This document shows positions 1-64,000 of a stretch of DNA of 64,000 bases, piece by piece. The DNA comes from Solitalea canadensis DSM 3403. Its GTDB lineage: Bacteria; Bacteroidota; Bacteroidia; Sphingobacteriales; Sphingobacteriaceae. Under the pieces are notes generated by a model. The model did no database searches and had not been told where the DNA came from. It was given only the letters and a program-made list of their open reading frames with translations. The number at the start of each line of letters is the position of its first letter. Position 1 is the stretch's first letter. Where the stretch lies: contig NC_017770.1 in assembly GCF_000242635.2 (NCBI RefSeq), positions 3,794,669 through 3,858,668 on the forward strand, given 5' to 3'. Both the position numbers and the translations under genes were made by a program.

Positions 1-321
1 ATAAAAGAAGCACAGGAATTGGTTGATAAGTGGATCAATACAACCGGTGTACGCTATTTCAGTGAATTAACCAACATGGCGATATTAACTGAGGAAGTAG
101 GCGAAGTTGCCCGCTTAATGAGTCGTATCTACGGCGACCAATCGTTTAAAGAAAGTGATAAAGGAAAAGAGTTAAACGATGAGCTTGCGGATGTGCTTTG
201 GGTATTAATCTGTATCGCCAACCAAACCGGAGTAGACCTATCAGCGGCTTTAGAGAAGAACTTCGAAAAGAAAAGCATCAGGGATGCGGAACGGCATAAG
301 AATAATGAGAAACTTAAGTAG
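1..321 (+). CDS. MazG-like nucleotide pyrophosphohydrolase (5' truncated)
   Basis: The reading frame is open from the first base of the window (I-K-E-A-Q-E-L-V-D-K...), so the true start lies upstream; a TTG at 19 is only the first possible internal start. The product is a small all-alpha NTP-pyrophosphatase of the MazG/dUTPase-like superfamily. Visible are the EExxE metal motif (EEVGEVAR) and, about 30 residues later, the ExxD motif (ELADVLW). These coordinate Mg2+ for hydrolysis of (d)NTPs to monophosphates. The length visible (about 106 residues) is close to a complete single-domain family member, so only a few residues are missing. The substrate cannot be told from sequence. The gene converges on comB across a periodic hairpin. 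Confidence 0.85.
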   Translation: MKEAQELVDKWINTTGVRYFSELTNMAILTEEVGEVARLMSRIYGDQSFKESDKGKELNDELADVLWVLICIANQTGVDLSAALEKNFEKKSIRDAERHKNNEKLK

Positions 322-383
322 TTAATAGTTGATGGTTCATAGATCATAGCACTTACTATGAACCATCATCCATGAACTATGAA
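321..383. repeat. heptamer-periodic intergenic hairpin, site A
   Basis: The left arm is four 7-nt units (gttaata, gttgatg, gttcata, gatcata; 321-348). The right arm is four 7-nt units (ctatgaa, ccatcat, ccatgaa, ctatgaa; 356-383). The arms pair best between 331-342 and 356-367 (12 bp). It lies between two convergent genes and overlaps the last codons of comB, so it may act as a bidirectional terminator. Its architecture matches four other sites in this window. Confidence 0.7.
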
Positions 384-1084
384 CTTCTCACAATTTGCCC
401 ATTCTTAATCACGGGTACAGAGTCAAGGATATCCACATTTAAGCAAAACTCAATATCTTTTTCAATACCTAGTTTTTTAAGGCGTTCACTGTGGGAGGTT
501 TTCTTCATGTATTCATTCAGATTACCTTGGGCACACAAATACAGGTCTTCGGCTAATACAGATGAATCACACCATGCATCAAATTTGTCTTTTAACTTAT
601 TTACAACTGCACCTGCAAATAGGGTATCTTCCAGGTTAACCTTGTTTTTCCAGCCAGAACATAACAAGAAAACATTCTTGTCTTGCTTAACTAAGTAATC
701 ACAAACTGCAGTAAGATTCAAAAAGGAACCTATAACAATTTCGTCTGCATTTTTAGATTCATTGATTGCATGTGTGCCATTTGTGGTTGTAAGCACCAAT
801 GTCTTACCGGCTACTTTTTCCTTCGTATAACTAAACGGAGAATTTCCAAAGTCAAAACCTGCAACAACTTCACCATTACGCTCTGCACCTAACAGATGGC
901 CATGGTCCTTATAAGACAGACATTCTTCTACACTTGCAACAGGAATAATCGCTGCAGCTCCATTATCAATTCCATAGCTTATTGAAGAGGTAGCCCTGAA
1001 AATATCAATTACCACAACAATGCTTCCTTTTAAATCATATAATGGTAAAAGAGCGGGAGTCAAGCAGACTTCGAGGTGTTTCAT
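377..1084 (-). CDS. comB: 2-phosphosulfolactate phosphatase family protein (ComB-like)
   Basis: The protein has 235 residues, the usual length for the ComB family. Recognisable segments are the N-terminal VVVIDIFRATSS, the central LLGAERNGE with DFGNSPF, and LVLTTTNGTHAI. In methanogens ComB removes phosphate from 2-phospho-3-sulfolactate on the way to coenzyme M. Bacterial homologues are common outside that pathway, and the substrate here is unknown (sulfolactate or another phospho-acid; inference). The start ATG at 1084 is followed directly by family-typical residues (MKHLEVCLTP). It follows gcvT on the same strand, separated by periodic hairpin site B. No coenzyme M or sulfonate genes are nearby. 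Confidence 0.85.
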   Translation of the reverse strand: MKHLEVCLTPALLPLYDLKGSIVVVIDIFRATSSISYGIDNGAAAIIPVASVEECLSYKDHGHLLGAERNGEVVAGFDFGNSPFSYTKEKVAGKTLVLTTTNGTHAINESKNADEIVIGSFLNLTAVCDYLVKQDKNVFLLCSGWKNKVNLEDTLFAGAVVNKLKDKFDAWCDSSVLAEDLYLCAQGNLNEYMKKTSHSERLKKLGIEKDIEFCLNVDILDSVPVIKNGQIVRSS

Positions 1085-1090
1085 TTAACT

Positions 1091-1158
1091 AGATTTGAGA
1101 TTGGAGATTGGAGATTTGAGACTGATTTGCATTTTCTCAAATCTCATATCTCATATCT
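1091..1158. repeat. heptamer-periodic intergenic hairpin, site B
   Basis: Left arm: agatttg, agattgg, agattgg, agatttg (1091-1118), then a degenerate fifth unit. Right arm: tctcaaa, tctcata, tctcata (1135-1155). Each right unit complements the left units with mismatches. It fills the gap between gcvT and comB, which are transcribed in the same direction. No U-tract is obvious, so a role as a plain terminator is uncertain. Confidence 0.7.
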
Positions 1159-1160
1159 TC

Positions 1161-2237
1161 TTATTTAAAAGGGTATTTAACCACTTTGGCTTTTACTTTA
1201 TTATCGCGGATACCGATAAACAACTCAGTTCCTTCTTTGCTATTATCAAGCGTTACATAACCCATCCCGATGGCTTTCTGTAAAGAAGGGGCCTGAGTTC
1301 CAGATGTAACACGACCAATCTTAGTTCCGGCAGCATCAAAAATCTCATAATCATGACGTGGAATTCCACGGTCAATCATTTCAAAACCAACTAATTTACT
1401 TTTTAATCCCGCTTCTTTTTCTGCTTTAAGCGCTGTCGAGTTGGTAAATTCTTTTGTGAATTTTGTAATCCAACCTAAACCGGCCTCTAAAGGAGAAGTA
1501 GTATCATCAATATCATTTCCGTAAAGAGCAAAGCCCATTTCTAAACGCAATGTATCACGAGCACCTAAACCAATTGGTTTGATACCAAACTCAGCACCTG
1601 CTTCAAAAATAGCTTTCCAAATCTGTTCGGCATGTTCGTTTTCGAAATAGATCTCAAACCCTCCTGCTCCGGTATAACCTGTTGCTGAAACCACTACATT
1701 ATCAACACCGGCAAACTTGCCTTTCTTGAAGCTGTAGTATTCCATACTAGCAAGATCAAAATCGGTAAGCTTTTGCAAAGCAGCAGCTGCTTTTGGACCT
1801 TGAACAGCTAATAAGCTTGTTTTATCAGAAATGTTATGCATTTCTACGTTGTTAGTATTGCGCTCACTGATCCAGTTCCAGTCTTTTTCAATGTTTGAAG
1901 CGTTTACTACCAACATATATGTTTTATCGTCGATGCGATAAACTAAAAGGTCATCTACAATACCGCCATTTTCATTAGGAAGGCAAGAGTATTGAACCTT
2001 ACCATCAAAAAGTTTAGAGGCGTCATTAGATGTTACGCGTTGAATAAGTTCTAAAGCGTTTTCACCTTTAAGAATAAATTCACCCATGTGTGATACGTCG
2101 AAAACGCCCACACCATTTCGTACGGTTGCATGTTCATCATTAATACCAGTGTATTGAACAGGCATATTATAACCAGCAAAAGGAACCATTTTAGCTCCTA
2201 ACGCAATGTGTACGTTTGTTAAAGCTGTAGTCTTCAT
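1161..2237 (-). CDS. gcvT: aminomethyltransferase, glycine cleavage T protein
   Basis: The 358-residue protein has the length and layout of GcvT: an N-terminal folate-binding GcvT domain ([27 protein letters not shown] near the start, then [13 protein letters not shown]) and a C-terminal barrel domain ([21 protein letters not shown]). It transfers the aminomethyl group from lipoyl-GcvH to tetrahydrofolate, giving methylene-THF and ammonia, in the cytoplasm. The gcvH and gcvP partners are not adjacent, which is usual in Bacteroidota. A good TAnnTTTG promoter lies 30 nt upstream. No glycine riboswitch-like structure was seen in the 204-nt leader. Confidence 0.97.
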
Positions 2238-2267
2238 TAAAAGTTTCGATTGAATTAAAAGGTGAGC

Positions 2268-2297
2268 AAAGGTAACATTATATTATAAGGCACAAAA
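2268..2297 (-). promoter_or_regulatory. Bacteroidota-type promoter for gcvT
   Basis: On the minus strand TACCTTTG (2275-2268) fits the TAnnTTTG -7 consensus. It is preceded, about 18 nt upstream, by TTTTG (2297-2293) as the -33 element. The box ends 30 nt before the gcvT ATG. Confidence 0.5.
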
Positions 2298-2441
2298 GGA
2301 TAATAGCAGTAAAGCCTAAATAGATAAATTACACAAAGGTGCAAGGTCACAAATTATTATATCAACTACCAATTGAGTACACGATCAAATGCTTAGCCTT
2401 GTTAATTTAGAGGGGTTTTGAGTCTTTATCTTTAAACGGGA

Positions 2442-2654
2442 CTATTTCAATTTATCTTTAAATTTCCCTAATGCATCAGCCAATGAAGTAGAAGGAACGC
2501 TGTGATCAATTGCGGCATCAATCTCCTTAGCAGATTCTGTAAGCATTTTGATAACATCAGCAGTTTTCAGATTAAGACGTTTTAAATCCTTAAAATTCAT
2601 TAAAATACCTTCCGGTTCTCCTTTGGTATTAGTTATATAAGTAATTCCTTGCAT
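2442..2654 (-). CDS. small protein, Phd/YefM-antitoxin-like N-terminus, orphan
   Basis: The 70-residue protein begins MQGITYITNTKGEPEGILM. This resembles the N-terminal strand region of Phd/YefM or related antitoxin-like proteins, in which a dimerisation beta-sheet precedes helices. No convincing toxin gene follows it: the 204 nt down to gcvT hold no good frame. It sits 4 nt after the rnhB stop on the same strand, so it is probably co-transcribed with rnhB. I do not assign a function; the antitoxin resemblance is weak and rests on pattern only. Confidence 0.6.
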   Translation of the reverse strand: MQGITYITNTKGEPEGILMNFKDLKRLNLKTADVIKMLTESAKEIDAAIDHSVPSTSLADALGKFKDKLK

Positions 2655-2658
2655 TGTT

Positions 2659-3264
2659 TTATTTACTAAATTCTAATTCAAGTTGATCTGGCAATAAGGT
2701 AAAAGACATACGATGAAAGGGTGTGGTGCCTAATTTCTTTATTCCATCACGGTGTTTTTTTGTTGGGTATCCCTTATTATTGACCCAGTCATAACCAGAA
2801 AACTGTTCATGCAATTGAGTCATATAGTCATCCCGATACGTTTTGGCCAATATGGATGCTGCTGCAATCGAGTAATATTTCCCATCGCCTTTTATGATAC
2901 AAGCATGCGGCAATGTTTGATACTTCTTAAAACGATTACCATCAATGATCAAATACTCGACTTTACTATTTAGCTGGTCAAGGGCCCTGTGCATGGCCAG
3001 AAATGAAGCATTCAGGATATTTATTTTGTCAATTTCGACATTATCGACCATTGCTACCGAAAATGCAATTGCATGATCTTCAATAAATGACCTTAATTCA
3101 TAGCGCTTACTTTCTGTGATTATTTTGGAATCGTTCAGTTCCGGATGTTCGAAATCTTTTGGTAAAATAACAGAAGCCGCAAAAACCGGCCCAGCCAGGC
3201 ATCCTCTTCCAGCTTCGTCACAACCAGCTTCTATTAATTCATCCTGATAAAATGCCTTGAGCAT
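2659..3264 (-). CDS. rnhB: ribonuclease HII
   Basis: The 201-residue protein carries the RNase HII signature at the N-terminus (GCDEAGRGCLAGPVFAASVIL), supplying the first Asp-Glu of the metal site. A later acidic residue lies in LIIDGNRF, and KGDGKYYSIAAASILAKTYRD gives the last conserved block. It cleaves RNA of RNA-DNA hybrids, including single ribonucleotides misincorporated in DNA. The ATG start at 3264 gives a family-typical N-terminus (MLKAFYQDELIEAGCDEAG). It precedes the small gene at 2442-2654 with 4 nt spacing. Confidence 0.96.
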   Translation of the reverse strand: MLKAFYQDELIEAGCDEAGRGCLAGPVFAASVILPKDFEHPELNDSKIITESKRYELRSFIEDHAIAFSVAMVDNVEIDKINILNASFLAMHRALDQLNSKVEYLIIDGNRFKKYQTLPHACIIKGDGKYYSIAAASILAKTYRDDYMTQLHEQFSGYDWVNNKGYPTKKHRDGIKKLGTTPFHRMSFTLLPDQLELEFSK

Positions 3265-3313
3265 AAATTATATTCTACTTGCACAAAACGTTTTGATCAT
3301 TTTGCGCCATTTT

Positions 3314-4549
3314 TTAATAAACTCTAAACGTAAGCAAAGTTATATCATCATCCTGAAGATCATTACCAATGAGCTTTTTTATTTTGTCCATCAGGGCGAT
3401 ATTTATTTTTTCCGGTTTTAAGTTTTGATGCTCGAAAACAAAGTTGATCAAATCTGTCTCCGAAAAAAGATCTGCATGATCATGATCAAGTTCTACTAAG
3501 CCATCTGTGTAATTAAATACCAATGAATTAGGCTCAATAATTTCTTCTCCCACATTTATAAAAGGCAAGTCCTCAAAAACACCAATCATAGTTGTACCAG
3601 ACTTCAGCTCCTTAATATTAAGATTATTGATCAATAAAGAAGGATTATGTCCGGCATTTACATATGTTAATTTACGGGTGCTAAGGTCATAATGTCCTAA
3701 AAAGAGAGTGATATGCCTGTCGCCTTCTGTAAGTGCAAAAATGGCTTTATTAACGGTAGAAAGCAACATGTTAAGGGGTAACTTCTGAAATGCCAAAGCA
3801 CGTAAACTTGCCTGAAAATTGGCCATTAACAATGCCGCACTCACTCCTTTGCCCGAAACATCTGCAATACAGAAAATAAACTCGTTTTTATTAAGCTCAA
3901 GGAAATCGTAATAATCACCGCCAATATTATGTTGTGGAACATATCGCGCCGACATACTTATTTTCTCGTTGTCTGGTAGCGACCTCGGAAATAACATCGA
4001 TTGCACTTCGACTGCCAGCCGAAGATCACGCTGCAAACGTTCTTGCAAAATACGTTCTTCCAACAAACGACGATTTTCTGCAGCTACTATAATTACATTA
4101 ATAATCGTTTGAATGAGCTTTACATCGATGTCTACCTGGTCAAATTCACGGGTAAGATAATCGCCGATTAATACATAGCCATATATTTGTTCTTTGTATT
4201 CAACGGGTATAAGTAATCTGAATTCGGAAAGAACTTGTGAGTCGACGCTATTTATATAGGTAACAATCTTATATTCGGCTAAAACAGCAGTAAGGTCAGC
4301 TTCTTGCTCCTCATTTAGCTTTTCTACTCCATAAGAAGCCGGTTGAGTCCATAGGCTATCTTCCCCTCTTGAAAACACTCGCAACTTCCCTATTCTAAGC
4401 TGATTTTTTAAGATCAACTCTGTCATTTGGAACAAGGAATCTATCGAATTATTATTATTAATAGCCCTTGTGATCTCAAGTAAAGAATTCAGCTCTACCT
4501 GGCGACGAATTAAAAGTTCTAATATTTCCTGATTAGTCTCGTTGTTCAC
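3314..4549 (-). CDS. PP2C-type (SpoIIE/RsbU) serine phosphatase with N-terminal GAF-like region
   Basis: The protein has 411 residues. The C-terminal half is a SpoIIE-type PPM phosphatase: SARYVPQHNIGGDYYDFL, FCIADVSGKGVSAALLMAN, YVNAGHNPSLL and FNYTDGLVE hold the Asp/Gly metal-binding motifs. Residues about 20-165 look like a GAF-type sensor. A charged helical linker (NRRLLEERILQERLQRDLRLAVEVQ) joins the two, as in RsbU/RsbP-like regulators. It probably dephosphorylates an anti-anti-sigma (STAS) protein, but no STAS or HATPase partner gene is adjacent. It is cytoplasmic, with no signal peptide or membrane segment. Confidence 0.9.
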   Translation of the reverse strand: MNNETNQEILELLIRRQVELNSLLEITRAINNNNSIDSLFQMTELILKNQLRIGKLRVFSRGEDSLWTQPASYGVEKLNEEQEADLTAVLAEYKIVTYINSVDSQVLSEFRLLIPVEYKEQIYGYVLIGDYLTREFDQVDIDVKLIQTIINVIIVAAENRRLLEERILQERLQRDLRLAVEVQSMLFPRSLPDNEKISMSARYVPQHNIGGDYYDFLELNKNEFIFCIADVSGKGVSAALLMANFQASLRALAFQKLPLNMLLSTVNKAIFALTEGDRHITLFLGHYDLSTRKLTYVNAGHNPSLLINNLNIKELKSGTTMIGVFEDLPFINVGEEIIEPNSLVFNYTDGLVELDHDHADLFSETDLINFVFEHQNLKPEKINIALMDKIKKLIGNDLQDDDITLLTFRVY

Positions 4550-4720
4550 TTATTTATGACATCCTTTTTTAACCACAGAAAGACAAGATAATATAATCGT
4601 TATTACTTTGATTATTATCTTTTTAACTCAATTATTACACAAGAAAAAAAATCGTTCAAATTCTTCTTCATTGTGAACTGATCATGTTAACCGAAAATAA
4701 CAAATTAGAATGAAAGATCA

Positions 4721-5941
4721 TTAACCAGAAGTCTGACTTCGTACATTAAATGCATCAGTTAAGCCTACAGAAACGAGGTTAAAAGCATACACAATAAGCA
4801 TAATAGCTAATCCAGGTAATACGGCCAGATACGCTGCATCAATAATGATGTAGCCATAATGTTCTTTTATCATTCCACCCCATGACGGAAATGGAGGTTG
4901 CACCCCAAATCCTAAAAAACTTAATCCTGCTTCCAGCAATATTGCAGATGCAAAATTCGCAGATGCTACAACTAATATCGGGCCCGAAATATTTGGTAAG
5001 ATGTGTCTGATAATTATTCTGGCATTACTGAATCCCATAGCTCTACCAGCTTCAACATACTCCACTTCACGGATACCCATTATTTGTCCGCGCACCATAC
5101 GTGCAACATCAACCCAGGTTGTTAAACCAATAGCAATGAATACCTGAAAAAATCCCTTACCTAACGCAAACGAGATGGCGATCACAATCAATAATGATGG
5201 CAACGACCAAACTACATTTATCAACCAAGATATAAACTGATCTAACCAACCTCCATAATAACCCGCTAAAGCCCCTAGAGCGATGCCTATGACTAGGGAA
5301 ATTAATACCGACATAAATCCTACAGAGAGAGAAATACGCGAACCAAGAATTAACCGACTTAGCATATCCCTTCCATACAAATCAGTTCCCAACCAATATT
5401 TACGGTTTACTATATTTTCTGAAGTTATTTTTTTCTGCAAATCAGCAATATTTTCCGATTTCTTTTGTCCGTAAATGGTAGTGAATGTTATTTTTTCACC
5501 ATCCTTAACCACTTTAGTTTCGGCTTGCAACGGATAAACTACATCCGCTAATGAATATCTTTTCTCTAATTTCTCATCACCTGAAATTCCAGTGTATTCA
5601 TCGATGATAATACTGTCAGCATTAAATTTGAAAGAATTAATGGGGACAAAATCAAAAAAGTCGGGCTGACCAAAGAATAACTTAGTAAATACATTTACAG
5701 TGTCAATCTGTTGATTTTTCCTAATTGACAAAAATTTGAAAGTTGATCCCGGATGTTTGGTACTCAACTGGACATTCATCCGGTTAGACATAGGAGTATC
5801 GTCGGGTGTAATTAAATACCCTAAGAAGGAAATCAGCACAAAAAAGGCGATAACCACCAATCCAAAAACAGATAGTTTATTTCGAAGAAAGCGTTTCTTA
5901 GTTCGTTGCCAAGGTGTTTCGGGAGCAATCGCCAAAGCCAT
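4721..5941 (-). CDS. ABC transporter permease, DppC/OppC family, with periplasmic insertion
   Basis: The 406-residue protein is about 100 longer than a typical DppC. The N-terminal OppC_N segment (TPWQRTKKRFLRNKLSVFGLVVIAFF) leads into TM1. About 130 hydrophilic residues then precede the core, which starts at YWLGTDLYGRDMLSRL. The core has five predicted membrane helices and the EAA loop (EAGRAMGFSNARIIIRHILPN) that docks on the ATPase. It would import di/oligopeptides or similar solutes through the inner membrane. No DppB, ATPase or binding protein gene adjoins, so the partners are elsewhere. The long extracytoplasmic insert is common in Bacteroidota homologues. Confidence 0.93.
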   Translation of the reverse strand: MALAIAPETPWQRTKKRFLRNKLSVFGLVVIAFFVLISFLGYLITPDDTPMSNRMNVQLSTKHPGSTFKFLSIRKNQQIDTVNVFTKLFFGQPDFFDFVPINSFKFNADSIIIDEYTGISGDEKLEKRYSLADVVYPLQAETKVVKDGEKITFTTIYGQKKSENIADLQKKITSENIVNRKYWLGTDLYGRDMLSRLILGSRISLSVGFMSVLISLVIGIALGALAGYYGGWLDQFISWLINVVWSLPSLLIVIAISFALGKGFFQVFIAIGLTTWVDVARMVRGQIMGIREVEYVEAGRAMGFSNARIIIRHILPNISGPILVVASANFASAILLEAGLSFLGFGVQPPFPSWGGMIKEHYGYIIIDAAYLAVLPGLAIMLIVYAFNLVSVGLTDAFNVRSQTSG

Positions 5942-6057
5942 ATAATAATTACTTGTACGAAATGTTTGATTTATTAGCTAATATAATGCGCCAAATGACT
6001 TTTATGCGAATAACAATACAAATTATTTGCAAAGCAGTTCAATATTGGCTTTTAATG

Positions 6058-7191
6058 CTACTGCACCATTCGGCCTTTCCATTCATATTGCTTTGCCTGT
6101 CCGGCTAAACCAATATAAACGATGTAAAACAAATGCAGAAAAGCCAGGATCGGGAAATAAATAATAAGATTTAGTTTTCGAAGAAAAACCGCAACTGGCA
6201 GTACCCAGATAAGGTCTATCAAGCATTTAAATACAAAAGCTCCTAAAAACAAACAACCTATTGAAGGGACAAACAATCCGATTAATCCAGTTAACAGTAA
6301 AGCTACATAGTAGAAAAACACAGAAACCCCTATACCTACCATCCACTTATTTTTATACTTGGTACTCTTTGATGCCCATCTTCTTCGCTGTGAGATAAAA
6401 TCTTTAAGTGTAGGCTTAGCATGTGTATACACCACTGCCTCTCTAGATTTTAAAAAGCTTACCTTACCATGATATGCCGACAACATCTTATGCAGCAATA
6501 ACTCGTCATCGCCAGAAGCAATGTGATCAATTCCAGAGAATCCGCCAACTTCAAAAAATGCTTTCTTCTCATAGGCCAGATTAGCGCCATTGCAACTTCC
6601 GGCCATTTTATTGGCTATTGAAGCAGCGCCCAAACTAATTAAGCACATAAATTCGAGGCTTTGAAGTTTTTCAAAGAAAGAGCGCTCTTCAAAATAAGCT
6701 ACCGGAGAGGATATCATTTTATTTCCTGTAACCTCATACTCGTTCACAATTGAACGGATCCAGTTATTTCCCATGCGGCAATCGCCATCGGTGGTTACAA
6801 TAAGATCACCAGAAGCAATACTTATGGCATCTGCAATCGCTTTTTTCTTATAAGAATTTACAGCCGGGTCGGCTTGTAATTTGATTAATTTAAGATTGGG
6901 ATATTGAATACTTTTAACAACATCGGCGGTACTATCGGTAGAGTGATCATCAATCACAATTATTTCTAGCAGTTCATTGGGGTAATTTTGAGCAACAATA
7001 TCATTAACACACTTTCCGATCATTTTTTCTTCATTTCTGGCCGGAATAATTACACTTACTTTGGTAGTGTGAGTGCCTCTGTTGGCAGATGGCTTTCTTA
7101 TGCGCTGCCATCCAATAATAAAGCTTCCTGCAATAATAAAATAGGAAAAAGCCAGAATCGAGGTTAAAATATCAATCAGTAGTAGCACCAA
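6058..7191 (-). CDS. membrane glycosyltransferase, family 2
   Basis: The 377-residue protein has an N-terminal membrane helix. It is followed by a GT-A domain: VSVIIPARNEEKMIGKCV, IIVIDDHSTDST, a DxD-like metal site in VTTDGDCRMGN, and the QRRRWASKS (Q/RxxRW) motif of processive or membrane-bound GT2 enzymes. Three C-terminal membrane helices follow. The start is constrained: an in-frame stop lies five codons upstream, and only TTG (7191) or the next codon GTG (7188) are available. It overlaps the upstream flippase-like gene by 20 nt, so translation is probably coupled. It likely glycosylates a lipid or polyprenol; the acceptor is unknown. Confidence 0.9.
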   Translation of the reverse strand: MVLLLIDILTSILAFSYFIIAGSFIIGWQRIRKPSANRGTHTTKVSVIIPARNEEKMIGKCVNDIVAQNYPNELLEIIVIDDHSTDSTADVVKSIQYPNLKLIKLQADPAVNSYKKKAIADAISIASGDLIVTTDGDCRMGNNWIRSIVNEYEVTGNKMISSPVAYFEERSFFEKLQSLEFMCLISLGAASIANKMAGSCNGANLAYEKKAFFEVGGFSGIDHIASGDDELLLHKMLSAYHGKVSFLKSREAVVYTHAKPTLKDFISQRRRWASKSTKYKNKWMVGIGVSVFFYYVALLLTGLIGLFVPSIGCLFLGAFVFKCLIDLIWVLPVAVFLRKLNLIIYFPILAFLHLFYIVYIGLAGQAKQYEWKGRMVQ

Positions 7192-8188
7192 AAAAATTAG
7201 CTTTTAAAACAAAATAAACTCCTAATAATGAAGGGATGATTAGATTAAGCAACCACACTCCGAATGCTGCTGCCAATAAATTTACGGTTTCAACATCACC
7301 AACTAAAAATCCGAAGAAATAGGTTGCTGCTGCTCCACGTATCCCGATATCAAAGAATGCGAAGGTAGGTAAAATAGATTGAACCATGTAAATAACACTG
7401 ATCATTACCATGCTCATAGGATAGGTAACCTGTGGAATAAACAGATTTACAAGGAGATAATATTGCATGGAGAACACAATGTAGCGCAAAAAGCTCATCC
7501 CAAAAACGGTAAGCAGCTCTTTTTTGCTATACCTTAAGAGAATACGGAAGTTTTTTTTGAATTTATGAAGAAAGGAAAAGGAATCAAGAATAACGTAAAA
7601 CCAGCGGATATTGATCAGCAGCAAGATCATCCCTGCTGAAAACAAGATAGCAGCGGCAGCAATTGCTCCTAACACCACTTTACTTACAGGCACAAAAATT
7701 CCAATAAAAAACACCAATCCGATTGCTCCCATTACATTGGTCACCATCATTTGGCTGAACGAACCAACACCCATAGCTAATACCCCTCTGATTCGGTTTT
7801 CAGGGGCAAGGTAAAGGACACGTCCTCCGAATTCACCTATCCGGCTTGGAGTAAATGCTGCTAATGTTAAACCCGCTAATAATGACTCAATCGTTCGTTT
7901 CCACGAGATATTTTCTACTTTTTTAACCAGGTAGTGCCATTTTAAAGTTTCTAACAACAAATTGAGATAGGCCAAGTAACCCACCAAAATAAAATAGGAA
8001 ATAGCACGCCCATTTAACGGAGTATTTGCAAAAGCTTTCAGTTTTGCCAACGATTCAGGATGTGTTATTTTGCTGTATACAAACCAAAAGGTTAACAATA
8101 AAATAAGTACTTTAACAGAGATCACAAAGATCTTTTTAGATACAGGCATGCGGAAAATGTAATTTCTTAAGCTAAAAAGGTGTGGCAA
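7172..8188 (-). CDS. lysylphosphatidylglycerol synthase TM-region / UPF0104 family membrane protein
   Basis: The 338-residue polytopic protein has about eight predicted helices. It carries the family's signature loop (LAAFTPSRIGEFGGRVLYL), known from the flippase half of MprF and from UPF0104 proteins. There is no C-terminal aminoacyltransferase domain, so it is not a lysyl-PG synthase but probably a lipid or glycolipid translocase or an accessory of one (inference). An internal Met at residue 14 (MPVSKKIF) is an alternative start. Its stop overlaps the start of the GT2 gene, suggesting that the two act on the same lipid. Confidence 0.88.
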   Translation of the reverse strand: MPHLFSLRNYIFRMPVSKKIFVISVKVLILLLTFWFVYSKITHPESLAKLKAFANTPLNGRAISYFILVGYLAYLNLLLETLKWHYLVKKVENISWKRTIESLLAGLTLAAFTPSRIGEFGGRVLYLAPENRIRGVLAMGVGSFSQMMVTNVMGAIGLVFFIGIFVPVSKVVLGAIAAAAILFSAGMILLLINIRWFYVILDSFSFLHKFKKNFRILLRYSKKELLTVFGMSFLRYIVFSMQYYLLVNLFIPQVTYPMSMVMISVIYMVQSILPTFAFFDIGIRGAAATYFFGFLVGDVETVNLLAAAFGVWLLNLIIPSLLGVYFVLKANFFGATTD

Positions 8189-8292
8189 ATATCTTAATAA
8201 TTTAAACTATTCGGACAATAAACAAGTATTGAACCATTTTTATGGTATGATGCTTCGACGTCTTTTGAGAAATAAAAGCGTTTACACTTTGA

Positions 8293-8901
8293 GTGAAACG
8301 AAATTTTCAGGTAATTCGTATTCCAAAATTGGTATTAGTGTCAGACAAAAAAGAAAGAATCATTTTAGGAATTGATCCCGGGACTGCGGTTTTAGGGTAT
8401 GGACTTGTGCTCGAAACAAGGAACAAACTTCAGTTACTTACGCTGGGTGTTATTCACCTAAAGAAATACGAAAATCACGCTTTAAAATTAAAGAGGATAT
8501 TTGAACGCACCTCCATGCTTATCGAGGAATACAAACCCGATTGCATGGCACTTGAGGACCCTTTTTATGGCAAAAACGTACAGGTAATGTTAAAGCTTGG
8601 ACGCGCGCAAGGTGTTGCAATGGCTGCTGCATTAAACCGCGATCTGCCAATTTTTGAATATTCGCCTAAGAAAATAAAACAGTCAATTACCGGCAATGGA
8701 AACGCTACCAAAGAGCAGGTTGCGGGTATGTTAAAACAATTACTAAACTTTAGTGAAACTCCGGAGTTTTTAGATGCTACCGACGGACTGGCCGTGGCTG
8801 TTTGTCATTCTTTCCAAAGAATTGGATCAGACGGAACTGCTAAAAAGACCTATTCAGGTTGGGAAGCCTTTGTAAAAGATAATCCCAAAAAGTTAAAGTA
8901 G
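8293..8901 (+). CDS. ruvC: crossover junction endodeoxyribonuclease RuvC
   Basis: The Holliday junction resolvase motifs are complete: Asp28 in [13 protein letters not shown], Glu88 in [10 protein letters not shown], and Asp161/Asp164 in [12 protein letters not shown], forming the RNase H-fold active site. The called start is GTG at 8293. TTG at 8329 and GTG at 8338 would give a length closer to the family norm, so the first 12-15 residues are doubtful. The enzyme cuts RuvAB-bound four-way junctions in recombination repair. It converges on the HIT gene with a single base between the stop codons. Confidence 0.95.
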
Positions 8902-8902
8902 A

Positions 8903-9289
8903 TTATCCTGTTATTTTAGCTAACGTAGCTTGTAATTGTTCTTTACTTGGAGGTGTAGGTTTATGACTAAAGTTCATGTCATTGATCTTATTGATAGGGA
9001 TCAGATGAATATGAGCATGAGGTACTTCCAACCCAATTACAGTAACACCAATTCTTTTGCAAGGAATGGCTTTTTCGATCTTTTTAGCTACTTGCTTCGA
9101 AAAAATCATCATTCGTCCTAAAAGATCGTCTTCTACATCAAAAAGATAATCGACTTCCGTTTTCGGAATTACCAATGTATGCCCCTCTGCAAGTGGTTCA
9201 ATATCCAGAAATGCCAAAAACTCTTCGTTTTCAGCCACCTTGAATGCTGGAATTTCTCCTGCTACAATTTTTGAAAATATAGATGCCAT
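8903..9289 (-). CDS. HIT family protein (histidine triad nucleotide hydrolase)
   Basis: The 128-residue protein matches the length of HinT-like enzymes. The histidine triad is clear near the C-terminus (PHAHIHLIPI), with the N-terminal FSKIVAGEIPAFKV and ALLDI-like strand AFLDIEPLAEGHTLVIP. It hydrolyses AMP-linked substrates such as adenosine phosphoramidates. It lies downstream of greA on the same strand, separated by periodic hairpin site E. Confidence 0.95.
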   Translation of the reverse strand: MASIFSKIVAGEIPAFKVAENEEFLAFLDIEPLAEGHTLVIPKTEVDYLFDVEDDLLGRMMIFSKQVAKKIEKAIPCKRIGVTVIGLEVPHAHIHLIPINKINDMNFSHKPTPPSKEQLQATLAKITG

Positions 9290-9296
9290 ATAGATT

Positions 9297-9436
9297 GCGG
9301 GTTGTAGGTTACGAATTGAGAGTAGTAAAATAAATTAAGGGTTGCGAATTATATGTATCGGTTACAAATTACTAATTATTTAACTAATCAGATAGATCAT
9401 AAACCTATAACACGGAACTCGCAACCCGTAATTCCA
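9297..9436. repeat. heptamer-periodic intergenic hairpin, site E
   Basis: The left units are gcgggtt, gtaggtt, acgaatt, gagagta (9297-9324). The right units are aacctat, aacacgg, aactcgc, aacccgt, aattcca (9402-9436). The middle (about 9339-9380) also reads roughly in 7-nt steps (gggttgc, gaattat, atgtatc, ggttaca). It fills the gap between greA and the HIT gene, both on the minus strand. Confidence 0.6.
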
Positions 9437-9910
9437 CTAACGGCTGATTTCTAAGATTTCGAATTGCATAGTTCCGTTTGGAACGGTTACGTCTGCAATA
9501 TCACCAACAGATTTTCCAAGTAATCCTTTAGCAATTGGAGACTGAACTGAAATTTTACCCGTTTTAAGATCGGCTTCTTTTTCAGCTACCAATTGATAAT
9601 TCATTACAGTACCATTCTTTACATTTTTGATTTTCACTTTAGAGAGCACTAAAACTTTTGAAGTATCAAGTTTAGATTCGTCAATAATGCGTGAATTGGC
9701 CAATACTTCTTCAAGCTTGGAAATTTTCAGCTCATGTAAACCTTGCGCTTCTTTTGCTGCATCATATTCTGCATTTTCTGATAGATCTCCCTTGTCGCGA
9801 GCTTCTGCAATTTGCTTAGAAATTTCTGACCGGCCATGGGTTTTAAGGTACGCTAACTCTTGCTTAAGTTTCTCTAATCCTTCCGGAGTTAAGTAAGTTA
9901 TCTCTGCCAT
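9437..9910 (-). CDS. greA: transcription elongation factor GreA
   Basis: The 157-residue protein is full length. The N-terminal coiled coil contains the GreA signature (ELAYLKTHGRSEISKQIAEARDKGDLSENAEYDAAKEAQG) with the acidic tip DLSENAEY that reaches the RNA polymerase active site. The C-terminal FKBP-like domain ends in the usual SPIAKGLLGKSVGD segment. It stimulates transcript cleavage in backtracked RNA polymerase. A strong hairpin sits about 40 nt upstream of its ATG (see 9950-9988). Confidence 0.97.
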   Translation of the reverse strand: MAEITYLTPEGLEKLKQELAYLKTHGRSEISKQIAEARDKGDLSENAEYDAAKEAQGLHELKISKLEEVLANSRIIDESKLDTSKVLVLSKVKIKNVKNGTVMNYQLVAEKEADLKTGKISVQSPIAKGLLGKSVGDIADVTVPNGTMQFEILEISR

Positions 9911-9949
9911 AACGCAAAAAATTTTTTATTACTGACTATATAAAAAAGA

Positions 9950-9988
9950 AACAAGACTATACGCCGCAAGCCGACGGATAGTCTTGTT
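9950..9988 (-). terminator. hairpin plus U-tract just upstream of greA (terminator or leader attenuator)
   Basis: The perfect 11-bp arms aacaagactat (9950-9960) and atagtcttgtt (9978-9988) enclose a 17-nt GC-rich loop that can itself pair (ccg...cgg). On the minus strand the stem is followed by TCTTTTTT. It is 124 nt beyond the stop of the dehydrogenase gene and only 40 nt before the greA ATG. A TAATTTTG box (10007-10000) just upstream could place the hairpin inside the greA leader. Confidence 0.65.
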
Positions 9989-10112
9989 TTACAATGCTAC
10001 AAAATTAAAATTTATTTTCCGAATTTTCTACCAATAATTTATAAACAATTGATTAACAATAAAAAACAAGAATTACTATTAATTTTCCAGTAGAACAATA
10101 CGGTCGTTATAT

Positions 10113-11051
10113 TTAATTTCCTGGAAATTTACTAAGGATTTTTTCAGCTAAAATTTCGGAGATTTTTCGGTACGATTCAACACTCCAACCACCTACATGA
10201 GGGGTTAATAAAACGTTATCTCGCTTCGACAAATCGTCGAACCAAACATGTTCATTTTCAGTTAACGGAAACTTCTCTTTTTGTAACACATCTAAAGCTG
10301 CTCCTTTTAATTTCCCGTTATCCAACGCTTTTAAAAGTCCCGGAATAGACACTATTTCTCCCCTGGCAGTATTTACAAACCAAAGCGTTTTTTTAAACTT
10401 ATCAAAGTAATGCTCATCTATCATAAACTTGGTTTCAGCGGTCAGCGGAATGTGCAAGCTTAATACATCAGCTTTGTCAAATAATTCCTGCTCTGTAACC
10501 TCTTTAACCCATGTATTACCAAAACCGGTTTTATACTTATCGTATACCAATACTTCTACATCAAAACCTTTTAACTTTTTAGCAAAAGCAGGCCCCATGT
10601 ACCCATAACCGACAATGCCAACCGTTAAACCATCCAATTCCCATCCCCGGTTTCCTTCCCTGTCCCAAATTTCAGACCTTACTTCTTTATCTCCTTTTTC
10701 GAGTTTGTTCATTAAAGATAGCAACATACCCAATGCATGTTCTCCAACGGCATTACTATTGCCTTCGGGAGCATTGAACAATTCTACCTTCCGTTGTGCT
10801 GCATAATCAACATCAATATTATCCATCCCTGCGCCTGCACGACCAATAAATCTTAGGTTGGTTGCTTTATCAAACAGTTCTTTTTCTACCCTGAACTTAG
10901 TTCTAACAATCATTCCTTCGTAATTGGCAATGCAATCCAACACTTGCTGATAGGTTATTTTAGGTTGATAGTCACAAATGAAGCCCTTTTCTTTCAGGCG
11001 ATCCATTAACGATGGGTGCGTTTCGTCTACAATAAGTACTTTCAATGACAT
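10113..11051 (-). CDS. D-2-hydroxyacid dehydrogenase (phosphoglycerate dehydrogenase-like)
   Basis: The 312-residue protein has the two-domain D-isomer dehydrogenase layout. The substrate domain includes FIGRAGAGMDNIDVDYA. The Rossmann domain has the nucleotide loop GIVGYGYMG. The catalytic region includes LSLHIPLTAET, NTARGEIV (active Arg) and LTPHVGGWS (active His). It oxidises a 2-hydroxyacid or reduces a 2-oxoacid with NAD(H). There is no C-terminal ACT domain, so it is the short type. It may make serine precursors as SerA, but no serC or serB is adjacent, so I leave the substrate open. Confidence 0.92.
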   Translation of the reverse strand: MSLKVLIVDETHPSLMDRLKEKGFICDYQPKITYQQVLDCIANYEGMIVRTKFRVEKELFDKATNLRFIGRAGAGMDNIDVDYAAQRKVELFNAPEGNSNAVGEHALGMLLSLMNKLEKGDKEVRSEIWDREGNRGWELDGLTVGIVGYGYMGPAFAKKLKGFDVEVLVYDKYKTGFGNTWVKEVTEQELFDKADVLSLHIPLTAETKFMIDEHYFDKFKKTLWFVNTARGEIVSIPGLLKALDNGKLKGAALDVLQKEKFPLTENEHVWFDDLSKRDNVLLTPHVGGWSVESYRKISEILAEKILSKFPGN

Positions 11052-11071
11052 GTATAATAGGCTGGGTGAGG

Positions 11072-11845
11072 TTATTTAGTTTCTAACAACTGTGTTATTT
11101 TAACAAAATCTTCTACGGTTAGCTTTTCGGCTCGTAATTCCAGGATGGTTTCATCTATTTTACCTTTTGGCTGAAACTGGCTTAACGCATTTCGTAGTTG
11201 TTTTCTTCGTTGATTAAACGCCGCTTTCACTACCTGAAAAAACAATTTTTCATTACACCCTAAATTGGTATTTTCTTTACGCGTTAAGCGAATAACTCCT
11301 GAATTAACTTTTGGTGGAGGATTAAATACGCCAGGCTTTACTGTAAATAGATATTCTATTTTATAGAATGCCTGACTCAGTACACTTAAAATACCATATT
11401 CCTTTCCTCCTGGCTTTGCAGCAACCCGCTCTCCTACTTCTTTCTGGAACATGCCTACCATTTCAGGAACAAGATCACGATTATCAATAATTTTGAAAAT
11501 GATCTGAGATGAAATGTTGTAAGGAAAGTTTCCGATGATCGCAAACTGATCTTTAAATACGGTCGAAAAATCCATTTCAAGGAAATCTCCGTGGATAATC
11601 CGCTCTTTTAATTCAGGATATTTTTTATGCAGATATTCAATCGATTCACCATCGATATCAATAAGTGAAGTTTTATATTCGGTTTTCTTTACCAGAAAAT
11701 CGGTTAACACACCCATGCCCGGACCAACCTCTAACACTTCTGAAAAGGCGTTTTCGGGTCGAAGACTCTCCACAATTTTTTGCGCAATATTTTTATCGGT
11801 CAAAAAATGCTGACCTAAATGTTTCTTAGCTCTAACCAGACTCAT
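11072..11845 (-). CDS. rsmA: 16S rRNA (adenine1518-N6/adenine1519-N6)-dimethyltransferase
   Basis: The 257-residue protein shows RsmA/KsgA landmarks: KKHLGQHFLTDKNIA at the N-terminus, SAM motif I VLEVGPGMGVLTDFL, the catalytic NFPYNIS (motif IV), and the C-terminal KAAFNQRRKQLRNAL. It dimethylates two adjacent adenosines in the helix 45 loop of 16S rRNA during 30S maturation. Its stop lies 20 nt before the 2-hydroxyacid dehydrogenase start on the same strand, so the two are probably co-transcribed. It diverges from pdxA. Confidence 0.97.
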   Translation of the reverse strand: MSLVRAKKHLGQHFLTDKNIAQKIVESLRPENAFSEVLEVGPGMGVLTDFLVKKTEYKTSLIDIDGESIEYLHKKYPELKERIIHGDFLEMDFSTVFKDQFAIIGNFPYNISSQIIFKIIDNRDLVPEMVGMFQKEVGERVAAKPGGKEYGILSVLSQAFYKIEYLFTVKPGVFNPPPKVNSGVIRLTRKENTNLGCNEKLFFQVVKAAFNQRRKQLRNALSQFQPKGKIDETILELRAEKLTVEDFVKITQLLETK

Positions 11846-11930
11846 GTATTTTGGATTAAATGTACCCTGTTACCGCATATAATTTTTTATCTTGCCGAGA
11901 GTTTTATTCGGCCTATATGCTGATAACTGA

Positions 11931-11938
11931 TAACTTTG
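11931..11938 (+). promoter_or_regulatory. -7 box for pdxA
   Basis: TAACTTTG fits TAnnTTTG and ends 28 nt before the pdxA ATG. No clear -33 TTG lies at the right distance, so this is a partial match. Confidence 0.4.
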
Positions 11939-11965
11939 CACTTTAAAAATCAAAAATCGTAATAA

Positions 11966-13051
11966 ATGTCGAACGTATCGCAGAAAAAAATAAAAGTCGG
12001 CATCTCTATCGGTGATATCAATGGTATTGGCATCGAAGTGATTCTGAAAACCTTAATGGATAACCGTATACTTGAGCACTGTACGCCAATTGTTTACGGT
12101 TCAGTAAAAATCACTTCTTTTCACCGCAAAGCCTTAAATATTCAAGATTTCAGCTTTAATATAATTCAAAATACTGAACAAGCCAATCCTAAACGAGCAA
12201 ACCTGATCAATTGCTGGGATGAGGAGGTAAAAATTGATCTTGGTCAGCAAACTGAAAATGGTGGAAAATATGCTTTTAAATCTTTAGAAGCTGCTACCAA
12301 TGATTTATTAGAAGGTAAGATTGATGCTCTTTTAACAGCCCCAATTAATAAGCATAACATTCAGCAGCCAGGTTTTGATTTCCCTGGTCATACTGAATAT
12401 TTACAACAACGCGCCGGAAGCGCGGAATCATTAATGTTTTTAGTTAGTGACGACCTACGTGTAGGTGTTGTAACCGGCCATATTCCATTAAAAGATGTAG
12501 CTACTTCAATTACTCCTGAAAAAATATTAGCTAAACTTCGCTTAATGAATAAAAGTCTGAAGCAAGATTTTTGGATCGAAAAACCGAAAATTGCTGTTTT
12601 AGGATTAAACCCTCATGCAGGCGATAATGGATTAATTGGTGAAGAAGATCAAACAATCATTCTACCTACGCTAGAAGAAGCAAGAAAAGAAAAGATCTTA
12701 GCGTTTGGACCATATGCAGCTGACGGGTTCTTTGGAAATGGCTCTTATAAACAATTTGACGCCGTTTTAGCCATGTATCACGATCAGGGTTTAGTTCCTT
12801 TCAAAACATTGGCATTCGGCGCCGGAGTTAACTTTACTGCTGGATTAGATGTTGTACGCACTTCTCCTGATCATGGAACAGGCTATGACATTGCAGGTAA
12901 AAACCAAGCCAATGAGTCTTCTTTCCGCGAAGCACTTTACATGGCGTTGGATGTAGTGAGAAACAGAAGAGAACAAGATGAATTACTAGAAAATCCTTTA
13001 AAAGTTGGTCAACTAAAAATGAAAGTTACCAACGAAGACAGCGAGGAATAA
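11966..13051 (+). CDS. pdxA: 4-hydroxythreonine-4-phosphate dehydrogenase
   Basis: The 361-residue protein carries PdxA family blocks: GISIGDINGIGIEVI, LTAPINKHNI, FPGHTEYLQ (metal-binding His), GLNPHAGDNGLIGEEDQ (second His) and MYHDQGLVPFKTLAFGAGVNFTAGL (third His and substrate loop). It oxidises 4-phosphohydroxy-L-threonine in deoxyxylulose 5-phosphate-dependent vitamin B6 synthesis. An ATG start at 11966 gives a typical N-terminus. It is followed by its own terminator; rsmA diverges upstream, a frequent pdxA neighbour in many bacteria. Confidence 0.97.
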   Translation: MSNVSQKKIKVGISIGDINGIGIEVILKTLMDNRILEHCTPIVYGSVKITSFHRKALNIQDFSFNIIQNTEQANPKRANLINCWDEEVKIDLGQQTENGGKYAFKSLEAATNDLLEGKIDALLTAPINKHNIQQPGFDFPGHTEYLQQRAGSAESLMFLVSDDLRVGVVTGHIPLKDVATSITPEKILAKLRLMNKSLKQDFWIEKPKIAVLGLNPHAGDNGLIGEEDQTIILPTLEEARKEKILAFGPYAADGFFGNGSYKQFDAVLAMYHDQGLVPFKTLAFGAGVNFTAGLDVVRTSPDHGTGYDIAGKNQANESSFREALYMALDVVRNRREQDELLENPLKVGQLKMKVTNEDSEE

Positions 13052-13085
13052 GAAAACAAATTTGTAAATCATTAAAGTATTATGG

Positions 13086-13120
13086 ACTTCCGTCGGGCAA
13101 TGGCGGAAGTTTTTTATTTT
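13086..13120 (+). terminator. rho-independent terminator after pdxA
   Basis: Arms acttccg (13086-13092) and cggaagt (13104-13110) are followed by TTTTTATTTTT. The structure ends 7 nt before the next ATG. Confidence 0.8.
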
Positions 13121-13126
13121 TAGGTT

Positions 13127-13603
13127 ATGGATGAATTGCAAAATGAATTTATGAAAGAAGCCATCCGCTTATCGATGGAAGGACCGGTAAAAGGTGAAGG
13201 TGGCCCTTTCGGGTGTGTTATTGTAAAGGATGGAAAAATTGTAGGTCGGGGAAATAATCAGGTTACTGCCAATATTGATCCAACAGCACATGCGGAGATT
13301 GTTGCAATAAGAGATGCATGTAGAAATTTAGGAACTTTTCAATTAGACGGATGCGAAATTTACACTTCATGTGAGCCATGCCCTATGTGTCTTGGAGCAA
13401 TTTATTGGGCCCGTCCAGACAGGGTGTATTATGCTAATACTCGGGAAGATGCTGCTAATATTGGATTCGATGATGATTTTATTTATCGGGAAATCCCCTT
13501 GAGTTTAAATGAACGCCAGATTCCGATGTTGCCTTTAGGTCGCGAAGCAGCACTTTTGGTATTTAAGTATTGGGAAGAAAAAGGAGATAAAAATCTTTAT
13601 TAA
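13127..13603 (+). CDS. nucleoside deaminase, guanine deaminase-like
   Basis: The 158-residue protein belongs to the cytidine-deaminase fold. HAEIVAIRDA gives the zinc His and catalytic Glu, and SCEPCPMCLGAIYWA gives the two zinc Cys. The extended C-terminus (NIGFDDDFIYREIPLSLNERQIPM) matches short bacterial guanine deaminases (GuaD, about 156 residues) better than TadA. It would deaminate guanine to xanthine; a TadA-like role is less likely but cannot be excluded. The start ATG at 13127 sits right after the pdxA terminator, so it probably has weak or read-through expression. Confidence 0.88.
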   Translation: MDELQNEFMKEAIRLSMEGPVKGEGGPFGCVIVKDGKIVGRGNNQVTANIDPTAHAEIVAIRDACRNLGTFQLDGCEIYTSCEPCPMCLGAIYWARPDRVYYANTREDAANIGFDDDFIYREIPLSLNERQIPMLPLGREAALLVFKYWEEKGDKNLY

Positions 13604-13730
13604 AAAATATTTCCAAACCTGATAAATATCATATTATCTACCTGATAGCTATACTACATTTGTATCGCAACAGAACAGAAACTAACACACGTTAGCTTCA
13701 TCAATTATTATTTAAGTATCGACAACAAAG

Positions 13731-13756
13731 GCGCTGATCTGGGATCAGCGCTTTTT
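13731..13756. terminator. bidirectional terminator, now separated from the GDPD gene by an IS
   Basis: A perfect 9-bp stem gcgctgatc/gatcagcgc (13731-13739, 13743-13751) with a 3-nt loop is followed by TTTTTG on the plus strand. It would serve the deaminase gene at 13127 and, before the IS inserted, the convergent GDPD gene. The rebuilt native stop codon of that gene lies at 13763-13761. Confidence 0.8.
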
Positions 13757-13784
13757 GTATTTAGTGTTTTTGATAACTTCCGAA

Positions 13785-13792
13785 CAACTTAA
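13785..13792. repeat. target-site duplication, left copy (ISL3-type element)
   Basis: CAACTTAA here is repeated exactly at 15210-15217, on the other side of the element. Eight base pairs is the usual duplication length for the ISL3 family. Confidence 0.9.
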
Positions 13793-13857
13793 GGAACAGG
13801 AACAAAAGTTGTGGAGTTTAGGCTAAAAGCTGATTTTTGTGGATCAAAAAAAGAATA

Positions 13858-14223
13858 ATGCACGATTCCTTTCAAGCCCTTCTTCACTTGGTTATTCCCG
13901 AAGGTGTTTCAGATTATTTCAAAGTGGTTGACCATAAAACGCAGGCCAACTCCATTCATATTTACCTGGAAGAACTCAATAGTATTCCCCTGGAGTACCA
14001 GTCCAACCGGCTGCAATCCAAAGGTTTTTTCGATGAAGTGATTTTACAGGATTTTCCCCTCCGTGGCCGGGAGGTGTTCTTGCACGTGAAGCGTCGCCGA
14101 TGGCTGAATTTAGATAGCAATAAAGTGGTTTTCCGTAACTGGGAGGTAGTGGCCAAGGGAACGCGAATCACCCAGGATTTTGCCGCTTTTTTAAAAGCTA
14201 TCAGCCGATACCAAGGCACATAG
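13858..14223 (+). CDS. ISL3/ISAon1-type transposase, N-terminal region protein
   Basis: This frame of 121 codons starts at ATG 13858 (an in-frame TTG at 13837 is a less likely start). It matches the separate N-terminal protein of ISAon1-type elements: LEELNSIPLEYQSNRLQSKGF, then the basic segment HVKRRRWLNLD and WEVVAKGTRITQDFAAFLK. It ends at TAG 14221-14223. Sequence typical of the next part of the protein (HSLQTIGSFYGI) continues in the +1 frame from about 14195. Either the family is expressed by frameshifting or reinitiation, or this copy has an indel. It presumably contacts DNA. Confidence 0.75.
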   Translation: MHDSFQALLHLVIPEGVSDYFKVVDHKTQANSIHIYLEELNSIPLEYQSNRLQSKGFFDEVILQDFPLRGREVFLHVKRRRWLNLDSNKVVFRNWEVVAKGTRITQDFAAFLKAISRYQGT

Positions 14224-14256
14224 CCTGCAAACGATCGGTTCATTTTACGGCATTAG

Positions 14257-15186
14257 GGTAAAAAACTGCAACGCTATTATCGGGATAAACTCAGTGACTA
14301 CTCCCTTTGGGAACACAAAGAGAATGCTCGCAAGGGACTTGTCTTTGAACAGAATATGGGACCTTTTCTATCGATTGATGAAACCTCGCTCTCTCACGGA
14401 GAGCTCTATACGGTGGTGACTAACAAACAGGCAAAAGGGAAGGCAGGAACTTTAGTGGCCATTATGGAAGGCACTAAATCGGAAACGATCATCCCTTTGT
14501 TGCAAAAGCTATCGCCGAAACAACGCAATAAGGTACAGGAAATAACCCTGGACCTGGCGGGCAACATGAGCCTGATTGTCAAGAAGTGTTTTCCCAATGC
14601 CACCCGGGTGATCGATCGGTTTCATGTGCAGCAGTTGGCCACAGAAGCCTTGCAGGAGATGAGAATTAAATACCGCTGGCAAGCAATCGATGCAGAAAAT
14701 CAAGCAATAGAAGATGCTAAAACAGCCCAAGTAACCTACTGCCCTCCGGTTCTCTCCAATGGAGATACGCTCAAGCAACTGTTGGCCAGAAGCAGGTACC
14801 TCTTGTATAAAAAAGAGGATAACTGGACTGCCGAACAGGCCCAGAGGGCCAGCCTGTTATTTGAAAAATACCCCGATCTAAGAAAAGCCTATGAACTCAC
14901 TCAAAAATTATCCTGGATCTTTAGTACTACCACAGATAAATTATATGCTTTTGTAAGATTGGCCAAATGGAACGAACTGGTGGAACAATCGGGATTCAAG
15001 TCGTTCAATACCCTCTCCAGAACAATTATTAATCACCACCAACACATACTCAACTACTTCGACAACAAAAGTACCAATGCTTCGGCCGAATCGTTCAATG
15101 CCAAGATCAAAGCGTTCAGAGCTCAATACAGAGGGGTGGGAAATGTGAATTTTTTCCTTTTCAGGCTGGCTAAATTATATGCTTAG
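14257..15186 (+). CDS. ISL3/ISAon1-type transposase, catalytic part
   Basis: The frame is open from 14257, after a TAG at 14254-14256; the first ATG is at 14356. Residues before that ATG (LQRYYRDKLSDYSLWEHKENA) belong to the protein, so translation probably enters from upstream. The DDE triad of the ISL3 domain is visible: FLSIDETSLSHGELY (first Asp), RVIDRFHVQQLA (second Asp) and NASAESFNAKIK (Glu). A slippery heptamer A AAA AAC (14260-14266), in phase with the upstream +1 frame, would shift ribosomes into this frame by -1. The stop at 15184-15186 is just inside the right inverted repeat. Confidence 0.75.
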   Translation, partial: GKKLQRYYRDKLSDYSLWEHKENARKGLVFEQNMGPFLSIDETSLSHGELYTVVTNKQAKGKAGTLVAIMEGTKSETIIPLLQKLSPKQRNKVQEITLDLAGNMSLIVKKCFPNATRVIDRFHVQQLATEALQEMRIKYRWQAIDAENQAIEDAKTAQVTYCPPVLSNGDTLKQLLARSRYLLYKKEDNWTAEQAQRASLLFEKYPDLRKAYELTQKLSWIFSTTTDKLYAFVRLAKWNELVEQSGFKSFNTLSRTIINHHQHILNYFDNKSTNASAESFNAKIKAFRAQYRGVGNVNFFLFRLAKLYA

Positions 15187-16085
15187 TCCACAGATTTTGG
15201 ACCTGATCCCAACTTAATTGCTCTGTCGGGATAATCTGTGATAATTCCATCCACACCCATTTTTGAAATACGTTCCATATCTTCTACTTGGTTGATTGTC
15301 CATGGAATTAATTCCATTTTCTTTGCATGAACTGCTGTTACTAATGACTCATCTATCAGTTCAAAGTCAGGACTATAAATATCGGGGTTAAATCCTAATC
15401 GGCTGATATTACTCTCAAAGCTATCCTTGTTTTCGACAAGTAAGGCCGTTTTAAACTCAGGATATTTTTTATGAATAATTTGCAAGGTTCTAACATCAAA
15501 CGACTGAATAATTACCCTCTTTTCAATCCCTTTAGACTTAATAACCTTTATCAAAAGTTCAACAAATTCATCAGGTTCAGGGTGAAAAACATTATCACCT
15601 TCAGGCATAAACTTGGTTTCGATATTATAAAAAAGAGGTTTTAATTTCTTCGTTCTAACATAGTTCTCAACGCTATCTATTAAAGTAGAAAGTAAAGGTT
15701 TTTCAATAGTAAATTTACGTTGCTGAGGAAACCTTGGATGAGCTTTAATTCCTACATCATATTTCCGGATGTTATCGTAATCCATTTGATACAGATTAAA
15801 CGATTGCTCATTTGCTTCGGTAATCTGTTCTCCATTTGGTTGTAGAACAAACTCATGCGACATATAATTATCATGCGACACAACTGCCTTTTTATCCTTA
15901 GAGATCACACAATCCATTTCCAGGGTTCTGACGCCTAAGTCAATGGCCATTATCATCGCTGGTATGGTGTTCTCTGGCATTAACCCCCGACAACCTCTAT
16001 GTCCTTGAACGTCAATCATTGTTTTCTTCTGGGCAGATAATAACAAGGGTAAATTTAATAAAACGAAAAGTGCTGTTTTCTTCAT
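15183..16085 (-). CDS. secreted glycerophosphodiester phosphodiesterase; C-terminus altered by IS insertion
   Basis: Starting at ATG 16085 gives 300 residues with a signal peptide (MKKTALFVLLNLPLLLSAQ); a longer in-frame start at 16151 is not plausible. The GDPD domain has the catalytic VQGHRGCRGLMPENT, the acidic metal site region (EMDCVISKDKKAVVSHD) and the final strand GVDGIITDYPDRAI. It hydrolyses glycerophosphodiesters to glycerol 3-phosphate in the periplasm or outside the cell. The last eight residues, GSGPKSVD, and the stop are encoded by the right end of the ISL3-type element. Removing the element restores KL-FGSYQKH-stop. The catalytic domain looks complete, so activity is probably kept. 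Confidence 0.92.
   Translation of the reverse strand: MKKTALFVLLNLPLLLSAQKKTMIDVQGHRGCRGLMPENTIPAMIMAIDLGVRTLEMDCVISKDKKAVVSHDNYMSHEFVLQPNGEQITEANEQSFNLYQMDYDNIRKYDVGIKAHPRFPQQRKFTIEKPLLSTLIDSVENYVRTKKLKPLFYNIETKFMPEGDNVFHPEPDEFVELLIKVIKSKGIEKRVIIQSFDVRTLQIIHKKYPEFKTALLVENKDSFESNISRLGFNPDIYSPDFELIDESLVTAVHAKKMELIPWTINQVEDMERISKMGVDGIITDYPDRAIKLGSGPKSVD
15210..15217. repeat. target-site duplication, right copy (ISL3-type element)
   Basis: CAACTTAA, identical to 13785-13792; it lies inside the GDPD coding sequence. Confidence 0.9.
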
Positions 16086-16181
16086 GCAGACAAAGTAAGA
16101 AACTAAGATTAAGAGAATATTAAGATATAACCGCAATTCGCCAAGGCACAAAGAAACAAGGCTTGAGGTTTTGCTTATCTG

Positions 16182-17117
16182 TTATTTAGCTCCTCCGAAT
16201 TTATAGGTAAAACCAGCACCGAATATTTCCTTAAATTGTAATTGAGGCCGATAAGCTGTTTCTCCTGCATTGTTTGTGTAAGGGAATGTAGTATCGTCGT
16301 CATAAATCAACTGAATCCCAAAGTTTGCTGATATATAGCTATTTACTTTCATAAAAAGATTCAATGTATAATTAATATCGACATTCTGCGGATTATCAAG
16401 ATAGTTGGAATATAACATCAAGATATGCTCTAAATTAATATTCTTCATGATTTCATCTTTACGATAAGCATTTAAGTTGAAACCGAACTCATAACGACTT
16501 TTCTTTCCGGGATCAACTCCAAATGCGCCAATAGAAGATAAATAGTCATCATTAACCAACGTAATTCTTGATGCAAGCGGCGAAATATTAATTTTCCAGT
16601 TATCCGATTTTTTATAGGTTATGCCAGGACCAAATCCAACATAAGCAGGTGCAAATGGCCCCGAAATCAATGTTTCCGTTCCATCAGAATTATATTCAAA
16701 TCCATTCGCAAACTGACTTTGCAAACTGGCAAAGAATGATGCATACCAATAACCTTTCAATTTGTACCCCAAATTAGAATAAAGCAGGTAGCGGTCGTCG
16801 GTCTTACGAAGTCCTACATCTTTTTGTTTGCTAAATCCATACCCTACCAAAACATGATTATCCCAATTCCACCTTTCCTTAGTATAATTAAAATTATAAT
16901 CCAGCAATAAAGTTCCTGCAACAGAATTTATTCCCCCAGAAGCCCAATTAGAAAAAGAACTTTGATTTAGCAGAAGAGAATTAACTCCTGATATTGCCCA
17001 CTTTTTTACTGTATCTGGTCTATTAGGATCTTCCGGGGCTTTTGAAACATTTACTTGAGCAGATGATGCGCCGGCAAGTAACCATAAAGAGAGAATGAGA
17101 GTAGTAAACTTATTCAT
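16182..17117 (-). CDS. DUF3078 outer-membrane-associated protein
   Basis: The 311-residue protein starts with a signal peptide (MNKFTTLILSLWLLAGASSAQ). It continues with the DUF3078 hallmark (KWAISGVNSLLLNQSSFSNWASGGINSV), then alternating aromatic/polar strands (LLDYNFNYTKERWNWDNHVLVGYG, NLGYKLKGYWYASFFASLQSQF). The protein ends in FGAGFTYKFGGAK, suggesting a small outer-membrane barrel. Function is unknown; the family is widespread in Bacteroidota. It sits between the GDPD and E1 genes on the same strand, but the E1 terminator separates it from E1. Confidence 0.9.
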   Translation of the reverse strand: MNKFTTLILSLWLLAGASSAQVNVSKAPEDPNRPDTVKKWAISGVNSLLLNQSSFSNWASGGINSVAGTLLLDYNFNYTKERWNWDNHVLVGYGFSKQKDVGLRKTDDRYLLYSNLGYKLKGYWYASFFASLQSQFANGFEYNSDGTETLISGPFAPAYVGFGPGITYKKSDNWKINISPLASRITLVNDDYLSSIGAFGVDPGKKSRYEFGFNLNAYRKDEIMKNINLEHILMLYSNYLDNPQNVDINYTLNLFMKVNSYISANFGIQLIYDDDTTFPYTNNAGETAYRPQLQFKEIFGAGFTYKFGGAK

Positions 17118-17172
17118 AAGAGGTAAATTATGAATAACAAGATAATTAATTTCTTACAGATTTATAAAAAGA

Positions 17173-17206
17173 AAGAATCCCTGTACTTAGCAGTACAGGG
17201 ATTCTT
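17173..17206 (-). terminator. rho-independent terminator after the E1 gene
   Basis: A perfect 15-bp stem (17173-17187 with 17192-17206) and a 4-nt loop are followed, on the minus strand, by TCTTTTTATAAA. It lies 24 nt past the E1 stop codon. Confidence 0.9.
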
Positions 17207-17230
17207 ATCAATTGATTATTGTTTTTTGAA

Positions 17231-19252
17231 CTAAAAACTCAATAACCGTTGAATACTTTCATCCATTCTTGATTTTGCAAGAAAGTTATCTTCCAGAGCC
17301 CTACTCATCGGAATTGCAGTATCTAAACTTGCACAACGTACAACCGGACCATCTAAATGGTTAAACAAATTCTCAGCAATATAAGCTGCAATTTCAGCCC
17401 CAACCCCACAAGTCAATGTGTCTTCGTGTAAAATTAACACCTTTCCATTTTTCTTGACCGTGGTTTCTACCGCTTCAATGTCCCAAGGCAACAATGTTCT
17501 TAAATCAAGCACATCAGCTGATACTTCAGGGTGTTTTTCAAGATATTCTAAAGCCCAGTGCACCCCTAAACCATAGGTAAGGATCGATAACTGTTCACCT
17601 TCCTTAACCAACTTAGCTTTACCAATAGGTGTGGTATAATAATCATCCGGAATGTGTTCTGAAATGCCTCTGTAAAGATATTTATGTTCAAAGAATATCA
17701 CCGGATTTGGATCTTCAATGGATGCAGCCAACAATCCTTTTGCATCCGAAGGAAATGCAGGATAAACCACCTTAAGGCCAGGTGTTTTTACAAACCAAGC
17801 TTCATTACTTTGAGAGTGAAACGGTCCGGCACCCGTTCCTGCTCCAGTTGGCATTCGCACAACTACATCTGCATTTTGCCCCCAACGATAATAACTTTTC
17901 GCTAAGTTATTAACGATTTGATTAAAACCACAGGTTGCAAAATCGGCAAACTGCATTTCCATAATAGCTTTATAACCATTTATTGAAAGTCCGAATGCAG
18001 TACCAACAATTGCCGACTCACAAATCGGCGTATTTCTCACTCTTCCTTTTCCAAACTCTTCTACAAATCCTTGTGTAATTTTAAACGCTCCTCCATATTC
18101 AGCAACATCCTGCCCCATAATGACAAGGTTCTGATGTCGCTGCATTGCCTGACGCATTGCATCAGTTATTGCATCTAAATAACGCTTCTCCGTTTTATTG
18201 GCTTGTTCGTCTACTTCAATGTTTATATCTCCAACAGGAGCATACATCTCCTCCAGTTCCACTGCTAAATCAGCAATAACATCGGGCTCAGAGAAAGCTA
18301 AATCTACTGCACTATCTATTTCAATTTTGAGTCTTAATTTCAACTCGTCAATATAATCCTGATTGATCACGCCCTCCTGAATGAGGTAATTCTCAAAGTT
18401 TTGAACCGGATCTTTAGGGGCCCATTCATCAAATAGCTCTTTTGGAACATACTTAGTTCCCGAAGCTTCCTCATGGCCACGCATCCTAAAAGTCATACAC
18501 TCTATTAATACAGGCTGTGGATTATGCCTCATTTCATCTGCAATTTTTCGGATCGTATCGTAGACTGTTAAAATATTATTTCCATCAATCTGATACCCTT
18601 TCATTCCATACCCATTTGCTCTATCTACCAAATTCTTACACTTATATTGCTCATTGGTTGGAGTTGAAAGCCCATAACCATTATTTTCAATGATAAAGAT
18701 TACTGGCAGGTTCCAGACAGCCGCTACGTTTAATGCCTCATGAAAATCGCCTTCACTTGTAGCGCCTTCCCCTGTAAATACTAAAGTTGCTTTATTCTTA
18801 TTTTCCAATAGATCTGCCAAAGCGATACCATCTGCCAAGGCCATTTGTGGGCCCAGGTGAGAAATCATGCCGACAATCTTGTATTCCTGTGTTCCGAAAT
18901 GGAAAGATCTGTCGCGGCCTTTGGTAAATCCACTCATTTTACCCTGCCATTGTGCAATAAGTTTGCTTAAAGGAATATTCCGGCTGGTAAATACCCCCAA
19001 ATTCCTGTGCATAGGTAAAATGTATTCATCGCTGTTCATCGCCATTGTTGCTCCTACGGCAATGGCTTCCTGTCCTATTCCTGAGAACCATTTTCCCACT
19101 TTACCCTGACGGAGAAGAATTAACATTTTTTCTTCGATCATGCGTGGGCGGACAAGATTCTTATAAAGGTCGATTAAGGTTTCATTTGAATAATGTTTAC
19201 GGTCAAAGTTCATATAAACATTATTGGATAAGGTTTCGATTGGTTGTTCCAT
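17231..19252 (-). CDS. 2-oxoacid dehydrogenase E1, fused alpha and beta subunits
   Basis: The 673-residue protein joins both E1 subunits. Residues 20-335 are alpha-type, with the thiamine diphosphate motif from G161 (GEGATSEGDFHEALN) to the double Asn near 190 (IENNGYG), plus RSFHFG. Residues 355-673 are beta-type (YLDAITDAMRQAM, VIMGQDVAEYGGAF, TPICESAIVGTAFG, ILTYGLGVHWALE, LIL HEDTLTCGVGAEIA). It decarboxylates a 2-oxoacid and passes the acyl group to lipoyl-E2. The fused form in Bacteroidota usually belongs to the branched-chain or a mixed 2-oxoacid complex. E2 and E3 are not adjacent. Confidence 0.93.
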   Translation of the reverse strand: MEQPIETLSNNVYMNFDRKHYSNETLIDLYKNLVRPRMIEEKMLILLRQGKVGKWFSGIGQEAIAVGATMAMNSDEYILPMHRNLGVFTSRNIPLSKLIAQWQGKMSGFTKGRDRSFHFGTQEYKIVGMISHLGPQMALADGIALADLLENKNKATLVFTGEGATSEGDFHEALNVAAVWNLPVIFIIENNGYGLSTPTNEQYKCKNLVDRANGYGMKGYQIDGNNILTVYDTIRKIADEMRHNPQPVLIECMTFRMRGHEEASGTKYVPKELFDEWAPKDPVQNFENYLIQEGVINQDYIDELKLRLKIEIDSAVDLAFSEPDVIADLAVELEEMYAPVGDINIEVDEQANKTEKRYLDAITDAMRQAMQRHQNLVIMGQDVAEYGGAFKITQGFVEEFGKGRVRNTPICESAIVGTAFGLSINGYKAIMEMQFADFATCGFNQIVNNLAKSYYRWGQNADVVVRMPTGAGTGAGPFHSQSNEAWFVKTPGLKVVYPAFPSDAKGLLAASIEDPNPVIFFEHKYLYRGISEHIPDDYYTTPIGKAKLVKEGEQLSILTYGLGVHWALEYLEKHPEVSADVLDLRTLLPWDIEAVETTVKKNGKVLILHEDTLTCGVGAEIAAYIAENLFNHLDGPVVRCASLDTAIPMSRALEDNFLAKSRMDESIQRLLSF

Positions 19253-19398
19253 AGCGGAACTAAGATGAATAATATTTTTTGATTTTTCATAAGATATACA
19301 CAGGGTGCTAAAGTTTTTTTTCGGCTTTTAATATGATGATTACGAGTTAATTCGTTTATTTATAATATTAAAATGAAAAAGCCCCTTATCGTCCGTAC

Positions 19399-21822
19399 AT
19401 GAAACTTAAACATCTGTTCTTATCAGTCTGCTTATTGAGTGGTTTATACGCTTTTGCAGACGATCCCATTGTTGAGCTATTAAAAAAGAAACTTCTCACC
19501 CCCTACACCAATTACTTTGAGAAAAAAAGAGAAAGAGTATATGTTCATTTAAGCAGATCAGAATACATTGCCGGAGATAACATTTGGTTTAAGGTGTATG
19601 TTTATGATCCGGCCGAAAGACTATTAACGCCTGAAGCAAATAAATTATATGCTGAGCTATTTGACCAAAACGGAAAACTGGTTGAACGCAAAGTATTATT
19701 TCTTGAAAACGGTGTTGCCAGTAGCTTTTTTAAGTTAAAAAATGAAGCGCGGGCCGGTAATTACACATTAAGGGCCTACACCAACTGGATGCGTAATTTT
19801 CAAGATCAGCCGTTTAGTAGCTCCATTATACAGGTAACAGCGTTAGGCGAACAAAAAACAACACCATTTCCATCAGATTCAACAAAAGCAACTATTGACT
19901 TACAGGTTTTCCCTGAAGGTGGATTATTTGTTGAAGGCGTGGATAATCATTTTGGCGTAAAAACAACATTGCCAAGTGGGCATGGAACTATTGCATATGG
20001 TTATGTTCTTTCACCAACTAATGATACCATTCAACTATTTAAAACCAATAAAGTCGGAATTTCATCATTCACTCTTTTTGATGCAAAGGCTGTAAACTAT
20101 AAAGTTGGAGTTATCTATAATAACAATCAAAAGAAAGAAATTGAAATGGCAAGTCCTGTTCAGAAAGGTATTGCTGTTTTTGTCAACAATCTTTTACCTA
20201 ATAAGCTATTAATTTCGCTGAAAACCAACCAACAAACATTTACAGAAATCAGAGACAAACCAATTCATGTGCTTATACATAACAACGGGACAGTTCATCA
20301 ATCGTTGTACGTAAAATTCACTGAGTTGGAAAAAATGTTTTCGGTAAATCGTTCACTGTTGGGACCCGGAGTAAACTATATCACCATTTTCAATGAGCAG
20401 TTTAAGCCCTTGGCAGAACGCGTCATCTTTAATAATTCAAAAATTCCGAAAGGGGCGTTAACAGTAAGTCAACATTTACAAAGCGACTCATTAACGCTAG
20501 AAGTTAGTACGCTTGATACTGCTTCTAACACAATCGCTGCAAACCTGAGCTTCTCTGTTCTACCAGGAAACACTACAGGAAATAATTTTAGTAGCTCATT
20601 ATTTGCAGATGTAATACTTAATGCTTCAGTAAAAGGAAGTGTGGAGGATCCTAATTATTACTTTGAAAAAAGTGATTATCAGCACCAACTTGATCTTGAT
20701 AATTTGTTATTAACACAGGCATGGCGCAAATATCAATGGCCGGATATTTTAGTGGAGAAAGTTCCGGGAATTAAGTATCCGTATGAAAATGGTTTTACCG
20801 TCAATGCCACGGCAGAAAACCGTTTCAAGGGTGGAAAACCGGAGAAAAACTCAATGTTTTCATTATTTTCTCCAGATAATAACCTTATGCTAAGTGCACA
20901 GGCGGATGAAAACGGTAGCATCTCATTTAAAAACCTCTATTTAAATGATTCTACTAAAGTAATTGTTTCTGCTGCTGGATTAAAAGGTGGAGGTTGGAAC
21001 AGGAATATAAAAGCTAACATTGTTTATCACCGGTTAGACACTGCTATTTCCGTAAATAAGTTTAATGACGAATATACGCCAGCACCTATAGCAACCAACT
21101 TTGTAAAGCCACTGACCGAAAAATTATACGAGTTAAAAGAAGTGGTTGTTCGTGCTGAAAAAAAGAAAAATCCATTTGAAGGCAATCTTTATAGTAATAT
21201 GGGAGATAGAGTTTTTGAGATCAATAAAGATAACTATGCTCGTTACACCACTATTGAGGATTTATTAAGAAATGAGTTTTTCTTAAGAGTAAGCAGAACC
21301 GCTATGGGCGACTTATATATTGATATGGGTAGAGGACCTACCAGTATGATGGGTAGCAATCAACCTTCATTAATTATTGATGGGATGGTAATGAGTGATC
21401 TTAGTTATTTATCTATCATCTCTGTTCAGGACATTCAGGCTGTTGCTGTTAACAAATCGGCAAATGCCATGTTGGGAATGCGAGGAGGAAATGGTTCTAT
21501 TAACATTGTTACCAGAAGGACAGGGATCGATTGGGGGCCAGACGGCATTAGCAATACCCGAACATTAGCTGTAAAAGGCTATGCAAAACCGGTAGCATTC
21601 TTTACTCCAAAATACGTACTGAAACCAGAAACCGAAACATTTCAGAAATATGCCACCATCTTCTGGAAGCCTGATATTCAAACTGATTCGACCGGCAAAA
21701 CCAAGTTCAAGTTCTTCGTTCCTAAAGATATTGATGATTTAATCATTCGTGCTGAAGGTATCTCTGAAAACGGTTCAATCTATTATTACAATGAAAAGTT
21801 AGTATTGAGCAAGGGATTATAA
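19399..21822 (+). CDS. MG2-domain protein with TonB-receptor plug domain but no barrel
   Basis: The 807-residue exported protein (signal MKLKHLFLSVCLLSGLYAFA) begins with an alpha-2-macroglobulin MG2-like domain: KKRERVYVHLSRSEYIAGDNIWFKVYV, then ENGVASSFFKL and NYTLRAYTNWMRN. Several further beta-sandwich repeats follow. Residues about 600-710 form a TonB-dependent receptor plug (TIEDLLRNEFFLRV, PSLIIDGMVM, SIISVQDIQAVAVNKSANAMLGMRGGNGSINIVTRR). About 100 residues resembling a macroglobulin strand (KPDIQTDSTGKTKFKFFVPKD) end the protein. There is no room for a 22-strand barrel. The family is known but not functionally described; it may bind surface protein partners or proteases. Confidence 0.88.
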   Translation: MKLKHLFLSVCLLSGLYAFADDPIVELLKKKLLTPYTNYFEKKRERVYVHLSRSEYIAGDNIWFKVYVYDPAERLLTPEANKLYAELFDQNGKLVERKVLFLENGVASSFFKLKNEARAGNYTLRAYTNWMRNFQDQPFSSSIIQVTALGEQKTTPFPSDSTKATIDLQVFPEGGLFVEGVDNHFGVKTTLPSGHGTIAYGYVLSPTNDTIQLFKTNKVGISSFTLFDAKAVNYKVGVIYNNNQKKEIEMASPVQKGIAVFVNNLLPNKLLISLKTNQQTFTEIRDKPIHVLIHNNGTVHQSLYVKFTELEKMFSVNRSLLGPGVNYITIFNEQFKPLAERVIFNNSKIPKGALTVSQHLQSDSLTLEVSTLDTASNTIAANLSFSVLPGNTTGNNFSSSLFADVILNASVKGSVEDPNYYFEKSDYQHQLDLDNLLLTQAWRKYQWPDILVEKVPGIKYPYENGFTVNATAENRFKGGKPEKNSMFSLFSPDNNLMLSAQADENGSISFKNLYLNDSTKVIVSAAGLKGGGWNRNIKANIVYHRLDTAISVNKFNDEYTPAPIATNFVKPLTEKLYELKEVVVRAEKKKNPFEGNLYSNMGDRVFEINKDNYARYTTIEDLLRNEFFLRVSRTAMGDLYIDMGRGPTSMMGSNQPSLIIDGMVMSDLSYLSIISVQDIQAVAVNKSANAMLGMRGGNGSINIVTRRTGIDWGPDGISNTRTLAVKGYAKPVAFFTPKYVLKPETETFQKYATIFWKPDIQTDSTGKTKFKFFVPKDIDDLIIRAEGISENGSIYYYNEKLVLSKGL

Positions 21823-21843
21823 ATCTGAAGATATTCATCAAAC

Positions 21844-21876
21844 AAAAGACTAATCAATTACAGGTTAGTCTTTTTT
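21844..21876 (+). terminator. rho-independent terminator after the MG2/plug gene
   Basis: Arms aaaagactaa (21844-21853) and ttagtctttt (21865-21874) continue into a six-T run. Confidence 0.85.
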
Positions 21877-21921
21877 GATTTTTGATTACTATCTTCATGA
21901 TAATCAATCCGATTCAACACG

Positions 21922-24108
21922 ATGAAAAACTCTATCCGTTTACTTTGGGCAACCTGTGTTACTTTTGCCATTATTAATCCGGCAAAAGCCCAAACAAGTC
22001 AGTCAACATTGATGAATACCAATTTACCCCCGGCACCTTCTGCCAAAAAAGAAGAACATAAATTAGAAAAGCATGGCGATATCCGCATCGACAACTATTA
22101 TTGGATGAAGCTTACAGATGATCAGAAAAATGCTAAAACACCCGACGCCCAAACAAAGGCTGTTCTGGATTATTTAAATGCAGAAAATGCCTATACCAAA
22201 TCGGCAATGGCTGCTACCGAAGAACTTCAAAAAAAGCTTTTTGAAGAAATGAAAGGTCGAATAAAGCAGGACGATCAGAGTGTGCCATTTAAAGACAAGG
22301 GGTTTTGGTATTATACCCGCTTTGAAAAGGGAAAAGATTATGCTTATTACTGCCGGAACATAGAAACCGGAATGAACCCCACCTCCGAAGAAATTCTTGT
22401 AAACGGTCCAGAATTAGCAACAGGGCACGATTATTGGGCTCTTGGAGGATATTCTGTAAGTGACGACAATAAATTATTAGCCTTCGGAATTGACACGGTA
22501 AGCCGTCGTATCTATACCGTTTATTTTAAAGACATTGCCTCCGGTGCTATTTTGCAAGATAAACTAGAGGGTACTAGTGGTGGAGTAACCTGGGCAAACG
22601 ATAATAAGACTGTTTTTTATACCAAAAAAGATCCGGTAACACTTCGCGATAATACTGTTTGGAAACATAAGCTTGGTACGCCTCAAAGTGCAGATGTGAT
22701 GGTCTTTGACGAAAAAGATGACACCTTTTCTACAGGGGTTTTCAAAACAAAATCTGACAAATACCTTATGATCGGTAGCTGGCAAACGCTAAGTACTGAG
22801 TATCGTGTGCTTGATGCAAACAATCCGGATGGAGAATGGAGAGTTATACAACCTCGTGAGCGCAATCATGAGTATAATGTGGAGCATTATGGTGATAAAT
22901 TCTACATCATTACCAATCTTGATGCTAAGAACTTTCGCTTAATGGAGTGTCCGGTTGATAAAACAACCAAGGAAAACTGGAAAGAGGTAATTCCTCACCG
23001 CTCAGACGTTTTATTGGAAAACATCGACATCTTTAAGAACTACTATGTGGTAAGTGAACGTAAGAATGGGTTAACTCAACTCCGTATCATCAAATGGGCT
23101 GATAAAAGTGAGTACTATTTACCATTTCAAGACCAAGCTTATTTAGCCTACACCAGCGTAAACCGAGAATTTGATACAGATGTTCTGCGCTATGGTTACA
23201 CTTCCTTAACCACTCCCAATAGCATCTATGATTATAATATGGCTACAAAAGAGCGTATCCTGTTAAAACAGCAGGAAGTTGTTGGAGGATATAATCCGGA
23301 TGATTATGTAAGTGAACGTTTATACGCTACCGCAAAAGATGGCACAAAGATTCCGATCTCATTAGTTTATAAAAAAGGTTGGAAGAAGGATGGCAAAGCA
23401 CCATTACTTTTATATGCTTATGGTTCTTACGGTAACAGCATGGATCCAGGGTTTAGTTCGAACCGATTATCATTGCTTGATCGTGGTTTTGCTTATGCGC
23501 TCGCACATATTCGTGGTGGACAAGAGCTTGGTCGCGATTGGTATGAGAATGGTAAACTGTTAAAAAAGAAGAATACGTTCACCGATTTTATTGATTGCGG
23601 AGATTTTTTAGTCGCTCAGAAGTATACTTCAAAAGAAAAACTATTTGCAATGGGCGGTAGCGCAGGAGGACTATTAATGGGAGCAGTTACCAATATGCGC
23701 CCGGATCTTTGGAAAGGTGTTGTTGCTGCAGTTCCTTTTGTTGATGTGGTTACTACTATGTTGGATGAAAGTATTCCGCTAACTACAGGAGAATTTGATG
23801 AATGGGGAAACCCTAATGATAAAGTGTATTACGATTACATGAAGAGTTATTCTCCCTATGATAATGTTGAAAAGAAAAATTATCCAAATATGATAGTGAC
23901 AACCGGCTATTGGGATAGCCAGGTACAGTATTGGGAACCAGCAAAATGGGTGGCCAAACTGCGCGAACTCAAAACAGATAAAAACCTTTTATTGCTACAC
24001 ACAAATATGGAAGCAGGACATGGAGGTAAATCTGGTCGGTTTGAAGCACTGAAAGAAATAGCATTGGAATATGCATTTATGCTAAATTTGGCAGGAATTA
24101 CAAACTAG
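21922..24108 (+). CDS. S9 family peptidase, oligopeptidase B-like, exported
   Basis: The 728-residue protein has a signal peptide ending near AKAQ. A beta-propeller follows (about residues 60-440), then the alpha/beta-hydrolase domain. The catalytic triad is Ser580 (GGSAGGLL), Asp665 (TGYWDSQVQYW) and His700 (EAGHGGKSG), the spacing of prolyl oligopeptidase/protease II. HIRGGQELGRDWYENGK is the oligopeptidase B signature upstream of the nucleophile. It would cut short peptides after basic residues (or proline) in the periplasm. It lies alone between a terminator and periodic hairpin site C. Confidence 0.95.
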   Translation: MKNSIRLLWATCVTFAIINPAKAQTSQSTLMNTNLPPAPSAKKEEHKLEKHGDIRIDNYYWMKLTDDQKNAKTPDAQTKAVLDYLNAENAYTKSAMAATEELQKKLFEEMKGRIKQDDQSVPFKDKGFWYYTRFEKGKDYAYYCRNIETGMNPTSEEILVNGPELATGHDYWALGGYSVSDDNKLLAFGIDTVSRRIYTVYFKDIASGAILQDKLEGTSGGVTWANDNKTVFYTKKDPVTLRDNTVWKHKLGTPQSADVMVFDEKDDTFSTGVFKTKSDKYLMIGSWQTLSTEYRVLDANNPDGEWRVIQPRERNHEYNVEHYGDKFYIITNLDAKNFRLMECPVDKTTKENWKEVIPHRSDVLLENIDIFKNYYVVSERKNGLTQLRIIKWADKSEYYLPFQDQAYLAYTSVNREFDTDVLRYGYTSLTTPNSIYDYNMATKERILLKQQEVVGGYNPDDYVSERLYATAKDGTKIPISLVYKKGWKKDGKAPLLLYAYGSYGNSMDPGFSSNRLSLLDRGFAYALAHIRGGQELGRDWYENGKLLKKKNTFTDFIDCGDFLVAQKYTSKEKLFAMGGSAGGLLMGAVTNMRPDLWKGVVAAVPFVDVVTTMLDESIPLTTGEFDEWGNPNDKVYYDYMKSYSPYDNVEKKNYPNMIVTTGYWDSQVQYWEPAKWVAKLRELKTDKNLLLLHTNMEAGHGGKSGRFEALKEIALEYAFMLNLAGITN

Positions 24109-24177
24109 ATTTGAGATCTGAGATATTAGATTTGAGATTGATTATTTTAGCTCACTTCTCAAATCTAATATTTCAAA
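24107..24177. repeat. heptamer-periodic intergenic hairpin, site C
   Basis: Left units are agatttg, agatctg, agatatt, agatttg, agattga (24107-24141). Right units are tctcaaa, tctaata, tttcaaa (24157-24177). The unit sequence is close to that of site B, 23 kb away. It begins inside the stop codon of the S9 peptidase gene and ends 10 nt before the aat ATG. Confidence 0.7.
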
Positions 24178-24186
24178 CTTAACCGG

Positions 24187-24855
24187 ATGCCTGTTTACGA
24201 ACTCAGTACCGAAATCATTTTCCCACATCCTCTATTGGCTGATGATAGTGGCCTGCTAGCTTATGGCGGCGATCTTTCACCTGAAAGATTGTTAGTTGCT
24301 TACAGACACGGCATTTTCCCCTGGTACTCTGAAGAAGACCCTATTTTGTGGCATGCTCCCAATCCACGTTTCGTGTTATTTCCTGAAAAAATAAAAGTTT
24401 CAAAAAGCATGAAACAAGTGCTGAGATCTGGGAAATTCTCAATTACAGTTAATAAAGATTTTAAAAGCGTAATATCCAATTGCCAGCAGATCTGCCGGGA
24501 GGGAGAACCCGGAACATGGATAACCAATGAAATGTTGGATGCCTATGTACACATGCATAAGCTCGGTTTTGCCCATTCAATTGAAGTTTGGGAAGATGGA
24601 GGTCTTGTCGGTGGGCTGTATGGCATCAATCTAGGAACTGTTTTTTATGGCGAATCCATGTTTCATAAAGTAAGCAATGCTTCAAAAGTTGCATTTATTT
24701 ACCTGGCTCAAACATTTCCTTTCTCGATTATTGACTGCCAAATGGAAACACCTCACCTGGAGAGTTTAGGTGCAGAATGTATTCCTATTGAAGAGTTTCT
24801 TGAAATCCTTGACAAGGAAGCTGATAAAGAAAATGTGATTCCAGCTATAAGATGA
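24187..24855 (+). CDS. aat: leucyl/phenylalanyl-tRNA--protein transferase
   Basis: The 222-residue protein shows Aat family sequence throughout: GLLAYGGDLSPERLLVAYRHGIFPWYSEEDPILWHAPNPR at residues 20-60, then GTWITNEMLDAY, HSIEVWEDGGLVGGLYGI and GESMFHKVSNASKVA. It adds Leu or Phe from aminoacyl-tRNA to proteins with N-terminal Arg or Lys, marking them for ClpS/ClpAP degradation. The start ATG at 24187 gives a typical N-terminus. No clpS or clpA is adjacent. Confidence 0.97.
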   Translation: MPVYELSTEIIFPHPLLADDSGLLAYGGDLSPERLLVAYRHGIFPWYSEEDPILWHAPNPRFVLFPEKIKVSKSMKQVLRSGKFSITVNKDFKSVISNCQQICREGEPGTWITNEMLDAYVHMHKLGFAHSIEVWEDGGLVGGLYGINLGTVFYGESMFHKVSNASKVAFIYLAQTFPFSIIDCQMETPHLESLGAECIPIEEFLEILDKEADKENVIPAIR

Positions 24856-25042
24856 CATACACTATTGTGATGTATGGTCACTAGTGTGTATTCTTATAAG
24901 GAGAAAATCTTTTCTACCAAATTTTACCCCACTTGGAGTTAACCTTCCAAATACATTCATCACTGCTCAAATCAGTCGAACATTCCTTTAGTCTTATTAC
25001 TAATATACCTTGAAGATTATTTGCTTAACTAATTCCAAATAC

Positions 25043-25075
25043 ATATCATTGTAATATCAAAATGATATCAAATAT
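25043..25075 (+). promoter_or_regulatory. three ATATCA boxes at 11-bp spacing, probable RHH operator
   Basis: ATATCA occurs at 25043-25048, 25054-25059 and 25065-25070, exactly one helical turn apart. A degenerate fourth copy is at 25032-25037 (attcca). The array lies 14-41 nt before the SPFH ATG. Evenly phased direct repeats are typical operators of cooperative ribbon-helix-helix dimers. The last gene of this operon (26463-26645) encodes such a protein, so autoregulation is likely (inference). Confidence 0.5.
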
Positions 25076-25083
25076 TTACCACA

Positions 25084-25935
25084 ATGAACGAAAAAATTAT
25101 TAAACCTATTCCGGGTTTTGCCATGCTAGGTTTTGCAGTACTATGTTTAATTGGATCTGCTTTTTCATTTTATTCAGCATACGTCTTCATTGGCGTTGTC
25201 CTGATAATTGTTGCCCTTATTTCTTTTATGGGTATCATCATCATCAACCCAAATGAATCAAGAGTATTAACCTTTTTCGGGATTTACTCGGGCACTGTTA
25301 AAGCTAATGGGCTGTTCTTTGTTAACCCCTTGTATAAAAAACAATCCATTTCACTTCGTGCCAGAAACCTAAATGGACAGTCGCTGAAGGTAAACGACAA
25401 AATGGGTAATCCAATTGAGATTGCCGCAGTAATCGTTTGGCAGGTAGAAGACACAGCTAAGGCTGCGTTTGCAGTAGACAATTACACCTTATATGTAAAT
25501 ATTCAAAGTGAGGCTGCCGTAAGACATTTGGCGGGGAGTTGTCCATACGATAATTTAGAGGATGAAAATGCAACAATTACACTTCGCGACGGTGCTGACA
25601 AAGTGAACGACATGTTAGAACATGAATTAAATGAACGTTTACGACCGGCCGGCATCACTGTACTGGAGGCTCGCATCAGCCACTTAGCATATGCACCTGA
25701 AATTGCAGGAGCCATGCTACAACGTCAACAAGCAACAGCTGTAGTTGCTGCTCGCAAGCAGATTGTTGAAGGTGCTGTTGGCATGGTTGAAATGGCTTTA
25801 GCTCGCTTATCAGAAAGAGAAATTGTACATTTAGATGAAGAGCGTAAGGCTGCTATGGTAAGTAACCTATTGGTTGTCCTTTGTGCTGAAAAAGCAGTTA
25901 GTCCGATCGTAAACACCGGTACTCTTTACAATTAA
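25084..25935 (+). CDS. SPFH/band 7 domain membrane protein
   Basis: The 283-residue protein has two N-terminal membrane helices (about residues 10-55). An SPFH domain follows: [69 protein letters not shown], then a helical tail ([36 protein letters not shown]). Such proteins oligomerise at membranes into stomatin/flotillin-like scaffolds. It heads a three-gene operon: 4 nt to the next gene, then 16 nt to the RHH gene. The link of this SPFH subtype with a PH-like protein and an Arc-type regulator recurs in many bacteria as far as I recall, without an established role. Confidence 0.93.
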
Positions 25936-25939
25936 GACT

Positions 25940-26446
25940 ATGTTTTTTGAAGAAAAGCAGCGATTCAATCAATGGTGGATTTGGTTACTCACTTTAAGTG
26001 CCACGATTGTGCCATTTGTGCTCTTTCTAAATGAATGGATAACGAATGAAAGGATTGAGAAAGTCTTATTATTCATTATTGTAGCTGAAATATTGTTCGT
26101 TTTGCTTTTTAAGTTTGCATTAGTTCTTAAAACTCGCGTAGATTCTTCAGGCGTTCATTTTCAGTTTTTTCCTTTCCATTTAAAGTTCAGAACAATACTT
26201 TGGACTGCAATCAGCTCTGCTTATATTAGGAAATACGACCCAATCTCAGAATTTGGCGGCTGGGGAATTAAAGGCACCTGGCCATTTAAAAATGGAAGGG
26301 CCTATAATGTATCCGGTGACGAAGGATTGCAACTGGAATTAACAACAGGAAAGAAGGTATTAATCGGGACGAATAAAACTGCTGAATTAACAGAAGCACT
26401 GAATGCCCTGAAAGTTTATAACAAGATAAATGCGATTAGCATTTGA
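25940..26446 (+). CDS. two-helix membrane protein with PH-like C-terminus, unknown function
   Basis: The 168-residue protein has two membrane helices (about residues 14-32 and 43-62). A soluble beta-rich domain resembling a bacterial PH domain follows. It contains the conserved-looking block SEFGGWGIKGTWPFKNGRAYNVSGDEGLQLEL and ends in strands plus a helix (KKVLIGTNKTAELTEALNAL). It starts 4 nt after the SPFH stop, so it is translated with it and likely works with it at the membrane. I know related GGWGI proteins occur beside SPFH genes, but no biochemical role. Confidence 0.8.
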   Translation: MFFEEKQRFNQWWIWLLTLSATIVPFVLFLNEWITNERIEKVLLFIIVAEILFVLLFKFALVLKTRVDSSGVHFQFFPFHLKFRTILWTAISSAYIRKYDPISEFGGWGIKGTWPFKNGRAYNVSGDEGLQLELTTGKKVLIGTNKTAELTEALNALKVYNKINAISI

Positions 26447-26462
26447 AAGATACATATAGAGT

Positions 26463-26645
26463 ATGTCGGCAAAAAAAGCATTTGTATTGCGATTAGATCC
26501 GGAAATGTTAAAAGAACTGGAACGTTGGGCTGCTTCAGAGTTTCGAAGTATCAATGGCCAAGTTGAATATATCCTATTTGAAGCGCTTAAGAAACGAGAT
26601 AAAAATTTTAAGCTGAAAAGCGGAGAAGGGGAAAAAGACGAATAA
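26463..26645 (+). CDS. Arc-type ribbon-helix-helix DNA-binding protein
   Basis: The 60-residue protein has the RHH pattern: a short basic strand (KKAFVLRLD) followed by helix PEMLKELERWAASEF, a turn with S-I-N-G-Q and helix VEYILFEALKKRD, then a charged tail. Dimers would insert the strand into the DNA major groove. It is the third gene of the SPFH operon (16 nt after the previous stop) and is the natural candidate to bind the phased ATATCA array at 25043-25070. No toxin gene is linked, so an antitoxin role is not supported. Confidence 0.85.
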   Translation: MSAKKAFVLRLDPEMLKELERWAASEFRSINGQVEYILFEALKKRDKNFKLKSGEGEKDE

Positions 26646-26648
26646 AGG

Positions 26649-26681
26649 AAGGGTTGCTAGCAAGCAACCCTTTCTTTATTT
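26649..26681. terminator. terminator after the SPFH-PH-RHH operon
   Basis: Arms aagggttgct (26649-26658) and agcaaccctt (26663-26672) are followed by TCTTTATTT. It lies between convergent genes and is preceded on the minus-strand side by the lutB-like stop at 26689, so it may serve both. Confidence 0.8.
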
Positions 26682-26688
26682 ACTATGT

Positions 26689-28077
26689 TTAAGCATTATC
26701 ATTCTTATGTAATTCTCGCCATTGTTCATTAAATGACTTTGGAGCCATAGCAGGAAGTTCTCTGCGTTTCCCCCACGTTTTAGCAGCAAATTTTTTCAAG
26801 AAGAAAGCTTTCCATTTACCACCCAACATATTCATGAAATTTCGTTTAAGCATTCCTTTCTTCCAGAAATACCAAGTCCACATTTCAGCCTTTGTCGCCA
26901 GATTCTCATTCACCGCATCTCTTCTGTTCAATAATAGCATTTTATGAATATCAATATGAACAGGACACACCTCTGAGCATTTACCACACAAGCTCGATGC
27001 ATAACTTAAATGTTTAAATTCCTGCATTCCACTTAAGTGCGGAGTAATTATCGAACCTATTGGGCCACTATAAGTAGTTTCATAAGTATGACCACCGATA
27101 TTTTTATAAACCGGACAGCCATTTAAACATGCCCCGCAACGAATACAGTATAAACCTTGTCTCTGTTCTTTCTGTGCCAATAAATTTGTCCGGCCATTAT
27201 CAAGCAATACCACATACATTTCTTCCGGACCATCCATTTCTTCGGCTTGCTTAGGACCGCTAATTATTGAATTATAAACTGTTAAATTTTGTCCAGTTCC
27301 ATGGGTTGCCAAGAGCGGCCAGAAAAGATCAAGATCATAAATACTTGGAATTATCTTTTCAATACCAACAATGGCAATATGAACTTTAGGAAAGGTTGTT
27401 GACAAACGAGCATTTCCTTCATTCTCTGTTAAGCAAATACTTCCGGTATCGGCCAAAAGGAAATTCCCTCCTGTTATCCCAATATCAGCAGTTACATATT
27501 TATTTCTAAGCAGCTCACGGGCCTTTTGAGTCAATTGCTCAGGAGTTGAATCTATCGGAGTACCAAATTTTTCATGAAACAGCTTTGCAATATCTTCCTT
27601 TGATAAGTGCATTGCAGGTGTAACAATATGATAAGGTTTTTGACCTAACAATTGAACAATATATTCACCCAAATCAGTTTCAAGCGCTTCAATTCCATGA
27701 TGTTCCAGAAATTCATTTAATTCAATTTCCTCTGTAGTCATTGATTTTGACTTCACCATGGTTTTGGCATTATACTTTTCGAAAATGCCCAGCACTTCTT
27801 TCCTGGCTTCTTCCGCATCGTTAGCCCAAATTACTTTCCCCCCTCTACGGGTAAAGTTAGCTTCAAATTCAACCAGGTATTTTTCGAGATTTTCTATTGT
27901 GCGCCATTTGGCGATATTGGCTTTCTTACGGGAATTCTCAAGATCAAAAAAGCGAGATACACCACGCGAAACGGCGGCATCATATTTTCCAATGTTAAAA
28001 TTGATCTTACGTCGGTGTTCAAGATCAAAAGCCTTGATTTCGGCTTCAGAGAGGAACTGATCAGAATATTGACTCAT
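26689..28077 (-). CDS. lutB: LutB-like iron-sulfur protein (LUD domain plus two 4Fe-4S motifs)
   Basis: Starting at ATG 28077 gives 462 residues; the longer frame to 28140 adds an untypical hydrophobic leader. The LUD domain occupies about residues 60-290 (KTMVKSKSMTTEEIELN, DIGITGGNFLLADTGSICLTENEGNARL). It is followed by a ferredoxin-like pair CIRCGACLNGCPVY and CGKCSEVCPVHIDIHKMLL, then a C-terminal helical region. In LutABC the protein takes part in oxidation of L-lactate to pyruvate at the membrane. LutA and LutC genes are not next to it here: a terminator lies on one side and a peptidase gene on the other. Confidence 0.93.
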   Translation of the reverse strand: MSQYSDQFLSEAEIKAFDLEHRRKINFNIGKYDAAVSRGVSRFFDLENSRKKANIAKWRTIENLEKYLVEFEANFTRRGGKVIWANDAEEARKEVLGIFEKYNAKTMVKSKSMTTEEIELNEFLEHHGIEALETDLGEYIVQLLGQKPYHIVTPAMHLSKEDIAKLFHEKFGTPIDSTPEQLTQKARELLRNKYVTADIGITGGNFLLADTGSICLTENEGNARLSTTFPKVHIAIVGIEKIIPSIYDLDLFWPLLATHGTGQNLTVYNSIISGPKQAEEMDGPEEMYVVLLDNGRTNLLAQKEQRQGLYCIRCGACLNGCPVYKNIGGHTYETTYSGPIGSIITPHLSGMQEFKHLSYASSLCGKCSEVCPVHIDIHKMLLLNRRDAVNENLATKAEMWTWYFWKKGMLKRNFMNMLGGKWKAFFLKKFAAKTWGKRRELPAMAPKSFNEQWRELHKNDNA

Positions 28078-28239
28078 GCAATCAAAAATAAATAAAATGC
28101 TTAATACTTGTTGGATATAAAACAAGCATTTTATGAACAAAAGTTAGTTTCTCTAAGCTTTCATCCTTAAACAAAGTTGTCTACCATTTGATATTATATA
28201 GGTAGTAAATAGAAGACCGGGTATAGCATCGTAATAACA

Positions 28240-28261
28240 AAGGCTGCATTATTGCAGCCTT
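28240..28261 (-). terminator. hairpin after the M28 peptidase gene
   Basis: Arms aaggctgca (28240-28248) and tgcagcctt (28253-28261) with a 4-nt loop. On the minus strand it is followed by TGTTATTA, a weak U-tract. Confidence 0.6.
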
Positions 28262-28268
28262 CTAATTT

Positions 28269-29843
28269 TTATCTATTTGCAGGAAAATCATTTTTAACGT
28301 CAACCACTGGACGCTTATCTCTATTTGCCAAATCCCAGGCTGTGTTAAATACCAATTGTGCACGTTTTGCCATTAGCTCAAAATGGATTTTCTCCACTTT
28401 ATCACCCGGTTGGTGGTAGTCTGCATGTACACCATTAAAGTAGAAAACAACCGGAATACCGTGCTTGGCAAAGTTGTAATGATCGGAACGATAATAAAAA
28501 CGGTTCGGGTCTTTCGGATCATTGTATTTATAATCCAGTTTTAAATTAACACTATTTTTATTGGCTTCTTCACTGATTTTATGCAAATCTGTACTTAATT
28601 TATCAGAGCCTATTAAGTAAACATAGTTTGTGTCTGTTAAATGGGCGTCGTCAATACGACCCACCATATCGATATTTAAATCGGCGATCGTGTTATTAAA
28701 TGCAAAAACAGGATGGTCTGAATACCATTGCGACCCTAATAACCCCTTTTCTTCACCTGTAAAAGTCATAAATAAAATACTGCGCCGAGGCCCTTTTCCG
28801 GCTTTCTGAGCGGTGGTGAATGCCTGAGCCATCGCAAGCACTGAAGTTGTACCAGAACCATCATCATCCGCACCATTATTAATTTTACCATTAATAATAC
28901 CGATATGATCGTAATGAGAAGATATCACTAATACTTCCTCTTTAAGATCTGTTCCGGGCAAAAAGCCCAGTACATTCATCGCTTTAACAGGGGCCTCTTT
29001 AGTTTGAAATTTTACGGCAAATGGCTGCTTTACAACTGCAGATTGTGGTTTCGCAGTATTCTGCATTTTCGCCACCAACTGAGCTATGTTTTTTCCTGTA
29101 GGTTTTAGTAATTCTGTGGCCAATTCTTCCGAAATATATACCACAGGTGCTGTTGGATTTTCTTCTTGTTTTTCAGGAAACTCAATGCTTTTTGCTCTCA
29201 ACTGTGTCGCATAGCCGGCCATTGAAGTTCTTAGGTTTGGATAAACGGCAAGAATAAGTTTGGGATGTTTAAGCTGTAACTCCCGAAATTTCTTACGAGT
29301 ATCTAACGTGTAATCAGAGTAGTTTTCCTGCCCAGTGATCATACTCTTTCCGCTTTTATCAAAAGGCTCACCACTAATGATCATTACTGCTTTGCCTTTC
29401 ACCTCAATGTTGGCAAAATCATTCCAGTTTCCGGCTCCTATTCCATAACCAGCAAACACCCATTGACTTTCCTTTGCGTCAATAGATGCAGGTAAATTCC
29501 TTCCTACTAATAAAAAGTCTTCAGCAAATTTAAAATCAGTACTGTTAACTGTAATTGTTGCATCACCAATTGAACGTTCAATTAGAGGCACAGTTTGAAA
29601 ATAAGAACCATTTACAGGAGCCTGCAGTCCAAGTTGTTTAAAATGAGCCTGAATATAGTCAGCCGCTAGTAAAGATCCCTTTTGTCCTGTTTCCCTACCT
29701 TCAAACGCATCAGAAGCTAAAACAGATAGATGTTTTTTCAGATACGATGCGTTAATTTCTCCAGCAAATGTCTCAGCACTTTGCGCTAAGCTGCTTTCTG
29801 TCATTGCCAGTACTAACAGAAAAGGAACAATTACATTCTTCAT
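28269..29843 (-). CDS. M28 family zinc metallopeptidase with PA domain, secreted
   Basis: The 524-residue protein starts with a signal peptide (MKNVIVPFLLVLAMTESSLAQS). A protease-associated (PA) insert occupies about residues 95-260. The M28 zinc ligands are visible: His and Asp in SSHYDHIGIINGKINNGADDDG, the Glu pair in FTGEEKGLLGSQ, Asp in LNIDMVGR, and the last His in HADYHQPGDK. It would be a secreted aminopeptidase feeding peptide use. It is transcribed towards the LutB-like gene, with a hairpin between them. Confidence 0.95.
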   Translation of the reverse strand: MKNVIVPFLLVLAMTESSLAQSAETFAGEINASYLKKHLSVLASDAFEGRETGQKGSLLAADYIQAHFKQLGLQAPVNGSYFQTVPLIERSIGDATITVNSTDFKFAEDFLLVGRNLPASIDAKESQWVFAGYGIGAGNWNDFANIEVKGKAVMIISGEPFDKSGKSMITGQENYSDYTLDTRKKFRELQLKHPKLILAVYPNLRTSMAGYATQLRAKSIEFPEKQEENPTAPVVYISEELATELLKPTGKNIAQLVAKMQNTAKPQSAVVKQPFAVKFQTKEAPVKAMNVLGFLPGTDLKEEVLVISSHYDHIGIINGKINNGADDDGSGTTSVLAMAQAFTTAQKAGKGPRRSILFMTFTGEEKGLLGSQWYSDHPVFAFNNTIADLNIDMVGRIDDAHLTDTNYVYLIGSDKLSTDLHKISEEANKNSVNLKLDYKYNDPKDPNRFYYRSDHYNFAKHGIPVVFYFNGVHADYHQPGDKVEKIHFELMAKRAQLVFNTAWDLANRDKRPVVDVKNDFPANR

Positions 29844-29921
29844 TGGATTAAATTGAGAGCTAAATGTAGCAAAATGTTGGTTGAAGCAGCAGCGTTATAC
29901 GTGACAATTTTGTAGCAATAA

Positions 29922-29955
29922 AAAAAGGATTATGTATATGTACATAATCCTTTTT
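29922..29955 (-). terminator. rho-independent terminator after rpiB
   Basis: A perfect 15-bp stem (29922-29936 with 29941-29955) and a 4-nt loop. On the minus strand it ends in a seven-T run, 22 nt past the rpiB stop. Confidence 0.9.
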
Positions 29956-29977
29956 CTGTTTACTCGAACTATTATCG

Positions 29978-30409
29978 TTATACGCAATCAATTTTATTTA
30001 CGCGATTGGCATGACGACCACCTTCAAAAGGAGCGGTAATAAATCGTTGGGTAATTTCTTTTGCATCTTCCAATGAAACAAAACGAGCAGGAATACATAC
30101 AATATTTGCATTGTTATGACCTCTTGCTAACTCTGCTAACTCCGGCAACCAACAAATCGCCGCACGAATACCAGCATGTTTGTTTGCCGTAATTGCAACA
30201 CCATTAGCGCTTCCACAAATCAACACACCTAAGTCATATTCATTGGCTAATACTGATTCAGCCACAGGGTGCACATAATCAGGATAATCAACTGAGTCGG
30301 TTGAATACGGACCAAAATCCTTTGTTTCAATACCTTGAGCCTCTAAAACTTCAATTAAAGCTTTTTTGTACTCAAAACCGGCGTGATCGCCTCCTAATGC
30401 TATTTTCAT
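29978..30409 (-). CDS. rpiB: ribose 5-phosphate isomerase B
   Basis: Starting at ATG 30409 gives 143 residues, the normal RpiB length, and the family N-terminus MKIALGGDHAGFEYKKAL. The frame to 30445 adds 12 unlikely residues. The active-site segments LGVLICGSANGVAITANKHAGIRAA (catalytic Cys and anion hole) and RGHNNANIVCIPARF are present. It interconverts ribose 5-phosphate and ribulose 5-phosphate in the pentose phosphate pathway. It follows tatC with a 53-nt gap and is probably in the same transcript. Confidence 0.96.
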   Translation of the reverse strand: MKIALGGDHAGFEYKKALIEVLEAQGIETKDFGPYSTDSVDYPDYVHPVAESVLANEYDLGVLICGSANGVAITANKHAGIRAAICWLPELAELARGHNNANIVCIPARFVSLEDAKEITQRFITAPFEGGRHANRVNKIDCV

Positions 30410-30462
30410 TTTATTATTATTTACACGTTCAACACAAGTCAGCAAACTATTTTTGCTCCGAC

Positions 30463-31347
30463 TTACGAATTATAAAATTCGGCTTCTTTCTTAGCTTTAT
30501 TACGTGCTACCGCTGCCGACACAAAAATACTGATTTCAAACAAAAGAAACAGTGGTATTGCAACGATGGTTTGCGTCATCATATCTGGACTAGGCGTGAT
30601 AAATGCCGAAACCAATAATATTAATACAATCGCAAATCTACGGTTACTACGCAACAGCTTAGGTGTAACAATACCCATCTTTGAAAGGAAATAGATAATG
30701 ATTGGCAATTCAAAGGTAAGTCCACAGCCTAATGATAATGTTCCAACGGTAGATAAATAGGAATCCAGAGAAACCTGATTCAGGATCTCTGCACTTACTG
30801 TATATGAACCCAGAAAGTTAATTGTAAGTGGGACAATTATGAAATACCCGAATAACACACCAATTCCAAACAACACAGATGTAAAGAAGATCAAACCGTT
30901 TGCATACTGACGCTCCTTAATTTCCAGGGCTGGTTTAATAAACCTCCAAAGCTCCCAAATAAAATATGGAAAGGCTAGTGCAATACCCACCAGAAAAGAG
31001 GATGTTAAGTGAATCATGAACTGACCGGCTAATTCGGTATTCATAATCACAAAATTGATCTTATCCACACAAAAATCTGCAATATTATATTTTGCAGCTA
31101 TCTGGCACATCATACGATAGGTCCAAAAGTCTGGATTTTTAGGCCCTAAAATAATCTGATCAAAGATGATTTCTTTATAGCTAAAAGCAAGACCAGTAAA
31201 AATTGCAATGGCAATAACGGAACGAATCAAATGCCATCTTAGCTCTTCCAGATGATCGAAGAATGACATCTCTGATTCAATGGTATGCTTATCTTTTAAT
31301 ACGTATTTGGTTATTAGATTACTTCTACGGCTATTATTATCAGACAT
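30463..31347 (-). CDS. tatC: Sec-independent protein translocase TatC
   Basis: The 294-residue protein has the six-helix TatC fold. The signature N-terminus MSFFDHLEELRWHLIRS binds the twin-arginine signal. FPYFIWELWRFIKPALEIKER is the conserved second block. A cytoplasmic extension of about 25 residues precedes the core. It is the receptor subunit of the Tat export system in the inner membrane. No tatA/B gene is adjacent. A TATTTTTG box lies 18 nt upstream. Confidence 0.97.
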   Translation of the reverse strand: MSDNNSRRSNLITKYVLKDKHTIESEMSFFDHLEELRWHLIRSVIAIAIFTGLAFSYKEIIFDQIILGPKNPDFWTYRMMCQIAAKYNIADFCVDKINFVIMNTELAGQFMIHLTSSFLVGIALAFPYFIWELWRFIKPALEIKERQYANGLIFFTSVLFGIGVLFGYFIIVPLTINFLGSYTVSAEILNQVSLDSYLSTVGTLSLGCGLTFELPIIIYFLSKMGIVTPKLLRSNRRFAIVLILLVSAFITPSPDMMTQTIVAIPLFLLFEISIFVSAAVARNKAKKEAEFYNS

Positions 31348-31364
31348 GTGCGTTAAATGAGTTG

Positions 31365-31372
31365 CAAAAATA
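31365..31372 (-). promoter_or_regulatory. -7 box for tatC-rpiB
   Basis: TATTTTTG on the minus strand fits TAnnTTTG and ends 18 nt before the tatC ATG. No clear -33 element is present. Confidence 0.4.
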
Positions 31373-31590
31373 CTTAAATGAATGAATATTGAATGAAGTT
31401 ATTTAACTCAAGTTGTCCGTTCAATAAGATCCCCTATCTGGACAATAGATCGGTAACAATATCTTGTTTACATTATGCCTATAATCCTGTTAAGGCCTTA
31501 ACAATTTGCTAAGGTTTTGCACTTGACTGCACAAAGCTACTTTTATAATCTCTGCACACTTTTACTCCATGGAGTATTCATTCAAAAACA

Positions 31591-31624
31591 AAAAACGCAT
31601 GATTTATGACGATCATGCGTTTTT
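31591..31624 (-). terminator. rho-independent terminator after accC
   Basis: Arms aaaaacgcatgat (31591-31603) and atcatgcgttttt (31612-31624). On the minus strand it runs into TTTTTTGTTTTTG. It ends the acyl-lipid operon 25 nt past the accC stop. Confidence 0.9.
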
Positions 31625-31649
31625 GTGTATTACAGAAACATTACTGTTT

Positions 31650-32990
31650 CTATTTTTCCATATCAAAAGTCTCCATAAACTTAGTGGTAAAGTTACCAGC
31701 TCTGAAGTTAGGGTCTTTCATTAATTTCAAATGGAAAGGAATTGTCGTTTTAATACCTTCAATTACAAATTCACTTAATGCACGCTCCATTGTACAAATA
31801 GCTTCCTCGCGGGTTTGTGCTACAGTAATCAGTTTAGCGATCATTGAATCATAATTAGGAGGGATCACATAACCTGCATATACGTGTGTATCTACACGAA
31901 CACCATGACCACCCGGAGAGTGGAAATTAGTGATCCTACCTGGTGAAGGACGGAAGCCATTCATTGGATCTTCAGCATTGATACGGCATTCGATTGCGCA
32001 CATATCAGGGAAATATGAACGACCAGAGATCGGAACACCTCCGGCAACTTTGATTTGTTCTTTGATCAAATCGTAGTTAATAACTTCTTCCGTAACTGGA
32101 TGCTCTACCTGGATACGAGTGTTCATTTCCATGAAGTAGAAGTTGCGGTGTTTATCAACTAAGAATTCAATTGTTCCTGCACCTTCATAATTAACAGCAG
32201 AAGCTCCGGCAATTGCTGCCTCTCCCATTTTCTGACGAAGTTCTTCAGTCATAAATGGTGAAGGAGATTCTTCTACTAATTTTTGGTGACGACGCTGGAT
32301 TGAACAATCGCGCTCAGAAAGGTGACATACTTTTCCATATTGGTCACCAACAATTTGAATCTCAATGTGACGAGGATCTTCAACGAATTTCTCCAAATAG
32401 ATACCATCATTACCAAATGCAGCACCTGCTTCCTGACGAGCTGAATCCCAAGCTGGTTCAAAATCTTCGTCTTTCCACACAATACGCATTCCACGGCCAC
32501 CACCACCGGCAGTAGCTTTCAGAATTACCGGATAACCGATTTCATTGGCAACTTTAATACCTTCTTTTACATCACTTAATAAACCATCTGATCCCGGAAT
32601 AGTGGGTACACCGGCATTTTTCATGGTTTCTTTAGCAGATGCTTTATCTCCCATTGCATTGATCATCTCAGGAGAAGCACCAATAAATTTGATACCATTT
32701 TCTCGGCAAATTGATGAAAACTTAGCATTTTCAGACAAAAAGCCGTAACCTGGGTGAATTGCATCTGCATTTGTAATTTCTGCAGCCGCAATGATATTAG
32801 GAATATTTAAATAAGAATCTTTACTTGGAGCTGGCCCTATACAAACTGCTTCATCAGCAAAACGTACATGCAAGCTTTCACGATCTGCTGTTGAATAAAC
32901 AGCAACCGTTTTTATGCCCATCTCTTTACACGTACGAATAATTCGTAACGCGATTTCTCCACGATTGGCAATAAGTATTTTTTTAAACAT
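31650..32990 (-). CDS. accC: acetyl-CoA carboxylase, biotin carboxylase subunit
   Basis: The 446-residue protein begins [20 protein letters not shown], as biotin carboxylases do. It has the ATP-grasp glycine loop [14 protein letters not shown], the [23 protein letters not shown] block, the catalytic [19 protein letters not shown], and a C-terminal biotin carboxylase domain ([18 protein letters not shown]). It carboxylates biotin on AccB with ATP and bicarbonate, the first step of fatty acid synthesis. It is the last gene of the cluster, 95 nt after accB with periodic hairpin site D between them. Confidence 0.97.
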
Positions 32991-33000
32991 GAAATTAAAA

Positions 33001-33080
33001 TTGGTGAATTGGTGAATTTGTGAATTTGCGAATCTAAAAACTCAATATTTCCAAATCTTCAAATACTCAAACCCGCAAAT
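33001..33080. repeat. octamer-periodic intergenic hairpin, site D
   Basis: Left units are ttggtgaa, ttggtgaa, tttgtgaa, tttgcgaa (33001-33032). Right units are caaatctt, caaatact, caaacccg, caaat (33052-33080). The 8-nt step is exact in both arms. It occupies the gap between accB and accC, which should be co-transcribed, so it is not an obvious terminator. It could modulate relative AccB/AccC expression. Confidence 0.7.
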
Positions 33081-33085
33081 AAAAA

Positions 33086-33583
33086 TTACATTGGCTCAAC
33101 CAAGAATAATGGTTGATCGTATTCTACCGGACTAGCATTTTCTACTAATACTTTAACAATACGTCCAGAGATTTCGGATTCAATTTCGTTGAACAATTTC
33201 ATTGCTTCAATAATGCAAAGAACTTGTCCCGGACGAATTTCATCACCAACATTTACAAATGAAGGTTTTTCAGGGCTAGCCTGGCGATAGAAAGTACCAA
33301 TCATTGGAGATTTGATGGTAATAAGATTTGCATCGCTAGGTGCTTCTGCCGAAGCAGCAGGCGTTGTTGCTGGTGCAGGTGCTGTTGCTACCGGAGCTGC
33401 TGCTTGAGCAGGAATAGCTGCAACAGGAGCCGCTACAGGAACAGTAGCTTGAACTACAGTTTGAACTGCTTGCTGTGAAGTAGTTTTTATAGTTATTTTA
33501 AAATCTTTTCGTTCAATCGAAACTTCATTTACGCCTGACTTAGAGACGAATTTGATCAGTTCCTGAATTTCTTTGATTTCCAT
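33086..33583 (-). CDS. accB: acetyl-CoA carboxylase biotin carboxyl carrier protein
   Basis: The 165-residue protein has an N-terminal helix ([24 protein letters not shown]), then a flexible Ala/Pro-rich linker (about residues 40-82). The C-terminal biotinyl domain ends with the lysine-containing motif [12 protein letters not shown]. The target Lys is biotinylated and shuttles CO2 between AccC and the carboxyltransferase. It lies between fabH and accC in the conserved order. Confidence 0.97.
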
Positions 33584-33704
33584 TAGTTTGCTAGTTTGTT
33601 TTAAGTTGTTTGTAAAGTAACCTTTTCAAGTGTAAGTTAATGATTTGTCATTCAATAACCTACATATTGTATTTAAACCGGATTGCTCCGAATAAATTGC
33701 TTTA

Positions 33705-34688
33705 TTAGTAGGCCCACTTGAGGTAAACAGCACCCCATGTAAAACCACCGCCAAACGCGGCAAGAATAAGATTATCGCCTTTTTTAAGCCTATCTTCCCA
33801 CTCCCATAAACATAACGGAATTGTGCCATTGGTGGTATTTCCGTAACGCTCAATGTTAACCATTACTTTTTCAGCAGGCATGCCGCAACGATCAGCTGTT
33901 GCATCAATAATACGTTTGTTTGCCTGATGAGGTACTAACCAAGCTATATCATCAGCTGTTAAGTTATTACGTTCCATAACTTCAGCTGCTGTTTCAGCCA
34001 TATTGGTCACAGCAAACTTGAATACTGTTTTTCCCTCTTGATACACATAATGCTCACGGTTTTCAACCGTTTCTCTTGATGCAGGTTTTGCAGAACCTCC
34101 TGCTTTCATTACCAGGAACTGGCGACCGGCACCATCACTTCTCAGAATGGCGTCCTGGAATCCTAAGCCTTCGTTGTTTGGCTCAAGCAATACCGCACCA
34201 CCACCATCACCAAAAATAATACAAGTAGCACGGTCCTGATAATCGATAATAGACGACATTTTGTCGATACCAATTACCACCACTTTCTTGTACATTCCGG
34301 TTTGAATGAACTGAGCACCTGTAGTTAAACCATAGATAAAACCAGAACAAGCAGCGCTAAGGTCGTAACCCCAGGCATTCTTAGCTCCTATTTTATCACA
34401 GATAACATTAGCTGTAGCAGGAAATACGTAATCGGGAGTAGCAGTTGTGCAAATTACAAGGTCGATTTCTTCAGGGCTGATACCGCGTTTAGCAAGTAAT
34501 CCTTCCATGATTTTAACACCCATATCAGATGTTGCGCCCTCTTTTTGTATTCTTCTTTCTTTGATACCTGTGCGTGAAAGAATCCACTCATCATTAGTAT
34601 CAACCATTTTTTCCAGGTCTTGGTTAGTCAGTTTGTCTTCCGGAGCATAACCAAAAACCGAAGTTATTGCAGCACTAATTTGTGACAT
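33705..34688 (-). CDS. fabH: 3-oxoacyl-ACP synthase III
   Basis: The 327-residue protein has the KAS III catalytic triad: Cys114 ([14 protein letters not shown]), His in [11 protein letters not shown], and Asn in [29 protein letters not shown] near the N-terminus is also typical. It condenses a starter acyl-CoA with malonyl-ACP to begin fatty acid synthesis; Bacteroidota versions often favour branched starters. It follows plsX after a terminator-like hairpin. Confidence 0.97.
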
Positions 34689-34775
34689 AGTTTCGAAAAT
34701 AATAATCGCAATTTCTTTAAAGAGCGCGGCAATAATAGGAAATTATTATGAAAATCTTGAGATTTTCACGAAAAG

Positions 34776-34825
34776 AGAAACCCAACATCCTGATTATTTG
34801 GTAGAAATCAAGCTGTTGGGTCTCT
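34776..34825 (-). terminator. hairpin between plsX and fabH
   Basis: On the minus strand AGAGACCCAACA pairs with TGTTGGGTTTCTCT (one bulged T) and is followed by TTTT. It could terminate part of the transcript after plsX or set fabH level. A second small hairpin (gaaaatc/gattttc, 34750-34767) follows. Confidence 0.6.
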
Positions 34826-34837
34826 GTAAATAATTTC

Positions 34838-35776
34838 TTATTGAAATGCTTGTTTGATCTTATCGATCAGGCCTGAAGTTATCAGATCGCGCGATAATAG
34901 CAACATGTTCTTAATAGCCTCAGGACTAGAAATACCGTGTCCGATGACCACAGGAGCGTTTACACCTAAAATAGGGCTCCCTCCATATTGCTCATAATTA
35001 AACCGGTCAAAAAACTCGTCCTTCATGCCTTTCTTACGAGTAAGCACGTAAAACGATTCGGCCAGCTTTAATACAATGTTACCAGTAAATCCATCACACA
35101 CAATTACATCGGCTTTGTCGTTAAACAAATCACGACCTTCAACATTTCCAATAAAGTTGAATAATTCTGTGTCTTTCATCAAAGGATAGGTAGCCAGACT
35201 AAGCAAGTTCCCTTTTTCCTCTTCTTCTCCAATGTTCATCAATCCTACTTTAGGATTTTCAACATTGTAGATGTTCTCGGCAAATAACTTACCTAAAACA
35301 CCGAACTGAAGTAACACATCAGGTTTACAATCAGCGTTTGCACCTACATCTAATATTACACCTACACCACCGGTTAACTTAGGAACCATTGTTGGCATAC
35401 ACGGACGAATTACTCCAGGAATAGCTTTCACTGTAAACATTGAACCTACTAACATAGCACCGGTATTACCAGCACTTGAGAAAGCATCAATTTTACCTTC
35501 CTTAAGTAATCCGAATCCTACTGCAATACTTGAATTCGGTTTTTTAACGATAGCCTTGGTTGGGTGTTCGCCCATACCAATAACATCTTCGGTGTGAACC
35601 AACTCAAAGTTGTTCGCATCAAAGCCTACCTCTTCACAAATCGCTTTTACCTGATTACTGTCGCCTATTAAGACCAGATGTTGGTCGGACGGCAGCGCTT
35701 TAAAGGTTTCAATTGCTCCTAAAACAGCAGCTTTAGGCGCAAAATCGCCACCCATCACATCTAAACCAATACGCAT
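34838..35776 (-). CDS. plsX: phosphate acyltransferase PlsX
   Basis: The 312-residue protein carries the PlsX N-terminus (MRIGLDVMGGDFAP), AVGFGLLKEGKIDAFSSAGNTGAML, and DVIVCDGFTGNIVLKLAES. It makes acyl-phosphate from acyl-ACP for PlsY in phospholipid synthesis. It sits 21 nt after rpmF in the classical rpmF-plsX-fabH order. The start ATG at 35776 is unambiguous. Confidence 0.97.
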   Translation of the reverse strand: MRIGLDVMGGDFAPKAAVLGAIETFKALPSDQHLVLIGDSNQVKAICEEVGFDANNFELVHTEDVIGMGEHPTKAIVKKPNSSIAVGFGLLKEGKIDAFSSAGNTGAMLVGSMFTVKAIPGVIRPCMPTMVPKLTGGVGVILDVGANADCKPDVLLQFGVLGKLFAENIYNVENPKVGLMNIGEEEEKGNLLSLATYPLMKDTELFNFIGNVEGRDLFNDKADVIVCDGFTGNIVLKLAESFYVLTRKKGMKDEFFDRFNYEQYGGSPILGVNAPVVIGHGISSPEAIKNMLLLSRDLITSGLIDKIKQAFQ

Positions 35777-35797
35777 GGTAAGATAGTGCTAAAGTTA

Positions 35798-35989
35798 TTA
35801 AGCTTGTGCAGTGTTTTCAACAATCAGTTTACCACGGTAGTATAAGTTACCGTCAACTGTATAAGCGCGGTGAGGCAAGTGTACAGCACCGGTAGTTTTA
35901 CATACGAATAACGGAGTAGCCGCTGCTTTGTAGTGAGTTCTACGCTTATCTCTTCTCGATTTCGAAAATTTACGCTTAGGATTTGGCAT
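35798..35989 (-). CDS. rpmF: 50S ribosomal protein L32
   Basis: The 63-residue protein begins MPNPKRKFSKSRRDKRRTHYKA, the L32 basic N-terminus. The central region FVCKTTGAVHLPHRAY holds only one Cys, so the four-Cys zinc ribbon seen in many bacteria is absent; this is a Cys-poor (C-minus) form. It is the second gene of the cluster, 36 nt after the DUF177 gene. Confidence 0.96.
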   Translation of the reverse strand: MPNPKRKFSKSRRDKRRTHYKAAATPLFVCKTTGAVHLPHRAYTVDGNLYYRGKLIVENTAQA

Positions 35990-36025
35990 TTTATTACAAT
36001 TTTATATATCCAAAAATATTACTTC

Positions 36026-36550
36026 TTAATTATCTCCAAAATTTTTCAGAGCATCCCAACGAGGGTCTGTTTTAGTCTCTGAATCATCTTCAATCCGGAG
36101 TTTGTTTAGTTTATCCAACATTGCTTGGTCACAAAAATTTTGTTTCCCATCGCAAGTGGTAATGATTGGTGCTTGCAAATTGATATACTCATAAATCAGC
36201 GGAGCTATATCATACTCGTAAGCGCCGCGACTGATAAGGATAATGTCACCGTTATCATCTTCAAACTCTGCATCTGATAGTTTAATGATCTGTTGTTCGG
36301 TTGTATCAATTTCATGTGAAAATGGAGCCAAACAACGATCACAAGTTACTTCAATGGTGCCCTCAATATGAAAATCAAGAACAAACATTGTTTCATGTTT
36401 ATTGAACGTTAAGTGTACTTTGATATCCCCGTTTTTAACCAATGAATATTCGTATTCGTCAAAGAACTTTCTGTCTATGGAATATTCAAACTCATTGTTA
36501 CCAAGGTTTAAGCCTACAAAGGGGATAATATACTCTCTATTCGCTTTCAA
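36026..36550 (-). CDS. DUF177 / YceD-like protein
   Basis: The 174-residue protein has the YceD/DUF177 signature: VTCDRCLAPFSHEIDT in the middle, an acidic block, and DIAPLIYEYINLQAPI, ending in DPRWDALKNFGDN. The family almost always precedes rpmF and is linked to 23S rRNA processing in E. coli and plants. A Cys pair (CDRC) and a later CDGKQNFC could bind metal. It heads the rpmF-plsX-fabH-accB-accC cluster, with a TAnnTTTG box 24 nt upstream. Confidence 0.93.
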   Translation of the reverse strand: MKANREYIIPFVGLNLGNNEFEYSIDRKFFDEYEYSLVKNGDIKVHLTFNKHETMFVLDFHIEGTIEVTCDRCLAPFSHEIDTTEQQIIKLSDAEFEDDNGDIILISRGAYEYDIAPLIYEYINLQAPIITTCDGKQNFCDQAMLDKLNKLRIEDDSETKTDPRWDALKNFGDN

Positions 36551-36574
36551 TGTACGTAACTATAAATTAGCCCG

Positions 36575-36582
36575 CAAAAGTA
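36575..36582 (-). promoter_or_regulatory. -7 box of the DUF177-rpmF-plsX operon
   Basis: TACTTTTG on the minus strand matches TAnnTTTG and ends 24 nt before the ATG at 36550. The -33 region has T-rich sequence but no clean TTG. Confidence 0.5.
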
Positions 36583-36708
36583 GGTATTATAAATTAAATA
36601 TGAAAGAAGAAATAAGAAATATGAAGACATTATCTACAATTAAAGCGCTCTGTCAAAAAATATTAGTGAAATAATTGATTACAACGCATCTCATTCACTC
36701 ATCTCCTA

Positions 36709-38328
36709 TTATTGAACCTTTACATCAAATGCGGCAGAAAGTACTTTACCGGCCCGTTTTACCTGAACCCATATTCTATAATCTCCAGCAAAAGGAAATA
36801 CATATGGAAAATCAACCACGGCTCCTTCATGTGCCTTATGTGACGGATTAGCTCCACTCATATTCATTTCCTGCATAAGGTATTCATTTCGCACAGACTC
36901 ACTCATATTATCTAACCGATTAACAAGCGCATCAATGCTGTCTTTAAAATGTTTAGCATCAGGTTGAGGGGTATACCCAGTTTTTTTTTCGATCCGATTT
37001 TCTATAAGCTGTGCAGATGCTGCTGAAAAAGTCCCGGTTGGATGCAAATGAATGTACACTTTAGCGTCATTTTTTACTACTACTGCATGTCCACCCATAC
37101 CTAAGTAGGGTTCTAACTGAGCTGGATTACCTTCCGGATCTAACACCATAAAACTTAATTTTGAAATTTCACCGTTCTTAAATTTTAATCCGGATGTACT
37201 TTCTAAGGTCATGGAAGAACCATCAGCCAAAACTGTTTTTATTCCTGGTGTTCCACAAACAGTAAATGCGCTATCCATTAAAGCTTTTTTGCCTGCAACA
37301 GCATTCGAAAACAAATATGAATCATCACGACTTAACCCTATTGTAGTTCCTGAAAAAGGCTGTTCGACATCAATTGTATCAACAATAGTGCTTGCAAAAC
37401 CACGTCTTACAATGTCGGCAAAGATAAGATAGCGACCTTTTGGCAAGGCAGGCAAGGGACTTTCAAACGTTATGGAATCAATTCTTTTTGGGTGCAAATG
37501 AGCAAATATATCTAAGCTTCCCTCTCTCACCAGAAACAGGTGCATTAATTTACCATGATCAGGAATCAGCAAACTCATCCACCTGCCTTCCAACGAAGCA
37601 GTATCAACTTTAAACTCTAATAGCTCATTACCTCTTATATTTTTAATAGAGGAAGATGCAGTAAAAGGCTTAAACATGTATCGTTTGTAATCCTGTGCCC
37701 AATTATTCCACCAACTGCTTCCACCAAATAAAATAAGTCCTAGCACAACTGTTGTAACAGCCATTGAAACCCAGCGTTTACGTCTTCTTAATCCCGACAT
37801 TTCATTACCGGGAGCTGTAACGCCATCACTTACACTTGCTCCAATTATAGTAATCATTAAAATAACAAGAAATGACCCTAATCCAGCCAAAATCCAACCT
37901 AAGTTAGCGGGCATATCCTTTTGAGCTGTAGGAACTGCCATAATGGGAACAACAACCTCTCCTATCCCCTGATCTCCATATACGCTAACTCTAACACTTG
38001 CCACCCCATTTTCCATCAACCATATCAACCCTTGATAATTACCAGGAACATTTGGTGCCGGAATTGCTGTATCTGCATCAGGCGCACCCTCAGCTCCTGC
38101 ATACAAGTAAATTGGCTGCACAGTAACCTTTGTTGTATTGCCAGATTCAACCAGCACACTTATCTGTGCTGTTCCAGGAATAACATCAGGAGGCATGACA
38201 TTGACGATCACCTTGTATTTTCCGGCCATGCCCTCAAACAATATACCCGGACTTCCTATATGAGCAATAGCTGCAAAAGGGAAGATTAACAATATCCAAA
38301 TGAATATTATATTCTTACAAAATTTCAT
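36709..38328 (-). CDS. membrane-anchored His-rich two-domain protein, unknown function
   Basis: Starting at ATG 38328, which overlaps the upstream stop as ATGA, gives 539 residues; an in-frame start at 38349 is less likely. A signal/anchor (KFCKNIIFIWILLIFPFAAIA) leads into a beta-sandwich domain. Two membrane helices follow (about 148-170, 192-207), then a large extracytoplasmic domain. This domain has two His clusters: HLFLVREGSLDIFAHLHP and GHAVVVKNDAKVYIHLHPTG. Similar HLHP-type domains occur in actinobacterial and Bacteroidota proteins near metal-handling genes (recalled, not checked), so metal binding is possible. A late segment is rich in Met and His (EYLMQEMNMSGANPSHKAHEG). Translationally coupled to the polytopic gene at 38325-39548. 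Confidence 0.82.
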   Translation of the reverse strand: MKFCKNIIFIWILLIFPFAAIAHIGSPGILFEGMAGKYKVIVNVMPPDVIPGTAQISVLVESGNTTKVTVQPIYLYAGAEGAPDADTAIPAPNVPGNYQGLIWLMENGVASVRVSVYGDQGIGEVVVPIMAVPTAQKDMPANLGWILAGLGSFLVILMITIIGASVSDGVTAPGNEMSGLRRRKRWVSMAVTTVVLGLILFGGSSWWNNWAQDYKRYMFKPFTASSSIKNIRGNELLEFKVDTASLEGRWMSLLIPDHGKLMHLFLVREGSLDIFAHLHPKRIDSITFESPLPALPKGRYLIFADIVRRGFASTIVDTIDVEQPFSGTTIGLSRDDSYLFSNAVAGKKALMDSAFTVCGTPGIKTVLADGSSMTLESTSGLKFKNGEISKLSFMVLDPEGNPAQLEPYLGMGGHAVVVKNDAKVYIHLHPTGTFSAASAQLIENRIEKKTGYTPQPDAKHFKDSIDALVNRLDNMSESVRNEYLMQEMNMSGANPSHKAHEGAVVDFPYVFPFAGDYRIWVQVKRAGKVLSAAFDVKVQ

Positions 38329-39548
38329 CGCTGAACCCTCCTCATCCATTTACCCCAAAACAGTCCTATTCGTGATGATAAATAACCAAATGTAATTGCC
38401 TGTAAAAATCCTACAACCCATTGCTGAAGCGAATTTTTGGTCCATGGAGGAAACTGAAATCGATATTCCCAATTAGGATCATTTCCAAAATACCATGAAG
38501 ACTGACCAAAGAACCATGTTCTACCTATCGGATCCATGAGTACTTGGCCCATTAACCATTGTACAGGAAATAATAAACACAAGAACATAGCGATAATAAT
38601 GACCGCTTTTACCCAATCATTTTTGTCGTCATATTTAAACATTACCCAATCAATACCCATTGCTGGAATAATTAACAGCATTGGAAAATGAAATGCCTGG
38701 TAATGTGTTATATGATTAATTACCGGACCTAGTTTGGGTTCTGCATTAAACAATGGCAATACCCAAACCATTATGCACATAACCATTGTATAAATCAACG
38801 TGGCATTTGTAGCAGCCCATTTCATTTTTGAAGCTCTTGAAATTGCCACGAGAAAAAAGGGAAACAAAACAGCCGCTGTTTGATAATATGTTACAGAGTG
38901 CATATCCCATCTTGTAAAAGACTCTGAGAGCAACGTATACATCATTACAAGCATAAGGCCGGCTGCGGTTACAAACAACCATTTTAATAAAGTTGATCTT
39001 TTGTCGATTTCAGCAGTGGTTAATGTGGAGGATTGATAATCCCTGTTTTGTATAGCAAGTGTTCCTACCATCGCTCCAAACTGGACCATAATAATGCCTA
39101 ATGCCAATACACTGTGAGGAGGAGAAAGAATAGTTACGTCAAGACCATAAGTATTGTGCCACCAATCATCAAATGGCGCTGAGGTTAGCATTGCAAAGGC
39201 GCCCCAAATACTAAAAAGCGCTCCTAATGAACCATAAAAAATGCCCCAAAATTTTACACTACTATTTCTTTCGTATGAGGTGCCTGCAAAAGAAATCTTT
39301 AGAACGGTATAACCAGAAAAAAGCCCCGAAACGACTGCACCAAGATAAATAACCAAATGAGGGGGAGAAAGTAAGCCGTCGCGTCCAATGGATGTATGCC
39401 ATGAAATATCCCATATTAACCCTACAATCACACAAAGTGATGAAAACACCGTTGCGTAAATAAAGAAAGGAATATCCAAGAGCTTTTTTTTGAAACCACT
39501 GGTTTCATTAGTTACCGATAACTCTGGAAAACTGATAGTTGAATCCAT
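38325..39548 (-). CDS. polytopic membrane protein with duplicated H-x3-G-x-D...SPPH motif, unknown function
   Basis: The 407-residue protein has about ten predicted membrane helices. A motif occurs twice at nearly equal spacing: His51...Gly55-x-Asp57...Ser61-Pro-Pro-His64 and His131...Gly135-x-Asp137...Ser142-Pro-Pro-His145, each followed by a helix ending in LG. The repeats suggest internal duplication and two matching His/Asp sites at the membrane surface. Further aromatic and His residues are at 216 (WDMH) and 282-287 (HYQAFHF). I do not recognise a characterised family. Its stop overlaps the start of the partner gene. The upstream asparaginase terminator makes this a separate two-gene operon. 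Confidence 0.83.
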   Translation of the reverse strand: MDSTISFPELSVTNETSGFKKKLLDIPFFIYATVFSSLCVIVGLIWDISWHTSIGRDGLLSPPHLVIYLGAVVSGLFSGYTVLKISFAGTSYERNSSVKFWGIFYGSLGALFSIWGAFAMLTSAPFDDWWHNTYGLDVTILSPPHSVLALGIIMVQFGAMVGTLAIQNRDYQSSTLTTAEIDKRSTLLKWLFVTAAGLMLVMMYTLLSESFTRWDMHSVTYYQTAAVLFPFFLVAISRASKMKWAATNATLIYTMVMCIMVWVLPLFNAEPKLGPVINHITHYQAFHFPMLLIIPAMGIDWVMFKYDDKNDWVKAVIIIAMFLCLLFPVQWLMGQVLMDPIGRTWFFGQSSWYFGNDPNWEYRFQFPPWTKNSLQQWVVGFLQAITFGYLSSRIGLFWGKWMRRVQR

Positions 39549-39686
39549 AGATGTTTTTGTTTTTCGGGTAAAAGATGCGAAATCCGGTAAAAAAGTTGCA
39601 TGTATAAATTCACAACCAATTGATTAATACAATTTCAGACAAATTAAGAATTAATGTCGATTCTTTAGTAACTAACAAGCATAAAA

Positions 39687-39717
39687 AAACCGCCCCAGAT
39701 TTGAACCGGGACGGCTT
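39687..39717 (-). terminator. terminator after the isoaspartyl peptidase gene, with tRNA T-arm-like sequence
   Basis: On the minus strand a 12-bp stem (AAGCCGTCCCGG with CTGGGGCGGTTT, some G-T pairs) encloses the 7-nt loop TTCAAAT and runs into seven T. The CCCGG-TTCAAAT-CTGGG core looks like a tRNA T-arm, but no tRNA body is attached. Confidence 0.85.
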
Positions 39718-39736
39718 ACAAAATATACGTAATTAA

Positions 39737-40813
39737 TTATTTATAAATTTCAACCACAACTTTTCCATCTTTAGTAATATACCCACGATACATGCCCTCA
39801 GTATTAAAAGTCATGGCAATATTTCCATTTCTATCCAATGCAATCAAGCCCCCGTCGCCTCCTAAGGCAGGAACTTTTTTCATGATTACTTCTTCGGCAG
39901 CCTCTTTTAAGCTTAAGCCTTTATATTCAACCAAAGCGGCAACATCATGAGCAACAACATTTCTGATAAAGAATTCGCCCCAGCCGGTACATGATACGGC
40001 ACAACTATTATTATTTGCATACGTTCCCGCACCAATAATCGGAGAATCTCCCACCCTTCCAAAACGCTTGTTTGTCATTCCACCAGTAGAAGTGGCAGCG
40101 GCTAAGTTTCCATACACATCCAAAGCGCATGCACCTACTGTTCCGTACTTATAATCCTTATTTTCCTTTTGCTTTAATAATCCAGTTGTTTTTTTTGCAG
40201 AATCAGCATGATCTAGCTGAATTTTATCCTCCTCTTTAGCTTTTTGCAATTGCTTCCATCTATCTTCTGTATAAAAATAAGATGGATCAACGATGGTTAA
40301 GCCTTGCTCTTTAGCAAATTTTTCTGCTCCCGCTCCAATCATCATTACATGTGGTGATTTTAACATAACAGTTTTTGCGGCAGTAATCGGATTTTTAATT
40401 GTAGTAACAGATGCCACTGAACCAGCCATTAAGTTTTTTCCATCCATTATCGATGCATCCATTTCGTTTTTACCTTCATTAGTAAATACAGCACCCTTTC
40501 CTGCATTGAATAATGGAGAGTCTTCCATAATATTTACTGCTGCTTCTACCGCATCGATGCTCTTTCCTCCTTTTTCCAAAACAGCATAACCAGCTTTAAG
40601 CGCTTGCGTTAAAGCCGCTCTATAAGCTTCTTCTTTCTCCGGTGTCATATTCTTTTTCAATATGGTTCCGGCCCCTCCATGAATAACCAATGCAATATTT
40701 CCACTATCAGAACTCCCCGCTTGCATTTTAGTTTTAGTTGATTTTGTTGTACATGAAAAAATAATAACAAAGACGAACGCAAATAGAATAATTGACAATA
40801 AAAAACTTCGCAT
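39737..40813 (-). CDS. isoaspartyl peptidase / plant-type L-asparaginase, lipoprotein-like
   Basis: The 358-residue protein is an Ntn-hydrolase. The autocleavage site and nucleophile Thr are in KYGTVGACALD. Substrate residues lie in STGGMTNKRFGRVGDSPIIGAGTYAN and GWGEFFIRN. The N-terminal half has ALVIHGGAGTI and GKGAVFTNEGKNEMDASIMDG. An N-terminal hydrophobic segment ends in FSC, consistent with a lipoprotein signal. It would cut iso-Asp dipeptides or asparagine in the envelope. Its terminator follows 20 nt downstream. Confidence 0.94.
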   Translation of the reverse strand: MRSFLLSIILFAFVFVIIFSCTTKSTKTKMQAGSSDSGNIALVIHGGAGTILKKNMTPEKEEAYRAALTQALKAGYAVLEKGGKSIDAVEAAVNIMEDSPLFNAGKGAVFTNEGKNEMDASIMDGKNLMAGSVASVTTIKNPITAAKTVMLKSPHVMMIGAGAEKFAKEQGLTIVDPSYFYTEDRWKQLQKAKEEDKIQLDHADSAKKTTGLLKQKENKDYKYGTVGACALDVYGNLAAATSTGGMTNKRFGRVGDSPIIGAGTYANNNSCAVSCTGWGEFFIRNVVAHDVAALVEYKGLSLKEAAEEVIMKKVPALGGDGGLIALDRNGNIAMTFNTEGMYRGYITKDGKVVVEIYK

Positions 40814-40973
40814 GGTTTATGATTTTTCTTTTTCTGATGTTTAATTCATTTTTAAAATGGCTTCTACTAGTTGGCAGTGCAAAACCGCTAACAAATGGTC
40901 AATCTACTAAATAAATTTAGATTTATTCATTTTTTGACGCCTACAAGGTAGAAGATTTTCAATAAAATCCTTG

Positions 40974-40981
40974 TATGTTTG
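40974..40981 (+). promoter_or_regulatory. -7 box for the Nudix gene
   Basis: TATGTTTG fits TAnnTTTG and ends 22 nt before the ATG at 41004. No -33 TTG at the proper distance. Confidence 0.4.
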
Positions 40982-41003
40982 ATCACTTTTTAATGGAATA
41001 ATC

Positions 41004-41555
41004 ATGTCGGATTTAAAGTGGGAAAAATTATCTTCTGAATACATTCACAAAGATCAATGGGCAACTCTTCGCGCGGATGTATGCAAAATGCCCAACGGCA
41101 AAATCATCGAACCCTACTATGTTTTAGAGTATGCAAACTGGGTAAATGCTGTTGCATTAACGGAGAATAATGAGGCAATTATGGTTCGGCAATACCGTCA
41201 TGGAGCTGAACGAACGTTACTTGAAATTGTGGGCGGAGTAATAGATGAAACTGACGGCTCTCCGGAAGAAACAATCAGGCGCGAATTATTGGAGGAAACT
41301 GGTTATGAATTTGATACCGTTGAACAAACTGCCGTTTTGTATCCTAATCCTTCAACTTCGGGTAATGTTACCTATAGTTTTTTAGCTAAAGGTGGAAGAA
41401 AAGTAGCAGAACAAGTGCTTGACCATTCGGAAGAACTGGAAGTAATCCTAATCTCAGTAGACGAACTTAAACAGCTTTTGCTTGACAATAAGCTAATGCA
41501 ATCATTACATGCAAGCTCCGTCTTCTACGGCTTAAGGAAACTGGAAGTGCTATAA
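41004..41555 (+). CDS. Nudix hydrolase (ADP-ribose pyrophosphatase-like)
   Basis: The 183-residue protein contains a Nudix box with a two-residue insertion after the first glycines: GGVIDETDGSPEETIRRELLEETGY, in which the REL-EE-G core binds the metals. MVRQYRHGAERTLLEIVGG upstream and YPNPSTSGNVTYSFLAKG downstream resemble ADP-ribose pyrophosphatases of the NudF type. It hydrolyses a nucleoside diphosphate linked to another moiety. It converges on rdgB. Confidence 0.92.
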   Translation: MSDLKWEKLSSEYIHKDQWATLRADVCKMPNGKIIEPYYVLEYANWVNAVALTENNEAIMVRQYRHGAERTLLEIVGGVIDETDGSPEETIRRELLEETGYEFDTVEQTAVLYPNPSTSGNVTYSFLAKGGRKVAEQVLDHSEELEVILISVDELKQLLLDNKLMQSLHASSVFYGLRKLEVL

Positions 41556-41559
41556 GGGT

Positions 41560-41604
41560 CACGCAAAATCGTTAGGAATCCGATTTCCTTAGCAATTTTG
41601 CGTG
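41560..41604. terminator. hairpin between convergent Nudix and rdgB genes
   Basis: Arms cacgcaaaat (41560-41569) and attttgcgtg (41595-41604) with inner pairs aggaa/ttcct. No U-tract on either strand, so termination strength is uncertain. Confidence 0.5.
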
Positions 41605-41613
41605 AGTTAGTTA

Positions 41614-42192
41614 TTATTGAGTTTTAAGGAAGTTGACAAGTTTTTCAACTGCTCTACCTCTGTGACTTATGGCATTTTTTTCATCCATTCCCATTTCTGC
41701 AAAGGTTATCGTATACCCATCCGCTTGGAAGATTGGATCGTAGCCAAACCCGTCAGTACCAGAGCGTGCATGACGAATAGTTCCCTCAACTGTTCCTTCA
41801 AACAAGTGCTCTTTTCCACCTAAAACCAAAGAAATAACGGCTTTAAACCTAGCAGCTCGATTTTCTTTTCCTTCTAATTTCTTGAGCAATAAGTCAATGT
41901 TTTTATCATGATCACGTGTACCGCTATATCTTGCCGAATAAACTCCCGGCTCTCCGTTTAAAGCATCAACTACTAAACCGCTGTCATCGCCAAAGCAATT
42001 CATGTTATAGTTATTATAAACGTACCATGATTTTTGCCCGGCATTTTCTTCAAAAGTTTCTCCGGTTTCAGGAATATCTACATCACAGCCAATTTGCTCA
42101 AGAGTTAAAAGCTCAAAGGCACCATTTAACATGGCATTTACTTCTTCTAATTTATGGAGGTTATTAGTAGCAAAAACAAGCTTACTTGACAT
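41614..42192 (-). CDS. rdgB: non-canonical purine NTP pyrophosphatase (RdgB/HAM1)
   Basis: The 192-residue protein has all family blocks: LVFATNNLHKLEEVN, CFGDDSGLVVDALNGEPGVYSARYSG, GFGYDPIF and ISHRGRAVEKL. It removes dITP, XTP and ITP from the nucleotide pool. The start overlaps the end of the hypothetical gene at 42182-42787 by 11 nt, so the two are co-transcribed. Confidence 0.97.
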   Translation of the reverse strand: MSSKLVFATNNLHKLEEVNAMLNGAFELLTLEQIGCDVDIPETGETFEENAGQKSWYVYNNYNMNCFGDDSGLVVDALNGEPGVYSARYSGTRDHDKNIDLLLKKLEGKENRAARFKAVISLVLGGKEHLFEGTVEGTIRHARSGTDGFGYDPIFQADGYTITFAEMGMDEKNAISHRGRAVEKLVNFLKTQ

Positions 42193-42787
42193 TAAATAAT
42201 AATTTTAAGGCGTTCCAAAGTACAATTTTCTTATTCTTATCGCTTTCGATGATTCGCAGTGTATCCGAGGCCGGTAAAAGAGAAATTCCATATACATTGG
42301 TAACCGAGTAATCCTGCATGTTTACATTCCGGAAAACAGCTGATGATTGTGGCACTCCAAATGTTATAATTCTACTACAGCTAAAGTACTCTTTCAAAGC
42401 ATTGATATCTGTAGATGCATAATGAGCATAATTTAAAACGGCCACATCCTCTATTGTCAGCTTCAATGCAGAGATCACTTTGAGGAAAAATTCTTTATCC
42501 TTATCTGTAATATGTTTTGAATCAGGATAATTTACCAGCACCAATACATATTTATTATTCTCGCCCAAATAATCAAAATAGGTTGGTGTTGATGCTTGTT
42601 CCTGAACAACCTGAGTTGAATTTCCTGCAGGTGTAGATATATTTTCCGGCTCTGAAACTACGACAACCGACTGTTTATCAGTATCGTTATTGCCAGAATC
42701 TGTATTCCAGTTATCTACTTTATAAAGTGTTTCTGTAAGCAATGTTACCAAAGCAGTTGCCTCATTTGTTACCTTCAGATTTTCCAT
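42182..42787 (-). CDS. hypothetical protein upstream of rdgB
   Basis: Starting at ATG 42787 gives 201 residues; a start at 42802 adds five. The first 20 residues (VTNEATALVTLLTETLYKV) form a helix, then a low-complexity linker (about 30-60). A globular alpha/beta domain follows: YVLVLVNYPDSKHITDKDKEFFLKVISALKLTIEDVAVLNYAHY, RIITFGVP, VYGISLLPASDTLRIIESDKNKKIVLWNALKLLF. The layout recalls the DNA polymerase III psi subunit / uracil-glycosylase-like fold (HolD-like), but this is a weak impression. It overlaps rdgB by 11 nt. Confidence 0.8.
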   Translation of the reverse strand: MENLKVTNEATALVTLLTETLYKVDNWNTDSGNNDTDKQSVVVVSEPENISTPAGNSTQVVQEQASTPTYFDYLGENNKYVLVLVNYPDSKHITDKDKEFFLKVISALKLTIEDVAVLNYAHYASTDINALKEYFSCSRIITFGVPQSSAVFRNVNMQDYSVTNVYGISLLPASDTLRIIESDKNKKIVLWNALKLLFNVK

Positions 42788-42922
42788 GTTGCAAAAATAC
42801 ATTAATTAAGAACTCATTACCGATAAAAACAATTTACACACAAGTAAAATAAAAATGTATTTTTGGCAGTTATCTTATCAAGTAAAAAAGAATACGGCGC
42901 TTGTAATAGCCGGAAAATTGCA

Positions 42923-44299
42923 ATGAAGAAACTTTTAACCTTAGGTTTATTACTGGCAAGTGTTTTTGGAGCCTTTGCTCAACAAAAGTCGATTGATAAA
43001 GTAGTTGGTGTGGTTGGCAACAAGATTGTTCTGCAATCTGATGTGGAGTCACAATATCTTGAATATCTACGTCAACAAAACCCGCCAAACGAAAAAGTAA
43101 AATGCACCATTTTAAATGAGCTTTTACTTCAGAAATTATTACTTAACCAAGCTGAGCTTGACAGTTTACAGGTTGATGAGAACCAGGTAGAGCAAACTAT
43201 CGATCAACGTATCCAGTATTTCACGCAACAAGTTGGGTCAATAGAAAAGCTTGAGAAAGAACTATTAGGAAAATCTGTTTTACAATTTAAAGAAGATATT
43301 CGTCCACAGGTTCACGAACAATTACTTGCTCGTCAGATGCAAGGAAAAGTAACGGAAGGGACTACCATTTCTCCTGCAGAAGTAAAGGCGTTTTACGAAA
43401 AAATCCCTCTTGACAGCTTGCCGCTATACAGTACAGAAGTTGAAATTGGCCAGATTGTAAAATTTCCAAGCTTCAGTAAAGACCAAAAAGATTTGGCGAA
43501 AGCTAAACTTGAAGCTTTACGTGCCCGTGTTAGAGCAGGTGAAGATTTCGGAACTTTAGCAGCACTTTATTCGCAAGATCCGGGATCTGCAGCACATAAC
43601 GGTGAGTTAGGTTATTTCAGCCGCGGACAAATGGTTACTCCTTTTGAAGCAGTGGCGTTCAAACTGAAACCCGGAGAGGTTTCACCAATTGTTGAGACAA
43701 AATTTGGTTACCATATCTTACAGTCAATTGATCGTCGTGGCGACCAAGTGAACGTTCGCCATATTTTAGTCAAGCCAGAATTTGGACAAAAAGAACTAAC
43801 AAAGGCCCGCAATGACCTTGATAGTGCGGTTTACTACATCAAAGAAAAGAAATTAAACTTTGCAGAAGCTGCATTATTGTATTCTGATGATGTTGAAACT
43901 CGCTCAAGTGGAGGCATGATGCACAGCCCTGAAAATCAACGCTCAACCCTTATTCCATTAAACTTAGTGGGTCAGATGGATCAAGAGTTGCCAGCAATGA
44001 TTGATACAATGAAAGTTGGTGAATTTAGCCGAATTGTTCCATTTATCAATCAACGGGAAGGTAAACAAGGCTTCAGGGTGATTTATTTTAAATCGCAGGC
44101 TGAACCACACAGAGCGAATCTGGATTTAGACTATTCTCGTATACAGGAAGCAGCCTTACAAGATAAACAGCACCGAATCTTTGATCAATGGGTTGCTAAA
44201 AAACGCGCTGAGAAATATGTCAGAATATCTTCTGAATATGAAAATTGTGCAGAAGTTCAACCATGGCTGAAAAAAGATCAGCAGAAGGCATCCAACTAA
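42923..44299 (+). CDS. surA: SurA-like periplasmic peptidyl-prolyl isomerase
   Basis: Starting at ATG 42923 gives 458 residues with a clear signal peptide (MKKLLTLGLLLASVFGAFAQ); an upstream TTG at 42863 is unlikely. The SurA N-terminal chaperone region (VVGVVGNKIVLQSDVESQYLEYLRQQ) is followed by two parvulin domains. The first contains FGTLAALYSQDPGSAAHNGELGYFSRGQMV, the second NVRHILVKPEF and FAEAALLYSDDVETRSSGGMM. It helps fold outer-membrane barrels such as the SusC protein encoded nearby. A strong terminator follows. Confidence 0.94.
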   Translation: MKKLLTLGLLLASVFGAFAQQKSIDKVVGVVGNKIVLQSDVESQYLEYLRQQNPPNEKVKCTILNELLLQKLLLNQAELDSLQVDENQVEQTIDQRIQYFTQQVGSIEKLEKELLGKSVLQFKEDIRPQVHEQLLARQMQGKVTEGTTISPAEVKAFYEKIPLDSLPLYSTEVEIGQIVKFPSFSKDQKDLAKAKLEALRARVRAGEDFGTLAALYSQDPGSAAHNGELGYFSRGQMVTPFEAVAFKLKPGEVSPIVETKFGYHILQSIDRRGDQVNVRHILVKPEFGQKELTKARNDLDSAVYYIKEKKLNFAEAALLYSDDVETRSSGGMMHSPENQRSTLIPLNLVGQMDQELPAMIDTMKVGEFSRIVPFINQREGKQGFRVIYFKSQAEPHRANLDLDYSRIQEAALQDKQHRIFDQWVAKKRAEKYVRISSEYENCAEVQPWLKKDQQKASN

Positions 44300-44315
44300 T
44301 CGAATAAAAGACGAT

Positions 44316-44352
44316 AAAACTCCCGTTCATTACCTGAACGGGAGTTTTTTTT
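44316..44352 (+). terminator. rho-independent terminator after surA
   Basis: Perfect 14-bp arms aaaactcccgttca (44316-44329) and tgaacgggagtttt (44335-44348) end in an eight-T run. Confidence 0.93.
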
Positions 44353-44443
44353 AGTGCAAAAAAATCATTACCTCATCAAATCATTTTGTAGTGCGCTTTG
44401 GTATTTGTACATTCAAGGCATTGTAAAAAGTGGAATCTAACTT

Positions 44444-45409
44444 ATGTCGTTATACAGTTCAGAAGTTGAAGCAGTTGAAGCGCTAACAGCGTCATATAAA
44501 GAAATACAAACGGAAGTTTCAAAGGTTATTATTGGGCAGGAAGATGTTATCAAATCTGTTCTGATTGCCATATTTAGCAACGGACATTGTTTATTGGTAG
44601 GTGTTCCTGGATTGGCTAAAACATTACTGGTGCAAACGGTTTCGAGAGTTTTAGACTTAAGCTACAACAGGATACAGTTTACTCCTGACCTGATGCCTTC
44701 TGACATTACCGGTTCAGAAATATTAAGCGAAGACCGCTCTTTTAAATTTATCAGAGGTCCTGTGTTTGCCAATATCATTTTGGCAGACGAGATTAACCGT
44801 ACGCCACCTAAAACACAGGCGGCGTTGCTTGAAGCCATGCAGGAACGTACCGTTACTACAAGCGGAGTAAATCATAAACTGCCAAAACCATTCTTCGTAC
44901 TGGCCACACAAAATCCGATTGAACAGGAAGGTACCTATCCGTTGCCAGAAGCACAACTGGATCGTTTTATGTTTAATGTAAAACTTGATTATCCATCGTT
45001 TGAAGAGGAATTATTAGTGGTACGTAATACTACTTCTAATTTAAAGCCCGACTTAACAAAGATCATTTCAGCAGAACAGATTGAGTATTTCCAGCACTTG
45101 GTAAGGAATATACCGGTTACTGATAATGTACTAAACTATGCTGTTAAAATGGTAAGTAAAACCCGACCGGGAACTTCCCATGCAACAGATAAAATAAACC
45201 AATATTTAACCTGGGGAGCTGGACCAAGAGCTTCACAGTTTTTAGTATTAGGAGCTAAATGCCATGCCGCGTTAATGGGCAAATACTCTCCGGATATTGA
45301 AGACGTACAGGCCATTGCGACTGAAGTTTTACGCCACCGTATTGTCCGCAATTATAAAGCAGAAGCAGAAGGCATCAGCGTTGAGTCAATTATAAAAAGC
45401 TTATTCTAG
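44444..45409 (+). CDS. MoxR-family AAA+ ATPase
   Basis: The 321-residue protein has a Walker A loop in LLVGVPGLAKTLLVQ, Walker B in ILADEINRTPPKTQAALLEAMQE, sensor 1 ATQNPIEQEGTYPLPEAQLDRFMF, and the C-terminal AAA lid (AVKMVSKTRPG). MoxR ATPases act as chaperones with a DUF58/von Willebrand partner. No DUF58 or VWA gene follows, because its transcript ended at the hairpin now broken by IS256. It is cytoplasmic. Confidence 0.94.
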   Translation: MSLYSSEVEAVEALTASYKEIQTEVSKVIIGQEDVIKSVLIAIFSNGHCLLVGVPGLAKTLLVQTVSRVLDLSYNRIQFTPDLMPSDITGSEILSEDRSFKFIRGPVFANIILADEINRTPPKTQAALLEAMQERTVTTSGVNHKLPKPFFVLATQNPIEQEGTYPLPEAQLDRFMFNVKLDYPSFEEELLVVRNTTSNLKPDLTKIISAEQIEYFQHLVRNIPVTDNVLNYAVKMVSKTRPGTSHATDKINQYLTWGAGPRASQFLVLGAKCHAALMGKYSPDIEDVQAIATEVLRHRIVRNYKAEAEGISVESIIKSLF

Positions 45410-45423
45410 TAATTCCGGATATA

Positions 45424-45449
45424 AAAAAAGCCCTTCTGATAACCAGAAG
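45424..45449 (+). terminator. moxR terminator disrupted by IS256 insertion
   Basis: Without the element the sequence reads aaaaagcccttctg-ataac-cagaagggcttttt, a strong bidirectional hairpin. The insertion point is inside the 3' arm. The element's first bases (ggg) restore the stem base pairs but not the T-run, so read-through antisense to the transposase is likely. Confidence 0.85.
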
Positions 45450-46838
45450 GGGTCTGTAAAATAAACTGTGTCAACCATTATTATTGTTATTGTTGAGGAG
45501 TTGGAATGTGGTAAACTCTTTTCGAGTTTTCCATATTTCAACACCTTTGTTTGTTAGTTCAAATCTAACTTCATTCTTCCATCAAACCAAATGGCCAGGT
45601 GAGAGGCGGTTTGGGCCCAGTTGGTCAGCGGCATGGTCCATTTCTGGCTGATGTTGCCATGGGCCAGATAAATCAATTTGATCAGGGCCGTGTCCGAGGT
45701 GAAGGCGCCTTTGGTTTTGGTCACTTTGCGTACCTGCCGATGAAAGCCTTCAATGGTATTGGTCGTATAGATCAAACGTCGGATAGCCACATCGTATTTG
45801 AAATACGTACTAAGCTTTTCCCAGTTATGGCGCCAGGACTGCAAGACCACCGGATACTTCCTGCCCCATTTCTCCTCCAGTTCCTCCAGCCGTAATTCGG
45901 CCAGATCTTTGTTTACAGCCTGGTAAACAGGCTTCAGGTCTTTCATGAACTCTTTTTGATCTTTAGAGGCCACGTATTTCAGACTGTTGCGGATTTGATG
46001 AACGATGCAGGTTTGTACTTCTGTTTCGGTAAAAACAGCGTTAATGGCTTCTGCAAAGCCTTTTAAGTTATCAATGCAGGCGATCAGGATGTCGCTGACT
46101 CCACGGTTCTTTAAATCGGTCAGTACGCCCAGCCAGAAATTGGCGCCTTCACTTTGCGAAACGTACATGCCCAATAGCTCTTTTTTACCATAACGATTGA
46201 TGCCCAGAATGTTGTAAACAGCCCGCGATACCACCCGGTTATCTTCTTTCACCTTATAATGCATGGCATCCAGCCAAACGATAGTGTACAGTTCTTCCAA
46301 AGGACGGCTTTGCCATTCTTTTATCTGCGGGAGGATCTTGTCGGTAATGGCGCTCAGGGTGGCGTGGGAGATGTCCGTGTCATACATATCCTTGATGTGT
46401 TTGGAGATGTCCCGGAAGCTCATCCCCAGGCCGTACATCCCCAGTATCTTAGACTCTAGGCTTTCGGCCAGGATGGTTTCCCGTTTTCGGATCAGTTCGG
46501 GTTCAAAGGTGCCGGTTCGGTCGCGGGGAGTCTCGATGGTCAGCGTTCCATCGGACGTTTTGAGTTGCTTTTGGCCTTTGCCATTCTTCCGATTGCCCGA
46601 GTTGCGTTCCTCCTCATCCAAATGGCCCTCTAACTCTGCTTGCAAGGCGGCTTCTAAAAAATGTTTCAGCAATGGTGCGAATGCCCCTTCTTTGCCGTAC
46701 AGAGACTTACCTGAGCGAAACTGCTCCAAGGCTTTCTTCTTAATAAACTCTAAATCAAATTCTGGTGTTTCCATAAAAAACTGTGTTAAAGGTCTTAATT
46801 CTTTCTAACCTTTGACACAGTTTATTTTCCACCCTCAC
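45450..46838 (-). mobile_element. IS256-family insertion sequence, 1389 bp
   Basis: The ends share an inverted core aaaataaactgtgtcaa (left at 45457-45473, complement near 46815-46831), preceded by degenerate outer bases. It is flanked by an 8-bp duplication ACCAGAAG (45442-45449 and 46839-46846). One intact transposase gene on the minus strand. It is visibly richer in G+C than its neighbours. It lies within the terminator shared by the moxR and S8 peptidase genes. Confidence 0.93.
45554..46774 (-). CDS. IS256-family (mutator-type) transposase
   Basis: The 406-residue protein is full length for the family. The DDE residues are Asp in VWLDAMHYKVKE, Asp in ACIDNLKGFAEAI, and Glu in TTNTIEGFHRQVRKVTK. 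CIVHQIRNSLKYV is the conserved C/H motif. The N-terminal region (NSGNRKNGKGQKQLKTSDG) precedes the catalytic domain. No frameshift or stop, so it may be active. Confidence 0.97.
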   Translation of the reverse strand: METPEFDLEFIKKKALEQFRSGKSLYGKEGAFAPLLKHFLEAALQAELEGHLDEEERNSGNRKNGKGQKQLKTSDGTLTIETPRDRTGTFEPELIRKRETILAESLESKILGMYGLGMSFRDISKHIKDMYDTDISHATLSAITDKILPQIKEWQSRPLEELYTIVWLDAMHYKVKEDNRVVSRAVYNILGINRYGKKELLGMYVSQSEGANFWLGVLTDLKNRGVSDILIACIDNLKGFAEAINAVFTETEVQTCIVHQIRNSLKYVASKDQKEFMKDLKPVYQAVNKDLAELRLEELEEKWGRKYPVVLQSWRHNWEKLSTYFKYDVAIRRLIYTTNTIEGFHRQVRKVTKTKGAFTSDTALIKLIYLAHGNISQKWTMPLTNWAQTASHLAIWFDGRMKLDLN

Positions 46839-46870
46839 CAGAAGGGCTTTTTGTGGTATTGATGGTAATA

Positions 46871-48484
46871 CTATTTTGCCTTTTTTCCTGAATTTTTCTT
46901 AGTCTTCATCTCTTCTGCCATTTTCACTGCATTGTATGCATTTACAATCCCTCCAGTTATGCAAAGTTTATCAAATGTAACTTTAACCCTTCTATTACCC
47001 GGAAGTGATGTTTCCTTGGTTATTACGGTAACTGATTTTAATAGAATATCCTTTAACTGCACCATCGTTAATTCAGGATAATAAGACCAAACCAATGCAG
47101 CTACACCCGAAACCACAGGAGCTGCCATACTGGTTCCTTGTGATTCCGCATATTTATTATCCGGCATGGTTGAAAGGATATTAGCGCCTGGGGCAAAAAT
47201 GTCTACCTGTGTTTTCCCATAATTTGAAAAACCTGTGGCAATTCCGCTTGATGCAGAAGCTCCTACATTTATGAAATTATTTAACGCTCCTCCTTTTATT
47301 AAATTTTTAGTTGGATAAGATGGTATGCTGTCCGAGTTCTTACTGTCATTTCCCGCAGCATGGACAAGTAGTACCCCTTTGGATTCTGCATATTTAAATG
47401 CATCATCCACCCACTCTTTGTGCGCAGAAACTCCTTTTCCAAAACTCATGTTGATGATCTTCGCCCCATTATCAACTGCATATCGAATCCCGCAAGCAAT
47501 GTCTTTATCATATTCATCTCCCTGTGGAACTACACGCACGGTCATTATCTCCACATTGTCTGCTATTCCATTGGCATTATTTCCATTGTTACGCTGAGCG
47601 CCAATTATTCCGGAAACATGCGTTCCGTGTCCGGAAGGTTTAAACAAAAGCAAGTTATTACCATAGAACCGGTCATTTATATCGTCCGGATCATCACCTA
47701 CAACTACGCGTTCGTCAACTTTCAAGTTCCTGGCATCATTCAGGTTTTCCTTTACTCTTTCATAAATAGCCTTTCTGAATTCTATTGCCGCCTTCACTGA
47801 CCGTGGTCCTTTCTGATTGTACATCTCGGTTCGTAATCTCCCAGCGGCTATCATTAATTGAGGATCATCGGTTTTAAACTGAGTTACCTGTTCATATGAA
47901 ACCGAATCAGTTTTATAATAGTCTCTTAAAACCGAATCAACCTTTAACATACCAAAGTATATCTCCTTCATACTCTCAAGATGATTTCTTAACGAAACCA
48001 CTTTTAGCTTAGGTAATAAAAAGTGTAAATAGGCCTTTTCTTTAGGGTCAGTAATTTTAGTTGTGTCATTATTGTATTTTTTCAGGATGCGCACATATTC
48101 ACGATCTGCCTCACTACTTCCGTTTTCCACATTTTGCTTTCCATCCTTACTTCCTAAAAAGCTCCAACCGTGAATATCATCAACATAACCGTTCTTATCA
48201 TCATCAATTCCGTTACCAGCTATTTCTTTTTTGTTAGTCCAGAGCACATTCTTAAGATCCTCGTGCAGTGTATCAATTCCCGTATCAAGTACAGCTACAA
48301 TTATCTTATTGCTTTTCTTACCTTGAAGCAACTCTGCATAAGCCTTTTGAACACCAACACCGTATACACTATCTGCATCATACGATAATAAGTGCCAATT
48401 AAGAGGATGCTTTGTTTGGGCTTGTTGAGCAACCACGCTTCCGTACGCAAATAATATCGAGGTAAAAAGAATTAATTTCTTCAT
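46871..48484 (-). CDS. S8 family (subtilisin-like) serine peptidase, secreted
   Basis: Starting at ATG 48484 gives 537 residues with a signal peptide (MKKLILFTSILFAYGSVVAQ). The triad is Asp in VAVLDTGIDTLH, His in PSGHGTHVSGIIG and Ser in QGTSMAAPVVSG. About 190 residues separate the Asp and His blocks, an insertion typical of a Bacteroidota subgroup. It has no propeptide domain and no type IX sorting domain at the C-terminus, which ends in a Lys-rich tail. It follows the TlpA-like gene by 28 nt. Its own terminator was split by the IS256 element. Confidence 0.95.
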   Translation of the reverse strand: MKKLILFTSILFAYGSVVAQQAQTKHPLNWHLLSYDADSVYGVGVQKAYAELLQGKKSNKIIVAVLDTGIDTLHEDLKNVLWTNKKEIAGNGIDDDKNGYVDDIHGWSFLGSKDGKQNVENGSSEADREYVRILKKYNNDTTKITDPKEKAYLHFLLPKLKVVSLRNHLESMKEIYFGMLKVDSVLRDYYKTDSVSYEQVTQFKTDDPQLMIAAGRLRTEMYNQKGPRSVKAAIEFRKAIYERVKENLNDARNLKVDERVVVGDDPDDINDRFYGNNLLLFKPSGHGTHVSGIIGAQRNNGNNANGIADNVEIMTVRVVPQGDEYDKDIACGIRYAVDNGAKIINMSFGKGVSAHKEWVDDAFKYAESKGVLLVHAAGNDSKNSDSIPSYPTKNLIKGGALNNFINVGASASSGIATGFSNYGKTQVDIFAPGANILSTMPDNKYAESQGTSMAAPVVSGVAALVWSYYPELTMVQLKDILLKSVTVITKETSLPGNRRVKVTFDKLCITGGIVNAYNAVKMAEEMKTKKNSGKKAK

Positions 48485-48512
48485 CTTGCTATTATAACTC
48501 ATTATATAAGAA

Positions 48513-49874
48513 TTACGATTTATTCAGCCATTCTAAAATGGTTTCTTTCAATTTAGGTTCGCTCGGACGTGGTGCATCCACATTTATGATATTGCCTTTT
48601 TTGTCGAACAACATAAAACGGGGAATGCCTTTAATTTGATAATTTGTCATAATATCAGGTGAAGCGCCTGCAAACAACTGAACACCAACCAAATTTTCTG
48701 CAGACACAAAGTCCTTCCATTTTTCTTTATCTTTTAATTGATCAACAGAAACACTCATAAACACTACATCCTTACCGCGAAGCTCCTCTTCTAATTTTTT
48801 CAATGCCGGTATTTCCTTTTTGCACGGTCCGCACCAGGTGGCCCAAACATCAACTAAAACCAATTTTCCTTTAAAATCAGTTAACGAGACCTGTTTTTCA
48901 TTAATATCAGGATAAGTAAAATTAATAGCTTTTTCCGTAGGTTTAAATGAAGCTAATTTTGCTCCTATTGCCTGAGAGCGACGTTTTTGATCTTCTGTTA
49001 AGAAATATTTCCCGTATTTATCTACTAATTCCAGGTAATTGGTAAATGATCTTGCATAACCAGCATTTTCCAAAGCAAACTCACCTTTTAACTGATCATT
49101 AGGTATTGCATTAATTACTTTATCAACTGTTACGTCTTTATCATCTCTCCTATTAAAATATGCGAGCTGTCCCAGAACTCTTGTACCGTAAGGATATTTC
49201 AAAAGTTCGAGGTTTGAAAGATAATCAGCAGGATGAAAATTCTTTAGATAATCATTATAGTCTTCTTTAGATGGGTGGATGGTACGAGGCGTTTTCAAAA
49301 AGCCCATTGCATAAAAAGCTACATCATAATTTATTGTTTGTGCTAACAACCGATCAAACTCTTTATTGCCTGATGACTTTCCTTTCATCCAGGTTGCAGA
49401 CTGATCGGCAACTTTCGTTAATATAGGAAAAAACTCTTTATAGCTCTGTCTGAAAACATTGATCGCATTATATTCAACCGGCTGTACCACATTATGCCAA
49501 TCGGTAAGGAGTTTATTTTCTTTAGAATTTTCACCTGCTAATGTATAAGTTGAATCATTTAATATAAGACTTAACTTGTCATTTCCCTGAAAGTAAAACT
49601 TGTATTTATTTTTCATTCCGGATATAGCCTCTCCTACTCCTACCACATAAAAACCTTTGTACTCAGGTTGAAAGATAAACCCAAAGTATCCATTTTTTGA
49701 TGGGTTAGAAATGGCTACTTCTTCCATACGTCCTTCCATAACCTTAAACAATTTTACAGGCTCCGGTCTGTTCATATCGAGCTTACCTTTAATCTCACTA
49801 AGATTTTGTGCCTTTACGCCGCTCATTGTTGTTAATAAGAACAATGAAGCTGCTAAACATTTCTTTACATTCAT
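48513..49874 (-). CDS. TlpA-like thiol-disulfide oxidoreductase with N-terminal DUF4369-like region
   Basis: The 453-residue exported protein (signal MNVKKCLAASLFLLTTMSGVKAQ) has a C-terminal thioredoxin domain. Its redox motif is WCGPC in LVDVWATWCGPCKKEIP, with the cis-Pro region IKGIPRFMLF. The first 100 residues look like the beta domain often fused to such proteins in Bacteroidota. The middle is helical. It acts in the periplasm on disulfides or thiols. It forms a pair with the S8 peptidase gene downstream and is isolated from susD by a strong terminator. Confidence 0.93.
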   Translation of the reverse strand: MNVKKCLAASLFLLTTMSGVKAQNLSEIKGKLDMNRPEPVKLFKVMEGRMEEVAISNPSKNGYFGFIFQPEYKGFYVVGVGEAISGMKNKYKFYFQGNDKLSLILNDSTYTLAGENSKENKLLTDWHNVVQPVEYNAINVFRQSYKEFFPILTKVADQSATWMKGKSSGNKEFDRLLAQTINYDVAFYAMGFLKTPRTIHPSKEDYNDYLKNFHPADYLSNLELLKYPYGTRVLGQLAYFNRRDDKDVTVDKVINAIPNDQLKGEFALENAGYARSFTNYLELVDKYGKYFLTEDQKRRSQAIGAKLASFKPTEKAINFTYPDINEKQVSLTDFKGKLVLVDVWATWCGPCKKEIPALKKLEEELRGKDVVFMSVSVDQLKDKEKWKDFVSAENLVGVQLFAGASPDIMTNYQIKGIPRFMLFDKKGNIINVDAPRPSEPKLKETILEWLNKS

Positions 49875-49955
49875 ATATCACTGGATTTATTTCAACTAAT
49901 ACACGATTAAACTACTTTTTACCCCAGTTTCATCTTTAACATTTTTGCTACAAAA

Positions 49956-49983
49956 AAAGAGCGGTATTTGGGGACCGCTCTTT
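49956..49983 (-). terminator. rho-independent terminator after susD
   Basis: Arms aaagagcggt (49956-49965) and accgctcttt (49974-49983). On the minus strand they run into TTTTTTT. It ends the SusC/SusD transcript 22 nt past the susD stop. Confidence 0.9.
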
Positions 49984-50004
49984 CATTATTAAATAATGTC
50001 TCTT

Positions 50005-51639
50005 TTATTTCCAATAAAAATTCTGAATCATCTTTTTATTGTTATTCAATTCATCAATAGGAATTGGAGTAGAATAAAACTTCTGCGGGAAAGGACGAGT
50101 TTCTACTAATTTCTTTGTGAAGGTTTTCTTTCCTGTTGTAGCATCTAATGTAACGGTGATTCCATAAATACTCAATTGGTCTGCCTGATCAGCAATTCTC
50201 CAACGACGCACATCCCAGAACCTGAAATCTTCAAACGCTAATTCTATTTTTCGTTCCTGACGAATACGCTGACGCATTTCATCTTGAGATAAGCCTGTTG
50301 GCAAATTGGGTTGTCCGGCTCTTGCTCTAATAGCATTAATTGCATTGTATACACTTTCATCCGGACCAATGGATTCATTTTGAGCCTCAGCATAATTTAA
50401 CATTACCTCCCCCAAGCGAATTACGATCCAATTTTGATCGCTACCAGTTAGGGTATTCGTCATATCTGTATAACTTTCAGCAGCAAACTTGCGCAAATAA
50501 TAATTCGTTTGCGACTTAAATAACCCTCCGTTATTAATATCAAATCCTCCTGTATACAACTGCATTACTTTACCCCGATAAGTAGAACCATCGTACACAA
50601 TTGTTGCATAAAAACGCTTATCACGGTTTAAATAAGGATTCTGAGGATCATACAATGCAGATGCAGAAGGCTGTTTTCCATCTGTAAGTTCATAGGAATC
50701 AACAAGGTTTTGTGTTGGGTTCCAACGCGCATAACCACCCTGAGATCCCGGACTTAAATAATAATCGATTCGGTGTCCTCTTTCCAACAATACATTATTA
50801 TGTTGTACAGACAGAATAATTTCCGGGTTATTTTTTACGGTAAACAGTTTTGAATAATCGGGATATAAAGTATAACCCATGTCCATTACCTCTTTATTTA
50901 CTGTTGCAGATTCCTGGTAACGACCAACATGTAACAACATACGGCCTTTCAATGCCAAAGCTGCTCCTTTTGTAATACGCCCAACTTGCGAAGTATAGGA
51001 AGTAGGTAATTCGCCTAAATCTTTAGCTGTCTGATCAAGCTCTGCGACAACATAGTCTATACATTCTTTTTGGGTACTACGCGGTATGTTAATTGAATCC
51101 TGACCAAAAACCAACGCTTTCTCGATTATGGGAACTCCAAGAGGGTCTGCATTTACTCCTGGATCATCACTAAACGTTCTGGTCAATTCAAAATAATACA
51201 TGGCTCGAAAAAAACGAATCTCAGCCTTCATACGTTTTTTCAGATTCTCATCACCTCTTACACCATCAATACGACTTAAAAAATCATTTGCTCTGCGTAC
51301 ATTTTGGTATAAGGTAGTCCACCGCTCATAGAAAGCTACTTTATCTGCAGAGGTCCAATTTGCCTGCAACGCATTGCTATATTTTTCAGTTTTGTAGATA
51401 TCATTTGCTAATCCATTATCACCAATATCTGTAGCAACATCCCAATTTGTTGCTGTCGGAAAATCACTTGAAATGGTTGAGTAGAAATAATTAACATATT
51501 TATCTACCAATGTAATATCATTCCAAACAGTGCCTTCAGATGTACGGGACAGGTCATCCTTATCTAAAACATCTTTTTCACAAGAAGTTAACACGGTAAG
51601 GCAAACTGCAAACCCTATTATATATTTTATAATTTTCAT
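50005..51639 (-). CDS. SusD/RagB family nutrient-binding outer-membrane lipoprotein
   Basis: The 544-residue protein has a lipoprotein signal (IIGFAVCLTVLTSCEKD). The SusD helical TPR scaffold follows (AEIRFFRAMYYFELTRTF, GAALALKGRMLLHVGRYQE), then the C-terminal RagB block (LGEVMLNYAEAQNES, AINAIRARAGQPNLP, RQERKIELAFEDFRFWDVRRW). It lies 19 nt after the susC stop and would form the lid of that transporter. No glycoside hydrolase lies in the locus; peptidase and TlpA genes follow, so the substrate may be peptide-derived (inference). Confidence 0.95.
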   Translation of the reverse strand: MKIIKYIIGFAVCLTVLTSCEKDVLDKDDLSRTSEGTVWNDITLVDKYVNYFYSTISSDFPTATNWDVATDIGDNGLANDIYKTEKYSNALQANWTSADKVAFYERWTTLYQNVRRANDFLSRIDGVRGDENLKKRMKAEIRFFRAMYYFELTRTFSDDPGVNADPLGVPIIEKALVFGQDSINIPRSTQKECIDYVVAELDQTAKDLGELPTSYTSQVGRITKGAALALKGRMLLHVGRYQESATVNKEVMDMGYTLYPDYSKLFTVKNNPEIILSVQHNNVLLERGHRIDYYLSPGSQGGYARWNPTQNLVDSYELTDGKQPSASALYDPQNPYLNRDKRFYATIVYDGSTYRGKVMQLYTGGFDINNGGLFKSQTNYYLRKFAAESYTDMTNTLTGSDQNWIVIRLGEVMLNYAEAQNESIGPDESVYNAINAIRARAGQPNLPTGLSQDEMRQRIRQERKIELAFEDFRFWDVRRWRIADQADQLSIYGITVTLDATTGKKTFTKKLVETRPFPQKFYSTPIPIDELNNNKKMIQNFYWK

Positions 51640-51658
51640 TATCTGCTCTCCTTGATTT

Positions 51659-54600
51659 TTAAAACTTAAGATTTAAACCCATGGCAAATGTTTTTTGCGG
51701 ACCGTAATAACTAGTGGCAATTGTTTCAGGATCCATAAATTTCACCTTTGAGAAGGTTAACAGGTTACCTCCCTGCACATAAACAGAAAACGCATCAATA
51801 CCTAAGCGACTAATAAATTTTGCAGGAACTGAATAAGTTAATTGAGCACTTCTTAATCGCAAGTAGGAGCCATCCATCCCATAAAAATCAGATTTCAAGC
51901 TGTTGTTGGAAGAATTACTTAAGCGTGGCCATGAAGCATTAGGATTATCAACAGACCATCTGTCTAATTGACGTTCGTCAAAATTGGCCCAGGTTTGCTT
52001 TAGATTGTTATTAGTATAATCGGCTATACCCACAAAAGCCATATCTAATGACAATCTCTTATACGATAAGCCTAAATTAATACCATAGTTAACAATTGGA
52101 ATATAGGTATTATCAACAACATACACATCCTTTGAATCTAAAACACCATCACCATTTAAGTCGGCGTACTTTACATCTCCAGGCTTAATTGTTTTATTTT
52201 TTTGTCCATCCTGATCTAATGTCCATACATCAATTTCTGCCTGTGATTGAAATAAGCCCAAAGATTTATAAAATCTGTCTATGTTTGGACCAAGCCCATT
52301 GTATCTGTTTACATCCCATTCAGGCAATCCCAGAGCTTCCCCCGAAAAATCAATTATGGTTTTTGCCTTTGAAATATTACCGCTTACATAATAACTCAGG
52401 CTCTTATTAACCTGATTTCTATGCGTTAAGGTAAGCTCTATACCATTGGTATGATTTTTTCCCTCATTTTGTTTAGGAGCAGTAGCCCCAAACGATAATG
52501 GAGCAGTAGCGCTAGTGCTAAACATTGGCGTTAATAAATCATATGCTTCTTTATGGTACACATCCACCACCCCACTTAACATACCCTTCCACAAGTCAAA
52601 GTCTAAACCCAAGTTGTATGAACGTACTTTGGCCCAGGTAAAATTTGGATTGATAGAAGATATACCGGCATAAACGGACGAGGTATAAGAATTATTCCAG
52701 ATATAGCCATTGGCTCCTGTGTTGCTATTTGTTGCATTGCTGGAAACCGAATAAGCCGCCAGGTAAGAAGCAAAACCGGCTCCATTCTCATCACCTGCCA
52801 TCCCGTAAGAGGCGCGTAGTTTTAAGTCATTCAGGAATGAAAGCTTATTCTTAATAAATCCTTCTTCCGAAATTCTCCATGCTCCTGATACAGACGGAAA
52901 GAAACCCCACCGATGGTCAATAGGAAAATTAGTAGAAGCCTCATACCGGAAACTTCCTTCCAGGTAATACTTACCAGAATAACTATAATTTAAGCGTCCC
53001 ACATAACCAACACGGCCCGACTCACTAGCAGTTCCATTATTAGTAATAGACGCATCGCCTGCAAACAATTGATCGGAGTTATTGGAGAAAATATTCGTTC
53101 TCCCAGCAGACATAGCATCTGTTTTGGTTTCTGTTGATTCATACAAAAACAAACCACCCAAATTATGCTTACCAAAGGCCCGAGCATAATTCAAACTGAA
53201 GTTCATGGTGATGTAGTTAGCTTTTGTAATCGATTCATTCAGGGTTGGTTTTAGGTCATTACCTTTAGAATCGACACCTGTTACAGGGTTATAATTTCCG
53301 TTCGCATCTGCCCTGTATAATTTGTAAGGTGTAGAGAAATCTTTTCCGAACAAGTTAGAACGATCAATAGATGCCAAACCTTCTGCTGATAAACCCTTTA
53401 CAAACGGAATGATCAGCTTTGCCTTAAAACGTCCGGTAAAGTAATTATTCTCAGCAAGTCGGTAACCTCCATTTTGTGCCTGATAAATTGGGTTAGAAGC
53501 CGATGTAAGAAATGCAGCAGGCAGGCCATTGCTGAAAGTAACCGGTTGCAATGGACTTTGGTTAAACAACGATGAATACAACGAAGTGTAGCCTGCATAA
53601 GGAGCATTAGAATTTTCGGACCGATAGTTAATATCTGCCGAAACATTCAGGTTTTTGGCGATTTTAGCATCCAGATTAGAGATGAAAGTATATCGCTTAA
53701 AGTCATTATCGATTTTAAGAATTGATTTTTGTTGGTTTAATCCGCCGGCTAAATAATACTTAACCTTATCTGTACCACCGGAAACATTTAGGTTATAGTT
53801 TTGGCCATTTGAAAATTCTTTTAACCCTTGTTCTGCCCAATTGGTTTGTCCATATCTGTCAGGGTTTGAGTTATTTTTAATGATTTCAAGATCAGCATCG
53901 GAATAAGGAACGGCTGAACCACTGTTTGTAGCCCGCTCATTTTCCAGCAAAGCCTGCATATACCCATTTACAAACTTCGGATACATTGTCGGCTTTGAGA
54001 ATGTAGCCGCAGTGCTAAAATTGAATTTTGTCGGACTCTCTTTACCTCGTTTGGTAGTAATTAGTATAACTCCGTTAGCCCCGCGCGCACCATATACAGC
54101 AGTAGAAGCAATATCTTTAAGCACAGTAACACTTTCAACATCACTGGGATCAATATTGTCAAGGCCGACCTGGTTGCTGGAAGTAGCAGAGGTTCTTGGA
54201 ATACCGTCAACTACAATTAACGGATATCCTGAAGCTGATGTGGTTCTTATTAAAACCGTACTGGTTTCGTTTTTACTATCAGGCGTTCCGTTTCGCTGTC
54301 TAACAATTAATCCCGGTGTGTTTCCCGTTAAGGCTGTACTAAGATTGATGCTTGGCATTTGCTGTACCTGTTTATTAGAAATAGTGGCTACCGAGCCTGC
54401 AACAGCTTCTTTCTTCTGAGTTCCATAACCCACCTCTACCACTTGCACCTCATTTAACACATGAGAATCCATTTCAAGGGCAAGATTGATCGTGCTGCTT
54501 TGACCAACGGTCACTTCCTTTGATTTGAATCCCAAAAAAGAAAACACCAGAATGCTTCGTTCACTTGGAATATTAATCGCATAATCACCATTTGTATCAG

Positions 54601-55123
54601 TCATTGCTCCTTTGGATGAACCTTTTAATTGAATGGTTACACCTGGTAAAGGTTCTGAGGTTGAAGCATCTAAGATGCGCCCTTTTACCTGCAAATGGGT
54701 TGAATCACTTACTATTTCTGATTTAATTGATAACTCAGAAAACACTTCAACTTTTTTACCTTTTTGTTTGATAATAAAGTTTTTATCATCAATTTTTTTG
54801 TAAACCAAATTTAAAGGTTTAACAATTTGCGCTAATGCTTCATCAATTGTAAGTTGCTTAAGGTCATTCATCTCAACAAAGGTAAATTGCCCCTTTATGG
54901 AGTTGTCTTCGAAGATGATATTGACCTTAAAGTAATTCTCTAATTCTTTAAAAACAGTTTGCAATGGCTCTCGTTGTACCTGAGTTGAAGCAGTTTCAGA
55001 TACACCTTTAGATGTGAATGATTTACTCATTGCATCTTGTGCTAAGCCTGGCTCCCAGACCAGGCTCAGCGAAGCAAGAACTAATGATAGTTTAGGTAAT
55101 TTTCGTTTCATTCTTTTCTTCAA
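51659..55123 (-). CDS. SusC/RagA family TonB-dependent receptor with N-terminal STN domain
   Basis: The 1154-residue protein starts with a signal, then an STN domain for surface signalling (FKELENYFKVNIIFEDNSIKG, TIDEALAQIVKPLNLVYKKIDDKNFII). A CarboxypepD_reg-like domain follows (LQVKGRILDASTSEPLPGVTIQLKGSSKGAMTDTNGDYAINIP), then the plug (VEVGYGTQKKEAVAGSVATI, PLIVVDGIPR, VTVLKDIASTAVYGARGANGVILITTKRG), then the barrel ending in Phe (FAMGLNLKF). It imports a substrate across the outer membrane with TonB energy. The STN domain fits control by the adjacent FecR and sigma factor. Confidence 0.96.
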   Translation of the reverse strand: MKKRMKRKLPKLSLVLASLSLVWEPGLAQDAMSKSFTSKGVSETASTQVQREPLQTVFKELENYFKVNIIFEDNSIKGQFTFVEMNDLKQLTIDEALAQIVKPLNLVYKKIDDKNFIIKQKGKKVEVFSELSIKSEIVSDSTHLQVKGRILDASTSEPLPGVTIQLKGSSKGAMTDTNGDYAINIPSERSILVFSFLGFKSKEVTVGQSSTINLALEMDSHVLNEVQVVEVGYGTQKKEAVAGSVATISNKQVQQMPSINLSTALTGNTPGLIVRQRNGTPDSKNETSTVLIRTTSASGYPLIVVDGIPRTSATSSNQVGLDNIDPSDVESVTVLKDIASTAVYGARGANGVILITTKRGKESPTKFNFSTAATFSKPTMYPKFVNGYMQALLENERATNSGSAVPYSDADLEIIKNNSNPDRYGQTNWAEQGLKEFSNGQNYNLNVSGGTDKVKYYLAGGLNQQKSILKIDNDFKRYTFISNLDAKIAKNLNVSADINYRSENSNAPYAGYTSLYSSLFNQSPLQPVTFSNGLPAAFLTSASNPIYQAQNGGYRLAENNYFTGRFKAKLIIPFVKGLSAEGLASIDRSNLFGKDFSTPYKLYRADANGNYNPVTGVDSKGNDLKPTLNESITKANYITMNFSLNYARAFGKHNLGGLFLYESTETKTDAMSAGRTNIFSNNSDQLFAGDASITNNGTASESGRVGYVGRLNYSYSGKYYLEGSFRYEASTNFPIDHRWGFFPSVSGAWRISEEGFIKNKLSFLNDLKLRASYGMAGDENGAGFASYLAAYSVSSNATNSNTGANGYIWNNSYTSSVYAGISSINPNFTWAKVRSYNLGLDFDLWKGMLSGVVDVYHKEAYDLLTPMFSTSATAPLSFGATAPKQNEGKNHTNGIELTLTHRNQVNKSLSYYVSGNISKAKTIIDFSGEALGLPEWDVNRYNGLGPNIDRFYKSLGLFQSQAEIDVWTLDQDGQKNKTIKPGDVKYADLNGDGVLDSKDVYVVDNTYIPIVNYGINLGLSYKRLSLDMAFVGIADYTNNNLKQTWANFDERQLDRWSVDNPNASWPRLSNSSNNSLKSDFYGMDGSYLRLRSAQLTYSVPAKFISRLGIDAFSVYVQGGNLLTFSKVKFMDPETIATSYYGPQKTFAMGLNLKF

Positions 55124-55132
55124 TTGGATAGG

Positions 55133-56185
55133 TTACTTTTTCTCTTGGATTAGGATTATTTTATTTTGTGGATCTTTTTTAATGTCAACATTTAGCAGAT
55201 CAGCTAAAACTTTGAATAATACATCTTCATTGCTAGTGGCAACCGAACCGGAGATGGTTCTGTTATTAAGAGACGGTGCATTGATTTTTACAGTGTAGCC
55301 TAAATTATCTTCAATCTGTTCGGCTATTTCCTTGATATTGCTTTGTACAAATATCAAGCGGTGCTCTTTCCAGGCTGATGAAACAGACGGATTTAGGACA
55401 CTCTTATTTTTAACAATTGCTTTTTGTTGTTGAGAATAGGTAATGGCATCTCCAGGTACCATTACAATTGGCGCCTTGCTGTTATCTTTTAAACTAAGCT
55501 GAATTTTACCAGCCGACAAAACAACTTTGGTTTTGTTTCGTCGTGTATTTACATTGAATGATGTCCCTAAAACCTGAATATTCAGGTCGGAAGTGTGAAC
55601 AATAAAACGTTCACTGTTCTTAATGTGAGTCTGGTCTTTATTAATATGCCTGATATTGAAGAACCCTTCTCCTTCGATCCATAATTCTCGGGGTTCGTTC
55701 TCATTCCACTTACGCTCATACTTAACTTTTGTATTTGCATTCAGGATAACTTCCGAACTGTCAGGCAAAAGTATCCTGACAATTTCACCGTTTCCGGTAG
55801 TAATATGTTTAAAGCTGTAGTAATTAAGTGCCCAATAAGCTGCCAGCAAACTCACAATTGCTCCCGTTAATGTTGCCGCTATGCGTAACCATTGAGGAAT
55901 CATTCTACGAACATTGATTGCTTGGGTATTATCTATTGAAGCACGAAGTCGTTGATAAAAAGCTATTTCTTCAGAATTTTCCGGTACAGCAGACTCAAAC
56001 CCCATTTCCAATATCCACAAACGAGCTTCAGCAAAAACATTTTTCAAATCAGGTTGCTGAACTAATGCATTTTCCCATTTACGATTATCTTCCGGTAACC
56101 CAAACTTCACCCAACGGATAAATGATTCATCAAGAATTAATTCCTCAGCCTTGTTCTTAAAACTATTTGATTTACTACTACTCAT
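55133..56185 (-). CDS. FecR family anti-sigma factor
   Basis: Starting at ATG 56185 gives 350 residues; the frame extends to 56224 but the longer N-terminus is untypical. The cytoplasmic N-terminus binds the sigma factor. One membrane helix lies near residues 105-125 (AATLTGAIVSLLAAYWALNYY). The periplasmic FecR domain contains GEIVRILLPDSSEVILNANTKVKYERKWNENEPRELWIEGEGFFNI, and a DUF4974 domain ends the protein (FVQSNIKEIAEQIEDNLGYTVKIN). It transmits the state of the STN-containing SusC receptor. It is 9 nt upstream of susC. Confidence 0.95.
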   Translation of the reverse strand: MSSSKSNSFKNKAEELILDESFIRWVKFGLPEDNRKWENALVQQPDLKNVFAEARLWILEMGFESAVPENSEEIAFYQRLRASIDNTQAINVRRMIPQWLRIAATLTGAIVSLLAAYWALNYYSFKHITTGNGEIVRILLPDSSEVILNANTKVKYERKWNENEPRELWIEGEGFFNIRHINKDQTHIKNSERFIVHTSDLNIQVLGTSFNVNTRRNKTKVVLSAGKIQLSLKDNSKAPIVMVPGDAITYSQQQKAIVKNKSVLNPSVSSAWKEHRLIFVQSNIKEIAEQIEDNLGYTVKINAPSLNNRTISGSVATSNEDVLFKVLADLLNVDIKKDPQNKIILIQEKK

Positions 56186-56365
56186 TTTATTCCAAACACC
56201 TTTTTTAGCTGTACACACAAACACAGCGATTCACCCCATGCGATGATGAATATTTTTTATTTTTTAGAAATAGCTTAATAGAGACTCACAAGCATTCACA
56301 GAATGCGATCTCTAAAAGCCCCCTCAGGTGTTTTTTGGGTAATAGTAAAAAGTGCGGTTACTCCC

Positions 56366-56998
56366 TCACACAATAATCCTTCTGAACATAGCAAGGAACA
56401 ATATTACTGGCCGGTTGCCGGCATGTTCACGAAGTGCAGTTATTGCGCGTGCTATTAATTTATAAGCGGCTTTAACGCTTAGTCCCATAATCTCTGCGAT
56501 TTCAGGGTATGAAAATCCTTCGTAATATTTTAAATAAATGGCTTCTCGCTGACGATCTGTTAACTGGCCAATCGCATTGCTGATAAGTCGGTTGACATGA
56601 TGAGCTTTTTCACGTGCAATCAAATCTGCTTCAGGACTGGGTTTTACTTCTAATGTAAATACATTAAGTGATTCCAGCTCTTCTGCAGTTCCGGACGCAT
56701 GATCTTTTGTATCACGGAGGTGATTAAACAAATGGCTTCGAAAAGATTTAAATAGATAGTTCTTTACGGAAGGAGGATTACCAAGTGATAATTTATTGCT
56801 CCAGATTTTAATAAAAAGGTCATGGATTAAATCATTGATCAACTCCTTGTCGGAGCTATATTTATGAGCATAATTATATAGTTGACGATAATATATAGTG
56901 TAAATTTGTTCATAGGCGTTAACATCACCTTCTTTAAAGGCAGCCCATAAATCGGTTTCATTTATACCTACTTTTTTAATATTATCAGCAACAGCCAT
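56366..56998 (-). CDS. ECF RNA polymerase sigma factor
   Basis: The 210-residue protein has sigma region 2 (YEQIYTIYYRQLYNYAHKYSSDKELINDLIHDLFIKIWSN) and region 4 (QLTDRQREAIYLKYYEGFSYPEIAEIMGLSVKAAYKLIARAITAL). It recruits RNA polymerase to the susCD promoter when FecR is relieved. It is separated from fecR by 180 nt. A TATATTTG box lies 29 nt upstream of its ATG, suggesting housekeeping-sigma expression. Confidence 0.95.
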   Translation of the reverse strand: MAVADNIKKVGINETDLWAAFKEGDVNAYEQIYTIYYRQLYNYAHKYSSDKELINDLIHDLFIKIWSNKLSLGNPPSVKNYLFKSFRSHLFNHLRDTKDHASGTAEELESLNVFTLEVKPSPEADLIAREKAHHVNRLISNAIGQLTDRQREAIYLKYYEGFSYPEIAEIMGLSVKAAYKLIARAITALREHAGNRPVILFLAMFRRIIV

Positions 56999-57469
56999 CT
57001 AATCTACTGGAAAACAAGAACTAACGGCAAATATAAAATTTAATCCAAGGAATCATATGCCTTCACGCTATTGATCTACGGCGTTCAACGATCAATTTAA
57101 AATCTATAGAGATTAGGGATTACTTGTCTAATCGGCTTTAAATGAAGCCTTATCTAGGCTTTTTCAGAAATGCATTAAAAAAAATATTTTGAACAAAATA
57201 TGCGTCGGAAATAGTATATTATTTTATTAAACCATTAGCGAACACCACATTAACAAACTGAATTACAATTATTTATTAAATAAAAATTGTTTTTTTCATT
57301 TATTAACTCCACCTTTGCTGAGCCTCATAGATGTTGAGGCAAAAAAAATATTCTATAATTCCATCCGAACTTTTATTTTTTCCGGAAATATTTAGTAATA
57401 TTAACTTTTCATGTCAACCCCTGGTTTGCATGATTTAAGCAGAATTTTTTAATTTAATACAATAAATAA
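56999..57469. other. 471-nt gene-free stretch between sigma factor and csp genes
   Basis: It holds the sigma promoter box (57028-57035). Also present are a small plus-strand hairpin with T-run (aagcct/aggctt, 57145-57164), an inverted repeat atatttt/aaaatat (57184-57201), and a stem gcctca/tgaggc (57322-57340) followed by eight A. The right half is probably the long leader usual for cold-shock mRNAs. No coding frame seen. Confidence 0.5.
57028..57035 (-). promoter_or_regulatory. -7 box for the ECF sigma gene
   Basis: TATATTTG on the minus strand fits TAnnTTTG, 29 nt before the ATG. No TTG at the -33 distance. Confidence 0.45.
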
Positions 57470-57661
57470 ATGCAAACAGGAGTAGTAAAATTCTTTAATT
57501 CAACCATAGGTTTTGGTTTCATTAAACACGACGACTCAAACAATGAGACCTTTGTTCACGTAAGTGGCCTTATCGATGAAATTAAAGAAAACGACCGCGT
57601 TCAATTTGAACTGGAAAGAGGTAAAAAAGGCATGAATGCAGTTAACGTAAAAGTTATCTAA
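57470..57661 (+). CDS. cold-shock domain protein
   Basis: The 63-residue protein is one CSD: MQTGVVKFFNSTIGFGFIKHDD contains RNP1 (GFGFIKH), and ETFVHVSGL contains RNP2. It binds single-stranded RNA/DNA as a chaperone. It has an AT-rich upstream leader and its own terminator. Confidence 0.95.
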   Translation: MQTGVVKFFNSTIGFGFIKHDDSNNETFVHVSGLIDEIKENDRVQFELERGKKGMNAVNVKVI

Positions 57662-57686
57662 TTCATACATAATATTTATTTCGCAG

Positions 57687-57717
57687 GCCTGTGGTTTAAC
57701 AATCACAGGCTTTTTTT
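57687..57717 (+). terminator. terminator after the cold-shock gene
   Basis: Arms gcctgtg (57687-57693) and cacaggc (57704-57710), then seven T. Confidence 0.9.
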
Positions 57718-57743
57718 ATTGAGTCTGTTGAACACTCATTTAT

Positions 57744-57778
57744 AAAAAAGGTTGATGTTTTAAGCATCAACCTTTTTT
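57744..57778 (-). terminator. terminator after the OstA-like gene
   Basis: Perfect 14-bp stem (57744-57757 with 57765-57778). On the minus strand it ends in six T immediately after the gene's stop codon at 57780. Confidence 0.9.
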
Positions 57779-57779
57779 G

Positions 57780-59669
57780 TTATAATTTCTTCTTTTGTGC
57801 TGGTTGTTTCTTAGGCAATCCAGGAGACTTTGGTACAACTGTTTTTTCTGGTGGATTAGCGTGCTGAACTTTTCGTCCTCCTTTAGATTGTTCATCCTGA
57901 GGAATCGTTTTTATAGCAACCTTCCTATAAATATCTTCCTTAGAAACAGGACGTTCTTCTGCCCTCCAATTAAATCCCTTTAATTTATCCTCCCCTTCAG
58001 GAATTTTATCAAGCGGATGTAAAGCGCCTTCAACATCCTTATCCATCCGCACCGTACCGATTTTGTTATCTTTAAATGTTAACAACATATTACTGCAGAG
58101 TGCTCGGTTCATTCCTGTGTAAGAAACAGAATCTTCTTTTGGATAATAAATACTCTCTCCATTACCTAAAACCGTTAAACGCGAAAGCTTATTGTCTTTA
58201 AATAACCCCACCATATTTCTGCCACTGATCTGATTGAATAAAGTTGAATCTCCTTCAGTACTAGCAATAAATGCCGAAGCATTCAGCTTCATTCTGTCGA
58301 TCTTCTTATTTTTCAGCTCAATATCGATCTGATTTGCCGTCATTTGCGAGCCTTGTGTCCATACAGCAGGCGACTTATAACAACGCATGGTTGAATCGGC
58401 ATATGTATATACTAATGAGTCGGCGACAGCTTGCAGGTCAGATTTAAAAATTCGCACATTTCGGTATGCATATAAAATCCGTCGCGGAATTGAATCAACT
58501 TTAACAATTTTCAGGCTGTCGGGTTTAAGATTAATAATGCTATCGGGTTCAGCTGTTAGCAGTTCTTGTTTAGTAGTGTCCTGCACTGGCTTAACAGTTC
58601 GCATAGGTTCTGTTATACCTGGTCCTGTTGGAGGCAGGTTATTTTTTGCGGTTTTAATTTTTATGCTATCTACTACTCCGTTAACTACTCCTGAATCTTT
58701 TTTCAAGGGAGCACTTGCCAGCCTTTTATTCAAGGGCTGGGGCATTATTGTCTTGAGTGTATCGGCAGTCATGTATAATGAATCCTTTTCCTGTACGACA
58801 GTTAAAAGAGCTCTTCCAGTAACAAATGTGGTTTCCGTAGGCTTGTTATGTTGACCATAATCGCCGGTAAGGATTATCTTCTCCGCAGTATCAACAAACA
58901 CCACATGGCGTACTGCCTTGCCATAACCCAACCTCCTGTCGTAATAAAGACTATCTCCTTTTAGTGTTTTTGAACCCGATTCGTAATAAGAATTCTTACT
59001 GAATTGAGCCTGGTCAGTAGCGGTATTATACCATCCATTTTCAGTATAAAGGAAATCATCTTTTCCTTTTATCCTTGTCGGACCAAAAAAGTAAGCAAAA
59101 CGGGTATTAGTGTTATACTTAAGTGTATCACTTGTTATTTCTGCCTGAGGTGTATTCACTTTGACATTATAGCGAAAAAAAGCATCCTTAGAGCCTACAT
59201 AATAATAGCCGGTTTTACTGGTAAGAATGTTTTCCTTATTGGTAATCTTTCCACCATTGGGATACATACCAACACGGGTAACCATATCATAATTTAAATA
59301 GTCGGTAGTAAGTACAGCCTTTCCATCAGTAAGGGTCACGTTTTCAAAAAGTTCAGCTCTACGAGAATTTCCATCATATTTTAAGCTTTTAGAGGTTACC
59401 GTAATAGTATCTGCCTGCACAATACGAACATTACCAAAAGCATTTAAACGATTTTCTTTTTCAAAGTAGTCGGCGCTATCACAAAACATGACTGCATTTT
59501 CATGTCTGAATTTACAGTTACCAACAAAATGAGAAACACCTGTATTCACGAAAAACTGAGCATCATCTGAGTTCTCAATCTGAACTTTAGTAGTTTTCTT
59601 TTGTGCAAAAACGCTTAACCCGCTTAAAATAAATATGATAAATAGAAATAGTCGTCTGGATTTCATCAA
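57780..59669 (-). CDS. OstA/LptA-like periplasmic protein
   Basis: The 629-residue protein has a signal peptide (SRRLFLFIIFILSGLSVFAQ). A beta-jellyroll repeat region of OstA_2 type follows: HFVGNCKFRHENAVMFCDSADYFEKENRLNAFGNVRIVQADTITVTSKSLKYDG, with repeated A-x-F-x-NV and YD-Y motifs to about residue 300. A linker rich in Pro, Thr and Lys leads to a second jellyroll block (RILYAYRNVRIFKSDLQAVADSLVY) and a basic tail. It is likely to carry lipopolysaccharide or another lipid across the periplasm. No lptB/C/D gene adjoins. Confidence 0.9.
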   Translation of the reverse strand: MMKSRRLFLFIIFILSGLSVFAQKKTTKVQIENSDDAQFFVNTGVSHFVGNCKFRHENAVMFCDSADYFEKENRLNAFGNVRIVQADTITVTSKSLKYDGNSRRAELFENVTLTDGKAVLTTDYLNYDMVTRVGMYPNGGKITNKENILTSKTGYYYVGSKDAFFRYNVKVNTPQAEITSDTLKYNTNTRFAYFFGPTRIKGKDDFLYTENGWYNTATDQAQFSKNSYYESGSKTLKGDSLYYDRRLGYGKAVRHVVFVDTAEKIILTGDYGQHNKPTETTFVTGRALLTVVQEKDSLYMTADTLKTIMPQPLNKRLASAPLKKDSGVVNGVVDSIKIKTAKNNLPPTGPGITEPMRTVKPVQDTTKQELLTAEPDSIINLKPDSLKIVKVDSIPRRILYAYRNVRIFKSDLQAVADSLVYTYADSTMRCYKSPAVWTQGSQMTANQIDIELKNKKIDRMKLNASAFIASTEGDSTLFNQISGRNMVGLFKDNKLSRLTVLGNGESIYYPKEDSVSYTGMNRALCSNMLLTFKDNKIGTVRMDKDVEGALHPLDKIPEGEDKLKGFNWRAEERPVSKEDIYRKVAIKTIPQDEQSKGGRKVQHANPPEKTVVPKSPGLPKKQPAQKKKL

Positions 59670-59818
59670 CGCAAAAATAACTTTTTTTAGCTTATTAGTT
59701 TACCTATCACATTTTACTTACACGTATTAAAAAACGGACAAGGCAACTTTTCATAAATTTGTTTAAACATACATTTTATGTTTGCGTTTAATGTAAGAAT
59801 GACGTAGGTTTAGGCCCG

Positions 59819-61129
59819 ATGTATAAAATTTCGGACTTCCTACTACCGTTCAAAAACTTTGTGAATGTTCAGCAACTTTTTGGCGCTGACAACAGAATTT
59901 TACTTGCTGTTAGTGGTGGTATAGATTCTGTGGTGATGGCACATTTATTTTCCGCAGCAGGTTTCAATATCGGAATCGCACACTGCAACTTTCAGTTAAG
60001 AGAAAATGATGCTGATCTGGATTCGGCATTTGTCTCTGAACTTGCATCTCATTTGAAAGTTCCTTTTCACCATGTAAAATTTAAAACAACCACTTATGCT
60101 GAGGAAAAGAAAATTTCGATTCAGATGGCGGCTAGGGACTTACGTTATAGATGGCTTCGAAAAATTAAAGAGGAATTTGGTTATGATCAGATTGCAGTTG
60201 CTCACCATAAAAGTGATACAGTTGAAACAGTTTTGATCAATATGCTTCGTGGAACAGGTATTGCGGGTTTACATGGCATTTTGCCAAAACGAGATGATAT
60301 TATAAGACCTTTATTATACCTTACACGTGAAGATATTGAACATATCGCCAACATTTGTAAGATTACTTACAGGGAAGACCTTTCTAACCGTTCCTCCAAA
60401 TACCTTAGAAACAAATTAAGAAATGAAGTTATTCCAATTCTAAAAGAAATTAATCCCGACCTGGAACAAACATTTGCTCAAACAATTGAGTATGTTAAAG
60501 AAAGTGAGGAGTTGGTAAATCAATACCTGGAAGAGAAAAAAGCCGAGTTGTTTCATGATAGACAATCAGAACAACTTATCAGTATAGAAAAGCTTAATGA
60601 ACAAAAACATATGCAGGCTCTTTTGTACGGATTACTAAAATCATACAATTTTTCTGCCTCTACTGTTGCTGAAATTATTGGTGCATTGAATGCCCAACCC
60701 GGTAAACAGTTCTTATCTTCCACTCATAAAATTGTTAAAGACCGAAAGCATTTAATTTTATCGTCAATAACAAATCAGGAAGATGCCATTAGTATGGAAA
60801 GTTTGTTTATTGAACGAATTGAGCCCAATAAATCATTCGGGATACCTTTCAGTAATAAAATTGGCTGTTTTGATTACGAGAAATTAAAATTACCTCTCGA
60901 AGTAAGAACCTGGCAACCGGGAGATAGTTTTATCCCACTGGGAATGAAGAGCAAGAAAAAATTGAGTGATTTTTTAATTGATTTGAAAATTCCACTCAAT
61001 GAAAAAGAAAAAGTGAAGGTTGTATTGTCGGGCTCCGAAATTATATGGGTTGCCGGATACAGAATAAACGACCGATATAAAATAACGCCCGAAACCAAAA
61101 AAATTTATATTTTGGAGTTCAAAAATTAG
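59819..61129 (+). CDS. tilS: tRNA(Ile)-lysidine synthase
   Basis: The 436-residue protein has the PP-loop SGGIDS at residues 32-37 (LLAVSGGIDSVVMAHL). AHCNFQLRENDADLD, the RDLRYRWLRKI block and AHHKSDTVETVLINMLRGTGIAGLHGI follow. The C-terminal TilS domain has VRTWQPGDSFIPLGMKSKKKLSDFLIDLKIP. It makes lysidine at position 34 of tRNA-Ile(CAU), allowing AUA decoding. The two small genes downstream on the same strand may share its transcript. Confidence 0.97.
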   Translation: MYKISDFLLPFKNFVNVQQLFGADNRILLAVSGGIDSVVMAHLFSAAGFNIGIAHCNFQLRENDADLDSAFVSELASHLKVPFHHVKFKTTTYAEEKKISIQMAARDLRYRWLRKIKEEFGYDQIAVAHHKSDTVETVLINMLRGTGIAGLHGILPKRDDIIRPLLYLTREDIEHIANICKITYREDLSNRSSKYLRNKLRNEVIPILKEINPDLEQTFAQTIEYVKESEELVNQYLEEKKAELFHDRQSEQLISIEKLNEQKHMQALLYGLLKSYNFSASTVAEIIGALNAQPGKQFLSSTHKIVKDRKHLILSSITNQEDAISMESLFIERIEPNKSFGIPFSNKIGCFDYEKLKLPLEVRTWQPGDSFIPLGMKSKKKLSDFLIDLKIPLNEKEKVKVVLSGSEIIWVAGYRINDRYKITPETKKIYILEFKN

Positions 61130-61141
61130 CGCACTTCTCTA

Positions 61142-61621
61142 ATGAAGGAAAAACCAATATTCATTGAAAAACAATTTTTAGGATTAAACCGTAACTGGCT
61201 GCTTACCAGATTAGTTTTGGCTATTTTTTGTTTTATTATTTACACCATTGAGGAAAATCGTGATCGTAATGCCGACTTATTATTGGTTGTTGGTATTTCA
61301 ATTTTGATCATTTCCGGATTGTTAACCTTTATTATCCACTATAAAACATCGGTTTATTCTCAATCGTTAATACTTGATGGCTTCTGGACCACCAGTAGAG
61401 TTAAAATTGATTTCGGCAGCATTAAAAGTGTTGAAAAGGTTCAGTATAGTAACTTTATGATGAATAATCCAGTTTATAATCTGCATAAAAAGGGGACGAT
61501 CCGTTTCTATACCAGAGGAAAATATGCCATAAAACTTACCGATAAAGATGGATTGGTTTATTTAATAGGCAGCCAACATTGTGATGAATTGGTGAGAATA
61601 ATAGCTGAGCAAATTAAATAA
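61142..61621 (+). CDS. small membrane protein with PH-like domain, unknown function
   Basis: The 159-residue protein has two membrane helices (residues about 18-35 and 46-66). A beta-rich domain follows (SQSLILDGFWTTSRVKIDFGSIKSVEKVQ, KYAIKLTDKDGLVYLIGSQHCDELVRIIAEQIK) that looks like a bacterial PH domain. Layout resembles the protein at 25940-26446, but no shared signature motif (GGWGI) is seen. It starts 12 nt after the tilS stop, so is probably co-transcribed. Function unknown. Confidence 0.8.
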   Translation: MKEKPIFIEKQFLGLNRNWLLTRLVLAIFCFIIYTIEENRDRNADLLLVVGISILIISGLLTFIIHYKTSVYSQSLILDGFWTTSRVKIDFGSIKSVEKVQYSNFMMNNPVYNLHKKGTIRFYTRGKYAIKLTDKDGLVYLIGSQHCDELVRIIAEQIK

Positions 61622-61656
61622 ATAGGCAGGTTAGTTGTTAGTAATTACTTAAACAA

Positions 61657-62559
61657 ATGCTGATGACTACCAACCTGATCGATAAAGACACGCTTAAATT
61701 ATTGAGAATTCCCTTCTCGATCTTTTTAATGCCTGTATTTCTATTTGCGCTAAGCCAGGCTGAATCGATAAATTGGCAAAATACTCTTCTTTCCTTTATC
61801 ATTTTGCATTTATTTATTTATCCGGCCAGCAATGGATACAATAGTTTTATGGACCAGGATGAAGGAAGCATTGGCGGTTTAAAACATCCACCTAAACCAA
61901 CAAAAAAGCTTTTTTACATTTCCATTCTGCTCGATTTTATCGGTCTTTCACTAAGCTTTTTTATTAGCATCCCCTTCTCTATCTGCTTACTTATGTACAT
62001 ATTGGCGTCACGAGCTTATAGTTATAAAGGAATTCGTCTTAAAAAGTATCCTTACCTTGGATTTATTACAGTTATTTTTTCCCAGGGGGCATTTACGTTT
62101 TTAATTGCTTATCATGCAATAACCCTTCTTTCCTACCAGGAAATAATTAATCGGCAATTACTTGCTTTAATAGCTTGTAGCTTATTATTGGCAGGGGTTT
62201 ATCCGCTTACCCAAATTTACCAGCATGAAGAAGATTATAAAAATGGAGACATCACTATTAGCTATAAATTAGGTTACAGGGGTACATTCGCTTTTTGTTG
62301 TTTTGCATTTCTAACCAGTATCATTTGCTTTTATTATTATTTCAGAGAAGTTGATTTATTAAACAACTTCATAATTCTTCAGTTGTGTTTTATTCCAGCT
62401 GTAGTATATTTCTTTCACTGGTTTTACAAAGTATGGCGCGATTCTTCAGCTGCTGATTTTGAACATACGATGAAAATGAACCTTATTGCGTCTGTTTGCT
62501 TAAACAATTGTTTCATTTTATTATTACTCATTAACCAACAAGTGATTAAATTTCAGTAA
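61657..62559 (+). CDS. UbiA family prenyltransferase-like membrane protein
   Basis: The 300-residue protein has about eight membrane helices. The first Asp-rich motif is intact (N62-x3-D66-x-D68, in YNSFMDQDEGSIGG). The second is a variant, QIYQHEEDYKNGDITISYKLG, with the usual D-x3-D replaced by HEED...D. These bind the Mg-diphosphate of a prenyl donor. The protein would transfer an isoprenoid to an aromatic acceptor. It precedes a type III polyketide synthase gene by 73 nt on the same strand, so the polyketide product is a plausible acceptor (inference). Confidence 0.88.
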   Translation: MLMTTNLIDKDTLKLLRIPFSIFLMPVFLFALSQAESINWQNTLLSFIILHLFIYPASNGYNSFMDQDEGSIGGLKHPPKPTKKLFYISILLDFIGLSLSFFISIPFSICLLMYILASRAYSYKGIRLKKYPYLGFITVIFSQGAFTFLIAYHAITLLSYQEIINRQLLALIACSLLLAGVYPLTQIYQHEEDYKNGDITISYKLGYRGTFAFCCFAFLTSIICFYYYFREVDLLNNFIILQLCFIPAVVYFFHWFYKVWRDSSAADFEHTMKMNLIASVCLNNCFILLLLINQQVIKFQ

Positions 62560-62632
62560 GTTGTATACTAATAATAGTATTTGGCAAGATTAGTGTATAA
62601 ACTTTGGGATAACAATTTAATTATAACAGACC

Positions 62633-63733
62633 ATGAGTAAAGTAATTTCTATTGCAACTGCTAATCCACCCTTTAAGCACAAACAAGAAGATGTTTTACA
62701 GTACATGACGGATGTATTGCGATCTTCATCCGATGAACGGAAATTACTCAATATGCTTTATCATCGCAGCGGAATCAAGTATCGATATTCTGTACTGCCT
62801 GAATTCTCTGAGCGTTATGCAAGTCACCATGTTTCTTTTTTTGACAATGTGGAAGAAGACCAGCCATTAGAAGCTCGTATGAAAATCTATCATGATAATG
62901 CTGGAAAACTTGGTTGTGAATCGGCCCTTAAATGTGTGGATCCTTTTTGTAAGCCCGAAAATATAACTCATCTTATAACAGTAAGTTGTACAGGTTTATC
63001 CGCACCGGGACTCGACCTAGAGGTGGTTGAAAAATTAGGCTTGAAAAATACGATTTATCGTACTTCCGTAAATTTTATGGGCTGTTATGCTGCTTTACAT
63101 GCGATGAAACATGCAGATCTGATCTGTAAAGCTGATCCTGCTGCAATTGTATTAATTGTTTCCGTTGAAATATGTACGATCCATTTCCAGAACAAAAATG
63201 ACATGGATAATCTCACTGCTAATTTGTTGTTTGCAGATGGTGCGGCCTCAGCATTAGTTTGTTCTGACGATATTGCAAGTAAAAATAAGTGGCGAGGCTT
63301 AACCATTAAGAATTATTATTCTGAAGTAAACTTTAGCGCTAAAAAGGATATGGCTTGGACTTTGTCAGGCACTGGCTTTCTCATGACATTAAGCAATTAC
63401 ATTCCTGATTTAGTGGAGAAAGGAATTAAGAATCTTGTAACTCAAACGCTATCATCCATTAATAAAAATGTCTCAGATATTGTGCATTGGGCCATCCACC
63501 CTGGAGGAAAACGCATTTTGGATGTAATCGCTAAAGAGCTTGAATTGGTAAACGGTGAGTTACAATCGGCTTATGCGGTTCTGGAGAACTTCGGAAATAT
63601 GTCGTCTCCAACCATATTATATGTATTAAAAGACATCTTGGATAACAAAGTAAACCTTGACAAAGAGGAGTTGATCTTTTCTACAGGCTTTGGACCGGGT
63701 TTAACCATGGAAAGTATGGTTTTAAGTACATGA
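62633..63733 (+). CDS. type III polyketide synthase (chalcone synthase-like)
   Basis: The 366-residue protein has the thiolase-fold triad: Cys151 (NFMGCYAALHAMKHAD), His289 (HWAIHPGGKRILD) and Asn322 (NFGNMSSPTILYVL). VSCTGLSAPGLDLE and the C-terminal FGPGLTMESMVL are also typical. It condenses malonyl units on a starter acyl-CoA, commonly giving alkylpyrones or alkylresorcinols in bacteria. Its stop overlaps the methyltransferase start by four bases (ATGA), so translation is coupled. A possible promoter (TTTG at 62580, ACTTTG at 62601) lies in the gap after ubiA. Confidence 0.95.
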   Translation: MSKVISIATANPPFKHKQEDVLQYMTDVLRSSSDERKLLNMLYHRSGIKYRYSVLPEFSERYASHHVSFFDNVEEDQPLEARMKIYHDNAGKLGCESALKCVDPFCKPENITHLITVSCTGLSAPGLDLEVVEKLGLKNTIYRTSVNFMGCYAALHAMKHADLICKADPAAIVLIVSVEICTIHFQNKNDMDNLTANLLFADGAASALVCSDDIASKNKWRGLTIKNYYSEVNFSAKKDMAWTLSGTGFLMTLSNYIPDLVEKGIKNLVTQTLSSINKNVSDIVHWAIHPGGKRILDVIAKELELVNGELQSAYAVLENFGNMSSPTILYVLKDILDNKVNLDKEELIFSTGFGPGLTMESMVLST

Positions 63734-64000
63734 CGATGATGAGATCTCGTTCTTTAGAAAAAGAATTATTAGATGCGGATGAAATTCCCAGCGATGACCT
63801 CCGTCAGAACCTTCGTGAACTTGATATTATCAATCATTATCTGGGTGGACATTCAATTACGATAAAAGGTATAAAGCAATTAATAAAAAATCAAAAACAA
63901 TCCATTTCCATTCTGGATATTGGTAGCGGTGGAGGCGACACGCTAAAAGCCGTTGCCATATGGGGCCGGGAACAAAACCAAAAGCTCAAACTGATCGGCG
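63730..64000 (+). CDS. SAM-dependent methyltransferase (3' truncated by window end)
   Basis: The 90 residues visible begin at ATG 63730, overlapping the polyketide synthase stop. They include LRELDIINHYLGGHSITIKGIKQL and SAM motif I ILDIGSGGGDTLKAVA. It is probably a tailoring enzyme for the polyketide, analogous to the methyltransferase of bacterial type III PKS operons (inference). The C-terminal part is outside the window. Confidence 0.85.
   Translation, partial: MTMMRSRSLEKELLDADEIPSDDLRQNLRELDIINHYLGGHSITIKGIKQLIKNQKQSISILDIGSGGGDTLKAVAIWGREQNQKLKLIG

Follow-up and report, generated by a model that had tools for sequence, protein, structure and literature searches.

Inverted arrays of degenerate heptads and octads near gene ends in Solitalea canadensis

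Five intergenic sites (A–E) in a 64-kb window of the Solitalea canadensis genome (the window being the whole 64,000-nucleotide stretch of DNA analysed) are members of a genome-wide repeat class built from tandem degenerate units of 7 or 8 nt. We consider it quite possible, at a little under even confidence, that paired inverted arrays of this kind form a class at the level of DNA that occurs throughout the genome, for the most part directly behind stop codons, recurs as a type across the Bacteroidia and is kept unit by unit.

Repeat arrays in the 64-kb window

Read directly in the sequence, all five sites are real and unequal in strength (Table 1). The comparison for each was with 1000 dinucleotide shuffles of the stretch concerned. 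Sites A, B and C stand out clearly as heptad hairpins: none of the 1000 shuffles reaches either score at A, none reaches either at B, and none reaches the hairpin score of C, whose period score is attained by no shuffle at period 7 and by 0.1% of shuffles over periods 5–12. The array at A opens with the TAG stop of the left-hand gene, the stop forming the first array bases, and the first unit at C contains the TAG stop of the upstream gene. B and C share the unit AGATTTG, as the preliminary description had noted. Site E is weaker; its best arms enclose a 65-nt loop, and P is 0.002 for the hairpin, 0.01 for period 7 and 0.087 over periods 5–12, so that the 'strict steps of 7' ascribed to it were overstated. 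At site D the octad array is strong but its pairing is slight: no shuffle reaches its period-8 score, the hairpin finder passes no Watson–Crick hairpin there, and folding of the plus strand (−8.6, z 0.2) is no better than that of shuffles, the minus strand, which is the accB–accC sense, giving −17.3. The single hairpin architecture proposed for all five sites holds for A, B and C, more weakly for E, and at D for the octad array and not for its pairing. No Rfam family at gathering score and no tRNA was found in the window.

Table 1 Repeat features of the window, with scores of the segments compared with shuffles
Site	Coordinates	Feature	Arms	Flanking genes	Segment compared	Hairpin score	Period score
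A	319..384	Heptad hairpin, family AGTTCAT/AGTCCAT	319–342 / 356–379	Convergent gap	319–384	16.5	11.5 (period 7)
B	1091..1158	Heptad hairpin, family AGATNTG	1098–1121 / 1135–1158, outer unit from 1091	2-phosphosulfolactate phosphatase-like gene and gcvT, both minus strand	1085–1160	14.0	19.0 (period 7)
E	9297..9436	Weaker heptad arms, GTTACG/TTGCG family	Best arms 9333–9350 / 9416–9433	greA and HIT-family gene	9290–9436		
C	24106..24175	Heptad hairpin, AGATNTG	Best arms 24119–24137 / 24157–24175	Oligopeptidase B-like gene before, aat-like gene after	24106–24186	16.5	13.5
	26641..26680	Ordinary short-loop stem	18-nt arms, 4-nt loop	Convergent gap (26646–26688)			
D	32999..33080	Octad array TTGGTGAA/TTTGCGAA	32999–33032, opposite arm poorly matching	accB and accC (minus strand)	32991–33085	0	22 (period 8)

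Genome-wide abundance and unit families

The genome was sampled over 864 kb, comprising the window and 40 about evenly spaced 20-kb stretches with 580 gaps in all. Intergenic tandem segments number 48 at period 7 against 0.6 in shuffles and 8 at period 8 against 1.2; there are 39 at period 14, a multiple of 7, and 0 to 4 at the remaining periods, near chance. Hairpins with periodic arms number 30, 9 and 8 at periods 7, 8 and 9, with 0, 0 and 1 in one shuffle. The five gaps first described are therefore far from the only cases, and shuffled gaps yield periodic arms far more rarely.

About five recurrent families (GATNTGA, GTYNATA, GTCNTGA, GTTNCGA and GCTNTTA) cover most units. The units of A (AGTTCAT) and E (GTTACG-like), previously called unrelated, belong to families that recur elsewhere; the proposal of a conserved period with changeable sequence across one architecture is borne out. 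The tandem criterion alone gave 108 arrays, and 88 were left once 20 without a family had been dropped. Among these, a complementary partner lies inward in 64 cases and outward in 1 (1.0 in shuffles), and the G-bearing unit points inward from both gene ends. The left arm carries more G than C in periodic hairpins by 53:9 (5 equal), against 60:49 (13 equal) in aperiodic ones.

The arms are complementary at the level of the family, and unit variants are near-independent both within and between arms. Adjacent units resemble each other scarcely more than they resemble units from different loci (excess 0.007, s.e. 0.008; at position 4, −0.043, s.e. 0.026), the exception being GTYNATA, with a within-locus likeness of 0.753 against 0.684. 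In 70 arrays chosen without regard to pairing, identity to the array's own partner is 0.773, compared with 0.785 to partners at other loci. Arms chosen by the hairpin finder do favour their own partner (0.861 versus 0.795, P 1.5e-6, 40 sites; unit-shuffle comparison 16.0 versus 14.7). This excess disappears when arrays are chosen without pairing, and we therefore put it down to the way register and ends were picked; there may still be some real coupling.

Variation within units is concentrated at particular positions. In a count of 21-mers within 3 mismatches of (AGATTTG)3 that gives no position an advantage, 26 of 46 mismatches in the even S. canadensis sample fall at position 5, the N of GATNTGA, as do 9 of 12 in a genome of another family (G029); a separate count that kept only arrays agreeing at 80% over the remaining six positions leans towards the same result by design. 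At accB loci, 17 of 21 mismatches fall at position 4. In S. canadensis, C is rare at the free position of GATNTGA.

Placement and transcription termination

Periodic hairpins begin a median of 7 nt from the stop codon (n=82), compared with 23 nt for aperiodic hairpins (n=161), and are found in 2 of 97 divergent gaps but in 36 of the 434 remaining gaps (P 0.029). Among the 27 genes whose stop codon is no more than 3 nt from a hairpin, 13 use TAG, against a background of 20% (P 0.001), as if the array sequence had supplied the stop of adjoining genes. Loops of periodic hairpins have a median length of 41 nt, and 5 of the 34 loops of at least 40 nt enclose a separate terminator-like stem.

TTTT follows 3 of 43 periodic co-directional hairpins, compared with 19 of 64 aperiodic ones, and the succession of stem and T-run that marks intrinsic terminators is not general among periodic hairpins; with the position of site D inside accB–accC, this upholds the view that simple termination does not fit all sites. 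An exception (L181), after a sucD-like gene, has the stem AGATATGCGATGTG followed by TTTTTT, and the hairpin is identical over 43 nt in the congener G002. A sense-strand RNA bias was sought in the periodic hairpins and none was found, either in G.U pairs (42 versus 33 A.C; aperiodic 27:11) or in stability (the sense strand is the more stable one in 22 of 45; among aperiodic hairpins it is so in 39 of 64, with P 0.010 by Wilcoxon test and 0.10 by sign test). This, and arms that are unmatched beyond the family when not chosen by pairing, tells against the suggestion of selection on structure alone.

Conservation and turnover at orthologous gaps

Period-7 and period-8 arrays recur in other Bacteroidota. 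Of the orthologous gap pairs compared, 21 have an array on the S. canadensis (G000) side; on the congener side, 6 of these hold an array, 3 a terminator-like stem, 2 a different hairpin and 10 none of these; the congener array frequency of 6/21 exceeds the 4/93 found where S. canadensis has no array (P 0.0026, the pairs being not all independent). Synonymous sites are near saturation between the congeners (4-fold identity 0.37–0.385, floor 0.29), with the consequence that slippage of long ago would no longer be visible at free positions. An array confined to S. canadensis does not go with a longer gap than in the orthologue (median difference +11 nt in 14 pairs, +2 nt in 89 pairs without an array, P 1.0). 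Array abundance is lineage-specific, since G002 is at shuffle level, with 5 period-7 segments against 5 shuffled (603 gaps), and G000 is far above it, with 48 against 3 (595 gaps). Best hairpins of period 7 number 8 and 29, respectively.

The unit family turns over at orthologous gaps. By eye, G001 and G003 carry AGTCCAT-type hairpins at the site A gap, and G002 an AGTCTTG-like one, although the automatic finder missed G003 in one run and G001 in another. At site B, G001 has the same family, G002 a short GTTACGA-type hairpin and G003 another hairpin, and the site E gap has hairpins in all three. The accB–accC gap carries AATTTGAA octads in G001–G003, and 7- or 8-nt arrays occur in 19 of 57 readable accB–accC gaps from 80 accB loci, against 2.6 in shuffles. 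The gap at 26646–26688, with its ordinary stem in S. canadensis, has AGTC-type period-7 hairpins in G001 and G003. Hairpins precede aat in G001 and G002, but are not orthologous to site C on the upstream side; only the downstream gene is common to the congeners, and because the upstream gene is unmatched in the congener stretches compared, site C is not counted as an exchange of stem and array.

Comparison with known repeats

The closest known kind is the GGGNATC heptad of Xanthomonas, of which the arrays here are an AT-rich variant. As set out in the excerpted report of Rehm et al. 2015 (PMC4692102), the repeats of Xanthomonas and Nostoc PCC 7120 (GGGGA(C/T)T) are intergenic tandem degenerate heptads, scarce between divergent genes and in coding regions, for which a role in gene regulation was not identified. 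The G-rich unit forms G-quadruplexes in vitro, and transcripts start or stop more often at quadruplex-capable repeats. In Xanthomonas the heptads form convergently oriented pairs (70 in Xcc, 75 in Xac), mostly between the same genes in both species with much variation in length and sequence; in Nostoc, inverted pairs are few. Our arrays are likewise dispersed intergenic tandem degenerate heptads, with a sense-strand G-bearing unit near stops, convergent pairs and few cases in divergent gaps. Unlike the single G-rich unit of those excerpts, they comprise several AT-rich families and a second, octad class, and unlike those of Nostoc, most family-assigned arrays have partners. They also lack quadruplex-capable G-runs in every unit: no listed unit has a run of three G, and GTTNCGA units ending in GG make GGG only across the unit boundary. 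Quadruplexes cannot explain the whole architecture, because most of the AT-rich families have no three-G run.

In the parts of the accounts drawn on here, the P6b stem of the Nostoc tRNA-Leu(UAA) group I intron consists of tandem degenerate heptads of two classes, TDNGATT and NNTGAGT, one of which independently replaces the other at one site (PMC4476775). By inspection, these motifs fit TGAGATT and CTTGAGT here, that is, two of the five families (GATNTGA and GTCNTGA), but P6b is a single site in a structured intron RNA, whereas our arrays are dispersed at gene ends with no group I intron location. TAACTGA repeats, intergenic tandem heptads of Beggiatoaceae, Cyanobacteria and some Bacteroidetes, are, in the excerpted description, direct repeats mostly upstream of start codons, with one inverted case in the main genome (PMC4679880).

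Rickettsia palindromic elements are mobile units inserted in frame into coding sequence. REP/RAYT elements are copies of one palindrome, sharing stem and loop, with an associated Y1 transposase. The latter are, in the material consulted, dispersed extragenic inverted repeats (PMC3733652); in contrast, the arrays here have no common element sequence, no loop match longer than 12 nt and no link to Y1 genes. In an all-against-all comparison of 67 elements and 38 loops of at least 30 nt, no loop was shared beyond one 12-nt match, which agrees with the earlier exclusion of a copied REP-like family, and the best matches between elements had the length of single arms. Two Y1_Tnp genes are present in G000, whose 3.3-kb loci contain no period-7 or period-8 arrays, and none in G001, which nonetheless has AGATTTG arrays. 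In G029, heptad hairpins lie in frame within one loop of two of five paralogous coding sequences, though no clean insertion boundary was seen; the spacing between conserved segments is 25, 25, 37, 52 and 88 nt, the heptad-bearing copies being those of 52 and 88 nt.

Maintenance of the arrays

We infer that the arrays are maintained by something acting on single units genome-wide. Short-tract template exchange is the most likely form, albeit a tentative choice, with recognition of units by a factor close behind. Exchange would take place between same-family arrays during replication, over 7–14 nt of shared sequence, and the inverted arm would make hairpin-directed template switching likely; hairpin replication may be the original source of the second arm. 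The arrays would be mostly tolerated filler at gene ends, now and then recruited as a terminator stem. No direct exchange event between arrays was seen. The position most free to vary in AGATTTG units is the same in G000 and G029; if exchange within genomes were the only process, separate lineages would be expected to diverge, which makes a shared constraint likely. Weighing further against this reading are the own-partner excess of finder-chosen arms, the within-locus likeness of GTYNATA, the near-saturation of synonymous sites, the 8 period-7 best hairpins of G002 and the unchanged length of gaps with an array in S. canadensis only.

Such a constraint could arise if a conserved protein read each heptad in DNA or RNA and arrays were selected as multi-site binding elements at gene ends, which we regard as doubtful. 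The identical free position of AGATTTG in G000 and G029, the higher frequency of congener arrays at gaps that hold one in S. canadensis, despite near-saturated synonymous sites, and unit variants that behave as independent draws from one motif all speak for it. Yet there is more than one family, G000 and G002 differ about tenfold in tandem segments, accB loci vary most at another position, the orthologous pairs are not all independent and a search for a candidate factor gave none.

There is little support for recent slippage, element copying or selection on RNA pairing, because neighbouring units and opposite arms scarcely exceed units of different loci in likeness, no loop is shared beyond 12 nt and no sense-strand bias was found. 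That the arrays are 3'-end stem-loops of mRNA, as terminators without a T-tract or as exonuclease barriers, is unlikely: their position just after stops, the ordinary stem at 26646–26688 where G001 and G003 have period-7 hairpins, the 3 of 21 congener terminator-like stems and L181 favour such a role, but TTTT is rare after them, their arms are unmatched beyond the family, their loops are long and sometimes hold a stem of their own, and they also occur inside accB–accC and in frame within G029 coding sequence. Replication slippage at hairpins, with the period set by the polymerase footprint, seems less probable again. The excerpted sources recount that heptamers head the list of long simple repeats in many bacteria and that a polymerase-footprint proposal has been made (PMC4679880, PMC4692102), and uniform slippage-like arrays do occur in other genomes (L031, L057); here, adjacent units have no excess likeness, contrary to the templated slippage first suggested, and families recur in place of random words. 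Movement as a palindromic element by RAYT/Y1 or another transposase is highly improbable: dispersed inverted repeats and the two G029 paralogues, whose in-frame hairpins recall what is described for Rickettsia palindromic elements, would suit it, but the loops, the single-arm matches and the Y1 genes do not.

Until now, heptad repeats were known as isolated oddities of Xanthomonas, Nostoc and Beggiatoaceae, and were interpreted as forming quadruplexes or as products of slippage. Here the same placement and handedness are seen in AT-rich families mostly without G-runs, together with an octad sister class and unit statistics unfavourable to recent slippage, copying and selection on RNA pairs. 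The array architecture is thereby set apart from the quadruplex idea, and its cause becomes open to test. A bolder and rather unlikely reading is a Bacteroidia-wide gene-end signal, in which a conserved factor would read heptads such as GATNTGA singly and keep inverted arrays after stops. If true, this signal would do the job of ordinary terminators at some orthologous sites in relatives, and the heptads of Xanthomonas and Nostoc would belong to this one system, differing only in their units.

Repeat hairpins in the window and across the genome

All five sites that the preliminary description had listed as intergenic 7- or 8-nt repeat hairpins (A–E) are present on direct reading of the window sequence, and each was scored against 1,000 shuffles of its own stretch. 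At A, B and C hairpin and period both lie far outside the shuffled range. The case is weaker for the other two: at site E a hairpin is present (P = 0.002), yet the period of 7 is poorly supported (P = 0.01, or P = 0.087 over periods 5–12), and site D is a strong octad array in which our automatic finder detected no Watson–Crick hairpin. The shuffles thus rule out chance for A, B and C, and for E in part. The sense strand of D folds at −17.3 versus −8.6 for the other strand. The window, positions 3794669–3858668 of the one 5.2-Mb contig that makes up the genome, has no match to a known RNA family at gathering score. Its accB finds its first named relatives, at 66–69% identity, in a Sphingobacteriales MAG, Pararcticibacter and Mucilaginibacter. 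Upstream of pdxA lies CTGATAACTGATAAC, which contains TAACTGA once in full and once in part; this heptad repeat is described for Beggiatoaceae, and the congener G002 holds a similar stretch.

Scanning for period-7 and period-8 arms against shuffled gaps, as had been proposed, gave many more cases than the five sites and far fewer in the shuffles. The counts cover the window and 40 roughly evenly spaced stretches (864 kb, 580 gaps): 48 intergenic tandem segments of period 7 versus 0.6 shuffled and 8 of period 8 versus 1.2, with 39 of period 14, a consequence of 7, and 0 to 4 at each remaining period. Periodic-arm hairpins number 30 at 7, 9 at 8 and 8 at 9 (0, 0 and 1 in one shuffle), and together these counts rule out chance as the origin of the class. 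The feature is real and abundant. Period-9 arms are themselves somewhat over-represented, and the orthologue of site B in the congener G003 has, by eye, 9-nt steps.

With up to 3 mismatches allowed, (AGATTTG)3 is matched 88 times in the genome, overlaps included, and its reversal not once. The units of A, D and E had been thought unrelated; instead, about five families recur, most units belonging to GATNTGA, GTYNATA, GTCNTGA, GTTNCGA or GCTNTTA, plus octads (consensus and phase were assigned by eye, with position 4 unscored). Family frequencies are biased, because 28 of the 67 hairpin sites come from stretches picked for AGATTTG matches and 39 from the even sample. Octad hairpins of the CGCAAAGA type form a further recurrent family.

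Coordinates and flanking genes of individual features
Feature	Stretch	Position	Flanking genes or context	Source of names
Site B	window		2-phosphosulfolactate phosphatase-like; gcvT	NCBIfam
Site E	window		greA; HIT protein	NCBIfam
Site C	window		oligopeptidase B-like; aat	NCBIfam
Site D	window		accB; accC	NCBIfam
CTGATAACTGATAAC	window	11920-11934	upstream of pdxA	
Short-loop stem	window	26646-26688		
CGCAAAGA-type octad hairpin	L104	3277-3324		
CGCAAAGA-type octad hairpins	L128	3606-3658; 11506-11562		
CGCAAAGA-type octad hairpin	L199	11289-11339		
Two-heptad stem with T-run	L181	8127-8265	after sucD-like gene	
Identical 43-nt run	L229 (G002)	near 3056		
G029 paralogous coding sequences	L252, L253, L255, L256			

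Architecture and placement at gene ends

To escape circularity, arrays for the partner test were picked by tandem structure alone; omitting 20 of the 108 found, which belonged to no family, left 88. A complementary partner lies on the inward side of 64 of these and on the outer side of 1 (shuffles 1.0). The proposal of a single architecture is borne out. G outnumbers C in the left arm of 53 of 67 hairpins, C outnumbers G in 9 and the two are equal in 5; the corresponding G:C split of aperiodic hairpins, our comparison set, is 60:49, with 13 equal.

The loop of a periodic hairpin has a median length of 41 nt, and the median distance from stop codon to hairpin is 7 nt (n = 82), against 23 nt for aperiodic hairpins (n = 161). 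A periodic hairpin is present in 2 of 97 divergent gaps and in 36 of the 434 other gaps. TAG is the stop codon of 13 of the 27 genes ending within 3 nt of a hairpin, against a background of 20%; our interpretation is that array sequence overwrites the ends of genes. Because most families include TAG or TGA, a role in providing a stop codon in every frame was considered; the left arm of GTTNCGA has neither.

Turnover among congeners and distribution in other genomes

The three congeners (G001–G003) share 0.37–0.385 identity with S. canadensis at fourfold sites, near saturation given a floor of 0.29. At A, B, D and E they show hairpins in the orthologous gaps, of the same or another unit family, as judged partly by eye since the automatic finder overlooks some. 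A swap of site C with a terminator could not be upheld as orthologous: only the downstream gene is common, the upstream gene being unmatched in the congener stretches. One ordinary short-loop stem of the window corresponds to period-7 hairpins in G001 and G003.

In 21 non-divergent gap pairs S. canadensis has an array; 6 of the congener gaps have one too, 3 have a terminator-like stem, 2 have a different hairpin and 10 have none of these. Pairs lacking an array in S. canadensis have a congener array in 4 of 93 cases (P = 0.0026, the pairs being partly non-independent); among the automatic classes are false positives from simple AT-rich sequence, and site E accounts for 2 of those 4 pairs. G002 has no period-7 tandem excess (5 segments versus 5 shuffled, 603 gaps), compared with 48 versus 3 in S. 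canadensis (595 gaps, from the window and the 40 spaced stretches), and 8 period-7 best hairpins against 29. These comparisons indicate that some sites persist, that units turn over and that abundance is lineage-specific.

Counting S. canadensis, 26 of the 41 genomes scanned contain the AGATTTG pattern. Its presence alone is weak evidence outside many-match genomes, since 15 of the 41 match the reversed control as well, strongly in G009, G015 and G025; some genomes have the reversed unit, GTTTAGA, as a heptad of their own. At 80 accB loci (1.36 Mb, 946 gaps), nearly all titled as Bacteroidota, there are 35 period-7 segments versus 2.8 shuffled and 30 of period 8 versus 1.2. Of 35 octad arrays there, 15 have partners (shuffled 1.0), 13 G-first and 0 C-first. 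Of 35 heptad arrays, 8 do (shuffled 0.2), 4 G-first and 3 C-first; among heptads, handedness is thus no general rule. A 7/8 array occupies 19 of the 57 accB–accC gaps readable at 40–300 nt (shuffled 2.6), or 11 versus 0.2 at a stricter score, with units differing from genus to genus. By eye, five of these gaps (L012, L033, L053, L055 and L083), from Aquimarina, Winogradskyella and Aequorivita, place the C-bearing unit first, with heptad-like arms of reversed handedness. A heptad string had no match in plasmids, and a 50-kb E. coli control gave no period-7 segment in 30 gaps, a sample too small to weigh.

Relation to terminators

Terminator-like cases exist among the arrays, but the class as a whole lacks T-runs, TTTT following 3 of 43 periodic hairpins. 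In stretch L181 a two-heptad stem followed by TTTTTT stands after a gene that we take, from its sequence, to be sucD-like. The region is 85% identical to G002 over 1.8 kb, and a 43-nt run there is identical in the two congeners, whose synonymous sites are near saturation. Terminator-like stems are enclosed by 5 of 34 loops of at least 40 nt (shuffled 0.4), as they might be if the outer arms decorated terminators. That reading was rejected, as terminator-like rates are alike in gaps with and without periodic hairpins: 5 of 12 and 48 of 84 convergent gaps, and 5 of 24 and 77 of 314 co-directional gaps. At one loop of five paralogous coding sequences in G029, a genome of another family, two carry an in-frame heptad hairpin, one another palindrome and two a short loop; the in-frame hairpins are therefore at odds with a general terminator role. 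A further heptad-hairpin copy in G029 is divided between two stretches.

What keeps the arrays

Templated slippage and hairpin replication had been proposed as generating processes, with selection on structure as the other option; unit statistics lend neither process support. Among units agreeing with their family at four or more scored positions, adjacent units of an arm show no greater likeness than other-locus units of the family (excess 0.007, s.e. 0.008), and opposite arms hardly any (0.010, s.e. 0.005). When arrays are chosen blind to pairing (70 arrays), identity is 0.773 to the array's own partner versus 0.785 to other-locus partners (rank 0.447, s.e. 0.035); the better own match of finder-chosen arms, 0.861 versus 0.795, we ascribe mainly to choice of register and ends. 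Among 38 loops of at least 30 nt the sole match is of 12 nt, which agrees with the earlier view that REP-like copying is no explanation. RAYT mobility was rejected as well. Sense-strand G·U versus A·C pairs stand at 42:33 in periodic and 27:11 in aperiodic hairpins; stability favours the sense strand in 22 of 45 of the former and 39 of 64 of the latter. The expected mark is thus missing for recent slippage, for copying between arms or of whole elements, and for RNA-pairing selection. Old slippage, with free positions randomised afterwards, is possible given the near-saturation of synonymous sites. The remaining candidates are processes acting on single units genome-wide, namely exchange among arrays or unit recognition.

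Several agents for such processes were considered. Reverse-transcriptase or telomerase-like templating was rejected, S. canadensis having no RVT_1 match at E 0.001. G002 has 16 such matches, several of equal score, as expected of a recently spread element, and the other three genomes of the genus have none. Loss of mismatch repair is contradicted by MutS-family matches in all four genomes of the genus. RbpB of Bacteroides, described as having a 41-nt motif and preferring single strands, was dismissed as a unit reader because no heptad is mentioned in the portion of the source available.

Between exchange and recognition, the free position of the unit is informative. Read G-first, entropy peaks at position 4 in four of five families, the exception being GTTNCGA (1.55 bits at position 7 versus 1.29 at position 4). 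Because by-eye phasing, and a filter that retained only arrays fitting the other six positions, bias this result, mismatches were recounted in 21-mers close to (AGATTTG)3, favouring no position; position 5 there is the N of GATNTGA. It takes 26 of 46 mismatches in the even sample, 53 of 95 in the chosen S. canadensis stretches, 9 of 12 in G029, 5 of 14 in G001–G003 and 2 of 2 in G023. C occupies the free position in 6 of 196 S. canadensis units and 3 of 15 in pattern-fetched loci of other genomes. That S. canadensis and G029 have the same freest position speaks for a shared constraint on the unit. The position-5 pattern is what weighs most against exchange acting alone, but the accB loci differ, with 3 of 21 mismatches at position 5 and 17 at position 4 of the A-first unit.

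Relation to known heptad repeats

Searches of the open-licence PMC literature found no description of these Bacteroidia arrays among the matches listed, and none of six unit strings occurs in its papers. Heptad repeats are described elsewhere. In Nostoc, intron stems are built from TDNGATT or NNTGAGT, one class replacing the other (Kaasalainen et al. 2015, PMC4476775, in the portion available). The GGGNATC heptads of Xanthomonas were examined as quadruplex formers (Rehm et al. 2015, PMC4692102); the accessible parts of that paper report more frequent transcript starts and stops at quadruplex-capable copies and identify no regulatory role. As far as those parts describe them, the S. canadensis arrays resemble the Xanthomonas heptads in placement, handedness, convergent pairs and gaps common to relatives. 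The S. canadensis arrays are an AT-rich variant of a known, so far unexplained kind of repeat.

Follow-up and report, generated by a model that had tools for sequence, protein, structure and literature searches.

The gene pair and its borders

The locus lies on the minus strand of the window, i.e. the whole 64,000-nucleotide stretch of the Solitalea canadensis genome that was analysed, and comprises a gene for a polytopic membrane protein (TM) followed by one for a secreted, membrane-anchored partner (EXT). Both open reading frames were found as an earlier sequence-only reading had given them (407 and 546 aa, both minus strand), and the overlap of the TM stop with the EXT start in an ATGA was borne out (...CAGCGATGAAATTT...). 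M8 of the listed open reading frame, which has an AGGAGGG upstream of it, is the likely start of EXT.

38325..39548, minus strand: TM, polytopic protein, 407 aa, about 10 predicted transmembrane helices
36709..38349, minus strand: EXT, 546-aa open reading frame as listed
36709..38328, minus strand: EXT from its likely start, M8 of the 546-aa open reading frame; secreted and membrane-anchored, ATGA overlap with the TM stop
39687..39717, minus strand: intrinsic terminator of the upstream gene, the upstream border of the pair

The neighbours, as named from their translations, are a fatty-acid gene cluster on one side and an asparaginase-like gene on the other. It had been described as an operon bounded by a terminator; the only strong terminator (39717-39687, minus strand), however, is that of the asparaginase-like gene and precedes the pair, and a search on the downstream side found none. 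No Pfam or NCBIfam model matches TM or EXT, a search of the PDB by sequence gave no match, and viral contigs and viral structures yielded no relative and no match, respectively. Two transposase-like open reading frames, judged as such from their translations, lie in the window at 14356-15186 and 45554-46774 and may bear on the patchy distribution described below.

Duplicated metal-site motifs in TM

The H-x3-G-x-D...SPPH motif is present twice in TM, at residues 51-64 and 131-145, as first reported, and the internal duplication is real, the profiles of hairpin 1 and hairpin 2 scoring 32.2 against each other (P 4e-6, z 8.3, 0 of 100 shuffles).

39045..39467, minus strand: PmoC-like core of TM, residues 28-168, four helices in two hairpins (hhalign against PmoC)
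39357..39410, minus strand: site 1, D47-x3-H51-x4-R56-D57-x6-H64, matching the PmoC CuC site
39114..39170, minus strand: site 2, D127-x3-H131-x5-D137-x7-H145, at the position of the PmoC CuD site
38337..39017, minus strand: C-terminal half of TM, residues 178-404, proposed PmoA-like region (Foldseek, with weak sequence support)

Conservation of the Asp and His residues of the motifs is 97% or higher across 85 homologues, and three actinobacterial homologues have all of them as well. The residues conserved at this level (at least 97% of the 85 sequences) are D47, W50, H51, R56, D57, P63 and H64 in site 1, and D127, D128, W129, W130, H131, D137, P143, P144 and H145 in site 2. Both motifs occur in order in 87/87 TM proteins and 7/7 PmoC proteins, and in 0/1216 background proteins, which were neighbouring proteins.

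In the AF2 model of TM (pLDDT 87.1, pTM 0.88) the motif His and Asp residues lie at helix ends (helices 28-53, 62-88, 108-134 and 143-168), and by helix count the model would place all of them on the same membrane side. The loop charges broadly fit a periplasmic location of this side, and the charge bias suggests that both the N and the C terminus of TM are cytoplasmic (N-in and C-in).

Relationship of TM to PmoC

In Methylococcus capsulatus PmoC, the CuC site is formed by Asp156/His160/Arg165/Asp166/His173 and the CuD site by Asn227/His231/Glu237/His245, Arg165 being at the site with the ligands (PMC12576850). The M. capsulatus PmoC sequence used, the same as that of chain C in PDB 7ev9, has DGTWHQTIVRDTDFTPSH at Asp156-His173 and NEWGHTFWFMEELFVAPLH at Asn227-His245; the counterparts in TM are DISWHTSIGRDGLLSPPH (site 1) and DDWWHNTYGLDVTILSPPH (site 2). 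Thus D47-H51-R56-D57-H64 of TM matches the five CuC residues, D47/H51/H64 following the CuC ligand pattern Asp-x3-His-x12-His, and D127-H131-D137-H145 stands at the position of the CuD residues, where the spacing and the His residues of the Asn-x3-His-x13-His pattern are kept and Asn227 is replaced by Asp.

Profile comparison by hhalign of 53 TM homologues with 7 PmoC/AmoC/HmoC sequences aligned the two motifs in a single match (score 36.4, P 4.3e-4); none of the 600 column shuffles reached this score (maximum 29.3) and the reversed profile gave 16.4. In a control against 80 real families TM ranked first (34.7, the next scoring 26.4), and overall z in the TM-PmoC comparisons lay between about 6.5 and 8.6, a score that no shuffle attained. 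For TM residues 20-175, z was 7.7 with PmoC and 1.3 with PmoA, and the six actinobacterial TM homologues alone gave 7.1 with PmoC. Taken singly, hairpin 1 matched the CuC segment (P 1.9e-6, z 8.6), and the profile match of hairpin 2 to the CuD segment alone was not significant; permutations of conserved columns gave 1e-5 and, for site 2/CuD, 1e-4, with segments that were picked after the match had been seen. Window TM does not match the Pfam AmoC model (PF04896). Two of the six actinobacterial relatives have that model as their top match, located at the motif (E 0.044 and 0.094), the relatives scoring 12.5-13.6 bits against a cut-off of 26.7.

TM and PmoC/AmoC/HmoC thus share the pattern D-x3-H-x5-D-x6-H followed by [DN]-x3-H-x5-[DE]-x7-H, together with conserved W, R and P residues and two transmembrane hairpins. 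The spacing between the two sites is 71-73 residues in PmoC and 80 in the window TM; it is close to the PmoC value in five of the six actinobacterial relatives (71 in L008, L176 and L177, 70 in L178 and L006) and 78 in the sixth (L007). By contrast with PmoC, TM is without the first two PmoC helices, has an extra C-terminal half, has no invariant Glu ahead of the first Asp, and scores under the Pfam cut-off. PmoC is absent among the best 50 Foldseek matches listed for the TM model. Judged from the sequence profiles, TM is very probably related to PmoC, the copper-site subunit of methane and ammonia monooxygenases. The pair had been said to match no described system, a statement that no longer holds for TM, which matches PmoC/AmoC at profile level, but does for EXT, for which there is no PmoB match.

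When the TM model was compared with 350,542 PDB chains, the first-ranked match was PmoA (7s4h_B; E 0.035, probability 1.00, TM-score 0.56 by target length, rmsd 7), and rank 4 was also PmoA (9cl2_Ca). Since PmoA is the best PDB match of the whole predicted structure, TM may be a PmoC-PmoA fusion. Its C-terminal half is similar in length to PmoA/AmoA and has the FP-x10-D landmark in common with them; by contrast, in TM the region is fused to a PmoC-like part, and the sequence similarity is not significant against real families (z 2.5, rank 5 of 80 families). On balance we lean slightly towards the C-terminal half being PmoA-like.

The partner protein EXT

38263..38328, minus strand: signal peptide of EXT, predicted cleavage before His30 (cleavage site proposed)
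37930..38262, minus strand: N-terminal beta-sandwich domain, beginning with invariant His30
37681..37908, minus strand: transmembrane hairpin, residues 148-223 (AF2 helices 148-174 and 186-223)
37366..37662, minus strand: module 1, with H265, M269, H270 and HLHP 284-287, conserved in 79-80 of 80
36712..37251, minus strand: module 2, with M418, H421, HLHP 434-437 and a helical insertion

The AF2 model of EXT (pLDDT 84) comprises a sandwich, a transmembrane hairpin and further sandwiches. The residue before the proposed cleavage point is A, S or G, and that after it His, in 80/80 homologues; H265, H270, H284, H286, M418, H421, H434 and H436 are likewise present in 80/80, and modules 1 and 2 appear as a repeat (z 3.9). 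The signal peptide, the transmembrane hairpin and the two HLHP motifs of the earlier description therefore stand, but its Met/His-rich 'tail' does not: this is the helical insertion (about 443-508), whose His residues are not conserved, M495 being so in 77/80.

EXT would be third in order, as PmoB/AmoB are; it has an N-terminal His after the signal peptide (the mature His of PmoB being taken from the alignment), and has a layout of sandwich, two transmembrane helices and sandwich with an HxHP motif. It differs in being longer, in having its HxHP motifs in the C-terminal modules and in two copies, and in giving no profile or fold match. PmoB-type cupredoxin domains with a CuB site were not found in EXT; the sequence profiles gave no match to PmoB, and Foldseek gives generic immunoglobulin-like proteins, with PmoB absent among the listed matches. 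A PmoB-like role for EXT would be an analogy, drawn solely from layout.

Matches to YtkA/FixH-like domains (PF13115, PF05751) were weak and below cut-off, in 5/49 EXT homologues (best E 9e-4) and also in one module relative from a cyanobacterium and one TM relative from an actinobacterium; EXT is unlike these domains in its HxHP pairs, transmembrane hairpin and N-terminal His domain. Free-standing relatives of the C-terminal modules (Gloeocapsa, Halomarina) keep the His pattern, and such relatives adjoin a metal P-type ATPase or lie near a four-helix copper protein and a ZIP transporter. In a cyanobacterium (L179:3923-4765) and a haloarchaeon (L180:3857-4594), a free-standing protein of two H-x4-H / HxHP modules is encoded close to copper genes; neither protein matches a curated family above cut-off.

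Distribution and genomic context

A scan of genome contigs gave at least 583 TM relatives; the 80 kept are all from Bacteroidota, and in 79 Bacteroidota loci EXT is adjacent to TM in the same order. The four genomes examined individually (L084, L010, L003, L085) all hold EXT, two of them in non-adjacent positions. Tandem arrangements also occur: L003 has two successive TM genes, and L085 has the order TM-EXT-TM. The distribution is patchy, since only 7/151 genomes of the window's own family have TM and three congeners are without it.

Distant TM relatives, several with a C-terminal beta domain, are found on actinobacterial plasmids; no EXT was seen beside them. One, from Streptomyces mirabilis (L178:5004-6437), gave a match to Acyl_transf_3 below cut-off in its middle helices (E 3.4e-5). 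For another, from Rubrobacter marinus (L009:6001-7022), the frame tried contains stops in the homologous stretch, which may reflect a frameshift or a start that was annotated wrongly. In Mycolicibacterium chubuense NBB4, plasmid pMYCCH.01 (L176, L170) carries a TM relative and a standard hmoCAB hydrocarbon monooxygenase operon about 165 kb apart.

A survey of neighbourhoods for copper or oxidase genes, of the kind proposed with the first description of the pair, was negative for the neighbour families listed for Bacteroidota and found copper genes near most of the actinobacterial relatives seen. In Bacteroidota, conservation of the neighbours stops at the genus, and no copper or oxidase genes are among the 25 listed of 72 neighbour families. 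Copper or cytochrome-assembly genes lie near the plasmid relatives L006, L007, L177 and L178, the copper genes near actinobacterial relatives including those for CopC, metal P-type ATPases, a metal-sensitive regulator, a four-helix copper protein, cupredoxins and a multicopper oxidase. CcdA/TlpA and CopY-type genes are near L176, little (YHS, CopY-type) near L008, and nothing clear near L009. This context is that of plasmid relatives, so the sample is biased; plasmids are enriched in metal-resistance genes. The proposal of a metal-linked membrane system is supported by the invariant His/Asp residues, the copper genes near most actinobacterial relatives seen and the match to a known copper-site motif. 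A heme or cytochrome reading was rejected, no CxxCH being found on reading either sequence, and weak, scattered matches to signal-peptide peptidase, ZIP and TctB were taken as chance.

Proposed function

The motifs, their duplication and conservation, the relationship to PmoC and the pairing in the genomes checked are computed results. From these, the pair probably forms a copper-binding membrane complex, for which periplasmic copper handling is the likeliest role and monooxygenase chemistry the chief rival. TM would combine PmoC-like copper sites and possibly a PmoA-like C-terminal half in one gene. EXT would take the place of PmoB in the pmoCAB order, as a secreted protein anchored by two helices, with a His at its N terminus and two predicted beta-sandwich modules carrying the H-x4-H / HxHP sites; most likely it would capture copper and hand it to the membrane sites, a function proposed for the partner. 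The handling role, which would comprise uptake, delivery or Cu(I) oxidation, is a possibility that we put a little short of even.

That the metal is copper, not another, is likely. Sets of two His and one Asp also suit iron and zinc, and the CuC site contained zinc in early pMMO crystals (PMC12576850), so that TM could be an unrelated 2-His-1-carboxylate membrane protein that has converged with PmoC on a metal hairpin; the similarity to PmoC nevertheless reaches the W, R, D and P positions and the spacing between sites, and together with the copper context in actinobacteria this makes convergence quite improbable. Genes for CtaG, COX III, TlpA or ResB/CcsB occur close to two of the actinobacterial relatives, as might be expected of an assembly or insertion factor for a copper enzyme, e.g. 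cytochrome c oxidase. Most sampled family members are without TM, however, including three congeners which, if aerobic like S. canadensis, still need oxidase assembly, and we consider this role improbable.

An active copper membrane monooxygenase for a small substrate, with C and A fused and B replaced, is the more serious competitor to copper handling, being unlikely rather than remote. It accords with retention of the CuC-type triad and the second-sphere Arg (R56 = Arg165), with PmoA as the best structural match, and with a gene order of C-A and then a B-like gene in 79 loci, in which the A and B identities are putative. Against it, the CuD Asn is replaced by Asp, EXT is without PmoB homology, no conserved dehydrogenase or electron-transfer genes adjoin the pair among the listed Bacteroidota families, and the actinobacterial relatives are mostly in copper-gene islands.

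Implications

Copper membrane monooxygenases (CuMMOs) are known from Proteobacteria, Verrucomicrobia, Actinobacteria, NC10 and archaea, Bacteroidota not being listed (PMC6215863, PMC9038741). A literature search, with most subscription journals and bioRxiv preprints outside its coverage, found no paper on CuMMOs in Bacteroidota, and neither a description of the TM/EXT system in the literature searched nor a family model was found. The results point to a widespread, unrecognised branch of the copper monooxygenase family, with a putative role. It is a minority prospect that this is a new CuMMO branch, with C and A fused and a replacement B, that oxidises a substrate in hundreds of Bacteroidota; those Bacteroidota are not reckoned among the organisms that oxidise hydrocarbons or ammonia. 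A distant family member that has the two PmoC site motifs but no recognisable PmoB would inform the origin of the family. The functions of CuC versus CuD are still disputed, and their roles could be probed in culturable Dyadobacter or Runella. The system would also give a functional lead for more than 580 unannotated genes.
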